Program-made: the position numbers and the translations under genes
Notes under the pieces: model-generated
What the model was told of the DNA's origin: nothing
The model's database searches: none
What the model saw: the letters and a program-made list of their open reading frames with translations, nothing else
DNA from: Rugalucina vietnamica
Lineage: Eukaryota; Mollusca; Bivalvia; Lucinida; Lucinidae
Length of the DNA: 64,000 bases
Assembly: GCA_964017185.1 (NCBI GenBank)
Contig: OZ024880.1
Coordinates: 48,789,337-48,853,336 of the forward strand
Reading direction: 5' to 3'
Shown here: positions 1 through 64,000 of the stretch, one piece after another
Numbering within the stretch: position 1 is the stretch's first letter
Layout of the letters: each line of letters begins with the position of its first letter

Positions 1-132
1 TGAAAGTAGAAAATCCATACTATTAAAATCACCATTCCCTGAAAAAGTAAAAATCTATAAAAATATGAGTATTGCTGTCATAAAACTAGAAACACTGATC
101 TTCTCGAATATCTATCAACTAGCACAAAAACA

Positions 133-154
133 TTTCTTTCTTTTTTTCTTTCCT

Positions 155-205
<51 letters not shown>
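133..205. repeat. (TTTC)n microsatellite
   Basis: Near-perfect TTTC tetranucleotide run just downstream of the gene A stop codon. The complementary-type AAGA run at 780-838 lies in the last intron of the same gene. Confidence 0.95.
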
Positions 206-284
206 AAACTGTATATATAGGCTATTCTAGTGTCTAATAATTTCTTTCGTTCCATTATCTATGAAGGCATAATTATTCTAGTGG

Positions 285-466
285 CTAGTTATTGACGAAT
301 TTGTCGAACATCTTGAATCCTTTCTTCCCTATTTTCATGGCTTTCTTCATGTCGTCCTTCACTCCCCCGTCCTTGTCCTTCTTGTCCTTTTTGTCTTTCT
401 TTTCTTTGGGAGCATAGCCGGCGCCCGGAGGGGGTAGGACGTTGGACGCACCAGCCACTGGGTTAC
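285..466 (-). CDS. Gene A last exon, Lys/Asp-rich cytoplasmic tail
   Basis: The acceptor is TATCTAG and the stop is TAG. The exon opens with a Pro/Gly segment (LPPPGAGYAP), followed by an alternating Lys/Asp stretch and an amphipathic basic end. The equivalent exon of gene B is instead Pro/Gln/Tyr-rich with a PPPY motif, so the tails of the paralogues have diverged most. Confidence 0.8.
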
Positions 467-780
467 CTAGATAGAGTAAAAATGATAATTATCAGAGAGA
501 CCTGTAATGTAATGCATTTGTAATGTAATGTAATATCGGAATTGTCATTTAATGTAATGCAATATGATGTAATTGCAATGCAATGCAATGCAATTTATAA
601 TGAAATCGTTCTTACTAGCCACCTGAATGAAATAAAATGTAATATAATGTAATGTAATGTTACGTAATAATCGGCATATTGACCCAAATTAATAAAAAAA
701 TAAGCTGCATTTTAAGTCAAAGTGCAAATTCAATATTAACAAATAAGGATTATCTGTGGTATATAAGAATCATGGTTATT

Positions 781-836
<56 letters not shown>

Positions 837-3800
837 AAATAGTTACCATCAGCATCAACAACCTTGACCTCGTCGAAATTCATGGGAGGTTTGTCCTTGT
901 TCTCTGGAGAGAAAAAAAACACGAGGGGATTAAAATAAAAAGAAGAGATGAATTTGTAGTATTACTTTGTCTTTTGTTTTTCGGGGAGCCTTTTGAGAAT
1001 GAGAAAATGATATCTAGGGATATCTGGATAATATATCTGGATAATTTTATATCATTGAACAGGAGAACCTAGGGCCATCTATTTATTTGGATGGAACAAT
1101 ACGAGTAAATCCTCATCATAAAAAGTAAAAATTGAAATTTAGCATCTCAAAATTGAAATTTAGCATCGATAATGTTGTAAAACATTTGCAATATTTTCAT
1201 CATAGATGTAAATGTAGTACCAACCATCTAATTCAAATATTTTGAAGCTTCTTCAACTGTGACTAAACAGCCCGGTTTGTATAAGGCTTCCTCTAACACC
1301 CCCCCCCCCCGCCCCCGACTGTTGTTTACTCATTATCACGCCACAATACAACTTACCTGATCCTCTGTATATCATTTTGATGGTAGCGTCGGGGCAGCAG
1401 CATCCTATCATGGGGTACACGGGGAAGTGTTCTCGGGGGATGTTGAGTGGCGCTCCCCAGTACTCAACGTCAGAACCAAACCCAACCGTCCCACTGTCAC
1501 AGTCAACGTACATATAGAATCTGTCAAGCAAAACAGTGTTGCGATAAGAGAATAGCTTGGTTAGTTTGTTTGTCTGCACTTATTCAACAATATATCACTT
1601 CAATTACTGACTTTTTTTTTCATTTAGGCTTGCTAACTCACCTACCTTGCATACTCAGTCATTCACTCTCTCGGTCAATTGCACATTCACTCACTTTTAA
1701 AAGCATTTAGATGACAAATTCAACCACTGTTTTATTTATTATGTTAAACTTTGTAACTGAATTCCTCAATTACTAGTAACCCCATAATCTTACTTTTCTG
1801 GCACGAAGCCGCCCGCAGGCATGCCCTGAGTTGCCTGTCCCTTCGTGACCAGCTTCCTTCGTGCTATGTCGAGCCCGAAGGAGAACCTATCCTTCCCTAC
1901 GAGGGAGTCACGTGGTTTGCAGAATAGCTCGGCGTTATAGCTACCAACCCCCACCGTGGCAAACAGTCCTCTCTCCTTCTTGGGCCAGTAAATTTCAAAC
2001 ACGTGTTTGCCTTTGCTTAGTGCTGTTAGACGAAAACACAGAACACAAAAACGCATGTATTAAGAAGAGTATAAGCATACTTGCTGATTGTTTCATCTCT
2101 GTGCACAAGCGTCAAATCATTTACAGTATTAGCACGAGTGGTTAACATGGGTATAGCTCCAAAAGAAGTTGTGAAATTTTGTTTTTAAAAATGGCAATTT
2201 CGAGATCGTTTCAATGGTTGGAATAAAGTAGACAGTTGTTTTTATGAAGATTTTGAAAGTGTTGGTGAAAACAAGAAAATATTGCAATGCATGTAAAGAT
2301 AATTTCTCGGTACATACGGCACCAAAAATTGGTTGAAACCGAATTAATTTGCGCTATATTCACCTTTGTGAAAGCACCAAATCATGTTAGAATCGGTAAT
2401 AAAAACTTAGTGGAAATACTTTCGGTTTCAACCGACATTTTGGGTCGTGATCATAGACACTGAATTATCTTTAAATGGTACAGCACTGCAATAATCATCC
2501 TTCTTACGTCGAATGTATTCACAAAACAATTGAGACACATTTCTGTTTATCTTTGGAACAATCTCAAAATTAACAAATTTCCACTACCTCTTTTGGAGCT
2601 CGTTCCCATGTTTACCACCCGTGAATAGACTTCTCAAGCCATAAAGCGTGCAACATTTTTGGAAATTCCGAGTTTACTTTAAACGGCCTGGTACAAAATG
2701 ATCTTTTGCGAAATTAATGAAAATCTTCAGATTTGAATTTCGAAACGAAAACTTTAATATTGTTTATTTCTCTATTGTTGTTCACATATTGAAGACGACC
2801 AAAACTCACACCCACATAATGAGGATGACATCTTTCTGGTTTTCATTCCACGTGCACAAAAAGATGAAACAACGCTTTGAAATGTGAACCAAACAAAGTT
2901 AGATGAAATAAAATGGACGCATGCATTTTGCTCATGTATTTAGACTCCAAAATTCAACACGAACAAAAACTGTTGCCTTTGTTCAGGACGTCTTGGCATT
3001 AGACAAGGGCTTGCACGTATCTCCTCTCATAAAGACTAAATAGATATTAATGATTATATTCGTAAACTTCAGCTAAATCGCATGCGTCCATTATTGTTTA
3101 AGAATGTTAACAGCAATACAAACACATCACAACGCATGTTTTTAATGGAGAAATGCAATTGCAAAACATCTGTTACACACAGAATGTTAGTTACAACCTT
3201 TTTGTGACATTCATATGGAGATATGTCCCTGTGAAAATTACACGTATGCATATTGTTAGCTACGTAATGGGTTCCACACGCGGCTTGGGGTTCCACACAC
3301 ATCTTACTTCTTCGGGCACATGCCAGTGAAGCTCCAGCTGGAGCCCAGACCCGCCAGGGCGGCGCCCCGGTGGACGAGCTTCCTTCTAGCAATGTCAAAG
3401 CCCCAGGAATGCCTGCTATTGCCCACAAGAGAGTCTTTGGGTTTACAGTACATTTCCGCTTCTTCACTGCCCACCCCTACGGTGGCGAACAATCCTCGGT
3501 CGTCCTTATCCCATTTAATTTGGAATACATGCTTGCCTTTGCTTAATGCTGGAGATATCAAGAGAGATTGACAACATCAGGAAAACATGTACGTGTAATG
3601 TATACCCCCTTGAACCCCACTTTTATATAGCAAAACTGGGTAATGCAGGGGTATACCTATTTTTCTTATTTTTGATCCAAAACATGCGGGTACTCGCCGA
3701 GGCGGTTCTAACGTGTACCCACAATGTATGTTTTATGCTAAAATATTAAAAACATCAAATTTTTTCCAATGAAATTTTCAATTTTTTAAGCTGAAAAATT

Positions 3801-4749
3801 CTCTGTTTATTGCATGGGCATGTTTTCGTAATGAAATGAGTTTTAGTGCGAAAAAATCTGAATGGTTTCAGGTCAGGTTGGGTTTAAAGTAACCCACATA
3901 ATTATGAGAATTTATGCTATCTAGGTCCTAAAATGAGCATACTGATCTATGCAGTTCTTGAAAAAGTTTACCACGTCGAGGCTGAGTAGATATTTACATT
4001 AGTAATTATATACAGAAGCCGCTGATATGAGCCATGGGGACTTACTGTTAAGTTCGCTTGTAATCAGTAATCACATTAGATTCTGCAGGTCCACTCATAA
4101 TGCAAACAGCTAATTCATTATTGAGCCCATAATCCTGTTTATTGTTCTTCCCATTTTAGGAAAATGCCCTGGACCATCAAAGACGCACATTCCATGCTTA
4201 CCTGCCCCGAACTTTGCACCGTCAGTTTCGAAATTTCCTGTCCTGTGTCTTGTGACAGAGGTGGGGTTGTTGATGGTAAATCCGTCGGAACACCCAGTGA
4301 TACCCTTGTCGACCTCTGGGTCCATGTCGAGCTGAAGGATCCATGGGGGAGCGGGACGGGCTGGGGGATAATAAACGATTTAACTTAGCATAAATAGGAG
4401 AAACAAGATAAGTTCTTTAAACCACGAAAGCAAACTGAAAGATGGGGAAAATAACGGGCTACGTTATCAGCCTTAGTTTCGATTATTTTAGATCTACAGT
4501 CTACTCTCTGGCATACTCCTTTAACATGTCCTTTCATATGAATTTCATTTTGAGAGACGCGTTTTTTTATTTTGTCGGGAATCTTGAATGGTGGAATGTA
4601 TCTAGAGATACACGGAAGGCCGGGAAGGCATACGTATGTTTATGCGAATTCGCTTTTCCCTTGGCATTCCCTTTTCTAGCTGTCTTAACTTATCAATGGC
4701 AAAATATGATTGTGACCACAATCAGCATGTGGCAATTATCAATTCGCAT

Positions 4750-4795
<46 letters not shown>

Positions 4796-7700
4796 TAATA
4801 ATAATAAGCAAATAGTGACTAGCTTATCAATTATCGTTTTAATGCAAAAAACAATTTGCATGTCCTCCCGGCCTTCCATATAATGTAGGTGATGAACGGT
4901 GCGGTATGCTCTACCGTATGGTATGATGGAGTGTGAGAATGATGTGCTGTGCAGTATAAAGCAAGGTGCGGAATTATGCACGGTTCGGTTTGGAGTGTGG
5001 TGCGGTATCATGTACGGTGTGGTTTGCTGTACGTTGCGGTACGATGTATTGTGCGGATGATGTACTGTACAGTATATAGTACGGTGCTGTACGATGTATT
5101 GTGCGGATGATGTACTGTGCAGTATAGAGTACGGTGCGGGATGATGTATTGTGGGATGATGTACTGTGCAGTATAGATTACGGTGTCGTATGATGTTCGG
5201 TGCGGTATGCTGTACGGTGCGGTACGATGTATTGTGCGGATGATGTACTGTGCAGTATACAGTACGGTGCTGTATGATGTACGGCGTGGTATGATGTTCG
5301 ATGCGGTATGCTGTTCGTTGGTATGATGATGTACTGTGCAGTATAGCGTGCGATGCGGTATATATGATGTACGTTGCGGTATACTCACCAACATCTACAC
5401 GTCCTCCGCAAAGTGCCAGTAATCCAATGAAGCAAGCTAGAAGGAATACACCGAACACAACATGGTAGCTGCTCACACCCTCCAGACCATCTGACTCTAC
5501 CTCGGAGCTACTGAAAAGTTGTGAGGAAGCAGGTAAATGAAAATGAGCTGCCAGAAGAGATTACAAACAATCTGGGTTTCCGACCAGGTCTGACACAAAC
5601 CGACCTGTATAGTCACAGAAGTAGCTTAGAAGCTTGAAATTTAAGATTTATGTAGAATCTTTGTAGCAGTTACTGCACAGCTGATCTGCGCCTTTCTTTT
5701 CGCCTATGCATGTTGTTTGCTTTCTTATGCGGTGGCTCAAATCGTCGGCTGAGTGCTATACTGTTCTATCTCCATATTTGGGTCATACCAAGTGTGATAT
5801 ACCGTTGGGATCGGAATCAAAAGTTCTATCTCCTAGTGTGGTCAGATGTTGATATTTCTGCCTAGATTTTATGTAATCTGGGTCACAAAAATATTCCATC
5901 TCCGGGTCATGAAAAAATAAGGACATTTTTTTATGCAAAATGTTCTATGTCCAAACACAAAATTCCTATTTTTCCAAAATTACTTCATTTTGACCGCTAT
6001 TTTTTTTAAATTAAGCTCATTTAGACAGAAAGACATCTTCATAATGCATGTTCACTCTAAATATGAACATTTTGACCTTATTTGAGAGTCTCAAACCTTT
6101 GAACCCAATTTTCTCGAAATGTTGAAAAATGGAGATAGAACACTATAGCACTCAGCCGACGAAATGTGGTTCGTTTTAAAGTTTTATTTAAATCAAACTT
6201 GTTTAAACATCATTTCACTTATTTATTTTTTGTTGAATAATTTTGCATTTGATATTTTCACGTATTATTAAAAATAATCTTTCTAATGGCGTTGTTTATA
6301 TCTAAAACAAATCCAACCAATTATACCTTGAATAATTTTGATTACAGACCTTTTTTATGAAAATTATACTTACCAATTTACACCTGTAGGGATGAGAAAA
6401 TAAAATAAAATCGTTATTAATATTTTGAATATATATAATACACGTTGATGACAATATTGATATAGGTGACGAATATCATTTCCTCATAACAGGCATTTTA
6501 TACAGATCTTAGACGACTATGTTTTCGTTTTGCACATCCAAAAAAATTACTATGATCCACTGACTTGTTGGTTTAAACATTATTTCAATTGTATAGATAC
6601 AATATACATTATAGACAATGGTACATAATGACAATAACAGATATACAATAAGGATTCGGAAGGAAGTCTTGCGACTTATGTAATCCGTTTCCAAATCGTT
6701 CGAAAGTGTGTAAAATTCAAACCCATGACTTGATGTATGTATTATTCACAAATTAATGTTACTTCAAATACAGATTTAGAAATTATATCAAGACAGTACA
6801 AAAATTTGAATATTTAAGTAGTAGTTTGATTGAATTTATAGGCATTTTCACTAAAGGCAGAATCAGAAAAACTTTCATCATGGTCTTGAAAGAATGTCCA
6901 TATCACACTGAATCGTGTATCTGCTCCACGGTGAAGAAGGAGCCATGCAGCCGTAAAAACTCTTCAGACCTAACTAAGGTTGAAATAACACATAGACTAA
7001 CTCGCTGACTTGTTATATTACTTGTTTAAATTGTCAAAACAAGTATACTTATGTCCGTAAGCAAATTATATATGATGATTTCTAACGTGAATTTTCATTC
7101 AGAATCTATCTTTACAAAATAGGTGGCCATGGGTAACTTGAATGGAATTGGGTAAAATATCCAGTTCCAGCCTTTGGTAACTTTCGTAGCCAATAACATT
7201 AGGAAAACTTGCCCATGAATGCAATAAACAGGGATTTTTGAGCTTTAAAAATTAAAATTTTTCAGCGGAAAAAATTGATATTTTTCTTATTTTTGCTCAA
7301 AACATAGATTGTGGGTACATGTTAGAACCGCCTCGCCGACGCGGTTCTAACGAGTACCCACATTCTATGTTTTGGAGCAAAAAATAAGAAAACAATAGGT
7401 ATACCCCTGCATACCCCAGTAGGTATACCCCTGCATATCCCAGTAGGTATATCCCTGCATACCCCAGTTTTACTATAAAAGTGGGGTTCAAGGGGGTATA
7501 CATTACACGGACATGTTTTCGTGATGACATCACGATAGCGGTTCTGTGTAATGTGTGCCCCCCGTACCTCACTTATATAGTACATTATTAAAAACTAAGG
7601 TGTACAGGGTATACATATTTTGCTCCAAAACAAGGTGGTTCTTCTAACGTGTACCCACAATGTTTCCAGCAAAAATATTAAAAATATTGAAATTTTTCTG

Positions 7701-7973
7701 ATGAAACTTGCAATTATTACAGCTGAAAAAAATCTTTGTATATTGCATGGGTAAGTATTCGCATTGTTTTATACGTATTCTGCTGGTATAGTCCGATGTG
7801 CCCGATCCTTGCATTTATTTCTTCAGTTCAAAACAGTTATTCCACTTATTCCATGTAAGAATCCACTCCAGGACATCATTAAAATAAAAAGAAATTTACA
7901 AAGTGAAATATTTACCTGACAAAAATAATAATCCTACAATTAGAGGACAGAGGTGCAAAAAGTTTAACGCCAT
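285..7973 (-). CDS. Gene A: signal peptide + single TM + SPSB-like SPRY protein, 9 exons (one alternative pair)
   Basis: Reconstructed minus-strand gene. Exons in transcript order: 7916-7973 (signal peptide), 6374-6383 (10-nt microexon), 5389-5510 (membrane segment), 4202-4360, then either 3308-3548 or 1794-2022 (first half of SPRY), 1357-1520 (second half), 847-903 and 285-466 (stop TAG). All introns are GT-AG and phases match throughout; the product is 330 or 326 aa. The signal peptide is followed by about 20 residues, then a hydrophobic helix (FGVFLLACFIGLLALCGG), then the SPRY domain. SPRY landmarks are GLFATVGVG, DSLVG, FDIARRKL, YVDCDSGTVGFGS and a late VYPMIG strand, all in the order seen in SPSB proteins, but no SOCS box follows. 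The tail is rich in Lys and Asp (KKDKKDKKDKD) and ends KGFKMFDKFVNN. Inferred topology: type I with cytosolic SPRY, presumably a peptide-binding module. Gene B is its paralogue. Exon structure is firm; cellular role is unknown. Confidence 0.85.
780..838. repeat. (AAGA)n microsatellite
   Basis: Tandem AAGA units in the last intron of gene A, ending a few bases from the splice donor of exon 847-903 (minus strand). Confidence 0.95.
1794..2022 (-). CDS. Gene A alternative SPRY exon, proximal version (5b)
   Basis: 229 nt with acceptor TCTAACAG and donor GTAAGA. It encodes a homologue of exon 3308-3548: both start ALSKGKHVF, share RGLFATVGVGS and DIARRKLV, and use the same entry phase (1) and exit phase (2). 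It shares LFCKPRDSLVG with the single gene B exon, so it is probably closer to the ancestral form. Splicing both versions in series would shift the frame, which points to mutually exclusive use. Confidence 0.85.
2133..2623. mobile_element. MITE with ~50-bp imperfect terminal inverted repeats
   Basis: The left end CACGAGTGGTTAACATGGG is matched by the complement of the right end (CACGGGTGGTAAACATGGG). Similarity continues inward through a GCTCCAAAAGA block on both sides. No coding sequence is present. The element lies in the intron between the two alternative SPRY exons of gene A. No clear target duplication is seen. Confidence 0.7.
3308..3548 (-). CDS. Gene A alternative SPRY exon, distal version (5a)
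   Basis: 241 nt with acceptor ATCTCCAG and donor GTAAGA. It encodes the first half of the SPRY domain, and its ending is 12 nt longer than version 5b, so the frame is kept. Differences from 5b cluster at KWDKDDR/YWPKKER, SEEAEMY/SYNAELF, NSRHSWG/KDRFSFG and the Gly/Ser-rich end; in SPRY folds such segments are often ligand-facing loops. The conserved core argues that both versions are functional. Confidence 0.85.
3577..3833. mobile_element. MITE B copy 1 (decayed)
   Basis: It starts GGAAAACATGTACG and ends GCATGTTTTCGTAATG. The central palindrome is partly lost (one GGCGGTTCTAACG arm remains). It sits about 25 nt upstream of the 5a acceptor of gene A. Confidence 0.8.
4752..4807. repeat. (AAT)n microsatellite
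   Basis: Runs of AAT/TAA units with one interruption, in the intron between the membrane exon and exon 4202-4360 of gene A. Confidence 0.95.
4900..5385. repeat. Degenerate minisatellite (GATGTACTGTGCAGTATA-type units)
   Basis: Tandem variants of a GT-rich unit with recurring GTGCGGTATGATGT and GTACTGTGCAGTAT motifs, ending at the membrane-exon donor. The long open frames across it (HRTVYCTVHH-type) are repeat artefacts. Confidence 0.8.
5545..5745. mobile_element. MITE A copy 1
   Basis: Carries the family blocks TTTCCGACCAGGTCTGACAC, AGAAGCTTGAAATTT and TGATCTGCGCCTTT, and ends ATGCGGTGGCTCAAAT. Lies in a gene A intron. Confidence 0.85.
6374..6383 (-). CDS. Gene A 10-nt microexon
   Basis: The minus strand reads TTTTCTCATCCCTACAG, then the exon GTGTAAATTG, then GTAAGTATAA: a strong polypyrimidine acceptor and a strong donor around ten bases. 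With the phase-1 signal exon and the first base of the membrane exon it gives Gly-Val-Asn-Cys in frame. Gene B has a 10-nt exon at the same place and phase, which makes chance unlikely. Confidence 0.85.
7201..7526. mobile_element. MITE B copy 2 with internal triplication
   Basis: Intact core palindrome around 7325-7350. The segment GTAGGTATACCCCTGCATA is present three times in tandem (7410-7465), unlike other copies, which have one. Confidence 0.9.
7595..7765. mobile_element. MITE B copy 3, partial
   Basis: Lacks the left third. It retains CTCCAAAACA, GTGTACCCACAATG and the ATTGCATGGGTAAG terminus. Confidence 0.7.
7916..7973 (-). CDS. Gene A first coding exon, signal peptide
   Basis: Starts with ATG (minus) and encodes MALNFLHLCPLIVGLLFLS, then one base of a split Gly codon before donor GTAAAT. 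Length (58 nt) and phase are identical to the gene B first exon (30652-30709), which begins MAL as well. This pairing supports the start. Confidence 0.8.
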
Positions 7974-8240
7974 TTTTCTCCTGGCGCAGGGCACAGTGGC
8001 CGTCGGTATACAATAAAATCTAAATCTATTTTATTTACTTCTTTGTTTTGGCTTTTCCCATAGCTACTTAAAACATATGCACTATGGTCAGTTTTGGCGA
8101 ATCAGGGTGTACAATATATTTGAAAGCGGTCATTTTTTTTCTTTTAAATTCAGTTTCCTGTTGCTTAACTTTTTTTTGGTTTTAGGCTGGTTGTTCGATA
8201 CGGATAGTTTACATAGAGATAAAACTGCTACACAACTATT

Positions 8241-8342
8241 CATCACGAAAACATGTCCGTGTGATGTATACCCCTTGAACCCCACTTTTATATAGAAAAA
8301 CTGGGCTTTGCAGGCTTATTTTCGCTCCAAAACATAGATTGT
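8241..8342. mobile_element. MITE B copy 4, truncated
   Basis: Only the CATCACGAAAACATGTCCG end to the CCAAAACATAGATTGTG block is present. Confidence 0.75.
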
Positions 8343-8449
8343 GAGAGTGACCCCACGAGTTAGCTTCGAGTGGTTGACATCAACTTATTAATATTCCAGT
8401 GATATCAATATAAAATAGATAAAATAAATATTAATTATCGCCTTCAGGG

Positions 8450-8517
8450 ATGCGATGGTCTTCCTTGTTATTTCTAGGACTTGCACTGAGCTGTCCTTGT
8501 ATCGCTTCAACCATCAG
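8450..8517 (+). CDS. Orphan signal-peptide exon candidate
   Basis: ATG opens a hydrophobic leader, MRWSSLLFLGLALSCPCIAS, ending in phase 2 at donor GTATGT. A good acceptor (CTTCTTTTACAG, ends 8792) follows; joining to it gives only ten further codons before TAA. No downstream coding exon that fits was found before gene D, and gene D exon 2 needs phase 1. It may be the start of a small secreted peptide, a lost gene or chance. Confidence 0.3.
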
Positions 8518-8927
8518 GTATGTCGACAAAAAGTTTAAAATGATCACTCAATTAAACTTTTACACCCCGTGGAAGTGGCCAAATGGCTGCTAAATAGTGT
8601 TTATATAAATTGGATATTATACATGTGTGGGCTTCTTCATAAATACAATATTCAATGGATTACTTAATAGAATTTATACCTATTGTCGAGAAGGTCAACA
8701 ATTAAGGTTTAGAGAAAACAAATCTAAGCCTGTTACAAAAATTGGTAACAAAAAACGATAAAATCACCTTTTCCATCTGACTTCTTTTACAGAAAATCAA
8801 TACTGTGTTTCAAACGTGTGTAAGAGTTTCCTTTCATCTTTCAGGTAGATCTACTACAGCTGTTCTTGGTCTATGCTACGTTTTCTCTTGTGGCTTTCCC
8901 CTAATTTCCATTGCCCTAATTTTAAAG

Positions 8928-9028
8928 CGGCAGTGCACATTGATGATAATATCACTACCAGAATTGCAAAAACTAGTGTGGCATTCGGAAGACTTAAATT
9001 TAATAGACTTAAGCGGTTCCACTTAAGT
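8928..9028 (+). pseudogene. Non-LTR retrotransposon fragment (older host copy, left part)
   Basis: Encodes AVHIDDNITTRIAKTSVAFG then jumps to RLKRFHLS, i.e. an internally deleted copy of the reverse-transcriptase C-terminal region also present at 9103-9864. It is cut at 9028 by insertion of a second, opposite-strand copy and resumes at 10894. Confidence 0.8.
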
Positions 9029-10893
9029 GATAGTTCGTCTCTCACTAATGAGAAAGACCATCATTATTTCTTGAATAGTGCTGATGTGTGTTGGTGAGTT
9101 CTTTAATGGCTGACTAGGCCAATTCTGGCTCTAAACTGTCGGTTGCAAGTAGAGCAAGTCAATGTCATAGAGTCTGATGGTGGCACATTTGTTTTGGCTT
9201 TGCGCTCTCTTCGCTTTCTTTCAGCTTCACAGATTCTCTTCTTTTCATAAAGAGCTGCTCCTTTGTTGATGAGACCTCGCCACTTTGATCGCTCCTGTGC
9301 AGTCTGTTCCCAGGACCCCATTGGTATTTCGAAATCCTTCAGAGAGGCTTTGAGGGTGTCTTTGTAGCGTTTCTTCTGGCCACCTTGAGAGCGCTTTCCC
9401 TCCTGTAGTTCTCCATAGAAAACTTTCTTTGGAAGTCGCGCATCAGGCATTCTTATAACATGGCCAGTCCATCTTAGCTGTGCTAGCTTTAAGACTGTAT
9501 GCATGCTTTGCATCCCTGCTTTCGTCAGGACCTCTGTGTCTGGAATCTTGTCCTGCCACTTGATTTTTAACAACTTTCTCAAACAGCTTAAGTGGAAATG
9601 GTTAAGTCTCTTTGCATGGCGTTGGTATACTGTCCAGGTCTCACAAGCATACAAGAGGGTTGGCAGTACCACAGCCTTGTAGACTTTCAGCTTGGTGTCA
9701 AGCTTGATTCCATTTCGCTCCCAGACATTTGCACGGAGTCGTCCGAATGCCACACTAGCCTTTGCAATTCTGGCAGTGATCTCATCATCAATATGCACTG
9801 CTCTGGAGAGAGTGCTTCCCAGGTAGGTGAACTTGTCAACAACTTTCAGTTTTTGCCCATTCACAGTGATGGTTGGTTCATTATATGGCTTTCCGGGCGC
9901 TGGTTGGTGTACAACCTCTGTCTTTTTTGTGCTGATTGTGACTGCTCATAGTTATCACATGACTGTGAGACTTGATCCATTGCTCTTTGCATTTTTGCCT
10001 CTGTGCTGGCATTCTTATCCATATCATCTGCATAGAGGAGCTCATCTAGCACATCAGTCTGGACCTTAGTTTTGGCTTGCAACCTTCTGAGGTTGAATAT
10101 GTTGCCATCAAAACGGTACCTGATTGGAAAACCAGTGTCACTGTCCTGAAAAGCATCCATAAGCATGGCAGAAAACATCATGCTGAACAGTGTTGGTGCC
10201 AGAACACAGCCTTGTTTGACCCCATTTGTTACTTCAAATGGTTCTGAGAACTCTCCATCATTTTGCACACGTGCCTGCATGCCATCATGAAACTGCCGCA
10301 CCATTGCTATGAATCTGGGTGGACAGCCAAACTTGGCCATGATTTTCCAGAGTCCATCACGACTAACAGTGTCAAAAGCTTTGGTGAGGTCAACAAACGT
10401 CATGTATAGATCTACATTCTGTTCTTGGCATTTCTCCTAAAGCTGTCTTGCTGTGAAGATCATGTCTATTGTCCCTCTGTCTTTTCTGAATCCACATTGA
10501 CTTTCTGGGATAAGTCCCGTCTGATCAAGATGAACATTCAGACGATTCAACAGAATTTTTGCAAGTATCTTCCCAGCAATTGATAGGAGGGAGATGCCTC
10601 TGTGATTGTCACAGACTTGAGGATTTCCTTTCCGCTTGTATAGGTGGATTATGGATGCATCCTTAAATTCTTGTGGGATAGCCTCCTTTCTCCACATACA
10701 GTGAAACAACTCTGTCAGTTTCTCTGCCATGGGTAGCCCCCCAGCCTTGTAAACTTCGGCAGGAATTGCATCTGCACCTGGGGCTTTGCCAGATGATAGT
10801 TGTTGAACTGCTTTTCTTGTTTCCGTAACGGTAGGAAATTCATCTAACAGAACATTGCACTCTATCTGTGGAAGTCTGTCGATTGCATCCTCA
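9029..10893 (-). pseudogene. 5'-truncated non-LTR retrotransposon inserted into its own relative
   Basis: The minus-strand reverse transcriptase begins mid-domain (NEDAIDRLPQ) and continues through the fingers/palm segment (SGKAPGADAIPAEVYKAGG, CGFRKDRGTIDMIFTARQL), DLTKAFDTVSR, GVKQGCVLAPTLFS, the catalytic YADDMD, KFTYLGSTLSRAVHIDDE, ACETWTVY, a WTGHVIRM motif and a CSTC zinc-finger-like end. Frame breaks near 10405-10435 and about 9865-9960 make it dead. It is flanked by a perfect 35-bp direct repeat (8994-9028 and 10894-10928). The clade is not assigned; the arrangement resembles the RTE/jockey-type elements often annotated beside craniofacial development protein 2. Confidence 0.9.
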
Positions 10894-11215
10894 TTAAATT
10901 TAATAGACTTAAGCGGTTCCACTTAAGTAAGCTGTTTTAGAAAATCAAGAGGTAAGACAGGATTCCAGACACAGAGGTCATGGCGAAAGCAGGGATGCAA
11001 AGCATGCATACAGCCTTGAAGCTAGCACCACTAAGATGGACTGGCCATGTTATAAGAATTCTGATGAGCGACTTCCAAAGAAAGCTTTCTATGGAGAATT
11101 ACAGGAGAAAAAGCGCTCTCAAGGTTGCCAGAAGATACATTTATCACCGACTTTCAGTTTTTATTCCATTCACAGCGATATAGTTGGTTCATTATATGGC
11201 TTTCCAGGTGCTGGG
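10894..11215 (+). pseudogene. Non-LTR retrotransposon fragment (older host copy, right part, with inverted end)
   Basis: Continues the 8928-9028 fragment: RLKRFHLS, then IPDTEVMAKAGMQSMHT and LRWTGHVIRI with stops. From about 11145 the sequence matches 9840-9900 in the opposite sense relative to the element, an internal inversion of the kind produced by twin priming. Confidence 0.75.
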
Positions 11216-11221
11216 TGACAT

Positions 11222-11425
11222 ATCACAAAACATTTCCGTGTAATGTATGCCCCCTTAAACCCCATTGTTATATAGCAAAATTTTCTTATTATTCATTGTG
11301 GATACTCGTTAGAACCGCCTCGGCGAGGCGGTTCTAACGTGTACCCACAATGTATGTTTTGAGCCAATACATTAAAAAATCAATTTTCCCACAGCTAAAA
11401 AATTCTCTGTATGTTGCATGTTCAT
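11222..11425. mobile_element. MITE B copy 5, shortened
   Basis: Has the GAACCGCCTCG core palindrome and both flanking blocks, but is missing the GGGGTATGCAGGGGTATACC segment. Confidence 0.8.
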
Positions 11426-11429
11426 GTTT

Positions 11430-13217
11430 ATACAAGTTGGCTTCTTGAAGAAGCCAAGTTTTGGGCTAGTCTGGTTTATGTCAAGTAAATACAAAATGGG
11501 GTGGTTGTATGTAGCTGCTAGGGGCTATATACATATACATTTCCATGATATTCAAACATCTTTTTTCTTTGAAACTACATGGTCTATGAAAGCCATTCCG
11601 TATGGTGTTTCCTTGCAAAGGAAAAAAGTTACTTTTATTTTATTGACCTATGTCAAATGACCATTACATACAGCAAAATATTTCAAAAATCTTCTAAAGA
11701 AACGGAAGTCTTGGAGCTGACAGGATGTGAATAAAAAACACATTACATAGGCTAAAGAAAATGATAAACTGATTGATTTCTTATGAAACTTTAAATGGTA
11801 TTTACATGTATTGGTCAAAAGGCCTTTGTACAATCGAACACTTGTTAATTTGCAAAAGATAGAGTAATTGATAGAAAATCTCCGCTTTTATGCCAAATAT
11901 AGAGAAAAAATGTCCTCAAAGTTAGTGTTTACATTAAATAGATGATAATATTTGACTAATAACAAAGTTGACTTGAGGTACAAGTTGACGACAGTACGAG
12001 TTGACCACTGAAAAAGTACGAGTTGACCAGGAACGAGTTGGTTAAAAGTACTAGTTGACCATAACTCATGCAGGCTACCGCCTCTAACCCCCAGTAAAAG
12101 TTAAGATTTTGTCACCGTTTAAGGCAGGATTTTTAAACAAGAGCATGCAGTGCGCATTTTAGGCACACCTCGTGGCACGAAAACTACGCAAATAGATCCA
12201 TTACAACCTGACCACTATACTGTTTTGGGCTGATGCCCAAACAATAATGATGTAGCAATTGGGACCAATTTACAACTGGGAGTTCTACAATGTGTTTATA
12301 AATCATGACGACCTTTACAGATTTTTACGGCAAGCGGGCAGTTAAGGTCAACTTAGGTCAAACATGCAGAAAATTGTTAAACATGTCTTTGAATGGAAAA
12401 ACTTTAGGAAATGGGCAGAATGACAGAATATTTAAATGATTTTGAAAACGAAACTAACCCCAAGTGTTATCCTCAATATCATGTATACATGAATATGACC
12501 ATAATAGTCAAACAAGTTTATTGGTATATATCTCAGGTGAGCGTTTACAGGACCATTGGTCCTCTGTTTCAACTGACTGGTTTTTCTGAAGTTGTTTATT
12601 ATTGTCATATAACAGGACAAATATCTTTCTTCCAAAGTCAACTGTGACCATGACAAAGGACTGTCAGACCACAGAGACAATCCAAAAGAACGCAGGCAAA
12701 CCTGAAACCTGTTGAAGGTAAAACACCCTATTTAGCCATGTATTGTACAGTCTTTGCGATTTTTTCTGCTGCTGCCTGGACAACTGTCTGGCAGATTTTC
12801 ACAAAGTCTGAACTGTTATAACCATAAAACCTAACGCTTTTGTTCGTGTCCCATTCATACTCGTACAAACCGGGTTAACCAATGGTAGTACAAAAGACAA
12901 ATGTTAATTTGAACGTCAAGAAAATGTTTATTGGCGTGTCTAACTATTGATCATGACTGCGTCAGTATTATGCGCAGGGAAGCGTGTGAGAGAATAAATA
13001 AAAATAAATAAATAAATACATAAATAAAATAAAACAAAGTGCGACTTAAGGATTATACACCGACCGTTTTCGTCGACATGTATAACTTTGTGAAGAGCTG
13101 TGTCGGGTCAGTTTTGACATTTCACAGTCTTATCTCATCGCCTCCAATGTGTTCTGTCGAGTTTGTATATCTTAAAAGTACACTTGACATTTGGAAAGTT
13201 TAGTTTTTGTGTGATAG
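11430..13217. other. Intergenic, no gene recognised
   Basis: AT-rich, with only short open frames that do not look coding. It holds five loosely spaced copies of a GTACGAGTTGACC motif (11975-12062) and an AAATAAATAAATA stretch near 13000. Confidence 0.5.
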
Positions 13218-13547
13218 ATGGCCACCATGCTTACATTGTATATGATTTGCGTGCTGGAGTTAGCCGTGGTTATACGGGGCAAAATTAGAAACATTCCTTC
13301 AGAAGAAATGTTACAGGAAATTGCAGGTTTGTATTTTACACGTACTTTGCTTAAAACTAATTTAACATACGAATACCTATATTTCATATCATTATTTAGA
13401 GAACCATATTCTCCATTTGTTTGATGTTCCAACAGAAATCAGAGCTATTATTATTATGTCTTCATTTCATATGACGAAGTGGTCATCCACTTAAGTGTTA
13501 TCCTAGACTGAAATTGGAGTTGAAGTCAGACTAACTACAAGTACACA

Positions 13548-14202
13548 AAGATTCAAAGATTCAAAGATTCAAAATTTAATCTGCATTCAATCCAAAACAT
13601 ACAGGATTATGACAGAAACATATAACATACATACAAGATGAAAAATGACAACTACATGTACACTATATTTACAGTACATTTGCATTCTACGATGTACAAA
13701 ACTATACTATGAATATGACTTATGTAGTGTGACATACCATTACACTTGGCAGTGCAGCCGTAACAGTGTATAAATGTATTTTTATTATGTCCATAAAATG
13801 TCAAATAAAACTAGTTGGAAACTAATGCACCTGAATGTTGACTGGAGTCCTGATATTGTTGCCTAATCTTTAAACAATTATCTACATACAGGACAACAAT
13901 TGGTATCGATATTGTTGCCTAATCTTTAAACAATTATCTACATACAGGACAACAATTGGTATCATGTCCAGTTCACTAACTGACATAATATATAAAAACT
14001 TATCATAAAGACAAAAATTGTCAAAATTAGGAACTATGGATGACATATCTTTGAACAACTGTTTTCTCAAATCGTCATATGCTTTACAGATGCAAATAAA
14101 ATGAAACTCGTCTTCTATGGCTTTCAAGTTGCATGTTTTACAAAGCCTTAACTGTTTTGCTGTTCTAGCATATCTTCCAACTTCAACCTCTAATACGGGC
14201 AT
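13548..14202 (-). pseudogene. Non-LTR retrotransposon 3' part
   Basis: The minus strand encodes the end of a reverse transcriptase ORF (LEVEVGRYARTAKQLRLC, CNLKAIEDEFHFICICKAYDD) and a 3' UTR ending in tandem ATTCAAAG units (13548-13572). A 55-bp segment is duplicated in tandem at 13852-13963. It continues the fragment at 16873-17768, which ends KLRISNHRL. Confidence 0.8.
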
Positions 14203-14268
14203 GGCACGAAGTGCGCGAAGCGCACTGAGGCTGGGCCGAAGGCCCAGCTGCGTGCCCGCCTATAGGTA
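14203..14268. repeat. GC-rich double palindrome
   Basis: Two short hairpins, GTGCGCGAAGCGCAC and GCTGGGCCGAAGGCCCAGC, at the exact left edge of the block that splits the LINE. Confidence 0.75.
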
Positions 14269-15169
14269 ACGCGTACACACGGGTAAATGAACTCTGATGT
14301 TGTTTACCTAACTAACTTTGTGCACCTGAACGTCCGGTCCTAGTCTCGGGGGATATCGCTAATCTCCCTATCTCGCGATAATTCGCTATCCCATCGGTAG
14401 TTCTAGATAAAATATACATCATTTTTCCACCCATGATTATACAGTTTAGCTTCTTTGTGGACAATATATTTTTTCGTTTCACTTGAGATCAATTTTGTTT
14501 GCAAAATTACAAAAAAAAAAAACAAAAAAAAACAGGTTACGTCACTTCTTCAGCGCGCGAGAATGCTCGATTATCGCCATAATCGGGTATCACAATTTAG
14601 CGAAACAGGTGCGTCTTAATAGCGAAAGTGGGTCGATTCGGCCGCGAGTCGTTACATCCAACCCCCTGGTGAAATAATGTCATTTGGCGTGTCACCAGTA
14701 AACTATTCATATTCAGATCAACTTTCTTTCTAAAGTTACAAAAAATAAATAAAAATTACGTCACAGTCACGCGCGAAATTCTTCTAATATCCGGTGTTAC
14801 TATTTACCGGAACCAGAACGGGCCGGAACGATGCGTCTAAATAGCGAAATCCGGTCGTTTCGGCCGCGTATCGCCGATACAACCTTAAATCGGACATCCA
14901 AATGCAAGTAACTGGTCGTTTCGGCTCCGTGAGTCGTTCGTTCTTCAGTCAGCTACCCGAGGGTTTTACCTGGCGCACAAAATGAACGTTTTGGCCCAAA
15001 AATGACCCCCAAAATACCCAGTTCTGTTCAGAGAGGGGACCATGATGTCCCCCAAAATTAATAAATATTTCTTGTTCCTGATATTGTCCTATTTTGTCAG
15101 AATGTTGTTTAGGAGTTGTCAGTAGTGGGACATTGGTCCCCTAAATTAATACTCTGAGGTCGATGGGGA

Positions 15170-15805
15170 ACACCCTGGTACTAGGTAAGGTAGGGATAGT
15201 GAAGAGAGGGGTAGGAGTAAGGGTAGGGTAGAGTAATGAGTAAGGTAAGGGTAGAGTAGGGTAAGTAGTAGGAGTAATGATAGGGTTTGGTAGGGTAGGG
15301 TTAGGTGGGGTAGGGCACGGCAAGGAGTAAGGGTAGGGTAGAGTAATGAGTAAGGGTAGGGTAGAGTAGGGTAAGTAGTATGAGTAAGGATAGGGTTTGG
15401 TAGGGTAGGATATGAATACTGGTAGGGTAGAAGTAGGAGTAAGGGTATGGTAGGTTAAGGAGTAGCAGCAATGGTAGTAAGGGTAGCCTGGTAGGGGTAA
15501 GAGTTTGGGTAGGTAAAAGTTAGGGTATGGTATTGGTAGGATAAGGGAAGGAGTAAGGGTTAGGACAAAGAGTATGAGTAAGGGTAGAGTATGGGTATGA
15601 GTAGGGTAGGGTAGGGTAGGAGGTTATGTGTAGGGTAGGAGGTTATGTGTAGGGGTAGGAGTAAGGGTATGGTAGGGGAAGGATTTGGAGTAGGGGGAAG
15701 TCGTAAGGATAGGGTAGGAGGTAAGGTGTTGGGTAGGTGGTTCGGTGTAATAGTAGGAGTAAAGTTAGGGTAGGAGAAAGGTTAGGGTAGGGTATTGGAT
15801 AGGGG
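15170..15805. repeat. Strand-biased TAGGG/GTAAG minisatellite
   Basis: About 630 bp of irregular GGGTAGG, GAGTAAGG and GTAGGGTA units, with essentially no C on the plus strand until the end. It resembles degenerate telomere-like sequence but has no regular TTAGGG register. Confidence 0.9.
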
Positions 15806-15855
15806 AGGACAGGACAATGGCACAACATATACTTTTACAGTAAGTTTTGTTTAGT

Positions 15856-15857
<2 letters not shown>

Positions 15858-15898
<41 letters not shown>

Positions 15899-16060
15899 CC
15901 TTTTTTTTTCCTGGGCGAGACCAGTACTATAGTAGGTTGTTTTTTATGGGTTTGTTGTTCCGGGAGCACCCGAAGGCTCAACCGGGAGGTTGATTTTTGT
16001 TGTTGTTTTAGGAGAAGCCCGTGATCGAACCTGCGACCCCTAAATCAATAATAATTTCAA
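15858..16060 (-). mobile_element. Possible retroposon (poly-T tail and B-box-like head)
   Basis: A long T run (15858-15895), then anonymous sequence, then GATCGAACCTGCGACC, which on the minus strand resembles a tRNA B box (GGTCGCAGGTTCGATC). No convincing A box or target duplication was found. Confidence 0.35.
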
Positions 16061-16712
16061 AATCATGATGGCATGCCCGTTCTAGGCAGTGCCTAAGTTC
16101 ATATTAATTCCAACTTCACTAATTTCCTACATTTTGATTGGTTGTTTGAAAGGTTTTATACTTCAATAAAAGCAATGCGTAAGGATACTCTGTTTTCACC
16201 TTAAAAACGGCGCGACGTTACGTGATTACGTGACGTTTCTTCGAAGAAACGTTGACGTCACCAAATCTAAACGTCATAAAAACAATGGATGAACGCGTTT
16301 TGAAGGCGTCGAAATGAATATTTGGAATTTTTATTAACATGGGCGCTTTTTCTCTTAACAGAACATCGTACGGTAAGTGTTTTAATCTTCTTGTTGTGTG
16401 TTGAAATTTGACGCTTGAATTTCTAATGTTCCGAGCCCCAGTTCAAAGTCGACATGTCTTTCTATCGGTTCAGACGGCGATGTTTTCTCTCAAAAGAACA
16501 TTTATGAATGAAGGTTAGATGTTGTAAAGCTCCCGCTTGTAACAGCCTGCCCATAGCAAGCCAGTTATAGCTTCTATTAATTATTGCGAAATGTGGAGAA
16601 TTTTCAAAATGGCTGCCTCATGAAGATCCGTTTTGCTCTATTTTCCTTCCGCTGGCTATAAGAATTTAAATCAATGTAGACAAATGCAGTGTTAGGAGAC
16701 AAAGTTGGAATT

Positions 16713-16872
16713 ATAAGGAATGAATTATTATTTTTGTTGATTTTATCGATATGTAAACTCAGGCGAATCACTCACAAACTTTTTCATAAAGCCCTGGGCT
16801 TTATTTAGTTTGTGAGTGATTCGCCTGAGTTTACACATCGATAAAATCAACAAAAATAAAATTCATTCCTAT
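16713..16872. repeat. Long near-perfect hairpin (~63-bp arms)
   Basis: The left arm from 16713 and the right arm ending 16872 pair over about 63 bp with few mismatches. The loop contains the smaller palindrome AAAGCCCTGGGCTTT. It forms the right edge of the block interrupting the LINE. Confidence 0.85.
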
Positions 16873-17768
16873 AGTCTATGATTAGATATGCGAAGTTTCG
16901 TAAATTTTGCGAGTATAGATCTATCAACATTTGCCGATAAATAATTTTCGAAGCAGATTTTCTTCTTGAATTCACTGTATGTTAATAACTTATTGTTAGT
17001 CTTAACTCTTGTAGAAGTACCTGATATGACGGAATTAAAATATGCTTCGTATCTGTCAAGTAAAATTCGCTTAATAGCATATATTAATTTATTAACAGAC
17101 ATTGTTCCTTTATTATGCCAAACATGGTTAAAGCCGAGATATTTCAGTAGACAACCTATTTGATGGTTAAATGAGCCAAATGCTTCACCATCATTATACG
17201 TTAGCGATAAATATGAAAATCTTGTCGCTTTTTCAAATGGGTTTTGTAACAAATATAACCAATATTTAATTGACTGTAATAAGGCAGAGATAGCGATAGG
17301 AAAACGACCTAATTCAGCTTTAGGAGCCATGTTACAAGCATACTTGCCCACCCCTAGTCATGATGTACTTACAGTATCGCGTGTGTATCTTTTCTGGTAG
17401 AAAGGAATCGAAAGTTTTCTCAAGAGCACACTCTTGTTCACCTGATAACTTTTTCGAAAGATTCAAATTAAATACCGACCATAGTTCGCTTCCATATAAG
17501 AGTACAGGCTTGACACATGCATCAAACAGTTTCAATAATAATTTTGCATTCACTTCAGACGTATGAAATCTACTTCTTATCATATATACCACCTTTAAAG
17601 CTTTATTAGATAAATGGCATATTCCACTATTAAAATTACCAGATGCTTTTATAATTACCCCTAAATATTTGTATTCTTGTACGTTTTTCAATAAATCATT
17701 GCCAAAGTAGAATGAATTATCCTTTATAAGTTGCCCCCCTCCATTAAATGTAATTACTTGAGTACACA
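16873..17768 (-). pseudogene. Non-LTR retrotransposon reverse-transcriptase C-terminal part
   Basis: The minus strand encodes QVITFNGGG, VQEYKYLGVIIKASGNF, KPVLLYGSELWSVF and, after a frame break near 17350, PKAELGRFPIAISALLQSIK and KLRISNHRL. This is the thumb/connection region of a jockey/CR1-type reverse transcriptase, truncated upstream. Its continuation is at 13548-14202. Confidence 0.85.
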
Positions 17769-18490
17769 TGCATGTTGAGAAAAAAAAAACAGTATCTGAA
17801 AGACATGATTGTTGTGCACATGCCAAATACATGCCAAGTAAGAAACGCAATGGTACCATTCATCAATTTTTCATACCGATCATAAGAAATGACAAAATTT
17901 CATTTATACCATTGGAAAGGAGTATTATTCGGTTGTTCATTGCATATTTTAATCCAGGAATTAAAATCTGCTCTAGAAAATTGGTCATAAAATGTTAAAG
18001 CTAAATTGTTCGGAACCTTTTGAATACACCGCTAGGTACGCAGACACTTAATCTTCACATCTTTGTTCAAACACGGGTTCTAAAGGTTTTGTAACTCTTG
18101 TCGTTTGAACAGAAATTGCATGCAGCTGGAGACAAACCTTATAAACCATAAAAGTTTGAGGCGTGATTTTGAAAACTGTAATGGTCAATACAGACCAAAT
18201 TAGAGTTTTATAGACGAAAAACATTAGGATTAAACTTCCAAAGCTACAAAACTAATTAAAAATGTATTGTTATTGCACCTTGCAATTGAAACACTAACCC
18301 AAATACCCAAATACCCAAAATATGTTTGCCGGTTGCATCAATGTTTTCTTTCTGTGTTTACTTCAGGTACACCCGTCGTACTGAATGATCCAGAACATTT
18401 CCAACAGTTTGTTATGTCTGTAGTCGAGTTATTTACATCACACGCACAGAAAATGGATGCACTGGGTGAGCAGCGACTCAAAATAAAACT

Positions 18491-21414
18491 GGAGGTGGGT
18501 TGATTATGTATTTTAAAAACTCCTTTGTTTGTGCACGACGCACAGAGTTTGAAATATCAAATTTGGAAACCATTTGGGCAGAAGTTAAGCTTCCAAATGC
18601 AAAGCCTTTCTTGTTGTGCACAGTTTACCGTCCCCCAAATGCTAAGAGCGAATGGGTTGACTTGTTTGAGGAGGAGCTTTCCATAGCTCAAACGACCGGC
18701 CTTGAATATATAGTAATGGGTGACTTTAATATTGATCTGTTATCAAACATCCCGAGAACAAAATGGTCAAATATGATACAGATATTTGACCTTACTCAGC
18801 TCATCACGAAACCAACCCGCATTACGCAAGCTACGGCAACATTGATTGACCATGTCTACACAACGTCTCTTGACAATATATCCGAAAGTTTTGTATCAGA
18901 TTTATCTGTCAGTGATCATTTTCCCATATGCATAACCCGTAAAGTTGGTGTTAAAAAGTCCAAAGATACTCACATTTCCACCATATATCGCTCATTTAAA
19001 CATTTTAATGAAAATCAATTTCTGCATGAACTTTCGCTAGACTTAGAGAGTTTTACCCCTTGCCATGAAAGTATAGAAGATGATTTTAGTACATGGTTCT
19101 CAATAATTTATAAAAATTTAAATGAACATGCTCCCCTGAAAAATAAAAGAGTAAAACATAAGAGATTGCCAGAATGGTTTACACCTGATATAAAAGAAAT
19201 GCAACATAAACGAGATTTAAGCAAACGTTTGAAACAATGGGAGGACTACAGAAAATTTCGAAACAAAACAAGACAATTAATAAGGCAAGCAAAACGCAAA
19301 TACTTCTCTGATACAGTTGAAAATAGCAAAGATACTAAGGCAATATGGAGACATTTACTGTCTGTCAGTTCCGGAAAAAACATGCAAAAAAATCACCTCC
19401 CAGTCGAACTTAATATAAATAATGAACGCATAATTGATTCAACAAAAGTTGCATCTAAACTAAATGAATTTTTTGCTTCAGTGGCAGAGCAATTTGAAAT
19501 GGAAAGTACGGAATTATCTATCACCGACAGGGATAAGATTAAAGCTTTCGTTGATTCTAAAGTCCCTACCAGCACTAAGTTCTCTATTCCATACATAACC
19601 AGTGATCAAGTGTTGCACTATATCAATAAACTAGATTCATCAAAAGCTACTGGGCTGGATGGCATCGGGCCAAAGATTATTAAACTTGCAGGTAGCTGCT
19701 TATCGCCATCCATTGCTGAACTTATCAATAAAAGTATAACTTTAGGACAATTTCCATCCCAACTTAAACAGGCAAAAATATTCCCAATTTTTAAAAGTGG
19801 GTCTAAGACAGACCCGTCAAATTACAGACCTATCTCGATATTGCCTACGATATCCAAAATTTTCGAGAGACATGTTAATAAGCACTTAATGGGGTTTTTA
19901 AATAAACATAAACTTTTATTAGAAACTCAGTCTGGATTTAGACCAAAGCATAGTTGCCAAACGGCTTTAATTAGACTTATTGATACCTGGATGGAATGTA
20001 TCGACAAAGGAGACATAATAGGCGCACTCTTTCTTGACTTCCGCAAAGCGTTCGATCTAGTTGATCACAGAATCCTACTTGATAAGCTTGCACTATATAA
20101 TTTCAGTAACTCTTCTCTTGAATGGTTTGACTCATATCTACATGACCGTCAACAGGCTATGCAAGGCCAACACGGATTAACGGAATTTTCAAAAATACTG
20201 TCTGGCGTACCTCAGGGTTCCATTTTAGGCCCTACTCTTTTTCTTTTATTTATTAACGATTTGCCATTAAATTTTGAATTTTGCTTATCAGACCTTTACG
20301 CTGATGACGCGACAGCTCATACTAATGGCAAGGAAGTCGATACCGTCGAATATAAAATACAAGGAGACTTTGGTAATGCTAAACATTGGAGTAAACGGAA
20401 TAATCTTCCAATAAATTATAAAAAATCCACCTGCATGATGTTAGGCACTAGGAATCGACTTATAGAAGCGCGTAAATTTAACATTAAAGTAGATGACATT
20501 TGTTTACAAAATGTCTCAACACAAAAAGTATTAGGCTTGCATATTGATGAGCACCTTACATGGTCAATTCATATAGATCACTTATGCTCAGCCATCTCGA
20601 GTAAGATTTCGCTTCTAAAACAATTAGCAGAGTACGTACCAGTAGAGGTACAAAAACGTTTTTACCAAGGTTATATTGTACCATTGATAGATTACGGATC
20701 CGTCACTTGGGGAGCAGCCTCAAAGTATAATATGAGAACGGGTATCGAAATTACAAAAACGCGCCGCCAGGATAATATTAAAAGCTGATTTCGACACATC
20801 ATCTGATGATATGTTTCAAAATCTCAACTGGCCTTCAATAGAAAAAAGACTTAAATATAATAAGGCAGTGCTAACATACAGAGCTCTCAATAAACAAACT
20901 CCGGACTATATTTCAAGTTTATTAAAACCTTTATCTGAAACTCATTCATTGAATTTAAGATCTTCAGAAAATAAATGCCTACATATACCACGATCACATA
21001 CTACACTTTATGATAACTCTTTTACATGCTCGGCCCCGAAGCTATGGAATGCTCTTCCTCAAACAGTCAGAGAAGCAGAAACTCTTTTAACTTTTAAAAA
21101 ACAACTAAAAAATGTTCTTGAAATCTAAGCATTTTAAATAATCTTTTAACAGTGCTACCTTGTTTGTAAAACATTCCCTTATCTTTTAAAGAAAATGCTC
21201 CATGTTATATCTGTCACATATTTTAAAGAATATATTTTATGTTTTATGCGCTCGTTTTGCACACATATTTTGTATATATGTATATAGTTGTAATGTTGTT
21301 ATTTTAAGAGGACCGCAAGGTAGAATAGCTTCAGCTAATTGTGTTATCCTCTATAAACAATGTATAAATAAAATAAATAAAAAAAATAAAGAAAGAAAAC
21401 GACAAGATACACAG
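18491..21414 (+). mobile_element. 5'-truncated LINE (endonuclease + reverse transcriptase) inserted in gene D
   Basis: The 762-codon frame starts inside the EEP endonuclease (TVYRPPNAKSEW, YIVMGDFNIDLL, LIDHVYTT, VSDHFPICIT) and contains a complete reverse transcriptase (SKATGLDGIGPKIIK, NYRPISILPTISKIFE, LFLDFRKAFDLVDH, GVPQGSILGPTLFLLF, LYADDATAH). A single frameshift near 20748 separates the last ~120 codons (RAARIILKADFDTSS to LKNVLEI, stop at 21128). The 3' UTR ends in an A-rich ATAAATAAAATAAATAAA tail. AAAACT occurs at both junctions (18485-18490, 21415-21420). CR1/L2/jockey type. Few lesions suggest a young insertion. Confidence 0.9.
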
Positions 21415-22504
21415 AAAACTTCAAATTCACGACGGAGAAATGATAAAATTGTCGACAGAGAAGGAGAACATGGCAAAGGAAATGCGTAAACTGCGGGGTG
21501 ATAATAAAATGCTGTCCAGAAAAATTCGTTTTCTCACCGATAAGGCCTTAAAGCTTTCTAGAATAGTTCAGTTGCTTAGTAATGAAGTTCCAGAATTTAA
21601 GACCGAAAACAGACCTTTATTTTCCCAAGCAGATGGTGAAGCTAAGAAAACTAGGAAACTGGATAGCACATTACAAGCGAATGCAACATCGATAATACAC
21701 AATAATGTCAGTGAGCTACAGAAAACCACAGTAAGGAAACAAGGTTGCGGGAAAAATAAAGACATTGCACGGGATTGCCCAAGAAACATTCCTTCAAAAC
21801 GGGATTTTCCCCACAGCGACACTGATATTCTACATTTGGTAACTACCCATGGTACCGAAATACAACGATTGCGGGAAGACATTGCTGCTTTAAAGAACGC
21901 CATGCATAAATAAAGCGCCGGTTCTACTTATGTCCGTTGGGGTAGAAATAGCTGTAGTGGAAATAGGACAGAACTAGTTTATTCAGGTTACGCAGCGGGA
22001 TCAGATTATATCGACAGTGGTGCCGCAGCGAACTTCCTTTGTCTGAGCCCGGATACTCTTTGGGGACATTATAGCGACGCTCTCGCCGCGGGTGCTAAAG
22101 TGATGGGTGTTGAATATGAGTTTTACAGCGCAGCTCCTGGAGATACAACAGCTTTCTTTAACAAAAATCTACACCAAGAGAATGCGCCCTGCAGCGTTTG
22201 TCGTTCGTCTAGACCAACCGTTATTATGATTCCTGGACGAAACCAGTGCTACAACGGTTGGACCTTAGAATATAAAGGATATCTTGTTGCCGGCTTCTCC
22301 AATCGTACAGCGGCGAGCGAGTATATTTGTTTAGATGACAATCCGGATGTTGTACCCGGGGGCCAGGCCGATCAAAATGGGGCGCTACTCTACTTGGTGG
22401 AGGGGCGATGTGGTTCTCTCCCCTGTCCGCCGTATGTGCACGGTCGTGAACTCACGTGTGCTGTCTGTTCTAAATAATCTGAGTACTAAAAAACAACAAT
22501 AAAT

Positions 22505-23107
22505 AAATAAATAAATAAATAAAAGAAAGACAGATGTTGTGCTTTTTCGATTACGTTGACATGTGGTTGTGCAATCAAAAAGGTCGTTTGAGACTTGAAC
22601 GGGCTTTTTAAACAAGAAGTGAAAGAATTGCACTAAGCAGCAAAAATCAAAACAGTTGAACTGACCAGCTTCGTCAATTTTCTGATCCGCCGGCAGAATT
22701 TGACCTAGGACATGATATATAGATTCCCTCTCTGAGAAATAAAAAGTCTAGTCTGGTTTGTTATTTGTTTTTATTTTTTGTTTAATTTAATTCTTAGAAA
22801 GAAGAAAACTGATAAACCATACCAGCAGGAAAACATGTCATGTCCGCCGGTTAAAACTTTGCGATTATTTTTTTTCTTTTCACAGCAACAAAGATAATGG
22901 CACAGTCAAAATTGGTTAAGTGTAACAAGCGTTATTTGTTATTTGAATACACATTTCTCTCAGATTAATATGTACGATAGAATAAAGTAAAGAATAGATC
23001 ATTGCACAATCAATCAAATATGATAAGATATAGTCAATGGCACAATCAGTATACTACATTTTGGTAGAGTAAAACAAAATATCACAGAGCTTCATGAAAC
23101 AATTAAT
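22505..23107. other. No gene recognised
   Basis: AT-rich DNA after gene D with (AAAT)n at 22498-22521 and no recognisable exon or repeat family. Confidence 0.4.
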
Positions 23108-23282
23108 GAGCCGCAACGCGAGAAAACCTGACTTTCCATGGTTTCCGACCAGGCCGGACAAAAATTGGTCTTTACAGCCACAGAAGAAGGCCAGAAGCTT
23201 GAAATTTCGGATTTAAGAAATAGATGGGGTCTTTTTATCCACTTGAGAAACCAAGTTACTAGTATCTCATGATGCGGCTCAA
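23108..23282. mobile_element. MITE A copy 2 (shortened)
   Basis: Ends TGAGCCGCAACGCGAG and ATGCGGCTCA; lacks the central GCTGATCAGC hairpin. It ends about 20 bp from the gene B stop codon, in its 3' UTR. Confidence 0.9.
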
Positions 23283-23303
23283 ATAATTTTAGACAATTGT
23301 CTA

Positions 23304-26300
23304 TCATTCTACGGGTTGTTTTTTCTCGTCGTCTGGTGGTGGGGCGCTGTTCTCGTAAGGTGGAGGGGCTTGAGCGTAGCCCCCGGGGACCGGTTGTGGT
23401 GGTGGGTAGATCTGAGCCCCACCGGGGGCTGGTGGCGGGTATCCCTGAGCCCCTCCCTGAGCATACTGAGTATGTACAACTGAAATAAGGAGAATACAGA
23501 CGGTCACGTGAATGCCATTAATATGACGGTTAATGCAATAAAAATATAACTTTTACGTTTTACGACCTCGACGACAAGATTTAGTTGAAATCTTTTTATT
23601 TACTAAAAATCAAATACTTATTTCAGTAATAGATTGTTGTTTAGATGAAAAACTCATGTAACGAATCAACCAAGTGTTTCTGTAGCTCAGTGGTGGGTGC
23701 TCGTGTGGTAAGCGAGAGGCTTTGGGTTCGAGTCCCGGTCGGGCCACCTTTTTCCGCCCCTGTGGAATTTGGTGGCAAGTGAGGGTCCGTGCTCGGGCTG
23801 CGAGTGCCACAAGGTACATGCATATAAACGGTAAGAAATAATTAATGAGCCGCGACGCGAGAAAACCGTTTTTCGGGAGATCCGACCAGCTCTGATATAA
23901 ACCGGGCTGTACAATCACAGAAACAGGCTAGAAGCTTGAAATTTCGGATTTAAGAAGAAGAGAAACTGTACTGTCCGTGTAGCGAAAACAAAAAGCTGAT
24001 ATGCGCCTTTGTTTTCGCATAGGCAAACATCCGGTTTTCTCATGACGCGGCTCATTTACCATTGGTCACTGCGACTTGTCCACCTGGTGGCACTACCACG
24101 GTGGTCGGAGCAGGGGCTTGGCCTTTCGTCTCTGAAAAGCAATGTAAATAAAAAATCTTGGCATACAAGCTATACAAACTTAATGATCGCGTTGTTGGGC
24201 AAGGGTTTGTCGTCTTGTTGGTCATACGTATTGTGATATTCTATGTAGTGTCAAACGGGCTGTTTTCCCAACAAGCCCCCGTGGCAAAGTTGTGAAACTT
24301 ATTGAACAACTATCAAAACCTTTACTATTAAAAGCCTCAGATTCGAGATAACTATCGTTTTTACCAAATCACAGAGCTTTTTCACAAAATCATGGAGCTT
24401 TTTCACCAAATCATGGAGCTTTTTCACCAAATCATGGAGCTTTTTCACCAAACCATGGAGCTTTTTTCACCAAACCATGCACCTTTTTCATCAAACAAGG
24501 TATTAAATGAATAGGCCCTATTCATTTCTAAATTTGAACGTGTAGCATACCTGAGCCTCTGTAAGTCATGGTGATCTGAGCGTTGTGACACATGCTACCC
24601 AGCATGGCGTAGACCGGGAAACGATCCCGGGGTATATTGAAGGGTGCTCCCCAGTACTCGTACTCTGACCCGAACCCGAGGGTCCCGCTGTCACAGTCCA
24701 CGTACATGAAAAATCTGAAACAGACCAGGTTTTAATTGGTTCGAATTTTTTTTTTTTTGGACTAGAGCTTAACAAAGGTTTAATACTGGCTTTCAGAGGA
24801 ACCGTACACTCACTCGCCATATACCATACACTCACTCACGCCCCTCCTCTTTGAACTAGAGTTGTGTCTCCCCATGAAATCGACCATCACCGACCTTCAT
24901 TTATCTTTAACTACGTATATAGACATTGCATTTGAAGCAACTACTTATTGCTCCAGCACCTTGCCAAATTGTAAATGGTTCCCACGGTTCTGATCAGTCT
25001 TTTTACCTTTATACACTTTGTCTTAACTTCATTTTATTTTGTTCTTTATAGTACTTATTCTTGATGGCGGCTTAAGAAACCAAACTTTTAGTGTGTTGTT
25101 CTTTTGAATGTATTCCCCAAAGAAAAACTCACTTGTCCGGAACAGCAGTTTTAGGCATGGTTCCCACAATCTCCCCACGGTGTATTAGCTTCCTCCGGGC
25201 GATGTCTAGACCATATGAATTCGCATCCATACCTACCAGAGAGTCCCGGGGCTTACAGAACAGCTTTGCTTTGTCACTACCCACCCCGACCTGGGCGTAC
25301 TGACTCCGGTGGTTACTGAGCCAAATGATCTCAAACACGTGCTTCCCCTTGCTCAGAGCTGAAATAACGAATAGTTCTCACCCTGTGAAACGCGTATCCT
25401 TTATTAACAAAATTGAGCCACCTCGTGGGAAAACCAACAATGTGGTTTTTGAACATGTCCGACACAAACCGGCCTGTACAAGCACAGAAAAGAGCTAGAA
25501 GCTTGAAATTTCGGATTTAAGTAGAAGAGGAATTGTACTATCCGAGTAGCGAAATCAAAGGCGCTGATCAGCTTCGCGGTTACTGCGAAGCTGATCTGCG
25601 TCTTTGTTTTCGCCTATGCAGATTGTTGGTTTTCCCATGAGGCGGCTCAAATAGGACATCCCCTCATTTCGATTTGTCTTAATATTATTATTTCCAGAAT
25701 TATTTTTTCTTTGTCGGTGGGTTGTTGCTTTACGTTGACGCCCAGCAGCTAAAGTCATTTTGGAATCGTCAGTGACCTCAGCCAGGCTGTTCGTCGGCAA
25801 TTCTCACAGAGGCAGGTTACCAGTATTCAACGGTCATTCCTTTACACACTCTGACTGATAAACACTCTTCTTGATTCAGCAGAAGAGGAAAAATGGCCAT
25901 TACACATTTGTGGGACATTTTCATGATCAAATCTCCATGGAAGAACTACGCAAGACTAGAGCATCGATCGGGGTCCGCTTCGTAATTAAGATTTCGTGCC
26001 AAGAAGAATTTCTATTTCTTTTTTCTGTTTTATAATTGGTTATGTTTAATAGGTTGCTGTTCTGTAACTATACAAATTGACCCTTCATGTCATGTACTTA
26101 CGTGCCCCCCATTTGGCACCATCTGTTTCCCAGCCTCCAGTCCTGTGTCGGTGCACCATATTATGGCTGAGAATGGTAAAACCATCTGAAGACCCAGTGA
26201 TTCCTGTGTCAATCTGTGGGTCAACCTGAATAGTCTGTACCCATGGCGGCACGGTTCTGGCTGAAATATACAGAATATGAACCAGACGTAATCCTAGATC

Positions 26301-29300
26301 ATAATAAGTAGAATAGGGGACTCTGTGTCGCTAGGACTGCACGTATGCAGCGGCCACAACGTACGTCATATTCAATATGACCAATGTGCGCATGCGCAGC
26401 AGTATCGCCAAAGAGGCCCATATACTACTCCGATATACATTTTTAATCGAAATTCTTTGCACATTGATAACAGATAGTGTAAACATACGCTGCCATAACG
26501 TAACCACAGCTCTAAAGGTTCCTGTGTTCGCTGGGGTATTTGTTGACAGATTTTGACGTCCATCCTTTTCGTCTTCGTCAACAAATCTGCTTAATAGCTC
26601 ATAGAACATTATTTATTCACGTTTATTAATCTATATAATCCTTTAATTAAGTTGTTTTTTGTTCCTTTCTAGATCTTCAATCTTTTGAAGCTTTTTTCTA
26701 TCAGATATAGCACTGCAAATTAATCACAATACATTATTTCATGCTCTTAACTACGAATATAGAAACGAGCTTAGAAAGTCCACTGCACAATCGTGATTTT
26801 TAAATTTAAATTAAAGCATGACCCCAATGCAGATCAGTTAACTCATTTAAGCCTGGTGTCCCTTTTATGGGACATAGGCAAACAGAATAGCCCCAGATGT
26901 GACGCCGCAGAACGCGGCGTTCCATCTGGGGCTGTTCTGTTTGCTTAGAGAATTCGAATTTTCATCGAAAAATTGAATAAAGTTTAAAAATCGCTCCTGA
27001 TGCCCCTAAAATGAAAGTGGACTCACCCAAATGATAATGATGGGAAATTACATTCGTCAAATATGGGTTAAAAAACGAAATTATCGTAATTTGAGCTATG
27101 CACTTCAAAAACATCCATACAATTTATTTGAACAATGACACAAGGATTGATATACCCGAAAAAGTGAAATTCATCGAGGCCGTCACAGCAATCCTTATCA
27201 AATTTTAGCAGTATTTCATCCAAACGTAGCTTTCACATGCTACTTTATTGACCCCGCCGACCTTTGATCCACCTAAGCTCAGATCTGAGCTATACTTACG
27301 CGGTGCTACAGGTGTCCCTCCGCAGAGTGCAAGCGCTGCGATGAGACAGATGAGTACTACTACTCCCAGAGCCACGTGATAACTGGTGACGTCATCAAGA
27401 CCGTCGTCTTCGAGAGTGGCGCTGCGAGCAAAGAAATTGGGGAATTAATTAGAAAGTAGATTAATAAAAGTAGAATGGCTACAATGCAAAAAAGTAACAA
27501 GACCTCCCCCCCTTTTCAAATGGTGTCGAAAATTGTAGGTTTGTAGGTGCTTGTTAGAAACAAACGCTTGTTACGTACAGATGAAATTGTGAGTAAAATT
27601 TACCAAAGAAAAATGTTTTGTCCAAAAAAATGGCTTGCACCAGTATTTCATATGGGTTTGAAATATACATTGATAGCATGGGTACTACTTTTGTATTAGT
27701 AAGACAAAAATGTTCAAAATTCGGTCATAGAGTCTGGGCATTTATGCAGATTCGAAATAGGCAGTACAAGCGCAAATTTCGCAATAAACATATTAAAAGA
27801 CGATTACAAATGAGCCGCATCGTGAGAAAACCGTTTTTTTGCCTATGCGAAAACAAAGGCGCAGATGATCAGCGCCTTTATTTTCGCTACACGGATAGTA
27901 CAATTTCTCTTCTTCTTAAAACCGAAATTTCAATCTTCTAGACTTTTACTGAAACTGTACAGGCCGGTTTGTGTCAGACCTGGTCGGAAACCCCGAAGAC
28001 TGGTTTTCTCGCGTCGCGGCTCATTAATGGCAACGGAAGGACTTTATACTCACCCGCTCACACCTGCAAATGAAAAAGTATCAAGTTCAACTTAATATTG
28101 TTTGCTCAGTTTAAGTCACTAATACGTTTGATAATTCAAGTTCGGTAGATCTATTTTAAGTAAAGTTTAGTCAAAGGTCTGAAAAGATGTAATATTATAA
28201 GAATCTTACATGAGTGTCAGGTATGGATAGACAAATCTGTCCCGAGGGTCACATTTTGGCATCACGAGGCTCGCCGAGTGATGCCAAATTGTGACCTGAG
28301 GGACAGATTTGTCTATCCATACCTTACACGAATGATGGATTCTTTTTCTTGCACGCCTTAATGCGGCGTAGCTTGATTTTTATACTATTTACCTAGAAAA
28401 ATGCCACAATCGCGGCGTCCGCCATTTTGATTTAAAACGTTTTGACGTCATTGTGACGTGTGCGCTTAGCGACGAAATTACGTGACGTCCTATACAACCA
28501 GTGTTAAAAAAGAACATTTGAACGCAGGGTGCGACCGGGGTGAGATAACGAGGGTGAGATAAATAGAATCCATCATGGGTGTCCAGTGGAGATAGGAAAA
28601 TCCCAACCCGAGGGTCCACCCGTTCCAGTGGGAAACGAGGCTCGCCGAGTTTCCCACTGGAACGGTGGACCCGAGGGTTGGGATTTTCCTTTCTCCACTG
28701 GGCACCCATGATCGATTCTTTTTCTTACATACTCCGATTTTATCCTTTTACCGGTAACGTAACCTGGTACCGTGCTTTAACCCTTGTGACGTTGTGCATA
28801 TTACGGATATGACGTCAAATGTAAATAAATCGTTGTCAAAGTCAATAGTGATGTAGTTTTTATTCGTTTTTATTTTAAAACGAGCGTGATTCAAGAATAC
28901 TCGCTGTGAAAAACATCACTTTTGTCTAGTTTTGGTGAACGCCATTGCTGCAAGCAGTAGAAACGATCGAATTATATCGCGTGCTTTTCTTATCTTGCAT
29001 GAGCAACCAAACCAGCAGTGTAAGATCGATTTATCTACCACCACTAAAATACCGGAATTTTTCTATCTTTATGGTAGAGGTATGTAAGAAAAGAATTTCT
29101 CACATGGGGTAAAACGTTGGATTTCTCTATCTGGTGTGCAAGAAATATACATATATTTAAATCATAACTTTTTCTTTGAACATGCAATGAAAGTTCCCAA
29201 TGCTTTGTCAATATTGACACCGATTTCCTGAAGGGCTAATTTAATTGAATTTGTAGAATTACTGACTATTAAACGGTCACGAAAACACCTTATTCATATG

Positions 29301-30709
29301 TAGAGCACATATACCCGGCCCCCGATATGTACCCACTCTCTGATCTGTACCCACGACGTCCCTGATCTGTACCCACATTTTTTCGAATCTGTACCCATAC
29401 ATATTAAACTCTAATATGTACCCATTTAACTCATATAATCCTGGCGTCCCTTTTGTGGGACATAGGCAAACAGTATAGCCCCAGATGTGACGCCGCAGAA
29501 CGCGGCGTCCCATCTGGGGCTATTCTGTTTGCTTAGAGAAATTTCATCGAAAAATGAATAAAATTTAAAATTCACGCCTAACACCCCTAAAAATGAAAGT
29601 GGACTCATCCAGTTGATAATGATGGGAAAATCCATTCGTCAAATATGGGTTAAACTCACCCCAGTATCCGGTTATGAGTTTAACGATGGGTACAGATTAG
29701 AGAACATAGCTAATTGTTAGGTACAGGTCAGAGAAAGCGTGGGTACAGATCAGAGAAAGCGTGAGTACAGATCAGAGATTGCGTAGGTACAGAGTAGAGA
29801 AGGCATGGGTACGGATCAGAGAAAGCGTGGGTACAGATCAAAGAAAGCATGGGTACAGATCAAAGAAAGCATGGGTACAGATCAGAGAAAGCGTGGGTAC
29901 AGATCAAAGAAAGCATGGGTACAGATCATCAAAGAAAGCATGGGTACAGATCAGAGAAAGCATGGGTACAGATCAGAGAAAGCATGGGTACAGATAAGAG
30001 AAAGCATGGGTACAGATCAGAGAAAGCATGGGTACAGATCAGAGAAAGCGTGGGTACAGATCAACGAAAGCATGGGTACAGATCAGAGAAAGCATGGGTA
30101 CAGATCAGAGAAAGCGTGGGTACAGATCAGAGAAAGCGTGGGTACAGATCAGAGAAAGCGTGGGTACAGATCAGAGAAAGCATGGGTACAGATCAGAGAA
30201 AGCGCGGGTACAGATCAGAGAAAGCGTGGGTACAGATCAGAGAAAGCGTGGGTACAAATCGGAGAACGTAGACCTGTAGTCGTGGGTGCAGATCAGACAA
30301 CGCGTGAGTACAGATCAAAGTGGGTGCAGATCAAACAACGCGTGAGTACAGATCAAAGTGGGTGCAGATCAGACAACGCGTGAGTACAGATCAAAGTGGG
30401 TGCAGATCAGGGACTGAGTACAGATTAGAGCCCTACACATGTATGCACCAAACATTGTAAAGACTTCAGTTACCGCGAAGCTGATCAGCGCCTTTGTTTT
30501 CGCTACTTGGATAGTACAATTCCTCCTCTACTTAACTCCAAAATTTCAAGCTTCTAGCCTGCTTCTGTGACTGTACAGGTCGATTTGTGTCGTACCTGGT
30601 CGGAAACCACATTGTGTGTTTTCCCACGAGACGGCTCATTATTATATCTACCTGAAATTAATAATATTCCAATGAGGAAGAAAACGCAAAAGGATTTACA
30701 CAGGGCCAT
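23304..30709 (-). CDS. Gene B: paralogue of A, signal peptide + TM + SPRY + PPPY tail, 8 exons
   Basis: Exons in transcript order: 30652-30709, 28054-28063, 27300-27421, 26102-26260, 25133-25358, 24551-24714, 24060-24131, 23304-23479. All junctions are GT-AG and phases close to a 328-aa product. Signal peptide: MALCKSFCVFFLIGILLIS. A short acidic linker (LEDDGLDDV) precedes the helix (ALGVVVLICLIAALALCGG). The SPRY half-domains carry KGKHVFEIIW, DSLVG, YGLDIARRKLIHRG, YVDCDSGTLGFGSEYEYWG and VYAMLG. The tail is Pro/Gln/Tyr/Gly-rich with YPPPAPGGAQIYPPP and APPPYENS, a PPxY motif that binds WW domains (established for Nedd4-type ligases). Four coding exons have exactly the same length as in gene A and another (signal) matches too. 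Unlike A it has one version of the first SPRY exon. MITEs abut several exons. Function unknown; membrane-anchored adaptor is an inference. Confidence 0.85.
23676..23750 (+). repeat. tRNA-derived SINE head (degenerate)
   Basis: Contains an A-box-like TGTAGCTCAGTGG, a B-box GGGTTCGAGTCCC and GGGCCACC at the end. The 5' acceptor strand does not pair with the 3' one, so this is a SINE or tRNA relic rather than a working tRNA. Lies in the last intron of gene B. Confidence 0.6.
23846..24054. mobile_element. MITE A copy 3, abutting a splice donor
   Basis: Ends TGAGCCGCGACGCGAG and GACGCGGCTCA. Read on the minus strand, exon 24060-24131 of gene B is followed by GTAAA and then the MITE terminus TGAGCCGC, so the element begins at about donor position +6. 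Confidence 0.9.
24368..24500. repeat. 21-22-bp tandem repeat (CATGGAGCTTTTTCACCAAA)
   Basis: About six units with point differences, in a gene B intron. Confidence 0.9.
25414..25649. mobile_element. MITE A copy 4
   Basis: Full-length: TGAGCCACCTCGTGGG...ATGAGGCGGCTCA, with the central GCTTCGCGGTTACTGCGAAGC hairpin split around 25575. Confidence 0.9.
26838..27072. mobile_element. MITE C copy 1
   Basis: Ends TTAACTCAT and ATATGGGTTAA. It has a central hairpin with AATAGCCCCAGATGTGACG and its complement, and lies in a gene B intron. Confidence 0.85.
27811..28023. mobile_element. MITE A copy 5 (reverse orientation)
   Basis: TGAGCCGCATCGTGAG...CGTCGCGGCTCA, ending about 30 bp from the gene B microexon. 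Confidence 0.9.
28054..28063 (-). CDS. Gene B 10-nt microexon
   Basis: The minus strand reads TTTTTCATTTGCAG, then GTGTGAGCGG, then GTGAGTATAAAG. It joins a phase-1 donor to an exon that supplies the next base, giving Gly-Val-Ser-Gly. Six of its ten bases match the gene A microexon. Skipping it would shift the frame. Confidence 0.85.
28220..28325. repeat. Long palindrome P1
   Basis: Arms of about 45 bp (GTATGGATAGACAAATCTGT and complement) around the core CGAGGCTCGCCGAG. The arms also contain CCCGAGGGTCAC. Confidence 0.9.
28571..28712. repeat. Long palindrome P2
   Basis: Arms of about 60 bp (CATGGGTGTCCAGTGGAGA and near-complement) around the same CGAGGCTCGCCGAG core and a CCCGAGGGTCC motif, but the arms are otherwise unlike P1. 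Both palindromes are followed by ATTCTTTTTCTT. Confidence 0.9.
29310..29425. repeat. Inverted units of the 22-bp satellite
   Basis: Five to six CTGATCTGTACCCAC-type units, the complement of the GGGTACAGATCAG units that start after 29690. MITE C copy 2 lies between the two orientations. Confidence 0.85.
29426..29653. mobile_element. MITE C copy 2
   Basis: Closely matches copy 1: TTAACTCATA...ATATGGGTTAA with the CCCCAGATGTGACG hairpin. It sits between oppositely oriented satellite blocks. Confidence 0.85.
29690..30420. repeat. 22-bp satellite (GGGTACAGATCAGAGAAAGC) with 38-bp derivative
   Basis: About 24 near-identical 22-bp units to 30272, then about three 38-bp units combining GTGGGTGCAGATCAGACAAC with GCGTGAGTACAGATCAAA. 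Because 22 is not a multiple of 3, all three forward frames are open; the 140-192 codon ORFs are artefacts. Lies in the large intron of gene B. Confidence 0.95.
30465..30638. mobile_element. MITE A copy 6 (partial), beside first-exon donor of gene B
   Basis: Contains GCGAAGCTGATCAGCGCC...GAGACGGCTCA. Its end lies within about 8 bp of the GTAGAT donor of exon 30652-30709. Confidence 0.9.
30652..30709 (-). CDS. Gene B first coding exon, signal peptide
   Basis: 58 nt, ATG to a split Gly codon at donor GTAGAT. It is flanked on both sides within about 60 bp by MITE A copies 6 and 7, so any promoter must lie in or beyond repeat sequence. Confidence 0.8.
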
Positions 30710-30767
30710 GTTTAACATGTTATGAAAACGTTTGAAAACCATGTGAGCCACGTTGCCAGAATTACTG

Positions 30768-30970
30768 TCTTTCGTGTCTGACCAGGTTTGAAACAAACCG
30801 AGCTCCATAGACAAAGAAAAAGTCAAAAGACTTGAAATTTCGAATAATGAACATAGGAACTGTATAAGATTTTTTTTAGAAAAACTCGGCACGTATTTGA
30901 GATGTGTGGTTTAGCACATAACCATTTCAGCATAAACAAAAAGTAGCTTGAAACTCACGAGGCGGCTCAT
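30768..30970. mobile_element. MITE A copy 7 (decayed)
   Basis: TGTCTGACCAGGTTTGAAAC, GACTTGAAATTTCG and ACGAGGCGGCTCA remain. Confidence 0.75.
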
Positions 30971-31231
30971 GTAGACAAATATCAATATTGATTGGGAGTT
31001 TTCATAAAATCAAATATTCTTTGTTTAGTTTATGCTTGTTATAGTTCAGCCATAGCGATAGCCCCATTATAAACTTTTCAATAGTGTATTCAATTTCATA
31101 CTGAATACATGTATACAAGGCTATGTACTTTAAAAGAAAATCATTTACTTTACTAGTGACTGATCATTCTGCAAAAACATTTTAGAAGCCCCTGTGGTAG
31201 AATTGTGGGTTTCATTTCGGGTTTCTCATTA

Positions 31232-31507
31232 CGAAAACTTGCCCATGCAATATACAAAGATTTTTTTAACTTTGAAAATTGAAAATTTTGAGCAGAAAAA
31301 TTTGGATATTTTTCTTGTTTTTGCTCAAAACATAGATTGTGGGTACACGTTAGAACCGCCTCGCCGGCCGAGGCGGTTCTAACGAGTACCCACAATCTAT
31401 GTTTTGGAGCAAAAATAAGAAAAATAGGTATACCCCTGCATACCCCAATCTTTCTATATAAAAGTGGGGTTGAGGGGGGTATACATTGCACGGACATGTT
31501 TTCCTGA
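31232..31507. mobile_element. MITE B copy 6
   Basis: Full length (TTACGAAAACTTGCCC...ATGTTTTCCTGATG). The core has four extra bases, CCGG, at its centre. Confidence 0.95.
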
Positions 31508-31624
31508 TGTTAGTCCTTCTAAATAAAAACAGGTCAGGGTTATAAGCATGCCTCCACAGGTCTTTGGATACACTGGAGCCACAGGTCAAATCCATACCAG
31601 AGACAGACATTTTATTTCGCCCAT

Positions 31625-31900
31625 CAGGAAAACATGCCCGTGCAATGTATACCCCCTCAAACCCCACCTTTATATAGCAAAACTGGGGTATGCAGGGGTA
31701 TACCTATTTTTCTTAATTGTGCTCCAAAACATAGATTGTGGGTACTCGTTAGAACCGCCTCGCCGAGGCGGTTCTAACGTGTACCCACAATCTATGTTTT
31801 GAGCAAAAATAAGAAAAATATCAATATTTTTCAGCTGAAAATTTTCAATTTTTAAAGCTCAAAAAATCTCTGTTTATTGCATGGGCAAGTTTTCGTAATG
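31625..31900. mobile_element. MITE B copy 7 (opposite orientation to copy 6)
   Basis: Full length with intact core, about 120 bp from copy 6 in head-to-head orientation. Confidence 0.95.
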
Positions 31901-32096
31901 ATACCAAAGACGGACATTTTATTAGCCCCATTGACAATGTGCAAACAACGAATGTCTTGTTCAATTACAATATTTTCATTCTTCGCAATTATAAGCCTCC
32001 AGCTTGCTCCTGTTGTAAGTCAATATGTTTTTAACAACAATGTGTTCAGTTATTATTTTGGTGACAAAAGCTCGCCCTATTTATTGGGCAAAGACA

Positions 32097-32276
32097 AAAA
32101 CGGTTTAGCTACAGATGGACTGCCGCAAAACGTGCATCTCATCTGGGTCTGTAGCAAAGAGAAGTTAGTTCGATTTTCGTTTTCCCAAAACGGTTTGGCT
32201 ACAGATGGACTGCCTCAAAACGTGCATCTCATCTAGGTCTGTAGCAAAGAGAAGTTAGTTCGATTTTCGTTTTCCC
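32097..32276. repeat. 90-bp tandem duplication
   Basis: Two copies of a 90-bp unit (CGGTTTAGCTACAGATGGAC...TTCGTTTTCCC), differing at only a few positions. Confidence 0.95.
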
Positions 32277-32424
32277 AGATGACCCCACGAATAATACCAA
32301 AAAGCTGAACTGAATGATTACTGTTGATGCCCTGCGTCATGATGGGAAAGTACATGTAGAGTCATAAGATGGGTTGGACGCTATATGAGCTGGATCACGA
32401 TAAAAACAGCTCTTTCCATATGCG

Positions 32425-32622
32425 CAAAGGTGCAGATCAGCTGTACACAAACTGAATAGCTGATCAGCGCCTTTGTTTTTACTTCACTTCACGGATAGTA
32501 TGATGACTACAACAACATAATTCTACAGAAATCCGAAATAAACTCGGCTTCTACCATTTTATGTGACTGTGCAGCCCAGTTTGTGTCGGACCTGGTCAGA
32601 AATTTCCACGAAATGCGTCTTC
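32425..32622. mobile_element. MITE A copy 8 (degenerate right end)
   Basis: GCAGATCAGCTG, TGATCAGCGCCTTTG, TTTGTGTCGGACCTGGTC. It ends next to the gene C stop codon. Confidence 0.8.
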
Positions 32623-32624
32623 TA

Positions 32625-34215
32625 TTATATAGGGTGATTATCAGTAGCAGCTATAGAAGTTGTGGCTGTTTCACGATTGACTGAAATATTAGTACGAGAG
32701 ATTTGGTTGCTCTGGGCTACAGAACTTGGGACAGTCCGATTTGCTGACGAGGATTGCCTGGAATTGTTCATAGACTCCAGTCTGTGACTGGTCCTGTCTA
32801 ACAGGCGTCTTGAAATATCCACGGAGCCCCGCCCACGTAACGTCCTACCCGAGGCCTGGCGTGAATTTGGCACAGAGAACATGATGCCCGCGGGCGTCAC
32901 TAGCTGCATGCTGGATCCAGGTCCGTACGGTCGCTCGGAGGTAGGCCTGCTACCACCGGCACTGACCCCCGGGATACCCTCCCGGGTTATGAGGCTACGC
33001 GGGGGTAAAATAGTATATGGGGGAGGTGGAGAATATGACACGGTTAAATCGTCAGAATTTGTCAAGGGAGCACTTGTAGTTTGATCATTCGCATTTTCTC
33101 TAGAAGTTTGTTCGTTGATTGTTTGATCTTCACTAGCGTTGTTTCGATCATTTCTTCTAACCACTTGTGGAGTTCCGGTGTCTACTTCTGTGTAATCTGG
33201 TGGAGGGACGTCTGTTCTCGGGTCGTCGGGAGATGGCGGGGCCGAGTACGGCGGAGGGGGTGGGGCATGGTGGTCTGAAAGCACAGATGCCACGCTTGGA
33301 TAAACAGGAATCATAGTAAATGTCTGCATGACGTAGAGGTGATTTATCGAAATATCTAAATAAAATGGTATACATTATATAAATATCAAATATAGCAGTT
33401 TAAATCAACCAAAGATTGAAATATATTTAACAAAGTCTTTTTTTTTTCTATTCACTCTTGGCGATCCTTCAAAGTTTTAATTTTTCTGTAAATCCATAAG
33501 AAATTTCGGGGTACTCCTGAGAGCCGCATTATTTAAATGCCTCGCCACACATATATTAAAGCGAAAATTCCTCAGCGTATATTGCAAAAAGGAATCCGTT
33601 TCAACAGCTAACGTTCCGACATGACTATAGACATTGACTGGGACGTTAATAAAAAAAATAAAAACATTTTGAAATTAAACATATTTGTGACGAGGCCTTA
33701 AACTTGCTATTGTCGAAGCCATAAAGATAGATTTTTCATCACCGTCTCATAGTAATGTCCCATCACGAAAACATGTCCGTGTAATGTATACCCCCTTATA
33801 CCCCACTTTAATATAGCAAAACTGGGGTACGCAGCGGTATACCTATTTTTTCTTATTTTTGCTCCAAAACATAGATAGTGGGTACTCGTTAGAACCGCCT
33901 CGGCGAGGCGGTTCTAACGTGTACCCACAATCTATGTTTTGAGCAAAAATAAGAAAAATATCAAACATTTTCCACTAAAAATTTCATTTTTTACAACTAT
34001 AAAAATCACTGTATATTGCATGGGCAAGATTCGTAATGCAATGACTTACCGTCACGTGGGGTGTCCCGTGGTGCCACTATTATTCGGCGTGTTTCGCGTC
34101 GTTTAAGTTGCTTCCACTTCAGGCCCAGGAGAATAATACAGACCACTATACTTCCCACAGACAGGATAACAGTGCTAGCTATAACAGCTATCAATACTGT
34201 GTCACTTCTATCCAT
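32625..34215 (-). CDS. Gene C: small single-pass membrane protein with three PPxY motifs
   Basis: Two exons, 34050-34215 (donor GTAAGT) and 32625-33355 (acceptor TTTTATTTAG), join in phase 1 to give 298 aa. An acidic N-terminus (MDRSDT) precedes one membrane helix (residues ~7-32, LIAVIASTVILSVGSIVVC to LLGL). A basic stop-transfer follows (KWKQLKRRETRR), then a long disordered Pro/Ser/Asn/Thr-rich cytoplasmic region. PPxY motifs occur as PPPPYSAP, PPPDYTEV and PPPPYTIL, the type bound by WW domains of Nedd4-family ligases (family knowledge). No cleavable signal peptide, so type III-like topology is likely. Lies head-to-tail upstream of gene B, which also has a PPPY tail. No named family recognised. 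Confidence 0.8.
33762..34037. mobile_element. MITE B copy 8, abutting gene C donor
   Basis: Full length. Its terminus (ATTCGTAATG) ends within about 7 bp of the gene C donor at 34044-34049. Confidence 0.95.
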
Positions 34216-35074
34216 CTAGGAGGCATAAAATGAAAGGAAAAAAATAAATAAATAAAAAAAATGTAAGAATTGCAAAAATGTTGCGATAAGTATTGTGATA
34301 GGCAAGCGTGGTCGCTACATTGTATTATAAGAACGTAGGACTCCGTTTAGAGAGGTCCCTGGCCGTGTTTTTCTACACCATCATATACTGGTACATGTTA
34401 ATGTCCAGGAAGCGGTGAAGCCGCCCCCATCTGACTAAGAATTCTTAACAAAACTGAGTGACCACCTATAGGGACCACTGGACTATGTCATCCTTTTGCA
34501 GTTTGCATGTGCAAGGGAGGTAATCCAAACACCTTAAAATTGAAAATCATGCAAGTCTGTGGAATGATTTTCAGAGTTTTTCATTCTCTATGTATACTAC
34601 ACAATTTTGTTTTAGTTTGGTGCCTTTGAAATGAAAAATAATCGATTTAGATTTTTCCAAGAAAATAATTACTTCCCTTGCTGACATTTTACAATGGAAA
34701 AAATCCCTGTTCAAAATTATTTCCTGGCATAAATGTTTTATTTGTTAACCGATTTCCAAAATTTTTGCGGTACTTTTTAAGACTTTTGGGATGCAAAATG
34801 GTGTCCAGTTATATTTTTCTAGAGGTGTTTCAGAAAAGCGAGAATTTGTGAAAAGGCAGTTTCTGGAAGATGGTGTATGGACAGTGAGTTTTCTCGGTGA
34901 GTTTTCTCCCACCTCGGTTTTAAGATAAGGACTTTCTCACTGATCATTTCCCGATCATTGCTTACAATTACCATTTGACTAAACCTCAGCTATAATGGGG
35001 ACAACAACTTTTATACTTTTATATTTAATGATGAAGCCTACCTCAGAGAACCACAAAATGCAACACTGGATATA
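34216..35074. other. Gene C 5' flank, nothing recognised
   Basis: AT-rich sequence without recognisable exons, repeats or promoter motifs. Confidence 0.4.
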
Positions 35075-35577
35075 CAGTGACGTGCCAAATTAATGTCCAC
35101 AACGTCAGAATCTCCATAGACCTCAATGTATTTTCAGGTTTACAAGAAAAAATATCCTGCCTCTCCTGGTCAACCGATTTTCAAGATTTTGGTGTCATTT
35201 GAAAGATAAATAGATAAAGCAATAAACAAGATATTTTCATTCAATTCTATACATGCATTTCAATGCTACAATTATTTAAAGAAAATGTGAGAATAGTTTT
35301 ACAGTTTTTGGGCAACGTCACCATTGACGTCAATGGGAAAATGGATTTTTCAAAATTTCTTACAGTTTTAAATTGTTGTATTTGAAAAAATGCAATTCAG
35401 AAAATTCCATCAAAAATCATATTTACCTTTTTCATTTACCTTTCAAATGAGACCAAAATTGTAAATTGTAAAAGTTTGTTGACCAGGAGAGACAGGATAT
35501 TTTTTCTTGTAAATGTGAAACTACATTGAAGTCTATGGAGTTTGCGACGTTGTGGACATTAATTTGGCACGTCACTG
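35075..35577. mobile_element. 503-bp Tc1/mariner-type MITE
   Basis: Begins TA-CAGTGACGTGCCAAATTAA and ends with the complement followed by TA (35073-35074 and 35578-35579). Inverted repeats extend over 100 bp per side (GTCCACAACGTC, CAGGAGAGACAGGATAT). TA duplications with CAGT ends are typical of the superfamily. No transposase. Confidence 0.9.
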
Positions 35578-35619
35578 TAAATCTCTCAACAAAATTAAAG
35601 CACAAAAAACAAACAAAAA

Positions 35620-35621
<2 letters not shown>

Positions 35622-35685
<64 letters not shown>
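35622..35685. repeat. Poly-A tract
   Basis: A-rich run interrupted once by C. Confidence 0.95.
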
Positions 35686-35687
<2 letters not shown>

Positions 35688-35777
35688 CATACTACTTTTG
35701 GTACAAAAGGTACAAACAGGTACAAACAATGACACTTTTTGATTTCTACGAATTAAAAAAATAATAAGATAAAATAA

Positions 35778-35930
<153 letters not shown>

Positions 35931-36610
35931 AAAAACAAAAAAAAACTGGCAAACAACTGGCAGTAGAACAACTTACGTTTATGTTTATGTAAATACATGT
36001 ATTCACTTAAAATAGTCTTCTTCCAAAAGTCTTTTTTGTTTCTTCTTTATTACTAGACTAAGTTTATATTGGCCAGCATCCTTGTACTCATAAAAGAAAC
36101 ATAACTTTTATTGTATTAATTAACAGATGCACCATATTAAAACAGAAAAGTATAATGTTATTAGAAAAACATTTCATTAAATCAAATCGCACATACAATG
36201 CTTATTGTTTAACATTGTGCAAAAGATCAGTCACAGTATTTTAATAAGTAAAAGGGATTAACCAAGGTTAACCAATTTCTAAACCCGGATTATTTAATTT
36301 GAGCCCCGACATATGTAGTATTATACTATCGTACAAAATCTGGATTTATGTCTCAGAACAACTGGTAGATAAACCCTTTCAGCTTATCCTCGCATCCTTA
36401 ACGATAAAGTAACAAAAGTTACTAATATTTCCCTTAAAGTTTTGCTCAAATAAGTCTGACCGGTATGTGTCTGACCTGTTCGAAATCTTCACAGATCCTT
36501 AAGTCATTTTTCTTAAGATCCTGACCTTACTAATGTTTAATTATGTCTTGCAAATGAATAAACAATAAGAGTTTACGCTCTTTCGGTGTTGCGGACAAGA
36601 TATAATCATA

Positions 36611-36838
36611 TGAGCCGCATCATGAGAAAACCAACAATGTGGTTTCCGAACAGGTCCGACACAAAGTGAGCTGTACAAGCACAAAAGATGGCTAGGGGCT
36701 GGAAATTTTGGATTTAGAAAGTAGAGGAATTGTACTATCCGTGTAGCGAAAACAAAGGCGCTGATCAGCTTCGCAGTTACTGCGAAGCTGATCTACACCT
36801 TTGTTTTCGCATATACAAAATGTTTGTTTTCTCAAGAT
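36611..36838. mobile_element. MITE A copy 9
   Basis: TGAGCCGCATCATGAG to TTTTCTCAAGATAC; AATCATAT occurs on both sides (36603-36610, ~36842-36849), a likely 8-bp target duplication. Confidence 0.9.
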
Positions 36839-37578
36839 ACAATCATATCAATTTCCAAAGAATGCCCATTAAGATACCGGGTTTCGCCTATTCCCGGAAG
36901 ACGACCTTCATTGTTTTTATCAAAAATTGTCAATGAACATTGTTCAAAAGAATTTGTAAAGGGAACGGCAGTTCAAAATTTGTCACAACCAATACCCTTT
37001 GCAGACAAAGGTGCGTTTCAAAACTTTGAAATTACCCCACGTCGCGATATCCACGTGGTTTTGACAGACGTGGCTAAATAAACTGTCGTAGTCATTTTAA
37101 TAAGCAAAACAATTTTGGGTATTACCAATTAATGTGTAGGAATTTGCATATCCAAGACAAAAACCTTTTTTTTTTCTACGTTGCATTAGAGAAAAAAAAT
37201 CCTTTTTAACGTCCAGGCTGAAACATTTCCTACAATGTGGACATCAATTCATACAGGCGATAAACTGTTTAGATAAAAGTAAAATACTTTGACCATGCCG
37301 CTTAATCTCTGACATAGATATGCAATTGTTTATCGGAATGCTTTAATAACTTTGTTCTCAGTAATGCGACTCTATGACGGTAAACACTATATGACTACGC
37401 GCTTCATATTACACTAGAAAAAACGTGTAAAACAAACAGGTGCCCCTTTCACCGTGTTTACAAAATTTCATCACGTGAGTTCAAGCAGCACGGTCAAAGT
37501 ATTTTTCCTATATTAAACAGTATATCGTCTGTATGTTTATGTCAACATCCAATGGTAGCATGGATAATCGTAAACATC

Positions 37579-37864
37579 ATGCAAACATGTCCATGCAATG
37601 AATATCCCCTAACACCCCACTTTTATATAGTGAAAATGGGGTTGACAGGGGTATAATTGTTTTAGGCAAAACATAGATTGTGGGTACTCGTCAGAATCCG
37701 ACTCGTCAGAGCCGCCTCGGCGAGGCGGTTCTAACATGTACCCGTAATCAATGTTTTGAGCAAAAATATTAAAAGTGTCATTTTTTCTGATGAAAATATT
37801 CATTTTTTTTTTCAAAACTCAAGAAAACATGTACATGTATATTGCGTGGGCAAGTTTTCGTAAC
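37579..37864. mobile_element. MITE B copy 9
   Basis: Core present; the left arm has a short CGACTCGTCAGAG duplication before the core. Confidence 0.9.
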
Positions 37865-38024
37865 GAACACTCGTGGCCAGGTTAAGAAAAACAATAACAA
37901 ACACAATTTTGAACAAGAAACGAAACTCTTTGATAACAAGAAATATCTGATAAACATGTCAAACCAAACAAACTCAGAAACATAATTCAAATATGCAAAG
38001 GGGTTTTCGTTTTTACATTGGGTA

Positions 38025-38335
38025 CATTCGCAGATCCCAACCAGTCTGTATTCCTCCTTGGAAAGAAAAACATAACAAATCAATTTGTGTCACAGTCAAC
38101 AGCGACAATACATTCTGAAATGACTATCATAGACACTTGCTGCTCGTCATGATATGTACAAGATAAACCACTTTTAGATTTATTTATCCACGTTTTATTC
38201 ACTCATTGTTCATTTTGAATCCTTTCCGCTTGCCTGGTCGTTATGTGTAGTTTAAGGCTTTGTTTCAGTCTGAATTTGTGCGGGCAGATATCAAGTCTGT
38301 AAGGTTTCTCACCAGTATGTTTATGTCAACATTAG
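38025..38335 (-). pseudogene. Decayed duplicate of the zinc-finger gene 3' end
   Basis: 38203-38322 (minus) encodes HTGEKPYRLDICPHKFRLKQ, matching finger 10 of the intact gene but with the first zinc-binding Cys replaced by Leu. It then jumps to the terminal region and stops. Flanking 38025-38180 also matches 38480-38630, downstream of the intact gene. Confidence 0.75.
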
Positions 38336-38854
38336 CGTAATAGGCTTGCAGCAAATTGAGCGGCATGGGTGATCGCTAGAAAGCAAATGTTTCAATATGG
38401 ATAGACACGTCAGGTTCAGAACACTACAACAACAAACAAAATTTTGAAAAAGAAACGACACAGTGTGATAACACGGGAAGTTAGATTAGGTATGCAGGTC
38501 TTTATTCCTCCTTGGGAAAAAATGCATCAAAAGATTTTTGTGTCACAGTCAACAGCAATAATGCATGCTGAAGTATGCGGCATCCACAAGCTACTCATCG
38601 TGAAATGTTCAAAAATAAATCTTTGCCACACGTTATCAAAATTGTCTCCAGGCAGACATGCGTTTTGTTGCAAAAAAAGAAAAAAATGTTCCATTGATTT
38701 ATTGTTTAATGTCTCAGTCAATATCTAACGTCCCGGCATGACAGGAGCTTTTGACAAGAACTTCTCTTCGCAATTAAATGCACGTCTGGGTCGAGAGTCT
38801 TTTGTTTGCGTGCGGCGAATCCCTAAACTACATCTAATATTATAAACGTTTTAT

Positions 38855-39871
38855 TCACTCTAACTTAATGTTCGAGATGTTGCATTCCTTTAACGGCATA
38901 ATGCTTTCTTTTGAATCTTTTCTGCTTATCCCCTGTTGCTTCAGATGTGTTTGTATATGTATCATCAGTTGACTTTCATCCAAGAAACATTCGCCGCATA
39001 TCCTACACAACTTCGCAGCCTGGCCGCTATGCGCCCGCTCTTTGTGTAGTTTAAGGCTTTGTTTCAGTCTGAACTTGTGTCGGCAAATATCACATCTATA
39101 AGGTTTCGCGCCAGTATGTTTAGTAGCGTGCATATCTCGCTGCTGTTTTGTTCGAAAACTTCTGAGACAAATCTCACAGCTGAATTCTTTGAGACCCGAA
39201 TGTGTAAGGAGGTGAGACTTGAGTAATCTTTGATTCAAGAACGACCTCCCACAGAGATCGCATTTGAAGGACTTTTCACCGACGTGAGTTTCCATATGCC
39301 GTGTCAATGTCGCAAAATGGCCCAGCTTTCTATGACATAAATCACAAGTGTACATTTTTTCTTGATGTGTTTTCATATGCGAGGTGAGCTGATAAGCTGT
39401 CCTAAACGCCAGAGGACAGCTCTCACATTTATGTGTTTTTTCCTGAATATGAATTCGCATGTGGCTCTTTAAACTCAGGGCCCCATTATATGACGTTTTG
39501 CATATGTCGCATGTGTGAATATCTTTAGAATGCGTGTGCATATGCAGTTTAAGATGCTTAAATTCCTTGTTGCATATGCTGCACCACTCTTTTTTCTTCT
39601 CTTCGAAATGCGCCTGTTCATGTTTCCTTAATGCAGTCTTAGTTCGATACGTTTTCTGACAAATGTAGCATTCGTAAGTTTGATCCCCGGTATGAATTGT
39701 CATGTGTCTGTCTAGATCGGACTTGGATGGAAGTTGTTTTTCACACAATTCACAGGGGAAAACACATCCCTCGTGCACAAACGAAACGTGTTTCTTCAAA
39801 GCCTGATTAGAGCAATATTGTTTTTGACAAGTACCACATTTAAACACCTTCTTCTCTGAACTGTATGGCAT
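38855..39871 (-). CDS. C2H2 zinc-finger protein, 11 fingers, single exon
   Basis: The 338-aa ORF is almost wholly zinc fingers. Eleven C2H2 units start FKCGTC, FPCELC, YECYIC, EWCSIC (short), HTCDIC, HKCESC, YTCDLC, FKCDLC, FSCEIC, YRCDIC and KLCRIC, with TGEK-type linkers only in places (TGAKPY). There is no KRAB, SCAN or BTB domain. A nuclear DNA-binding regulator is the family expectation; its target is unknown. The stop codon TGA overlaps an AATAAA polyadenylation signal (TGAATAAA). The start is the first ATG upstream of finger 1; an untranslated 5' exon cannot be excluded. Confidence 0.9.
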   Translation of the reverse strand: MPYSSEKKVFKCGTCQKQYCSNQALKKHVSFVHEGCVFPCELCEKQLPSKSDLDRHMTIHTGDQTYECYICQKTYRTKTALRKHEQAHFEEKKKEWCSICNKEFKHLKLHMHTHSKDIHTCDICKTSYNGALSLKSHMRIHIQEKTHKCESCPLAFRTAYQLTSHMKTHQEKMYTCDLCHRKLGHFATLTRHMETHVGEKSFKCDLCGRSFLNQRLLKSHLLTHSGLKEFSCEICLRSFRTKQQRDMHATKHTGAKPYRCDICRHKFRLKQSLKLHKERAHSGQAAKLCRICGECFLDESQLMIHIQTHLKQQGISRKDSKESIMPLKECNISNIKLE

Positions 39872-40052
39872 TGTGTTACGATAAGGAAAACGAAATATCT
39901 GTTAGTTCTTATTTGATCAGCTTTCCTCAATCTGAAAATACAAAACATAACAAATTTATAAGAAAATAAGTGTTTAATGCCCACAGCTATAATACCCCGG
40001 GCGCTTATTTGACCTACCTTGCACTTATAGTTTTTCGCTAGTTTTTCCTTAT

Positions 40053-41003
40053 GCTGCTCTCACATATACCGAATATCCCTTGCGAATCCTAATATGATGC
40101 GAATGGACGGGGCGGGGCTTGCACAAAACGATGTCTTTGCGAAAGCGTTAAGAATGCTTAGGGATCCTTACAAATTTCTTAAAAATGTTGCGATTGATTG
40201 CCATGCTCACTACCGAATTCTTGAAAATGCCTTACGAATGTTCCGAACGCTTACAAATGCCGTTACAAATAATACGAACGTCTTGCAAACACCTTACAAA
40301 TGAAGCGAATGTGTAGCGAATACTTGCCGAATTCTTTTGATTTTTTACTCATTCGCAAACATTGTAGCCAATAATATCAATGTAAAACGAATTCACCCAC
40401 AATACCATGGGGCATGGAAAAATATGTCATTATTGGTCCAAGTCTACTCTTGAAACACACACCACTTTTTTGTTTCTCTCAAATTGCGATTTACACAATA
40501 AAAAAGATAATTTTACTGGGCAAATGAAAATTTCACGGGACTTTAATTAGTCTGTCATACATTGATGAATAGCTTAAAGCCAAACACCATAAATAATGGT
40601 CTTTACTTGAAGGATAGGGCCAGAATAAATAAACTATGCTAAAAACTGAGTATTGAATGTGAAAATTTTGCGATTCACTAGCGATTCTTTACGGACACCA
40701 AAACTCAATAGAATTTAATGCTACAGAATCCTTGCAAATGGCTTGCGAGTGTTACAAATGTCTTGCAATCAATCCGATTTGTTTACGAATTCTTTACGAA
40801 TATGTTAAGAATATGATTTCCTTGCGAATTTTAGGAGCATGTTCCTAATTTTCGCAACGACTCGAAAGTTTCACCGAATGCTTCCGAATGCTTACAAATA
40901 CTACCGAATGCTTCCGAATTTCTAGCGATTAATGCGAATTTGCTCAAAATTGCATTCGGAAGGGCATTCGCAAGGGAAATTCGGTATATGTGAGAGCAGT
41001 ATA
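40053..41003. mobile_element. ~950-bp non-autonomous inverted-repeat element
   Basis: The left end CTGCTCTCACATATACCGAA and the right end are complementary over about 35 bp, continuing through CCCTTGCGAAT. The interior is made of degenerate GAATGCTTACAAAT-type units near both ends (40090-40330, 40690-40960) in opposite orientation. No transposase. Confidence 0.8.
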
Positions 41004-41594
41004 AATGTTCGACATTGTTATATTCATGAATATGCAAATGAGATCAGATCACATAGGCCCAAGTCATCAATAAATTTATCATATGATATAACTGGTTCAA
41101 TAACAAAGTGTCACAATGGCAGTTTGGACCTGAAATTTGTTTATTTATGGATTTTTAATGATTTTCTGCCATTTTAATATTTTCATAAAATTCATGAATA
41201 AGCAAATAAAAAAAAATGCATCTCTTACAAGCTTTAAACTGAGACCAGGCTCAGTGGTCTAGGATGAGTGAGTAGTGGAGATATGACCAACTTTGTATGT
41301 ACACCCCATGCTCATGAATCGCGTTAACGGTTGCCATGGAAACCATGCAATTTTTATAGTGGAATTGGGTTTAACTTTGAGGACAAAAATTCTTTGAATT
41401 TCTAGGGTCCAAATGAACGATTTGGATCTGGGGAGAAGGGGCATTTATTGTCAGTGATATTGTAAGCTAGCAAAAATTTTTGGGCTTTAGACCCGCCTCT
41501 TGAAAACTGATTAGAAGCCCTTCTTCCCAGATCCCAAAACCCCCGGTAGGATCCATTTTTTATCATGGAAAAAGGGAGCTAAGACCCGGCCCGC

Positions 41595-41705
<111 letters not shown>

Positions 41706-42148
41706 TGTTGGGGCCTAGAAGAAATAAATGGGCTGCTTGTGCCTCCACTCTAGGCACACTGGTGAAGTAAATTGTCAATTCGGCGTAACATCAGTAAACC
41801 ATTCAGATTCAGATTCACAATGCTTCTAAGCTTCTGACCGACCATCTGATTACTGGTTAACCCTCCCCAGGAAACGTGGTTTAGACAAACCATCCATACG
41901 TATAATCAGACAATCTTAATGCGTTTGCTTGGGTGGTCATAATTATGGAGCACATTTTGAAAGTCATGACATCCTAATGTCAATGTTGGGTAAAAGTCCA
42001 ATAAAATGGAGGCAACGTCCCGATATGACCATTGCTGTTGACTGGGACGTAAAACATCAAACACACTGGTAGGGCGCCAATGGTCAGTGCTCGAACTAGT
42101 ATCACTTGTGGGTACGAGGTTTTGTCACGGAACGGCTCATTTAAGCTA

Positions 42149-45100
42149 CAGTGAACTCGACAATAGAGAATCATCGACAATGGCGAACCACTCGTAAAGA
42201 TATTGCAGAATTTCTTGAAACTTTGACAAAATACTATTTATAATATAACTCAGTCATTTACTTTCATCTATGCCTTGGGGTTTGGTAAAAGAATGGAGTC
42301 AAAATTCCACCGGACAATAAAATCAGGGTTGCTGTTCAAAACGCTTGACTCCTTAACTAAGATGCCTAGATCATTGTACCACAAAAAGTAACGTTCAGAT
42401 AAAGAGTTTCATACCTCGTCTCAAAGCATTTGATTATGACCACTTTTTTTTTTTTTTTTTTTAATTCAGTTTTACGTCCCTTTCAAGATTATTTCAGCTC
42501 ATATGAGTCTGGCCAATCAGTAGGTGGGGCGAAAACGGGAGAACCCCGAGAAAAACCACCTGACACACCCGCAAGCAGAACTTGGCTTGTCTCACATGTG
42601 GCCAGAGCGGGGCTCGAACCTACACCAGACACAGCGGTGAGATGATCGAGTGATTAAGAAACAGCGATCTTAACCGCTCGGCAACAGGGGCCGCCCATGA
42701 CCACTTTTGCATTACTTTAATGCCTAATATCCCTAGTTATGCAATATGACTATTTTTGATAAAAGTTTTGACATTGAAGGTAGGTATAAGCGGGGAAAGA
42801 TGTACATGTAAATTCGACAATAGCGAATCATACTTTGTGTGGTGAAAAGAATGTGCACAAAGTACTGATAATTTTGAAGGCTTGTCCTTGGACCATTTGG
42901 TTTGGTAAATGGCATAATTAATATTGGTGCAAGTAGTGGTTTAACCATCTTGCTTTTAGGCTTACATTGATTTGTTAAAGCAATAAGACATGCTTAAATC
43001 GGTAAAATTGACCTTTCTGATGTGGCATTTGCTATTGACAGTTTAGTGGAGCAAATATGGTTCAAAAAGTAGCTTAGAAATAGGAGTAGGTGGTCTACGG
43101 AGTACCACATTTGTTTCTATATACCAAAATGTTCGTCTTGGTCTGTAGTTTTGAAATCCAGCGTTTGCCACCTTGGCAAACCTTGCATAACTCCAGTATT
43201 CAAGATGGCGTCCAAGATGGCTGCCGTTTCCTTAAACTAACCCCTACTCCAAAAATGCATCATATTTTTCATGTATTTGCATTGTAATGGTATTTTACAG
43301 TCCCATTTTATGTAAGAATGATATATTGGTATATTTCAAGTAAAAAAAACTGACAATTTAGGTAAAACAGTTGTAAAAATCATGTTTAAATTCACAAATG
43401 CACGTGCCCAAGGTTTTTCACCTAGGAATGTTTGTTTAATGGCTTATAATTTATGATCAGATAGTTATGGCTGCTTTTTTACTTCTTTTCTATCAAATAT
43501 AATAACTGTAAAGATTTTAGAGAAACAGAAATTGTTTCTATATATAAGCTTCATGCTTAAAAGCAGGTTTTAGACATCCAATCCAACACGACAAAAACAA
43601 CAAAAAGTACATATTTTCTTAAATAAAATATGCTCTTCAATCGTATTTGTTTTTGATTCTATATACCATAGTGTTTGTCTCAGTCCTAGTTTGTAGCATA
43701 AAATTCAGTGTTTGCCACCTTAGCAAAGCACAGGATAGCTCCAGTATTGAAGATGGCTCCAGGAAGGCCGTCAAAATATAGAATTTTGAAAAATGAGCCA
43801 GATATGTCCCTTGACTTTCATTAAGTAATAAAAAGCTAAAATCAAGTTGCAAAACACTTAGAACATTTTCTTAATGTTATCTTCATGTGTGTTTTTCCTT
43901 GTTAAAACAAAGTTATTCAGACACCATAACCTTTTTATAACACTATTGTTGGGGTTCAAACCAATCTTTGTGTTAGCTATATTCAAATTTTGTTATAACG
44001 AGAGTAAAGTATATAGACATATACCAAAGGTAGTATGAAAAAATGACCATTTGGAGTCCAGCTATGATCAGTGCTATATCCAAAACTATGTTTCTTGAAT
44101 CGAGTTACAGGAAGGTCCAGATGTATTTATTCTAGAAATGAGTGGAATTTTCTTGACCGGCAAGAAAAAGATCAACAAAGAAAACTTATTTTCTTGTACA
44201 TCATTAGCTCCGCAATCTTATTACAAATGTTATTCACAAATTCTGGTTCTGCAATTCTTAATATAACTTTGGTGCAGTATTAATCTTACAATTAATAAAA
44301 CCTTGCTGCAGACATGGATGTACCATATGGCACTATATAAAACAAAAAAATACCAAACCATGTTTTGTTTCGACACTATAATCATATGTAGGTTCTAATT
44401 CCTCATTTACTGATTATGCTTTGAGTATTTATGTACAAGGTTTATGCAAACTGTGGTGCCATAAGAACTGTAAATCCACTTATCAGAGAATTAAAGCAAA
44501 AACAGTAGAGAGGTAAAGTCAAACATAAGAGATGATTAGACTAACCCTAGAAGTACCATATCATTTACAAAGTATTTTTATTGGAAGAATAATTGCTTAT
44601 TTGTGGCGAGATTTGTGACCTGTTAGAAATGAAAGTAAAGTAAGTGGAAGCTGGTCGATGTTAGCATGCGCAATTGGTGATTGTAACATTGATGTATTTA
44701 TAAGAGTTGTTGAAGCAACAGGGAAAGGCAATTACTTCAAAGTGCTATACATACATGTACTAATGGACCTTCCAAATGGTGACTTAGTTGCAGCTGGAGC
44801 AATATATTGTGCAGTAAAAAGAGCTGTTTGCTCAATGGCACTGTGTATGAAAGTTCAATAATGAACGAAAATCAAGTTGTAGAGTTATCCAATTAATAGA
44901 CAAATTTAAACCCCTGGAGTTAGAAAGCTGGGTTATATAACATAGAATGTTATAAAAACAATCCATATAAAGAGCCTTTTTATTTAATTATGGTCAGAAT
45001 TATCATTTACATAGTTATCCACTTAATAGAAAGCTGGGTTATGTGACATAGAATATTATAAAACAAACAATATAGAGAAGGTACACGTAGCCAATGATCA

Positions 45101-47608
45101 AGAAATTGAGCAATCAGAAAGAAATTTCCACTCCGAAAGCCGAGGTGGGAAAACTAAATTGACAATTAGGTACTTATAAAAAGAGCCTTTTTATTTAGTT
45201 ATGGTCCAAATTATCATTTACGAATTGAGATTGATTTGGTACGAATCAGTGTGGCTGAAGCGCTGAATATGTTTGATCAACTATGAAAATTAAACCAAAC
45301 TATTTCAGCTGATTATACACACAGGCTTCTTGTAAATAATAGCAGAAGATACGATAAATCATAAAACTATCGGTATGTTTATAAATGGTATTCTTAGAAA
45401 CATTGAAATATGCCACCATTGCAAGCCTTTCAAGATATTTTACTGTACTAGACAAATGGTCGAATGAAAGATTTGCTAATGCTTCAGACATATAGGCTGA
45501 GCTTCAGTAGACTTGCACTGTCTTTAAGTTGCTTGTAATTTTACAAAGCAGCAATTTCTATTGCATACCCAAAACATGTAGGTCTTGTTGTTCATGATCA
45601 AATCTGGAGTAAACTCCTTGATTTAACAAATAGCTTATCTTCGATATACGATTACATACCCTGAAATGAGGCGAATTTTATCATCAGCACACAAGCTAAC
45701 ACTCCCTCAGTGGAACCGTCCCCTCAGAAATTACGTCAGAAATCAGGGGGTATGCTTATACTGGGAGTTACCGATAACCTTGACAATAATGAAAAGGCAG
45801 TAGATGTAAACTTACCAAACATGCAATGACCTCTATCGTTCTGATTGCGCTTTTTCCTGATTGTTATTTTCATTTAGCTTTGTTATCACATTATGCAGGG
45901 ACCTGAAACGAATATAGATCGGTATCATCTAGGTGAAGATTTAGAACACTCGGAGGATCATAGGTGGTCTAAGTTCGTAACAAAAACAGTTTGTCTTTAA
46001 ACTCACTGTGCGCAGAGAAGGCAATATTGTTGATGGCTAAAAAGCTACCTCGACAGATAAAAGTTTCAGATTTCATTGCCTGAGGTGTGCCTATCAACTG
46101 CATATTTGGCGGAATGGGTTGCACCATGTTCAAGAACTGAAATCACCATCAAACTTTAGATTTGAATAGGACAATGAATGATAAAATAAAATGCTTAGTA
46201 TTATTGGTAACACTATCAGTTGCAGCTCCAGAGCTATTGAATGACACTGTTTGCTAACGTAAAGAAATGAGTGATGAATACTGCACAAGCTCTATGTGTC
46301 GACAACCATACACTGTGGAAATTAATGTGCATATAGTTATATACACAAATGTGCATACTATCTTTTCAGGCATGTTGACAGAGGAAAATTGTATAATGTA
46401 GTTTTAACAATGGAAAACACATGAAAATAACAATAATAAGATAACTCTAAGTGTTTATAGCTCAATTTAAGCATATTTGTTTCTAAACAAAAGTCAAGGG
46501 ACATATGTGTCTCATTTTTTCAGAATTGTAAATTTTGACAGCCTTCTTAGATGCCATCTTGAATACTGGAGCTATCTTGTGTTTTACAGAGGTGGCAGAC
46601 ACTGTATTTTTATGCTACAAACCAAGATCAACACAAACACTATGGTATATAATATCAATAACTAATTAGATTTTAGAGCGTACTTTGTATAGGAAAATAT
46701 GTACTTTTTGTTGTTTTTTTTTTCGTGTTGGGTTGGATGTCTAAAACCTGTTTTTAAGCATGAATATTATATACAGAAACAATTTCTGTTTCTATAAAAT
46801 CTTTACAGATATTATATTTGATAGAAAAGAAGTAAAATAGCAGCCATAACTATCTGATCATAAATAATGATCCATTAAACAAACATTCTGAGGTGAAAAA
46901 CCTTGGGCACGTGCATTTGTGAATTTAAATATGATTTTTACAACTGTTTTACCTAAACTGTCAGGTTTTTTACTCGAAATAGACAAATACATCATTCTTA
47001 CATGAAATGGGGCATTAAAATACCATTACAATTCAAACACATGAACATTATGATGCATTTTTGTATAGGGGTTGATTTTAAGAAATGGCAGCCATCTTGG
47101 ACGCCATCTTGAATACTGGAGGTATGCAAGGTTTGCCAAGGTGGCAAACGCTGGATTTTTAAACTACAGACCAATACGAACATTTTGGTATATAGAAACA
47201 AATGTGGTACTCCGTAGACCACCCCCTTGAAAGATAGCCCCTGATATTTGCTCCACTAGTTAAGGTTAAGCACAAAAGCAAATTAACATAACATTATCGA
47301 ACACCGTTTAGTTTCGCATGATGTTGGCACCATTTGTGTGCAAAAATACTCTTCTGAAACTATTTCTTTTGGACTATGGGCTATTTGATTCGCCATTGTC
47401 GAGTTTGGTTTGCCATTGCCTAATGCAGGAGGTATCATGTCAACAGAGTTATCTCCCATTAAGAAATTGAATGAATTAAAATTATTATTTTCCTGTAAAG
47501 CTGAGATATGTTAGATGTTCTTAGTATCAAATAGAATAACATTCCCAGGGTCGTGTTTAAAATAATAGCGTTTGACCTCTAAGTGATTCGCTATTGTCGA
47601 GTAAACTG
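42149..47608. mobile_element. 5.5-kb inverted-repeat DNA transposon, non-autonomous
   Basis: Ends TA-CAGTGAACTCGACAATAG and the complement of CAGTTTACTCGACAATAG followed by TA (42147-42148, 47609-47610), fitting a Tc1/mariner (pogo/Tigger-like) terminus. Subterminal inverted arms are long: 43080-43860 pairs with 46480-47225 (e.g. GGTCTACGGAGTACCACATT and complement, CCAAGATGGCTGCC). The middle (43880-46400) has short direct repeats (AGCCTTTTTATTTA at 44970 and 45184) and no recognisable transposase. Confidence 0.85.
42448..42696 (-). mobile_element. tRNA-Leu-like SINE with target-site duplication
   Basis: The minus strand starts with a class II tRNA-like head (GTTGCCGAGCGGTTAAGA, long variable arm, GTAGGTTCGAGCCCCGC) and ends in a poly-A tail (T run on plus). 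ATGACCACTTTT flanks both sides (42436-42447, 42697-42708). It is inserted in the 5.5-kb element. Confidence 0.9.
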
Positions 47609-47639
47609 TATCACAGTATAGAAGGTTCGGATGCCTCTC

Positions 47640-47671
47640 CCTCCCCCCCCCCCCCCCCCACACACACACAC
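47640..47671. repeat. (C)n-(CA)n tract
   Basis: Poly-C followed by CACACA. Confidence 0.9.
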
Positions 47672-49130
47672 TTCTCCAACACACGGCCCTACACCACTTT
47701 CCGTCTGCATTTCAGCATGGATCGTACCCAGTACTCCTATCTTACCTTACAACGAGCTAATACAGTACCTCTGTAGCGAGAAGCCCTCGACGAGACGTGA
47801 CCTTGTCCTTAGCGAGTTTGATCACCGCTGTTTTATGAAATCAATAATTACAACTGCAACTGCATTTAAAAAGGACAAAGCAAAGTTATGCAATGAGGGA
47901 ATTAATGGGGTCAACTGATTAAGCGATCTGGGGCTAATTATAACTGATTAGGCCATGTATGTACTGACTGTAGCGATTTTTTTTTAATTTTAAGATTGTG
48001 GTACTGGGATGCGAGCCCATGTCATCTAATTTATTTATATTTCAAGTTTATTATAAATAACTTGTAGGAGTAAAAATTCACAAACAAGGAAATAATGATG
48101 CCCGGGTAATGATGCAACCAATAAGGGTTCAATAAAGCAAATCAGGACAATTTCGACAGCCGTTTGTTTTACCGATGAGCACTACACTTGCTTACATTTA
48201 TATAATGGTTGGCTTTTATTGCTTTATTGGCCACGGCGCAGATCTAGAGTCACATTGGAAGCCTTCTAAACCGTTTCCTTGACAGAGTTCCATCGTTTTA
48301 ACTCCACGAGTCCATTATACGCACGCCTCTCTGTTACCTGGCTCGGACAGTCCCCGGACTGATGTTAGAGTAATTTCGCTGTCGATTTTAACGCCCGATA
48401 TAACCGTAGCTGTTAACTTGGAAGTAAAGCAACAAAAACAAACAAGCCCCCCGTTTAGATGAGTAACCGTCCGCCTGTCAATCATATTCTCACCTCTCCC
48501 CAGCACTTGTCATGATCTTTGGCCATCTGAACTTATCAGGATGGGGTAATTAATTACTATATCTTTCACTAATTGCTAAAACCTTTTAATGACTCAACTC
48601 ATGACATTCAGGATTGAATATGACAGAATGGTTGTTTTTCCTCAAAAACGAAAATAAAGATATATTGCTGTCATGATTTTGCCATTCTCTTGCAGTTACC
48701 AAAGTAGTAGCCGAAAGGGCAATGATTGCTCACCTGAGAACTATTGTCCATTATAATTCTGTTTCAGACATTCAATGGGTGGCAAACCCCGGACTCCCTC
48801 ACCTGGACCGGTTCATCATAAGTTTATGGGTATAAGTGCAACTCATTATTTTGTCAATGGCGGGGTGGGGGACTAGTAGTACTGAAGTGTATATGCCCAA
48901 ACAGTCGACCCAATAATGTATATTCTAAAAATTAGGTCTCCCTTAAAGCTATCGTATTGATGCTGCTAAAATTAACGCAATTGACTGGCTGGTCTCAGAG
49001 ATATTATTGCTTGAATGTTAACACCAATACTAATAACTACACGCACACACGGATGACGACTCAGTTACCTCACTATTCGGCTCAGGTGAGCTTAAGTAGA
49101 CGTTTCACTTTGCCCTTTTCGCCCTAAGAT
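47672..49130. other. Intergenic, no gene recognised
   Basis: No convincing exon or known repeat was seen in this stretch. Confidence 0.4.
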
Positions 49131-49136
49131 CGGTCT

Positions 49137-49210
49137 CTACAACCCAGTAGGTAACAATTTGACTCTGAAATCAGAAGTTACCATGTTCGAATCTGGGCCG
49201 CGATGACTGA
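49137..49210 (+). repeat. tRNA-like SINE remnant
   Basis: CCCAGTAGGTAAC (A-box-like) and CATGTTCGAATCTGGG (B box), with no acceptor-stem pairing. Confidence 0.45.
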
Positions 49211-49773
49211 AATCATTAAAGTGCGCTTATACATTTGGAACTTGTATATATTGTATGCGAGATAGGGCTGAATTTTGTCGCCTCGGTATCATGTTAACGC
49301 GATGAGAGATGTCACCAAGTAAATTGATTGTTTCAAATGCAGCGCTGAACCCCTGAAACAACGAGAACCCTTATGATGTCGTCAGGGGGACTTGCTAAAA
49401 CGACCTTAAAACAAAACGGCACGCACGCATTTTGCTCTTGTGTTCATATTAGAGTTGAGTCAGTAGGCTGAATGTTAACTATTATAGTTATAACAATAAA
49501 TGAAACGCATAAACGTTAATAGCATTTGAGCTTTAAAACTATGAATACACCCTCTAAAATTCGGTAAAACCCCATTTCTCGTTCGTGTTGGTACGTACTT
49601 TAGTTTAAAGAAAAGGACAACGATCTATGATTAATTAACGATATAGGCGATAAAAACAAAAGCAGAAAAAAAAAGAAATTTAATTGATATAAATGGTATA
49701 GGTATCATTAATAGCTGTCATATTATTTCTGTTTTTCCTATCTATTTGTCGCGTTATTTGATTCAGTGTCAAT

Positions 49774-49852
49774 ATGGGGTCGATACTGAACGTTCTAGTA
49801 ATTTTACTGATCCAAAACTGTTGGGCTGGATTATTGTTTAATTTCGGAACAG
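49774..49852 (+). CDS. Gene E possible alternative first exon
   Basis: ATG plus 26 codons (MGSILNVLVILLIQNCWAG, then LLFNFGT) ends in phase 1 at GTAGTC, the same phase as exon 51247-51331. Both have a WAG-(L/I) boundary and a Thr-Gly end, so one is probably a duplicate of the other. Confidence 0.45.
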
Positions 49853-50498
49853 GTAGTCCTGGAAAGTGTTTTTATATTCATATTTTTATTTCACTAGTTC
49901 ACGTATAAACTGATTAGAACTATTTCGTTTTTAAATTTGCAGCATTTCACATTTTAGTTTAATTTTACTAGCTTCTATTTCGTAGTGCATGCAGATAACC
50001 CTAATTTTGAGAATAATTTTCTCAAAATTAAACGCTGACAGCATCGCAGGCATTGTCGCTGACAGGTAGCGCTTCACGCACTGACCTGTCGCAGTTGGCC
50101 AATGGGATCTGGGAAATTCATGCGGGATGCCCCAGCTTTCTTCGTGTGTCGTCTGTAGCCAAAATCGGCTATATCCCACAATTCAAAGCGTCAAATGCGA
50201 GAGATCAAGATGAGGTATCGTCTGATCTCGCGAGAATGCATCGCAGGGTTTTGTAGTCCATTTTGCTTTGAGAGTATTCATCATGTAGTGGATCGCGAAA
50301 AACAATCTCCTGTCTGTGATTGTTCCAGTAACAGAATTACTATATGGAAATATCATCGCCACCAAAGTGACCACAAAAGAGGATAAAATAAAACTCAATT
50401 ATGGTGTTATCATTTTGAAAGCACATGTTAAAGATCACATTGCTTGTCTAAAATTTCTATACAACTACACAACAAGTGTTGTCAAGAAAGGTGAACAT

Positions 50499-50738
50499 CA
50501 GGAAAACATGTCAGTGACAAGTATACCACCTTAACCCCCACTTTTATATAGTAAAACTAGAGTATGCAGGGGTATACCTATTTTTCTTATTTTTGTTCCA
50601 AAACATAGATTGTGGGTTAGAACCCACAATCTATTTTTGAGCAAAAATTAGAAAAATATCAAAAATTTCTACTGAAAATTTTTAATTTTTACAACTTAAG
50701 AAAAATCTGTAGATTACATGGGCACGGTTCCGTAATGT
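50499..50738. mobile_element. MITE B copy 10 with collapsed core
   Basis: The outer arms are retained but the central hairpin is gone: GATTGTGGGTTAGAACCCAC. The deletion is symmetric about the axis. Confidence 0.9.
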
Positions 50739-51246
50739 GGGTTTGTCGTCCGAGTCAACGGGTTTCAACATGAACATGGTCTGTCCGATGCGTCTTATCA
50801 GTCATATGAAAGATGTCTTACATGTGCATCTATATTAGAATGCAAGCAATTAAGCGGCGGTTGTAGTCCAGTCCGGAAGGCTAACCAATGCTTATGTACG
50901 CTGATGGTCTTTACTTGCTCTTGCGGTTATGATCTTGCATGCGAAACGTAGAATTCTGATAATTTAGGGACCGATTTTATTAGGAATTTCCAAAAGACTC
51001 ATTTTGTCACCACGAGGCTCGTTTGAATCATCACTTAACACAAGATAGTCCCAGTAATGTCCTCTAGTTTGACATTTTCGACAGCCACAGAATGCAAAAA
51101 GCAAGGAAAAAAACAAGCAACTTTGCGAAAAACCCACACACGAATTACCGCAAAATTCATCATAGTAGTTTGCTTGTTACATGCAGCAAGGTATAAAAAG
51201 CCTCTGAAAATGCAACTAGTCTTAAAGTCAATTCTGGTGCTCGAAC

Positions 51247-54200
51247 ATGGACATCAAATTAGTTTGGATATCACTTGGCTTGTGCACCGGGGTCGCCTGG
51301 GCGGGGATTTTCCAAGCAGCCCCAGCAACAGGTGAGCAACTTATAATGATATGGTGTTATTTTTTTTATTTTTTTTTTTGTTTATTTATCTTGCATGTGC
51401 ATTGCAATTAATCCATTTTTTAAAACTTTTTTGAGCATGCCCGCTTTCATTTCAGGGGCATCGGTGTAAATCAGTTCTCTATTTTTGATGAAATTCCTCT
51501 GATCAATCTATGAAAATGATCGGCACGGTTCGGAGTCATGGATATCTCATTTTTTCTCTCTAACGTGCTACATGTAACCTACCACGGGGGAAGGGTGGGG
51601 GATAGCCTGGCTAAAGTGCGGGACAATTACCTTTTGATTGTCCCCGCAGTGCAGAGGGGGGGGGGGAGTGACATTAAGATCCTTACCCTGGGGAGATTTT
51701 CTAAATTGCGAAGGGCAGGGCAAAGAGCAAAGTTTTGACCTCCTGATGGGGCTTCTAGCAGGTCACTGAAAGCTGGAAAGTCATAATTCCTGCCTGTAGG
51801 TTTGGGAAGCAGTGGTAACAAATGACTAGTGCATTACCATTTTTTTCTCCCGTAGACCAATTTATTGACGAGGATGAATGGGAGACGCTTTTCCGTATAT
51901 ATGACGGTGACGGATGGGACTCCCATGACGACTGGCTCAGCCAGGAACGGTCGGCACGGTTCGGTGACATGGACGACTCGCAGTTCAGAAGCTGGAAGAT
52001 GGACCAATGGAAATACTCAAAGATTAAGAAGGTAATGGAAATGGCTTTCTCGTCCTTAGAAGTTTAGTTTGGCCATTCCGCAGTGGCAAGTCAACGGAAA
52101 CACACAGGTTTCACGTTAACGCAGAGGTGCAGTTTCATTAAGCTGACTGTTTCGTTTGCATAGCAAATGCTCGTGTTCTTTATATCACATACTTTATGCA
52201 CACATTCTCCTAATAATTTACAGACATTTTTTGCGATTTTCCAGGTAAAAATAGAACTTTTCGATGACGGAGATGAAGTCGCAGAATTCGAATTTGACGC
52301 CGATTTATTGAATCAAACAGCATTCTTCTCTCCGCTGCATCTAAAGAGAAGTTCTTATGATGATATTCCTATCGGTATTCCATTTAACGGAGATGGCTTC
52401 AGTTTTGACGGGTATGTGTACACGGTTTCTTAAAATTGGGTTATCGCATGTGGAAACAAAAAATCTTTAGTTTTCGACAAGGTCCCACACACACCGGCCT
52501 GTACAGTCAAAGAAGAAAGCCTGAGGATTGAACATTCAGAAGAAGAGGAATCGTACTTTTTGTGTACAGCGAAAACAAAGGGGCTGATAAGATGTGCAGT
52601 TACTGCACAGCTCAGTGATCTGCGCGTTTGTTTTCGCCTATGCATGTTGCTGGTTTTCTTATGCGGTTGCTCAAATCGTAAACGTCAAAATATGCATGAC
52701 ATGTCTCAACCCTGGTAAATGTACCTTAAGTTGATCTGACGTGAGTGCATCGACAGTTTACCATTGTTTTTTGTCAAGTTATGTGACAACAGTCAAGAAA
52801 CTTTAAAATGCGTACTGCTAACATGTCGGATGCTTTTTCACGCTCATTTTGACGTTAACGTGACATACGAGGGGTTATCAAAAAAGTACGTGGAGTTTTC
52901 CCATAACTTGTCAACGGTTCAGGCAAACATATTCAAATTTCAGCTGACGATAAACTTGCTCGTAATCACGCATAATTCAGAGATTTCATCTGCTTGTTCT
53001 TGCGTTCTGAAAGGAAGTACCTAGACTAATGTGTATTTACATATTCAAATGATCGATATTTAACCTGACGTAAAATGAAAAGTGACCGTCATAAATGTTT
53101 CGACTCATGAAAAGGTTGTGTATTTTTATGCCCTCAGGGGCATATTGGTTTGGGTCTGTCCGTGCAGTCAGTCAGTCTGTCTGTGATGCATGAGTAACAC
53201 TTAGCACTCGGTCAGGAAACGTTAGAGCTAGAATCTTGAAATTTGGTGTGTAGTTTGTATATATGAAAATTAAGATTACCAGTATTTTTTCTTTCAGGTA
53301 AATTCAAGGGGCTATGGGCCCATTCTGTGAGAGTTATTTCCCTTTTTAGTTCTTGATAAAGTGATAGTGGCTACCTTGTGTGCGCAACTCATCCTACAGT
53401 TTTATTCCGATTCTCTTGAAGCTTTACAGATGTTGTGACCATGCTGTGGTTTGGATATAATCCTCAGATTAATTTTTGTCACTTTTTTCGCAATTCGAAC
53501 TTAGCCATTTTTCGTGCATTTTCACAATGAAAGTGAATGGGCAGTGGGTACCTTGTGTGCGCAACCCCTCCTACAGTTTCATGCCAATTTATTTTAAACT
53601 TTACATATGTTATGGGCATGGTCTGAAGTTATGCATGTGGTTTGGATATAATCCTTGGATTATTTTTTGTCATTTTTTCACAATTTGAACTTAGTCATTT
53701 TTCGGGCATTTTGAGGGTACCTTGTGTGCGCAACTCCTACAATTTAATACCGATACTTTTGAAACTTTGCAGACATTGTGACCATGCTTTGAAGATATGC
53801 ATGTGGTTGGGATATACTCCTCAGATTAATTTTTGTCACATTTTTTTTTACAATTTGAACTGAATCATTTTTTGGACATTTTTACATCTTGAAAGTGACT
53901 TACCAGTTGGGGGCACAGTGTTTCAAAAACACATTTTCTAGTTTATTCATGATTAGGCAGTGTAATTTTTTCATGTTTAAAATGTTGTGTATTTATTTTA
54001 TTCAGTATATTAAATTGTTTCTCCTAGTGATGATGACGACGACCGACACTGGATCATCAGTTCTCGACATGTCGGTAACTGTCTGGAGGACGAGGGCTGG
54101 ATACAGATTGTCGACAAACCCAAACCCCGCCGGAACCGCTGTGTATGTGGGTACGAGAATGTAGAGAAATACCCGGCCATTATGTACGCTAAAGGAAACA

Positions 54201-54888
54201 GGAAGACACGGTGGTCATCTGGAAGTGAGTGTATTTTTGTTGCGTACCAGTCAACAACTTTTTCATTCATGCCATGATGGGCCCGTCAATGGTATCATCC
54301 TTATGTGCGCTTTATGGGATATAGAAAGACACCATAAGCGGTTCTGGACGTATGGTTGGTCAGTTGTCTACGTGTTTTAAGCCCTGTTAACAGCAAATGT
54401 CATACGGAGACCGGAGATTATTTACTCAGATTTGTAATAAAAAATGAAAGACAAGCGATGACCAGTAACCGTTGCAATAAGAGTCAAGCCTCCATTCTAT
54501 AGGAACAAAAATGGAAATGAACAAAATATGAGAAATCAAATTTTACAGCAGTGTTTCAAGATCTCAAACCATTCGTAGCTGACCTTAACTGGCCTACCTA
54601 AATCTCTATCTTCCAGTGAGTGATGCATGTCTTCAGTATCACGGCTGGTAATGTCGTTAGGGGCAATCAAATGTTATGCAAATGGACGCCTTACGGAAGC
54701 TTCCAGACATGATTAACGGGAACAGAACGCGAGAAACAACACTTAACATTTTTTATGTTAACGCAAATTTCTTTGTTCGAGGTAAATATTCTGAAATCGG
54801 GCAATACGATTCCAACTACTATTTATTAACTCTTAAAAATCAAGAGAAAGAGGATTACCTCCCGAACAAAAAAAACAACAACAAAAAA

Positions 54889-54920
<32 letters not shown>

Positions 54921-56315
54921 ATTTTAAAATGCTCATTAGCAGAAGAAGTAATTAAATCGCAAACTTTCGCCTCTTAACGCCTATCAACCGCAGAATAGGA
55001 GATATGAAATATGACAGAGCCTACTAAAAATAACATGAGTAGCACGCAAGAACTACTGCTTTACAAGGCCACAAATCCATGATATCACTTGGGCGAAAAT
55101 ATAAAATATTCTCGGTTTTTACATAAAAATCAGAACAAGAGCAGTGCCATGCGCGATCATGCACACAATCAACTTGAAAAAGAATAATACCGATTTTATA
55201 TGCAATCATTAACCGGTCGCACAGCGTGTGTTGTTGTGAGAAAATTCAAGCTACATAACATAGACGAAATGGTAATGCATAGGGGTTTCATGGGTGTTAG
55301 TAAAAACCTATGTCCTATTCATCTACTTTTGGTGTTAGGAATGTAATTCGTAGCGCTAGCGCTACAGTCCAATTTTACTCACGTCGTCTTCGCAAATGAC
55401 ACTAAGGGTAGCGTGTACGGAGACCAAATTCTTTACCACCGGCGCAGATCGAACCTAGGACCTCTAGCATCTGAGGTCAGTGTTCTTACCACTGAGATAT
55501 GCCCCGCTTCAATCAGTTACTGAAATAAAATCGCCGATATTTCAGTAAATTTTCGTTTTCGGGTTGTTACTTTAATATAAAATAATCCTTAAAAGGGACT
55601 TTACTGCAAAAGCAGGATCCGTCTCGTTAGGGGCAATAGTGCTGATAGGGGCAACTCATGTCGATAGGGGCAACATAAACGAAAAACTCAGCATCTACAC
55701 AAGTGATACTTGAGAATAAATCTTGACAACTTTTGTTTGCAAAATAAAATGGATTTGGATATGTTTATATGGAGCAAAAGTGTATTTTAAAGCATTTATT
55801 GTACCGAACGCCCTCAATCTAATTACACCGAACCACCACGCACAAGAGAAAGTGGATCGCAAGTAATTAATCTATTGACGTTTGTGTGCCCGATTCATTC
55901 GTTTCGGATGCAGATATAAATACTATTTGGAATGGTATTCTCCTTTTAGTATATATAAAGCTGCAATACTGTGAAAAAATACAATTTGTGAAAACTCACT
56001 TGACTGTTGACATTGGCTCATGTTCGGAAGTTCCCGTGAAGATTCGCTTTGCATAACCTTCCAGTTGCCCCTATCGACATTACCAGCCGTGAGTATGAAT
56101 AAGAGTATGCATCTCTGATTTAAAACGGTTTACGTACATGCATTTGAATTTGATTTTCATATTCAAAGATTTTCACCATTCTGTCTTTATTTGTTCCAGA
56201 CTTCGGGTACGCAGACATGATGCAGGTCCGAGTGAGCAAGACCCCCTACCGCCAACAGAGACCCCTGATAGACACACCCCGTATACAGAACATTATCTGG
56301 AGAGAGAAGAAATAA
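51247..56315 (+). CDS. Gene E: secreted 246-aa protein of unrecognised family, 5 exons
   Basis: Exons 51247-51331, 51856-52031, 52245-52411, 54028-54224 and 56200-56315 have GT-AG borders and matching phases. The signal peptide is MDIKLVWISLGLCTGVAWAG. An acidic, Trp/Asp-rich region follows (DEDEWETLFRIYDGDGWDS, FDDGDEVAEFEFDADLL). Exon 4 contributes DDDDDRHWIISSRHVGNC, DEGWIQIVDKPKP and a CVC motif; exon 5 gives FGYADMMQVRVSKTPY and a basic end. The mature protein has only three Cys (in NCLEDE and CVCGY). The order RHW-x-GNC-EGW-C-YP-W-FGYAD looks like one extracellular beta-rich domain, but I cannot name it. AATAAA overlaps the stop. A matrix or lectin-like role is only a guess. Confidence 0.8.
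52470..52674. mobile_element. MITE A copy 10
   Basis: GACAAGGTCCCACACACACC, CTGATCTGCGCGTTTG and ATGCGGTTGCTCAAAT; it lies in intron 3 of gene E. Confidence 0.8.
53120..53890. repeat. Dispersed repeat with ~190-bp tandem units
   Basis: Starts with CCCTCAGGGGCATATTGG and TCAGTCAGTCTGTCTGT, then has three or four imperfect units containing ACCTTGTGTGCGCAAC, TTTGGATATAATCC and GTCATTTTTC. In intron 3 of gene E. Confidence 0.8.
54889..54920. repeat. Poly-A tract
   Basis: A run preceded by AAC-interrupted A stretches, inside the 1.45-kb element. Confidence 0.9.
55440..55506 (-). repeat. tRNA-derived SINE head
   Basis: The minus strand reads GGGGCATATCTCAGTGGTAA (A box) and GTCCTAGGTTCGATCTGCGC (B box). 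Confidence 0.6.
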
Positions 56316-56877
56316 AATGCACGTTTTTGGTCATGAGCAGTTTTGACATTATAAACGTGGACATAAAAGTGTGTGGATTTTAGTGAAATGATGCAAAGAA
56401 AACATTGCCCTTATACATAATCAATCATGAAAAAAGTGCTGCTTACTAAGTCAAGTGTGAGTTTTCAGCCAGTGCATGTAGGGAATAGTACTGAATAACT
56501 TTCATATGTCAAAAGGTAAATTAAAGAGGTTATTTCTTTTGATCTTAAAAATATTTTTTCTTTTAGGTGTTTGGTTGTCTGTCATTTGCTGGCTGTTTTG
56601 TTTTCAAATGACTGTGATTACTACATGACAGACCCTTATATGTATATAATAAATTTCCATGAAGTATTTCTTGTCTTTTCTTTGTACCAGTTTGTGGACA
56701 CCATGAAATGTGACCAAAATACACTTATTGGTTTTTGCAGAAATATTTCACAGAAATCTTTCATGAGCAAATACATGAAATTTTATGAACATCTGAACAA
56801 ATTACCTTTTCCATGCATATATCTGAGTGAGTACGTGGCAATGGTCAACACTAGTTTGCTGCATCTAGCTACTATCA

Positions 56878-57150
56878 TCAGGAAAACATGTCCATGAAAA
56901 GTATACCCCCTTGAACCCCACTTTTAAATAGAAAAACTGGGGTATGCAGGGGTATACCATTTTTTCTTATTTTTGCTCCAAAACATAGATTGTGGGTACT
57001 CGTTAGAACCGCCTCGGCGAGGCGGTTCTAACGTGTACCCACAATCTATGTTTTGAGCAAAAATAAGAAAATATCCAAAATTTTCTACTGAAATTTTTAT
57101 GTTACAACTTAAAAAATCTCTGTATATTGCATGGACTTGTTTCGTAATGG
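56878..57150. mobile_element. MITE B copy 11
   Basis: Full length, intact core palindrome, downstream of gene E. Confidence 0.95.
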
Positions 57151-58779
57151 TTCAATTGTTTTAATTTTTAATTACACCTAGTCATGTTCGGCTGGGTAGC
57201 AAATTCTCAGTGCCACTGTTCCTGCACATACATCCGTGAGGCCGATTTCTTGTACCCTAAAAAAATAACAGATTTTTGTGTTATGTGATAAAGCTACAAA
57301 ATTAGAAATTTTCCACCTAAAATACACGATTTAAACTCTTCATTTTTAAAATGGGCGTTTTTAGAGGTTCCTGGAATTCCAAGTCACTGATAAAATGGCC
57401 AGTTCTGACATCCAAATAGGGATGGGCGTTTATTCGAGTGAGGGCGTTTAATAGAATTCTTTCCTTTTACCATTAACTGACAACTGCATGTTCTTGTATC
57501 CGTAGAAGAGGTGGAATGTCCTTGCAAATATTTTCAGACCTTCATATCTTCAAAGAAAATGGTCCCATGGCCCTGACCACATTTACTGGGTCATAACAAC
57601 TGAAGTGATAATTGAACCCGTGCGTGAGAAAACCAACAATTTGGGTTTCCGCCCAGGTCTGACACAAACCTGGCTGTAAAGTCACAGAAACAGGCTAGAA
57701 GCTTGAAATTTCGGGTATAAGAAGAAGAAGGATTGTACTATCTTTGTACATAGCGAAAACAAAGGGACTGATCGGCTGTGCAGTTACCCATGCAAATTGC
57801 TGGTTTTCTCATGCATAGTCTCAATTGTATTGATTTGTCTTCCCCATGCTAAATTGGAAAGAACTTGGTCAAACTGTGCTTTGAGGTGGCAAAGTAAAAC
57901 ATAAGACAACTCCTTTGATGCTTAAAACAACATTTAATTAATTCCACAATATCATAGCCACCAATCTATCTAATGAACAAAACAGGTTTCTTTGTCTAAT
58001 ATAGCAACAGGACAATGTCTTTAAAAATGGTTTCAACACTGCATTAATCAGTTACAGAATCTGTCTCATCGCTTCTAAGGTTATAAAACATTTATGCTCA
58101 GCTCTGCTCAGCATAAACTTTACAGTATTTCTCTTTAACTCCATTTTGCCAAATCTAGAGGCTCACTGAAGAGGCTTAAGTAGCCGAAACTGCGGTATAG
58201 CCCATCTCTTTTCTCATTAATATGCTCACTGCTCTAAAAGGATCTCAGTTTTATTTTCATTTATCTGTTCATAAATGTTAAAATGCTGATGTTAAAATGC
58301 AAAATATTGGCATTTTTAACATTATTAGGATAGCTGACTTGCTTTAGTCAATGTAACATACAGTAGCAAAACTTTAGTTTGTAATGGTATGTATTGGTTA
58401 TTGTATTTCTGATTCTTGATGCTGCATATAGATCTACCCTATTTTTTGAGCCAAACTAATAAAAGAAGCCTGTGCAACTTTTCAATTACAACTAAATACC
58501 ATAATAATTGCAGGTGTTAACGAAATCTTTCTATCCAAATCTTTTCATTTCCCTATTGCATTTAATGCATTGAAAGTTCACAATGAATACAATGAAGCAA
58601 TATGTTTATCCACTACATTCTTTGGTGAAAAAAAGTTTTACACCAGTTTCTCTGCTGTGCATGAAATGGACTGGCAGCTATGAAAAAAGAACACATTGTT
58701 ACAATGTAGAAACAATAGCGCATAAAGCACCATAAAACACCACAAAATAAATTAACACATTCACACTTCAGCCAACATT
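57151..58779. other. Intergenic; MITE A copy 11 at 57615-57824, otherwise nothing recognised
   Basis: The MITE A copy has TTTCCGCCCAGGTCTGACAC, AGAAGCTTGAAATTTCGG and a decayed right end. The remaining sequence is AT-rich without exons. Confidence 0.6.
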
Positions 58780-59443
58780 TGAGCCGCCTCGTGGGAAAAC
58801 CAACAATGTGGTTTTTGAACAGGTCCGACTCAAACTGAGATGCACAAGCACAGAAAAGAGCTAGATGCTTGAAATTTTGGATATAAGTAGAAGAGGGATT
58901 GTACTATCCGTTTAGCGAAAACAAAGGCGCTGATCAGCTTCATGGTTACTGCTGTGACAGGATAGCCTCCCTTGGAAATATGCAAATTTCAAACTCGAGA
59001 CTTGTGAATCGAGTAAGTGTTGGGTATATAGCGCAGTAAACCACACTTGGTGGATGAGCATGCTTTTCCACCGACAGGGTTAGCTGTGGCTTAGCTCTGC
59101 TGTTCGTTACATTTGGTGGCAGCGGTGGGATAATGACAACTGCCAGACCGGGGTTGCCTTACCCATGTAGTCCCCAGGCCAAGACTCGGGACAAGTCTTC
59201 TCGGAGGGGGAAGTAATGTGACGGGATAGCCTCACTTGAAAATATGCAAATTTCAAACTAGAGACTTTGTGAATCGAGTAAGTGTTGGGTATATAGCGCA
59301 GTAAACCACACTTGGTGGATGAGCATGCTTTTCCACCGACGGGGTTAGCTGTGGCTTAGCTCGGCTGTTCGTTACACTGCGAAGCTGATCTGTGCCTTTG
59401 TTTTGACATATGCAGATTGTTCGTTTTCTCATGAGGCGGCTCA
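58780..59443. mobile_element. MITE A copy 12, split by a TRIM element
   Basis: TGAGCCGCCTCGTGGG...ATGAGGCGGCTCA; interrupted at GTTACTGC within the central hairpin by 58953-59376. Confidence 0.95.
58953..59376 (+). mobile_element. TRIM: miniature LTR retrotransposon
   Basis: Two ~159-bp direct repeats (58953-59111 and 59217-59376) start TGTGAC and end TTACA. Two bases after the 5' LTR, TGGTGGCAGCGGTGGGA (59114-59130) is complementary to the 3' end of a tRNA-Leu with CCA. A purine tract (GGAGGGGGAAGTAA, 59203-59216) precedes the 3' LTR. ACTGC/CTGC flanks both sides. The internal region is only about 105 bp, so it is non-autonomous; a Ty3/gypsy-type parent is likely. Confidence 0.92.
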
Positions 59444-59751
59444 TTTTCAAACCATGTTAAAACTATTCTTTGGATAAAGAGAAAAATACACAACAAAATC
59501 TTTATAACACTTGTCAGATGGGGTCAAAGCTTATTTCGGATCTGTTTTTGTAACGAGATTTAAATGTATATCTGTAACAATTACAATGGTAAGCTATAAC
59601 TAACATGTTACAATTATCCATGTTGAAGGCCACAGCATGGTCAAGTTATACTGAAATCAAACTAATCAGTTAGTTTGTATTGAGGTTTGACATCCTCGTC
59701 AACAATTTTTCAGTCATGTCAGTACAGAGCCACAGCATCCTAAATGTTAAC

Positions 59752-60236
59752 CAGGGCCCAGTTGTTCAAAATTAACGATGTCTTTAACGTTTCGTCAAAA
59801 TTTCAAATGGCAATATTACATATACACTGTTATTTTTTGTTGATAAAATGTGAGAATCCTTTGCAATGCAAATGATTCTCACATTTTATCAACAAGAAAT
59901 GAAACGACCCATGGGAAAACCAACAATCTGCATAGGCGAAAACAAAGGCGCAGATCAGCTTCGCGGTAACCGCGAAGCTGATCAGCGCCTTTGTTTTCGC
60001 TACTCGGATAGTACAATTCCTCTTCTACTTAAATCCGAAATTTCGAGCTTCTAGCTCTTTTCTGTGACTGTACAGGCCGGTTTGTGTCGGACCTGTTCGG
60101 AAACCACATTGTTAGTATTCCCACGAGGCGGCTCAAATGACAGTGTATTTGCTTATGTAGTCGGCATTCACTTATCCAGTTGAGGTCTTGAGGTCAAAGT
60201 GATTAAGCCAACAAAGTTTTGAACAACTGGCCCCTG
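59752..60236. mobile_element. MITE D copy 1 (with nested MITE A)
   Basis: Ends CAGGGCCCAGTTGTTCAAAA and TTTTGAACAACTGGCCCCTG, with a central palindrome GATAAAATGTGAGAATCC and its complement. Confidence 0.85.
59888..60136. mobile_element. MITE A copy 13, nested in MITE D copy 1
   Basis: Full length with an intact GCTTCGCGGTAACCGCGAAGC hairpin and a GCGGCTCA end; GAAATGA/AAATGA flanks suggest a short target duplication. Confidence 0.9.
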
Positions 60237-60289
60237 TACTTTAGGAGTAAATGTGTTTCGCTCAAGGACATCAAAGCAGGGTTTGAAGT

Positions 60290-60345
60290 CAGAACCTCTC
60301 AATTCCGAGTCCGACAATCTACCATTAGGCCCCCCCATGCTCCTT
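60290..60345 (-). repeat. tRNA-like remnant
   Basis: The minus strand has GGCCTAATGGTAGATTGTC (A-box-like) and a weak B box (GACTTCAAACC). Confidence 0.35.
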
Positions 60346-60520
60346 GGATTTCACAATTAGTGTGATTCATGATATAATAAGGCTGAGCTATGTTTCCAAT
60401 CTATCCATCTCCCTATACATTCCTCTAGTCTAAATGAGCACTAAACGGTATCACAGAACAATATTAAAGATTGATAAAACATGACAAAAACACACTTGCT
60501 TAATTATTTGTACTTGAAAT

Positions 60521-60774
60521 CAGGGCCCAGTTGTTAAAAACTTTGTTAGCATCATCGTTATTGTCATCGTTAAGACCTCAACTTATTGAGTAAATGTTGA
60601 CTACATGAGCAAATACACTGTTATTTTTGCTGATAAAATGTGAGAATCCATTGCATTGCAAAGGATTCTCATGTTTTATCAACAAAAAATAACAGTGTAT
60701 TTGTAATATTCATGTTTGAAATTTTAAGGAATAGTAAACTAACAATGTTGTTAATTTTGAACAACTGGGCCCTG
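60521..60774. mobile_element. MITE D copy 2
   Basis: CAGGGCCCAGTTGTT at one end, AACAACTGGGCCCTG at the other; the central hairpin (GATAAAATGTGAGAATCC) lies around 60625-60690. This uninterrupted copy shows what copy 1 looked like before MITE A inserted. Confidence 0.9.
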
Positions 60775-61094
60775 GTGATTTAAACCTAACTTAATAAAGT
60801 AATGGCAAATCAGTCAGTAACCTATGAAAACAGAGTCTGGGTAATTTCTTCTGATGGACCTGGTCAAAATGTTGACAACATATTTTTATAACATGACTCA
60901 CATTTTTTTTAAGCTTTTTGACTCCTTAAGATTCTATGGAGGAAGTTAGACCACTATGATTGTTCTGTCATGTCATGGCTCAATTACAAGTATTGTTTTC
61001 AATTTGATGGCTGCTTGATAAATCCAATGATTTTGGACTTAGGGCTCAATGAAAACTCAGCTCCACATGTCCATTCACTTAATATATAATTATT

Positions 61095-61205
61095 TGAGCC
61101 GCAATATGAGAAAAATGGTTTTGGAGGTTTCCAACAAAGTCTGACACAAACAGGCCAGTAGTCATAGAAGCAGGCTAGAAGCTTTAAATATCTGTTTTAA
61201 GTATT
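61095..61205. mobile_element. MITE A copy 14, truncated
   Basis: TGAGCCGCAATATGAG to AGAAGCTTTAAATATC. Confidence 0.75.
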
Positions 61206-61517
61206 AAAAGAACTCTACAGAAGTTGTTAACATTGAATAATATTGTGAATCAGTAACATTTGGACAGTACAAAAACTGAAGCAATGACTCTGTTTTAAAT
61301 AAGGAATTATGCATTCAAAAGAGAATAGGAGCATATTTAACAGTGTAGACCCCATTCAGCCATACTAGATGTCAAAATCTTAGAAGCATTACAGCTCATC
61401 AGTCATGTCAAAATATTTAATCTAAATTAGAAAGATATGTTAACAAATAAATAATCAACAACAAACCAATACTATAGTTGTTTGTTTTTTTGACTGTGCC
61501 GCATAACCTCTGACAAA

Positions 61518-61739
61518 TGAGCTGCTTCATGAGAAAACCAAATTTTTGCCTATGCCAAAACAACTGCAGTAACTACGAAGCTGATCAGCGCCTCTTTTTC
61601 GCTACTCGGATAGTACAATTTCTCCTTTTCCTAAATTTGAAATTTCAAGCTTCTAGCCATCTTCTGTTCTTCTACAGGCCGGTTTGTGTCAGGTCTGGTC
61701 GGAGACCCCGAAGACCAGTTTTTTTCATGACGCCGCTCA
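61518..61739. mobile_element. MITE A copy 15
   Basis: TGAGCTGCTTCATGAG...TGACGCCGCTCA, reverse orientation. Confidence 0.9.
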
Positions 61740-62489
61740 TATATATTATAGGTAGGTCAGAGGTCAACAGGCACAGTCAAAGAAATCGCACAATATCTTT
61801 GGCGAAGAACAATGATTTACACTATCAGTAATGGATATTATGACTTATGATATGATCAAAATCTGAATAAAATAGCCTTGTTACAAGAAAACATCTCAGG
61901 TATTATCCCAGAAAACAAAGATACTGATTAACCTGCACTATGAGATCCTTGCTACAAGTAGAATTTTTGCCAACTTTTAGTCTGATGTTTTGCCCACTTT
62001 TCATGAAAATCTGGCCATCCTCTTGTATGAGATGCACAACTAATCTCTGATTTTTAAACTCCTGAAGACATCTTTTCGTATAACAAGGCTGAAATGCTTT
62101 CAGATGAAATGTATTATATAATATTAAGCTCAATATTGGTTGAAATGCACACCTATGAATAAAATGCACTTCATTTACCTACTGGTATCTTTCACAATGA
62201 TCCTAAGCTTTCAGACAGCACAGCATGAGCACCAATTTATATTGACCAAAACCACAACGCTCCATTTTAATCTCCCAAAACATTTTTTTCTTCTTCAAAT
62301 TCATTCGAATTCAATCAGCAATTTTCAGCTGCCTGAATACCTAGGAACATTATTGTAATTAAATATCTATATATTCTAGAACCACAATTAATCACAGACA
62401 ATAATCTCAATATGATTTTATACTGCCCAACAAAAAATTAATACAACAACACAGTTTTCAATCCTTTCACCGTCATACGTCATAATGAA
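61740..62489. other. Intergenic, nothing recognised
   Basis: AT-rich with short open frames only. Confidence 0.4.
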
Positions 62490-62768
62490 CATTACGAAAA
62501 CATGCCCATGCAATATACAGAGATTTTTTGTGCTTTAAAAATTGGAAATTTTCAGCTGAAAATTTTTGATATTTTTCTTATTTTTGCTCAAAACATAGAT
62601 TGTGGGTACACGTTAGAACCGCCTCGCCGAGGCGGTTCTAACGAGTACCCACAATCTATGTTTTGGAGCAAAAATAAGAAAAATAGGTATACCCCTGCAA
62701 ACCCCAGTTTTTCTATATAAAAGTGGGTTTTAAGGGGGTATTCATTGCACGGATATGTTTTCCTGATG
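62490..62768. mobile_element. MITE B copy 12
   Basis: Full length (ATTACGAAAACATGCCC...TTTTCCTGATG), intact core. Confidence 0.95.
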
Positions 62769-62990
62769 TAATGAATTTGCACAGAATAATTGTTACTGTA
62801 AATTCAAATATTGTCGCTTGACTTTTATTTCGCAAATTTTCTATTTCTGAAGGATTCGTGAGGTCTTGAATTCGTGAACAAGTGTGACACGTACATGTAA
62901 AAGGATTGAGTACTGTGAATGTTTAACAGATCTAAGTTAACAAAGTAGGTAATAAAGAAGGAAAGAATAAATGTATTTAACTTGTATATT

Positions 62991-63115
62991 AGCCTGGTGT
63001 CCTTTTTATGGGACATAGGCAAACAGTATAGCCTCAGATGTGATGCCACATGTTGTGGGTACTCACCAGAAATGCCTCACCAAGACCATTCTAATGAGCA
63101 TCCACTTCACCGATT
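62991..63115. mobile_element. MITE C fragment fused to MITE B fragment
   Basis: 62991-63047 is the MITE C left part (CCTGGTGTCCTTTTTATGGG, CAGATGTGATGCC). From 63050 it becomes a degenerate MITE B core (TGTGGGTACTC, GCCTCACCAAG). Confidence 0.75.
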
Positions 63116-63431
63116 TCTATGAAAAATGAGCTAATTTACAGGTCAACATCATTATAACGTTATTTTTGGGTCCATGGAAACAGACCATGTTATAAGTGAA
63201 ACCATGTTATAATCAGGTTATTTTCAACAGATATATAGCAAAAAAAAAAAAAAAAACAGTTTGAGAGCCACAGCATGGCTGTGTTATACTGAAAACAACA
63301 CTATAGTGAGGCGCCTTATAATGCGGTTGAACTGTATCCCTTTGTTATCGACAATTATCATCGAATTATCATTTTATCTGGCCCTCTGTCCTACTGTCTC
63401 ACAGTGGCATCAATGTCGACAGGGCTGACTC

Positions 63432-63709
63432 ATTACGAAAACATGCCCATGCAATATACAGAGATTTTTTAAGTTGTAAAAAATTAAAATTTTCAGTGGA
63501 AAAAATTTGATATTTTTCTTATTTTTGCCAAAACATAGATCGTGGGTACACGTTAGAACCGCCTCGGCGAGGCGGTTCTAACGAGTACCCACAATCTATG
63601 TTTTTGAGCAAAAATAAGAAAAATAGGTATACCCCTGAATACCCCAGTTTTACTATATAAAAGTGGGGTATAAGGGGGTATTTATTTCACGGACATGTTT
63701 TCATGATGT
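63432..63709. mobile_element. MITE B copy 13
   Basis: Full length, intact core, same orientation as copy 12. Confidence 0.95.
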
Positions 63710-64000
63710 GATAGTGTAATAGGTAGTAGAAAATCTCAAGCAGGAAAACATCAGCTGTCTAGAACTACAAAGCAACCTAACCCCCTTTTACCCAAGAAAT
63801 CTCCTTGGTCTTGTTTCATTTTCAGGGATGTATTTTAAGAGAAAGAATGAAACAACCAGAAAATAACACAATTTAAATGAAAACCCCCTTAGACTGCAGT
63901 CAAGAAAAGAGCCCAAATCAGGAATCCCTCATTTATCGGGACCTTGATCACCCCTGTGTTACTGAGATTTCTAATTCCTTTACTCATAAAGTCATGTTTT

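Follow-up and report, generated by a model that had tools for sequence, protein, structure and literature searches.

Constitutive ultra-short exons are known from plants, where microexons of 1–15 nt have been surveyed (PMC8831610); single-base exons are described in Arabidopsis APC11 (PMC4674806) and in Fusarium CYP621A (PMC12940212), and exons of 2–5 bp have been reported from Drosophila and humans (PMC12940212). The ten-base exon analysed here, in genes of the lucinid bivalve Rugalucina vietnamica, resembles the constitutive ultra-short exons in its very small size, in being indispensable to the frame, in its conservation between related genes and in being of a kind that annotation often misses. 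It differs from the plant and fungal cases in belonging to an animal gene and in lying at a predicted signal-peptide cleavage site; the plant and fungal exons have support from RNA. The term signal peptide does not occur in the main text of the plant microexon survey (PMC8831610), and among the literature matches listed none describes a microexon encoding a signal-peptide cleavage site, which does not prove its absence from print. Microexons that are constitutive and essential for the frame are a known kind; what is new here is a conserved example at an unusual place. The sequence-only reading of this DNA had called constitutive exons this short rare; the size is indeed uncommon, with the qualification that constitutive exons as short as 6 nt, and one-base exons too, have precedents on record (PMC4674806).

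Two other described arrangements bear on the position of the exon. Signal cleavage sites show an excess of phase-1 introns, and glycine is enriched there at positions -1, -3, -4 and -5 (PMC1626468); the present genes share with these signal-peptide introns an intron after exon 1 that is in phase 1 and splits a glycine codon, at -4, and differ from them in a second, phase-2 intron ten bases further on, by which the cleavage-site codons become an exon of their own. The split leader of immunoglobulin V genes (L-PART1 and L-PART2; PMC7555362) is similar in that an intron divides the leader in two. The immunoglobulin V proteins are, however, unrelated to the SPRY membrane proteins described below. 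L-PART2, with about 11 nt, codes for the last leader residues and, unlike the ten-base exon, is part of the V exon and not a separate exon. Neural microexons of the SRRM4/eMIC programme are usually multiples of three, alternatively spliced and preceded by a UGC just upstream; assignment to this programme was rejected, the length of 10 nt being no multiple of three and a TGC being found in one of three genes. The coding sequence of schistosome micro-exon genes (MEG) consists mostly of short exons divisible by three, and this type was also discarded, as there is a single 10-nt microexon and the remaining exons of genes A and B measure 57–241 nt.

The window (the whole stretch of 64,000 nt analysed, positions 48,789,337 to 48,853,336 of contig OZ024880.1, assembly GCA_964017185.1) carries genes A and B, both on the minus strand and each with an eight-exon reading frame closed by a stop (993 nt in gene A with exon 5a and 981 nt with exon 5b; 987 nt in gene B). 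Their description as tandem genes holds for the arrangement, with 15.3 kb and a LINE between them. In both, a 58-nt signal exon ending in phase 1 is followed by the ten-base exon, which enters in phase 1 and leaves in phase 2, the phase in which the 122-nt membrane exon begins. Exon 1 of gene A (7916–7973) contains the start codon and the hydrophobic part of the predicted signal peptide; its frame is open, its donor is cag/gtaaat, and it has equivalents in genes B and C. Exon 2 is the ten-base exon (6383–6374; ctacag/GTGTAAATTG/gtaagt with its flanks), followed by exon 3 (5389–5510), which encodes a short ectodomain and the predicted transmembrane segment (hydropathy maximum at residues 40–58) and has a tblastn match to gene B. 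Exon 4 (4202–4360; SPRY part 1) and exon 6 (1357–1520; SPRY part 3) also match gene B by tblastn with agreeing phases; the phases of exon 7 (847–903) agree as well, and exon 8 (285–466) closes the frame with a Lys-rich cytoplasmic tail, whose end is like that of gene C, and the stop. The central SPRY exon of gene A is present in two intact copies, 5a (3308–3548, 241 nt) and 5b (1794–2022, 229 nt), both 1 mod 3 in length and identical at 48 of 75 residues; with both copies or with neither the frame is broken, and exons 5a and 5b are thereby made mutually exclusive.

In gene B, the signal-peptide exon (30652–30709) ends in phase 1 and has a length of 58 nt when counted from the start codon corresponding to that of gene A; further in-frame upstream ATGs, also open, lie at 30718, 30742 and 30808. 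It is followed by the ten-base exon (28063–28054; ttgcag/GTGTGAGCGG/gtgagt), the exon for the ectodomain and predicted transmembrane segment (exon 3, 27300–27421), SPRY part 1 (exon 4, 26102–26260), a single central SPRY exon (exon 5, 25133–25358), SPRY part 3 (exon 6, 24551–24714), exon 7 (24060–24131) and exon 8 (23304–23479), where the frame closes with a stop after a proline-rich tail containing a PPPY motif. Genes A and B compared over 307 codons show pS 0.74 and pN 0.32; as synonymous sites are near saturation, the length of the ten-base exon has been held over a long time.

The presence of the two ten-base exons at 6374–6383 and 28054–28063, proposed in the sequence-only reading, was borne out, with AG/GT sites and full frames in both genes. 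All AG..GT exons of up to 300 nt within the intron that leave the frame open were listed and scored in two ways, with matrices derived from the remaining donors and acceptors of genes A and B, 13 of each (own matrices), and with hand-entered generic splice matrices. The ten-base exon ranked first of 120 candidates in gene A and first of 193 in gene B on the own matrices, and first again with the generic ones; it ranked first of 37 in gene C, which was left out of matrix building. It is the only well-scoring join between signal exon and membrane exon, which supports the link between the two that had been proposed. Other exons and other exon 3 acceptors were ruled out by score, as were other first exons; gene A has a possible bypass through an in-frame acceptor located 37 nt before exon 3, but this acceptor has a score of 4.0, while the normal one of exon 3 reaches 9.5 and the weakest of the 13 has 7.2. 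The earlier description of the splice sites as strong is borne out in part: they are mid to high on the generic matrices and mid-range on the own matrices, where the gene B acceptor (7.6) is just above the weakest of the 13 (7.2).

The chance level of such candidates was estimated in dinucleotide-shuffled introns. With the own matrices, a candidate scoring at least as well appeared in 2 of 300 shuffled introns for gene A and 12 of 300 for gene B when lengths of up to 300 nt were allowed, and in 0 and 4 of 300, respectively, with a limit of 30 nt; the generic matrices gave 0 of 300 (A) and 1 of 300 (B) for up to 300 nt and 0 of 300 in both genes for up to 30 nt. Across the whole window (both strands, no frame demand, own matrices) five candidates of up to 30 nt reach the gene B score. 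Besides the two ten-base exons these include three candidates with lengths of 11, 19 and 23 nt, which shows that scores of this height also occur elsewhere; with the generic matrices the ten-base exons of A and B are the only ones to reach it. In 200 kb of neighbouring DNA, both strands, nine candidates of up to 30 nt reach the gene B score; one of these is 1 mod 3 in length, and none measures exactly 10 nt.

The strongest support for the ten-base exon is gene C, a third paralogue on another contig of the same genome, which consists of a signal exon, the ten-base exon GTGCGCAATG and one long exon. At least three loci with the membrane exon were found in the genome, and the ten-base exon accompanies it in 3/3, conserved in length and phase as had been proposed for genes A and B. 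It is internal, under the limit of 15 nt used for microexons, and lies between splice sites of predicted function. Gene C is without the five introns that divide exons 3–8 of genes A and B, and has kept the ten-base exon and both flanking introns. In the SPRY tree gene C groups with gene A (FastTree 0.94; IQ-TREE ultrafast bootstrap 82, moderate), and these five introns were therefore probably lost in gene C. Other SPRY loci of this genome were not taken as family members: L034 resembles an F-box plus SPRY protein and L002/L033 a true SPSB (both judged by eye from the translation). A distant SPRY gene (L035) is preceded by 8 kb of tandem repeat (L036) with a unit of about 974 bp, because of which its N-terminus is not visible; further SPRY matches are L001 and L003–L008. 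Five stretches of viral contigs fit the search pattern, none of which was confirmed as a relative.

Cleavage sites were predicted with a hand-entered von Heijne-type matrix. In each gene the best N-terminal cut falls directly after the last residue touched by the ten-base exon (after residue 23 in A, 23 in B and 24 in C), so that the exon would encode positions -4 to -1 relative to this predicted cut (GVNC, GVSG and GAQC) and the mature protein would begin with Ser24, Ala24 and Ala25, respectively. The sequence-only reading had placed these residues just after the signal peptide, which on this matrix is probably wrong for all three genes. By cleavage score the ten-base exon ranks second of 120 in gene A and first of 193 in gene B; in gene A it is narrowly exceeded by a 7-nt candidate (cleavage score 11.99 against 11.91), whose splice score is -10.4 against 19.1. 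On the same matrix a site past the membrane helix of gene B scores slightly higher (10.44 against 10.13), the helix itself probably mimicking a signal; the gene C scan covered residues up to 44, short of the corresponding region.

The loss of frame on skipping had also been claimed, and it extends to gene C: without the ten-base exon a stop follows after 23 (A), 39 (B) or 31 (C) residues. Together with a length that is no multiple of three, these early stops, seen in 3/3 genes, would suit a regulated cassette, in which skipping leads to destruction of the mRNA and inclusion would decide whether the membrane protein is made at all. A TGC upstream is a mark of SRRM4; as the sole motif examined, it lies within 30 nt upstream in one of three genes, which gives no conserved sign of regulation, and the splice-site scores fall within the range of the neighbouring exons, making a cassette rather unlikely. 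Inclusion in essentially all transcripts is likely, judged from the frame, because skipping loses it.

Two further readings appear highly improbable, each for reasons of its own. If the ten-base exon were a recursive-splicing exon, its first bases would rebuild a donor after joining to exon 1 and it would be removed again. Such exons are known, although mostly retained (PMC6224609), and the rebuilt donor of gene B (CAG/GTGTGA) scores 7.1 against 7.0 for the weakest of the 13 real donors (8.6 with the generic matrix); in genes A (5.0) and C (1.1), however, it falls under all 13 (7.0–13.4) and is not conserved, and removal of the ten bases would break the frame. With only gene B at the margin, the exon was not assigned to this class. 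Equally, exon 1 and the ten-base exon might be artefacts of the gene model, with real transcripts starting at another upstream exon joined directly to exon 3. First exons are hard to predict, the model itself is a prediction, and the alternatives listed were single exons, within 6 kb and 240 nt; yet, of the candidate first exons that lead into the ten-base exon, exon 1 alone among seven has a good cleavage score in gene A (next -1.9), the best four of ten in gene B are in-frame starts of exon 1 (next 1.2), and the order of exons 1, 2 and 3 is found again in gene C. In our view the ten-base exon is very probably genuine, an obligatory coding microexon in a three-member family of single-pass membrane proteins with a predicted cleaved signal peptide.

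The encoded proteins would have a short ectodomain (about 15 residues), one predicted membrane helix, an SPSB-like SPRY domain and a variable C-terminal tail, Lys-rich in A and Pro-rich in B. The joined gene B protein scores 27.1 bits for Pfam SPRY, above the cut-off of 26.3, and the gene A protein with exon 5b 16.7 bits, below it; both gene A forms match solved SPSB SPRY domains. The closest solved sequence is GUSTAVUS (CG2944; 2ihs), with E-values of 1.4e-16 (B), 9.1e-17 (A with 5b) and 4.5e-17 (A with 5a). Likeness to SPSB/GUSTAVUS lies in the SPRY domain; the differences are that a signal peptide and a membrane helix are predicted ahead of this domain, that no SOCS box family matched gene A (5b form) or gene B at E up to 1, and that key peptide-binding residues are replaced. 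In SPSB1, Tyr129, Trp217 and Gly218 bind the (D/E)(I/L)NNN peptide, with Arg77 as a fourth named residue (PMC2923778). Aligned to the first three are Arg, Cys and, in third place, either Pro (gene A) or His (gene B), with the SPSB1 numbers placed by inference, by motif, on the GUSTAVUS alignment, where Arg77 has no safe counterpart. A scheme in which splicing of the ten-base exon gates entry into the secretory pathway and the exclusive choice of 5a or 5b sets the ligand surface, with receptor presence and specificity both decided by splicing, is distinctly improbable.

Under the obligatory-microexon reading, the signal peptide would take its n- and h-regions from exon 1 and its c-region (residues -4 to -1) from the microexon, including the two positions, -3 and -1, that signal peptidase reads; by moving the phase from 1 to 2 the microexon would also let the membrane exon be read correctly. 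A likely origin is the insertion of two introns that flank the cleavage site at a distance of ten bases, the first at a glycine codon, a common spot for phase-1 introns of secreted proteins; this suggests how a microexon can arise from a phase-1 signal intron with another intron close by. The exon is far under the size thought to let both splice sites be bound at once, and exactly ten bases are held in three diverged genes, one of them without most other introns, which makes the family a testable case. Ordinary gene-finding software would probably miss an exon of ten bases. Since it contains precisely the codons of the predicted cleavage site, an annotation that omits it would show a missing or corrupted signal peptide and give a wrong destination for the protein.

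The two SPRY genes lie on the minus strand at a distance of 15.3 kb from one another, gene B occupying 30709-23304 and gene A 7973-285 (window G000:C12:48789337-48853336; the genome searched comprised 1.09 Gb in 47 contigs). Both transcript models consist of eight coding exons, plus one additional alternative exon in gene A; every internal exon end is bordered by GT-AG, the phases agree and a stop stands at the end. Both proteins are hydrophobic at the N-terminus, after which come a short, acidic ectodomain, a further hydrophobic segment (peak at residues 39-58), the SPRY domain and a tail. The SPRY part of A, taken with exon 5b, is identical to that of B at 116 of 180 residues. Substitution over 307 aligned codons amounted to pN 0.32 and pS 0.74; both look like working genes, since nonsynonymous change is far below synonymous. 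Three more in-frame ATGs lie upstream of the gene B start that matches gene A, the predicted start thus being one of several. Intron 1 of gene B also carries a tandem array of a 22-bp unit (29720-30266, approximately 25 copies, 91 percent matches).

Exon 2 of both models is ten bases long: GTGTAAATTG in gene A (6383-6374, minus strand) and GTGTGAGCGG in gene B (28063-28054, minus strand). Exon 1, the signal exon, breaks off one base into a codon and exon 3, the membrane exon, opens with the third base of one, so that the piece needed between them must be exactly one base modulo three in length. With the ten-base exon, the joined peptide reads SGVNC/SSEVE in A and SGVSG/ATLED in B; without it a stop follows after 23 (A) or 39 residues (B), which bears out the sequence-only reading that skipping destroys the frame. 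All exons of up to 300 nt keeping the frame open were enumerated in each intron, and with matrices built from the remaining 13 donors and 13 acceptors of the two genes (own matrices) the ten-base exon ranked first of 120 in A (19.1 vs 8.5 for the runner-up) and first of 193 in B (17.3 vs 10.1). Generic matrices again placed it on top in both. Shuffled introns reached the score in 2/300 (A) and 12/300 (B) cases with the own matrices, and in 0/300 and 1/300 with the generic ones; because they sometimes do so, the exon of a single gene, above all that of B (4 percent of shuffles, own matrices), would be suggestive and not conclusive. On the own matrices, three further AG..GT pairs of at most 30 nt in the rest of the window reach the score of the gene B exon. 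Both strands of 200 kb of flanking DNA yielded no ten-base candidate at that score; the candidates of up to 30 nt reaching it there were nine, one of them with a length of 1 mod 3.

Querying the genome with gene B's exon 5 returned at least seven matches, three of them the window's own exons, and led to a whole further family member on another contig, gene C (L030, G000:C4:71184989-71188210). The counterparts of exons 3 to 8 form here a single unbroken exon of 880 nt. Upstream of it come, in order, the signal exon (61 nt), an intron of 350 nt, the ten-base exon GTGCGCAATG (flanked by tacag and gtaagt) and an intron of 442 nt. The joined frame runs for 951 nt with the stop at its end, and is stopped after 31 residues if the ten-base exon is left out. 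This exon ranked first of 37 legal candidates (18.3 vs 12.5 for the runner-up) with matrices made without gene C. A query with the membrane exon (E <=10) found at least three places, A, B and C, so that the ten-base exon is present in 3/3 found members, these search counts being lower bounds; some diverged members may have escaped the search. Gene C settles the ten-base exon to the extent that DNA evidence allows. On the SPRY tree C groups with A (support 0.94 in FastTree, ultrafast bootstrap 82 in IQ-TREE), and the introns common to A and B were therefore probably lost in C, with both introns around the ten-base exon kept. The pattern, exons 3-8 fused and two 5' introns retained, resembles what a partial loss of introns starting at the 3' side would give.

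Cuts were scored with a signal-cleavage weight matrix (in gene C, up to residue 44 only), and the best N-terminal cut falls after residue 23 in A (11.9), 23 in B (10.1) and 24 in C (7.2), in each case directly behind the residue whose codon the ten-base exon shares with exon 3. The ten-base exon is thus predicted to supply residues -4 to -1 (GVNC in A, GVSG in B, GAQC in C), position -3 being V or A and position -1 C or G, and not the residues just after the signal peptide, where the sequence-only reading had placed them. By cleavage score, a measure unrelated to the splice score, it ranks 2/120 (A) and 1/193 (B) among the legal candidates. In gene B the matrix scores a site behind the membrane helix slightly higher (10.44), which we take as mimicry.

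Phase-1 introns are described in PMC1626468 as over-represented at signal cleavage sites, with glycine codons as their proposed location and enriched at -1, -3, -4 and -5. The first intron here is likewise phase 1 and in a glycine codon, at predicted -4; the second, a phase-2 intron ten bases further on, is unlike those and is the unusual part. In human constitutive microexons the flanking introns tend to be shorter and the splice sites stronger (PMC4317164). The introns on either side of the ten-base exon measure 1532 and 863 nt in gene A, 2588 and 632 nt in gene B, and 350 and 442 nt in gene C; its splice sites are mid-range with the own matrices, where the gene B acceptor lies towards the bottom of the range, and mid to high with the generic ones. 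Ultra-short exons required by the frame are already known from plants and a fungus (PMC8831610, PMC4674806, PMC12940212).

Gene A contains two intact tandem copies of its central SPRY exon on the minus strand, 5a (3308-3548) and 5b (1794-2022), identical at 48 of 75 aligned residues and both 1 mod 3 in length; in each of genes B and C a single copy is seen. Either copy alone keeps the frame open to its final stop, for proteins of 330 or 326 residues; including both brings a stop after 205 residues, and omitting both one after 153, so the frame would permit exactly one per transcript, and mutually exclusive use is predicted.

Between A and B lie the open frame of a LINE, in which an endonuclease and a reverse transcriptase domain were identified (18470-20785, plus strand), another reverse-transcriptase-like stretch, recognised by eye (9106-10922, minus), and a 187-residue open frame (21914-22474, plus) with no Pfam or NCBIfam match at E <=1, which we take to resemble the short-chain collagen C4-like proteins found in molluscs and sponges. 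A 249-residue proline-rich open frame with PPxY-like motifs, the motifs seen by eye, stands just upstream of gene B (32628-33374, minus; no Pfam match at E <=1), and further on comes a 348-residue open frame with nine C2H2 zinc-finger matches (38858-39901, minus). In the 8 kb (G000:C12:51858200-51866200) before a distant SPRY gene, a tandem repeat of approximately 974 bp extends throughout, judged by the spacing of recurring open frames.

The solved sequences closest to the family are GUSTAVUS and SPSB1, 2 and 4. As no SOCS box was reported in the A and B proteins and three residues holding the peptide in SPSB1 are replaced in both, these are not SPSB proteins, though their SPRY domain is of the SPSB type. 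The tail of gene B is rich in proline and has a PPPY motif, and those of A and C have in common a KMFDKF stretch near the end. Our best guess, from the predicted proteins, is that the family may function as a membrane-tethered adaptor or receptor presenting the SPRY domain to the cytoplasm.
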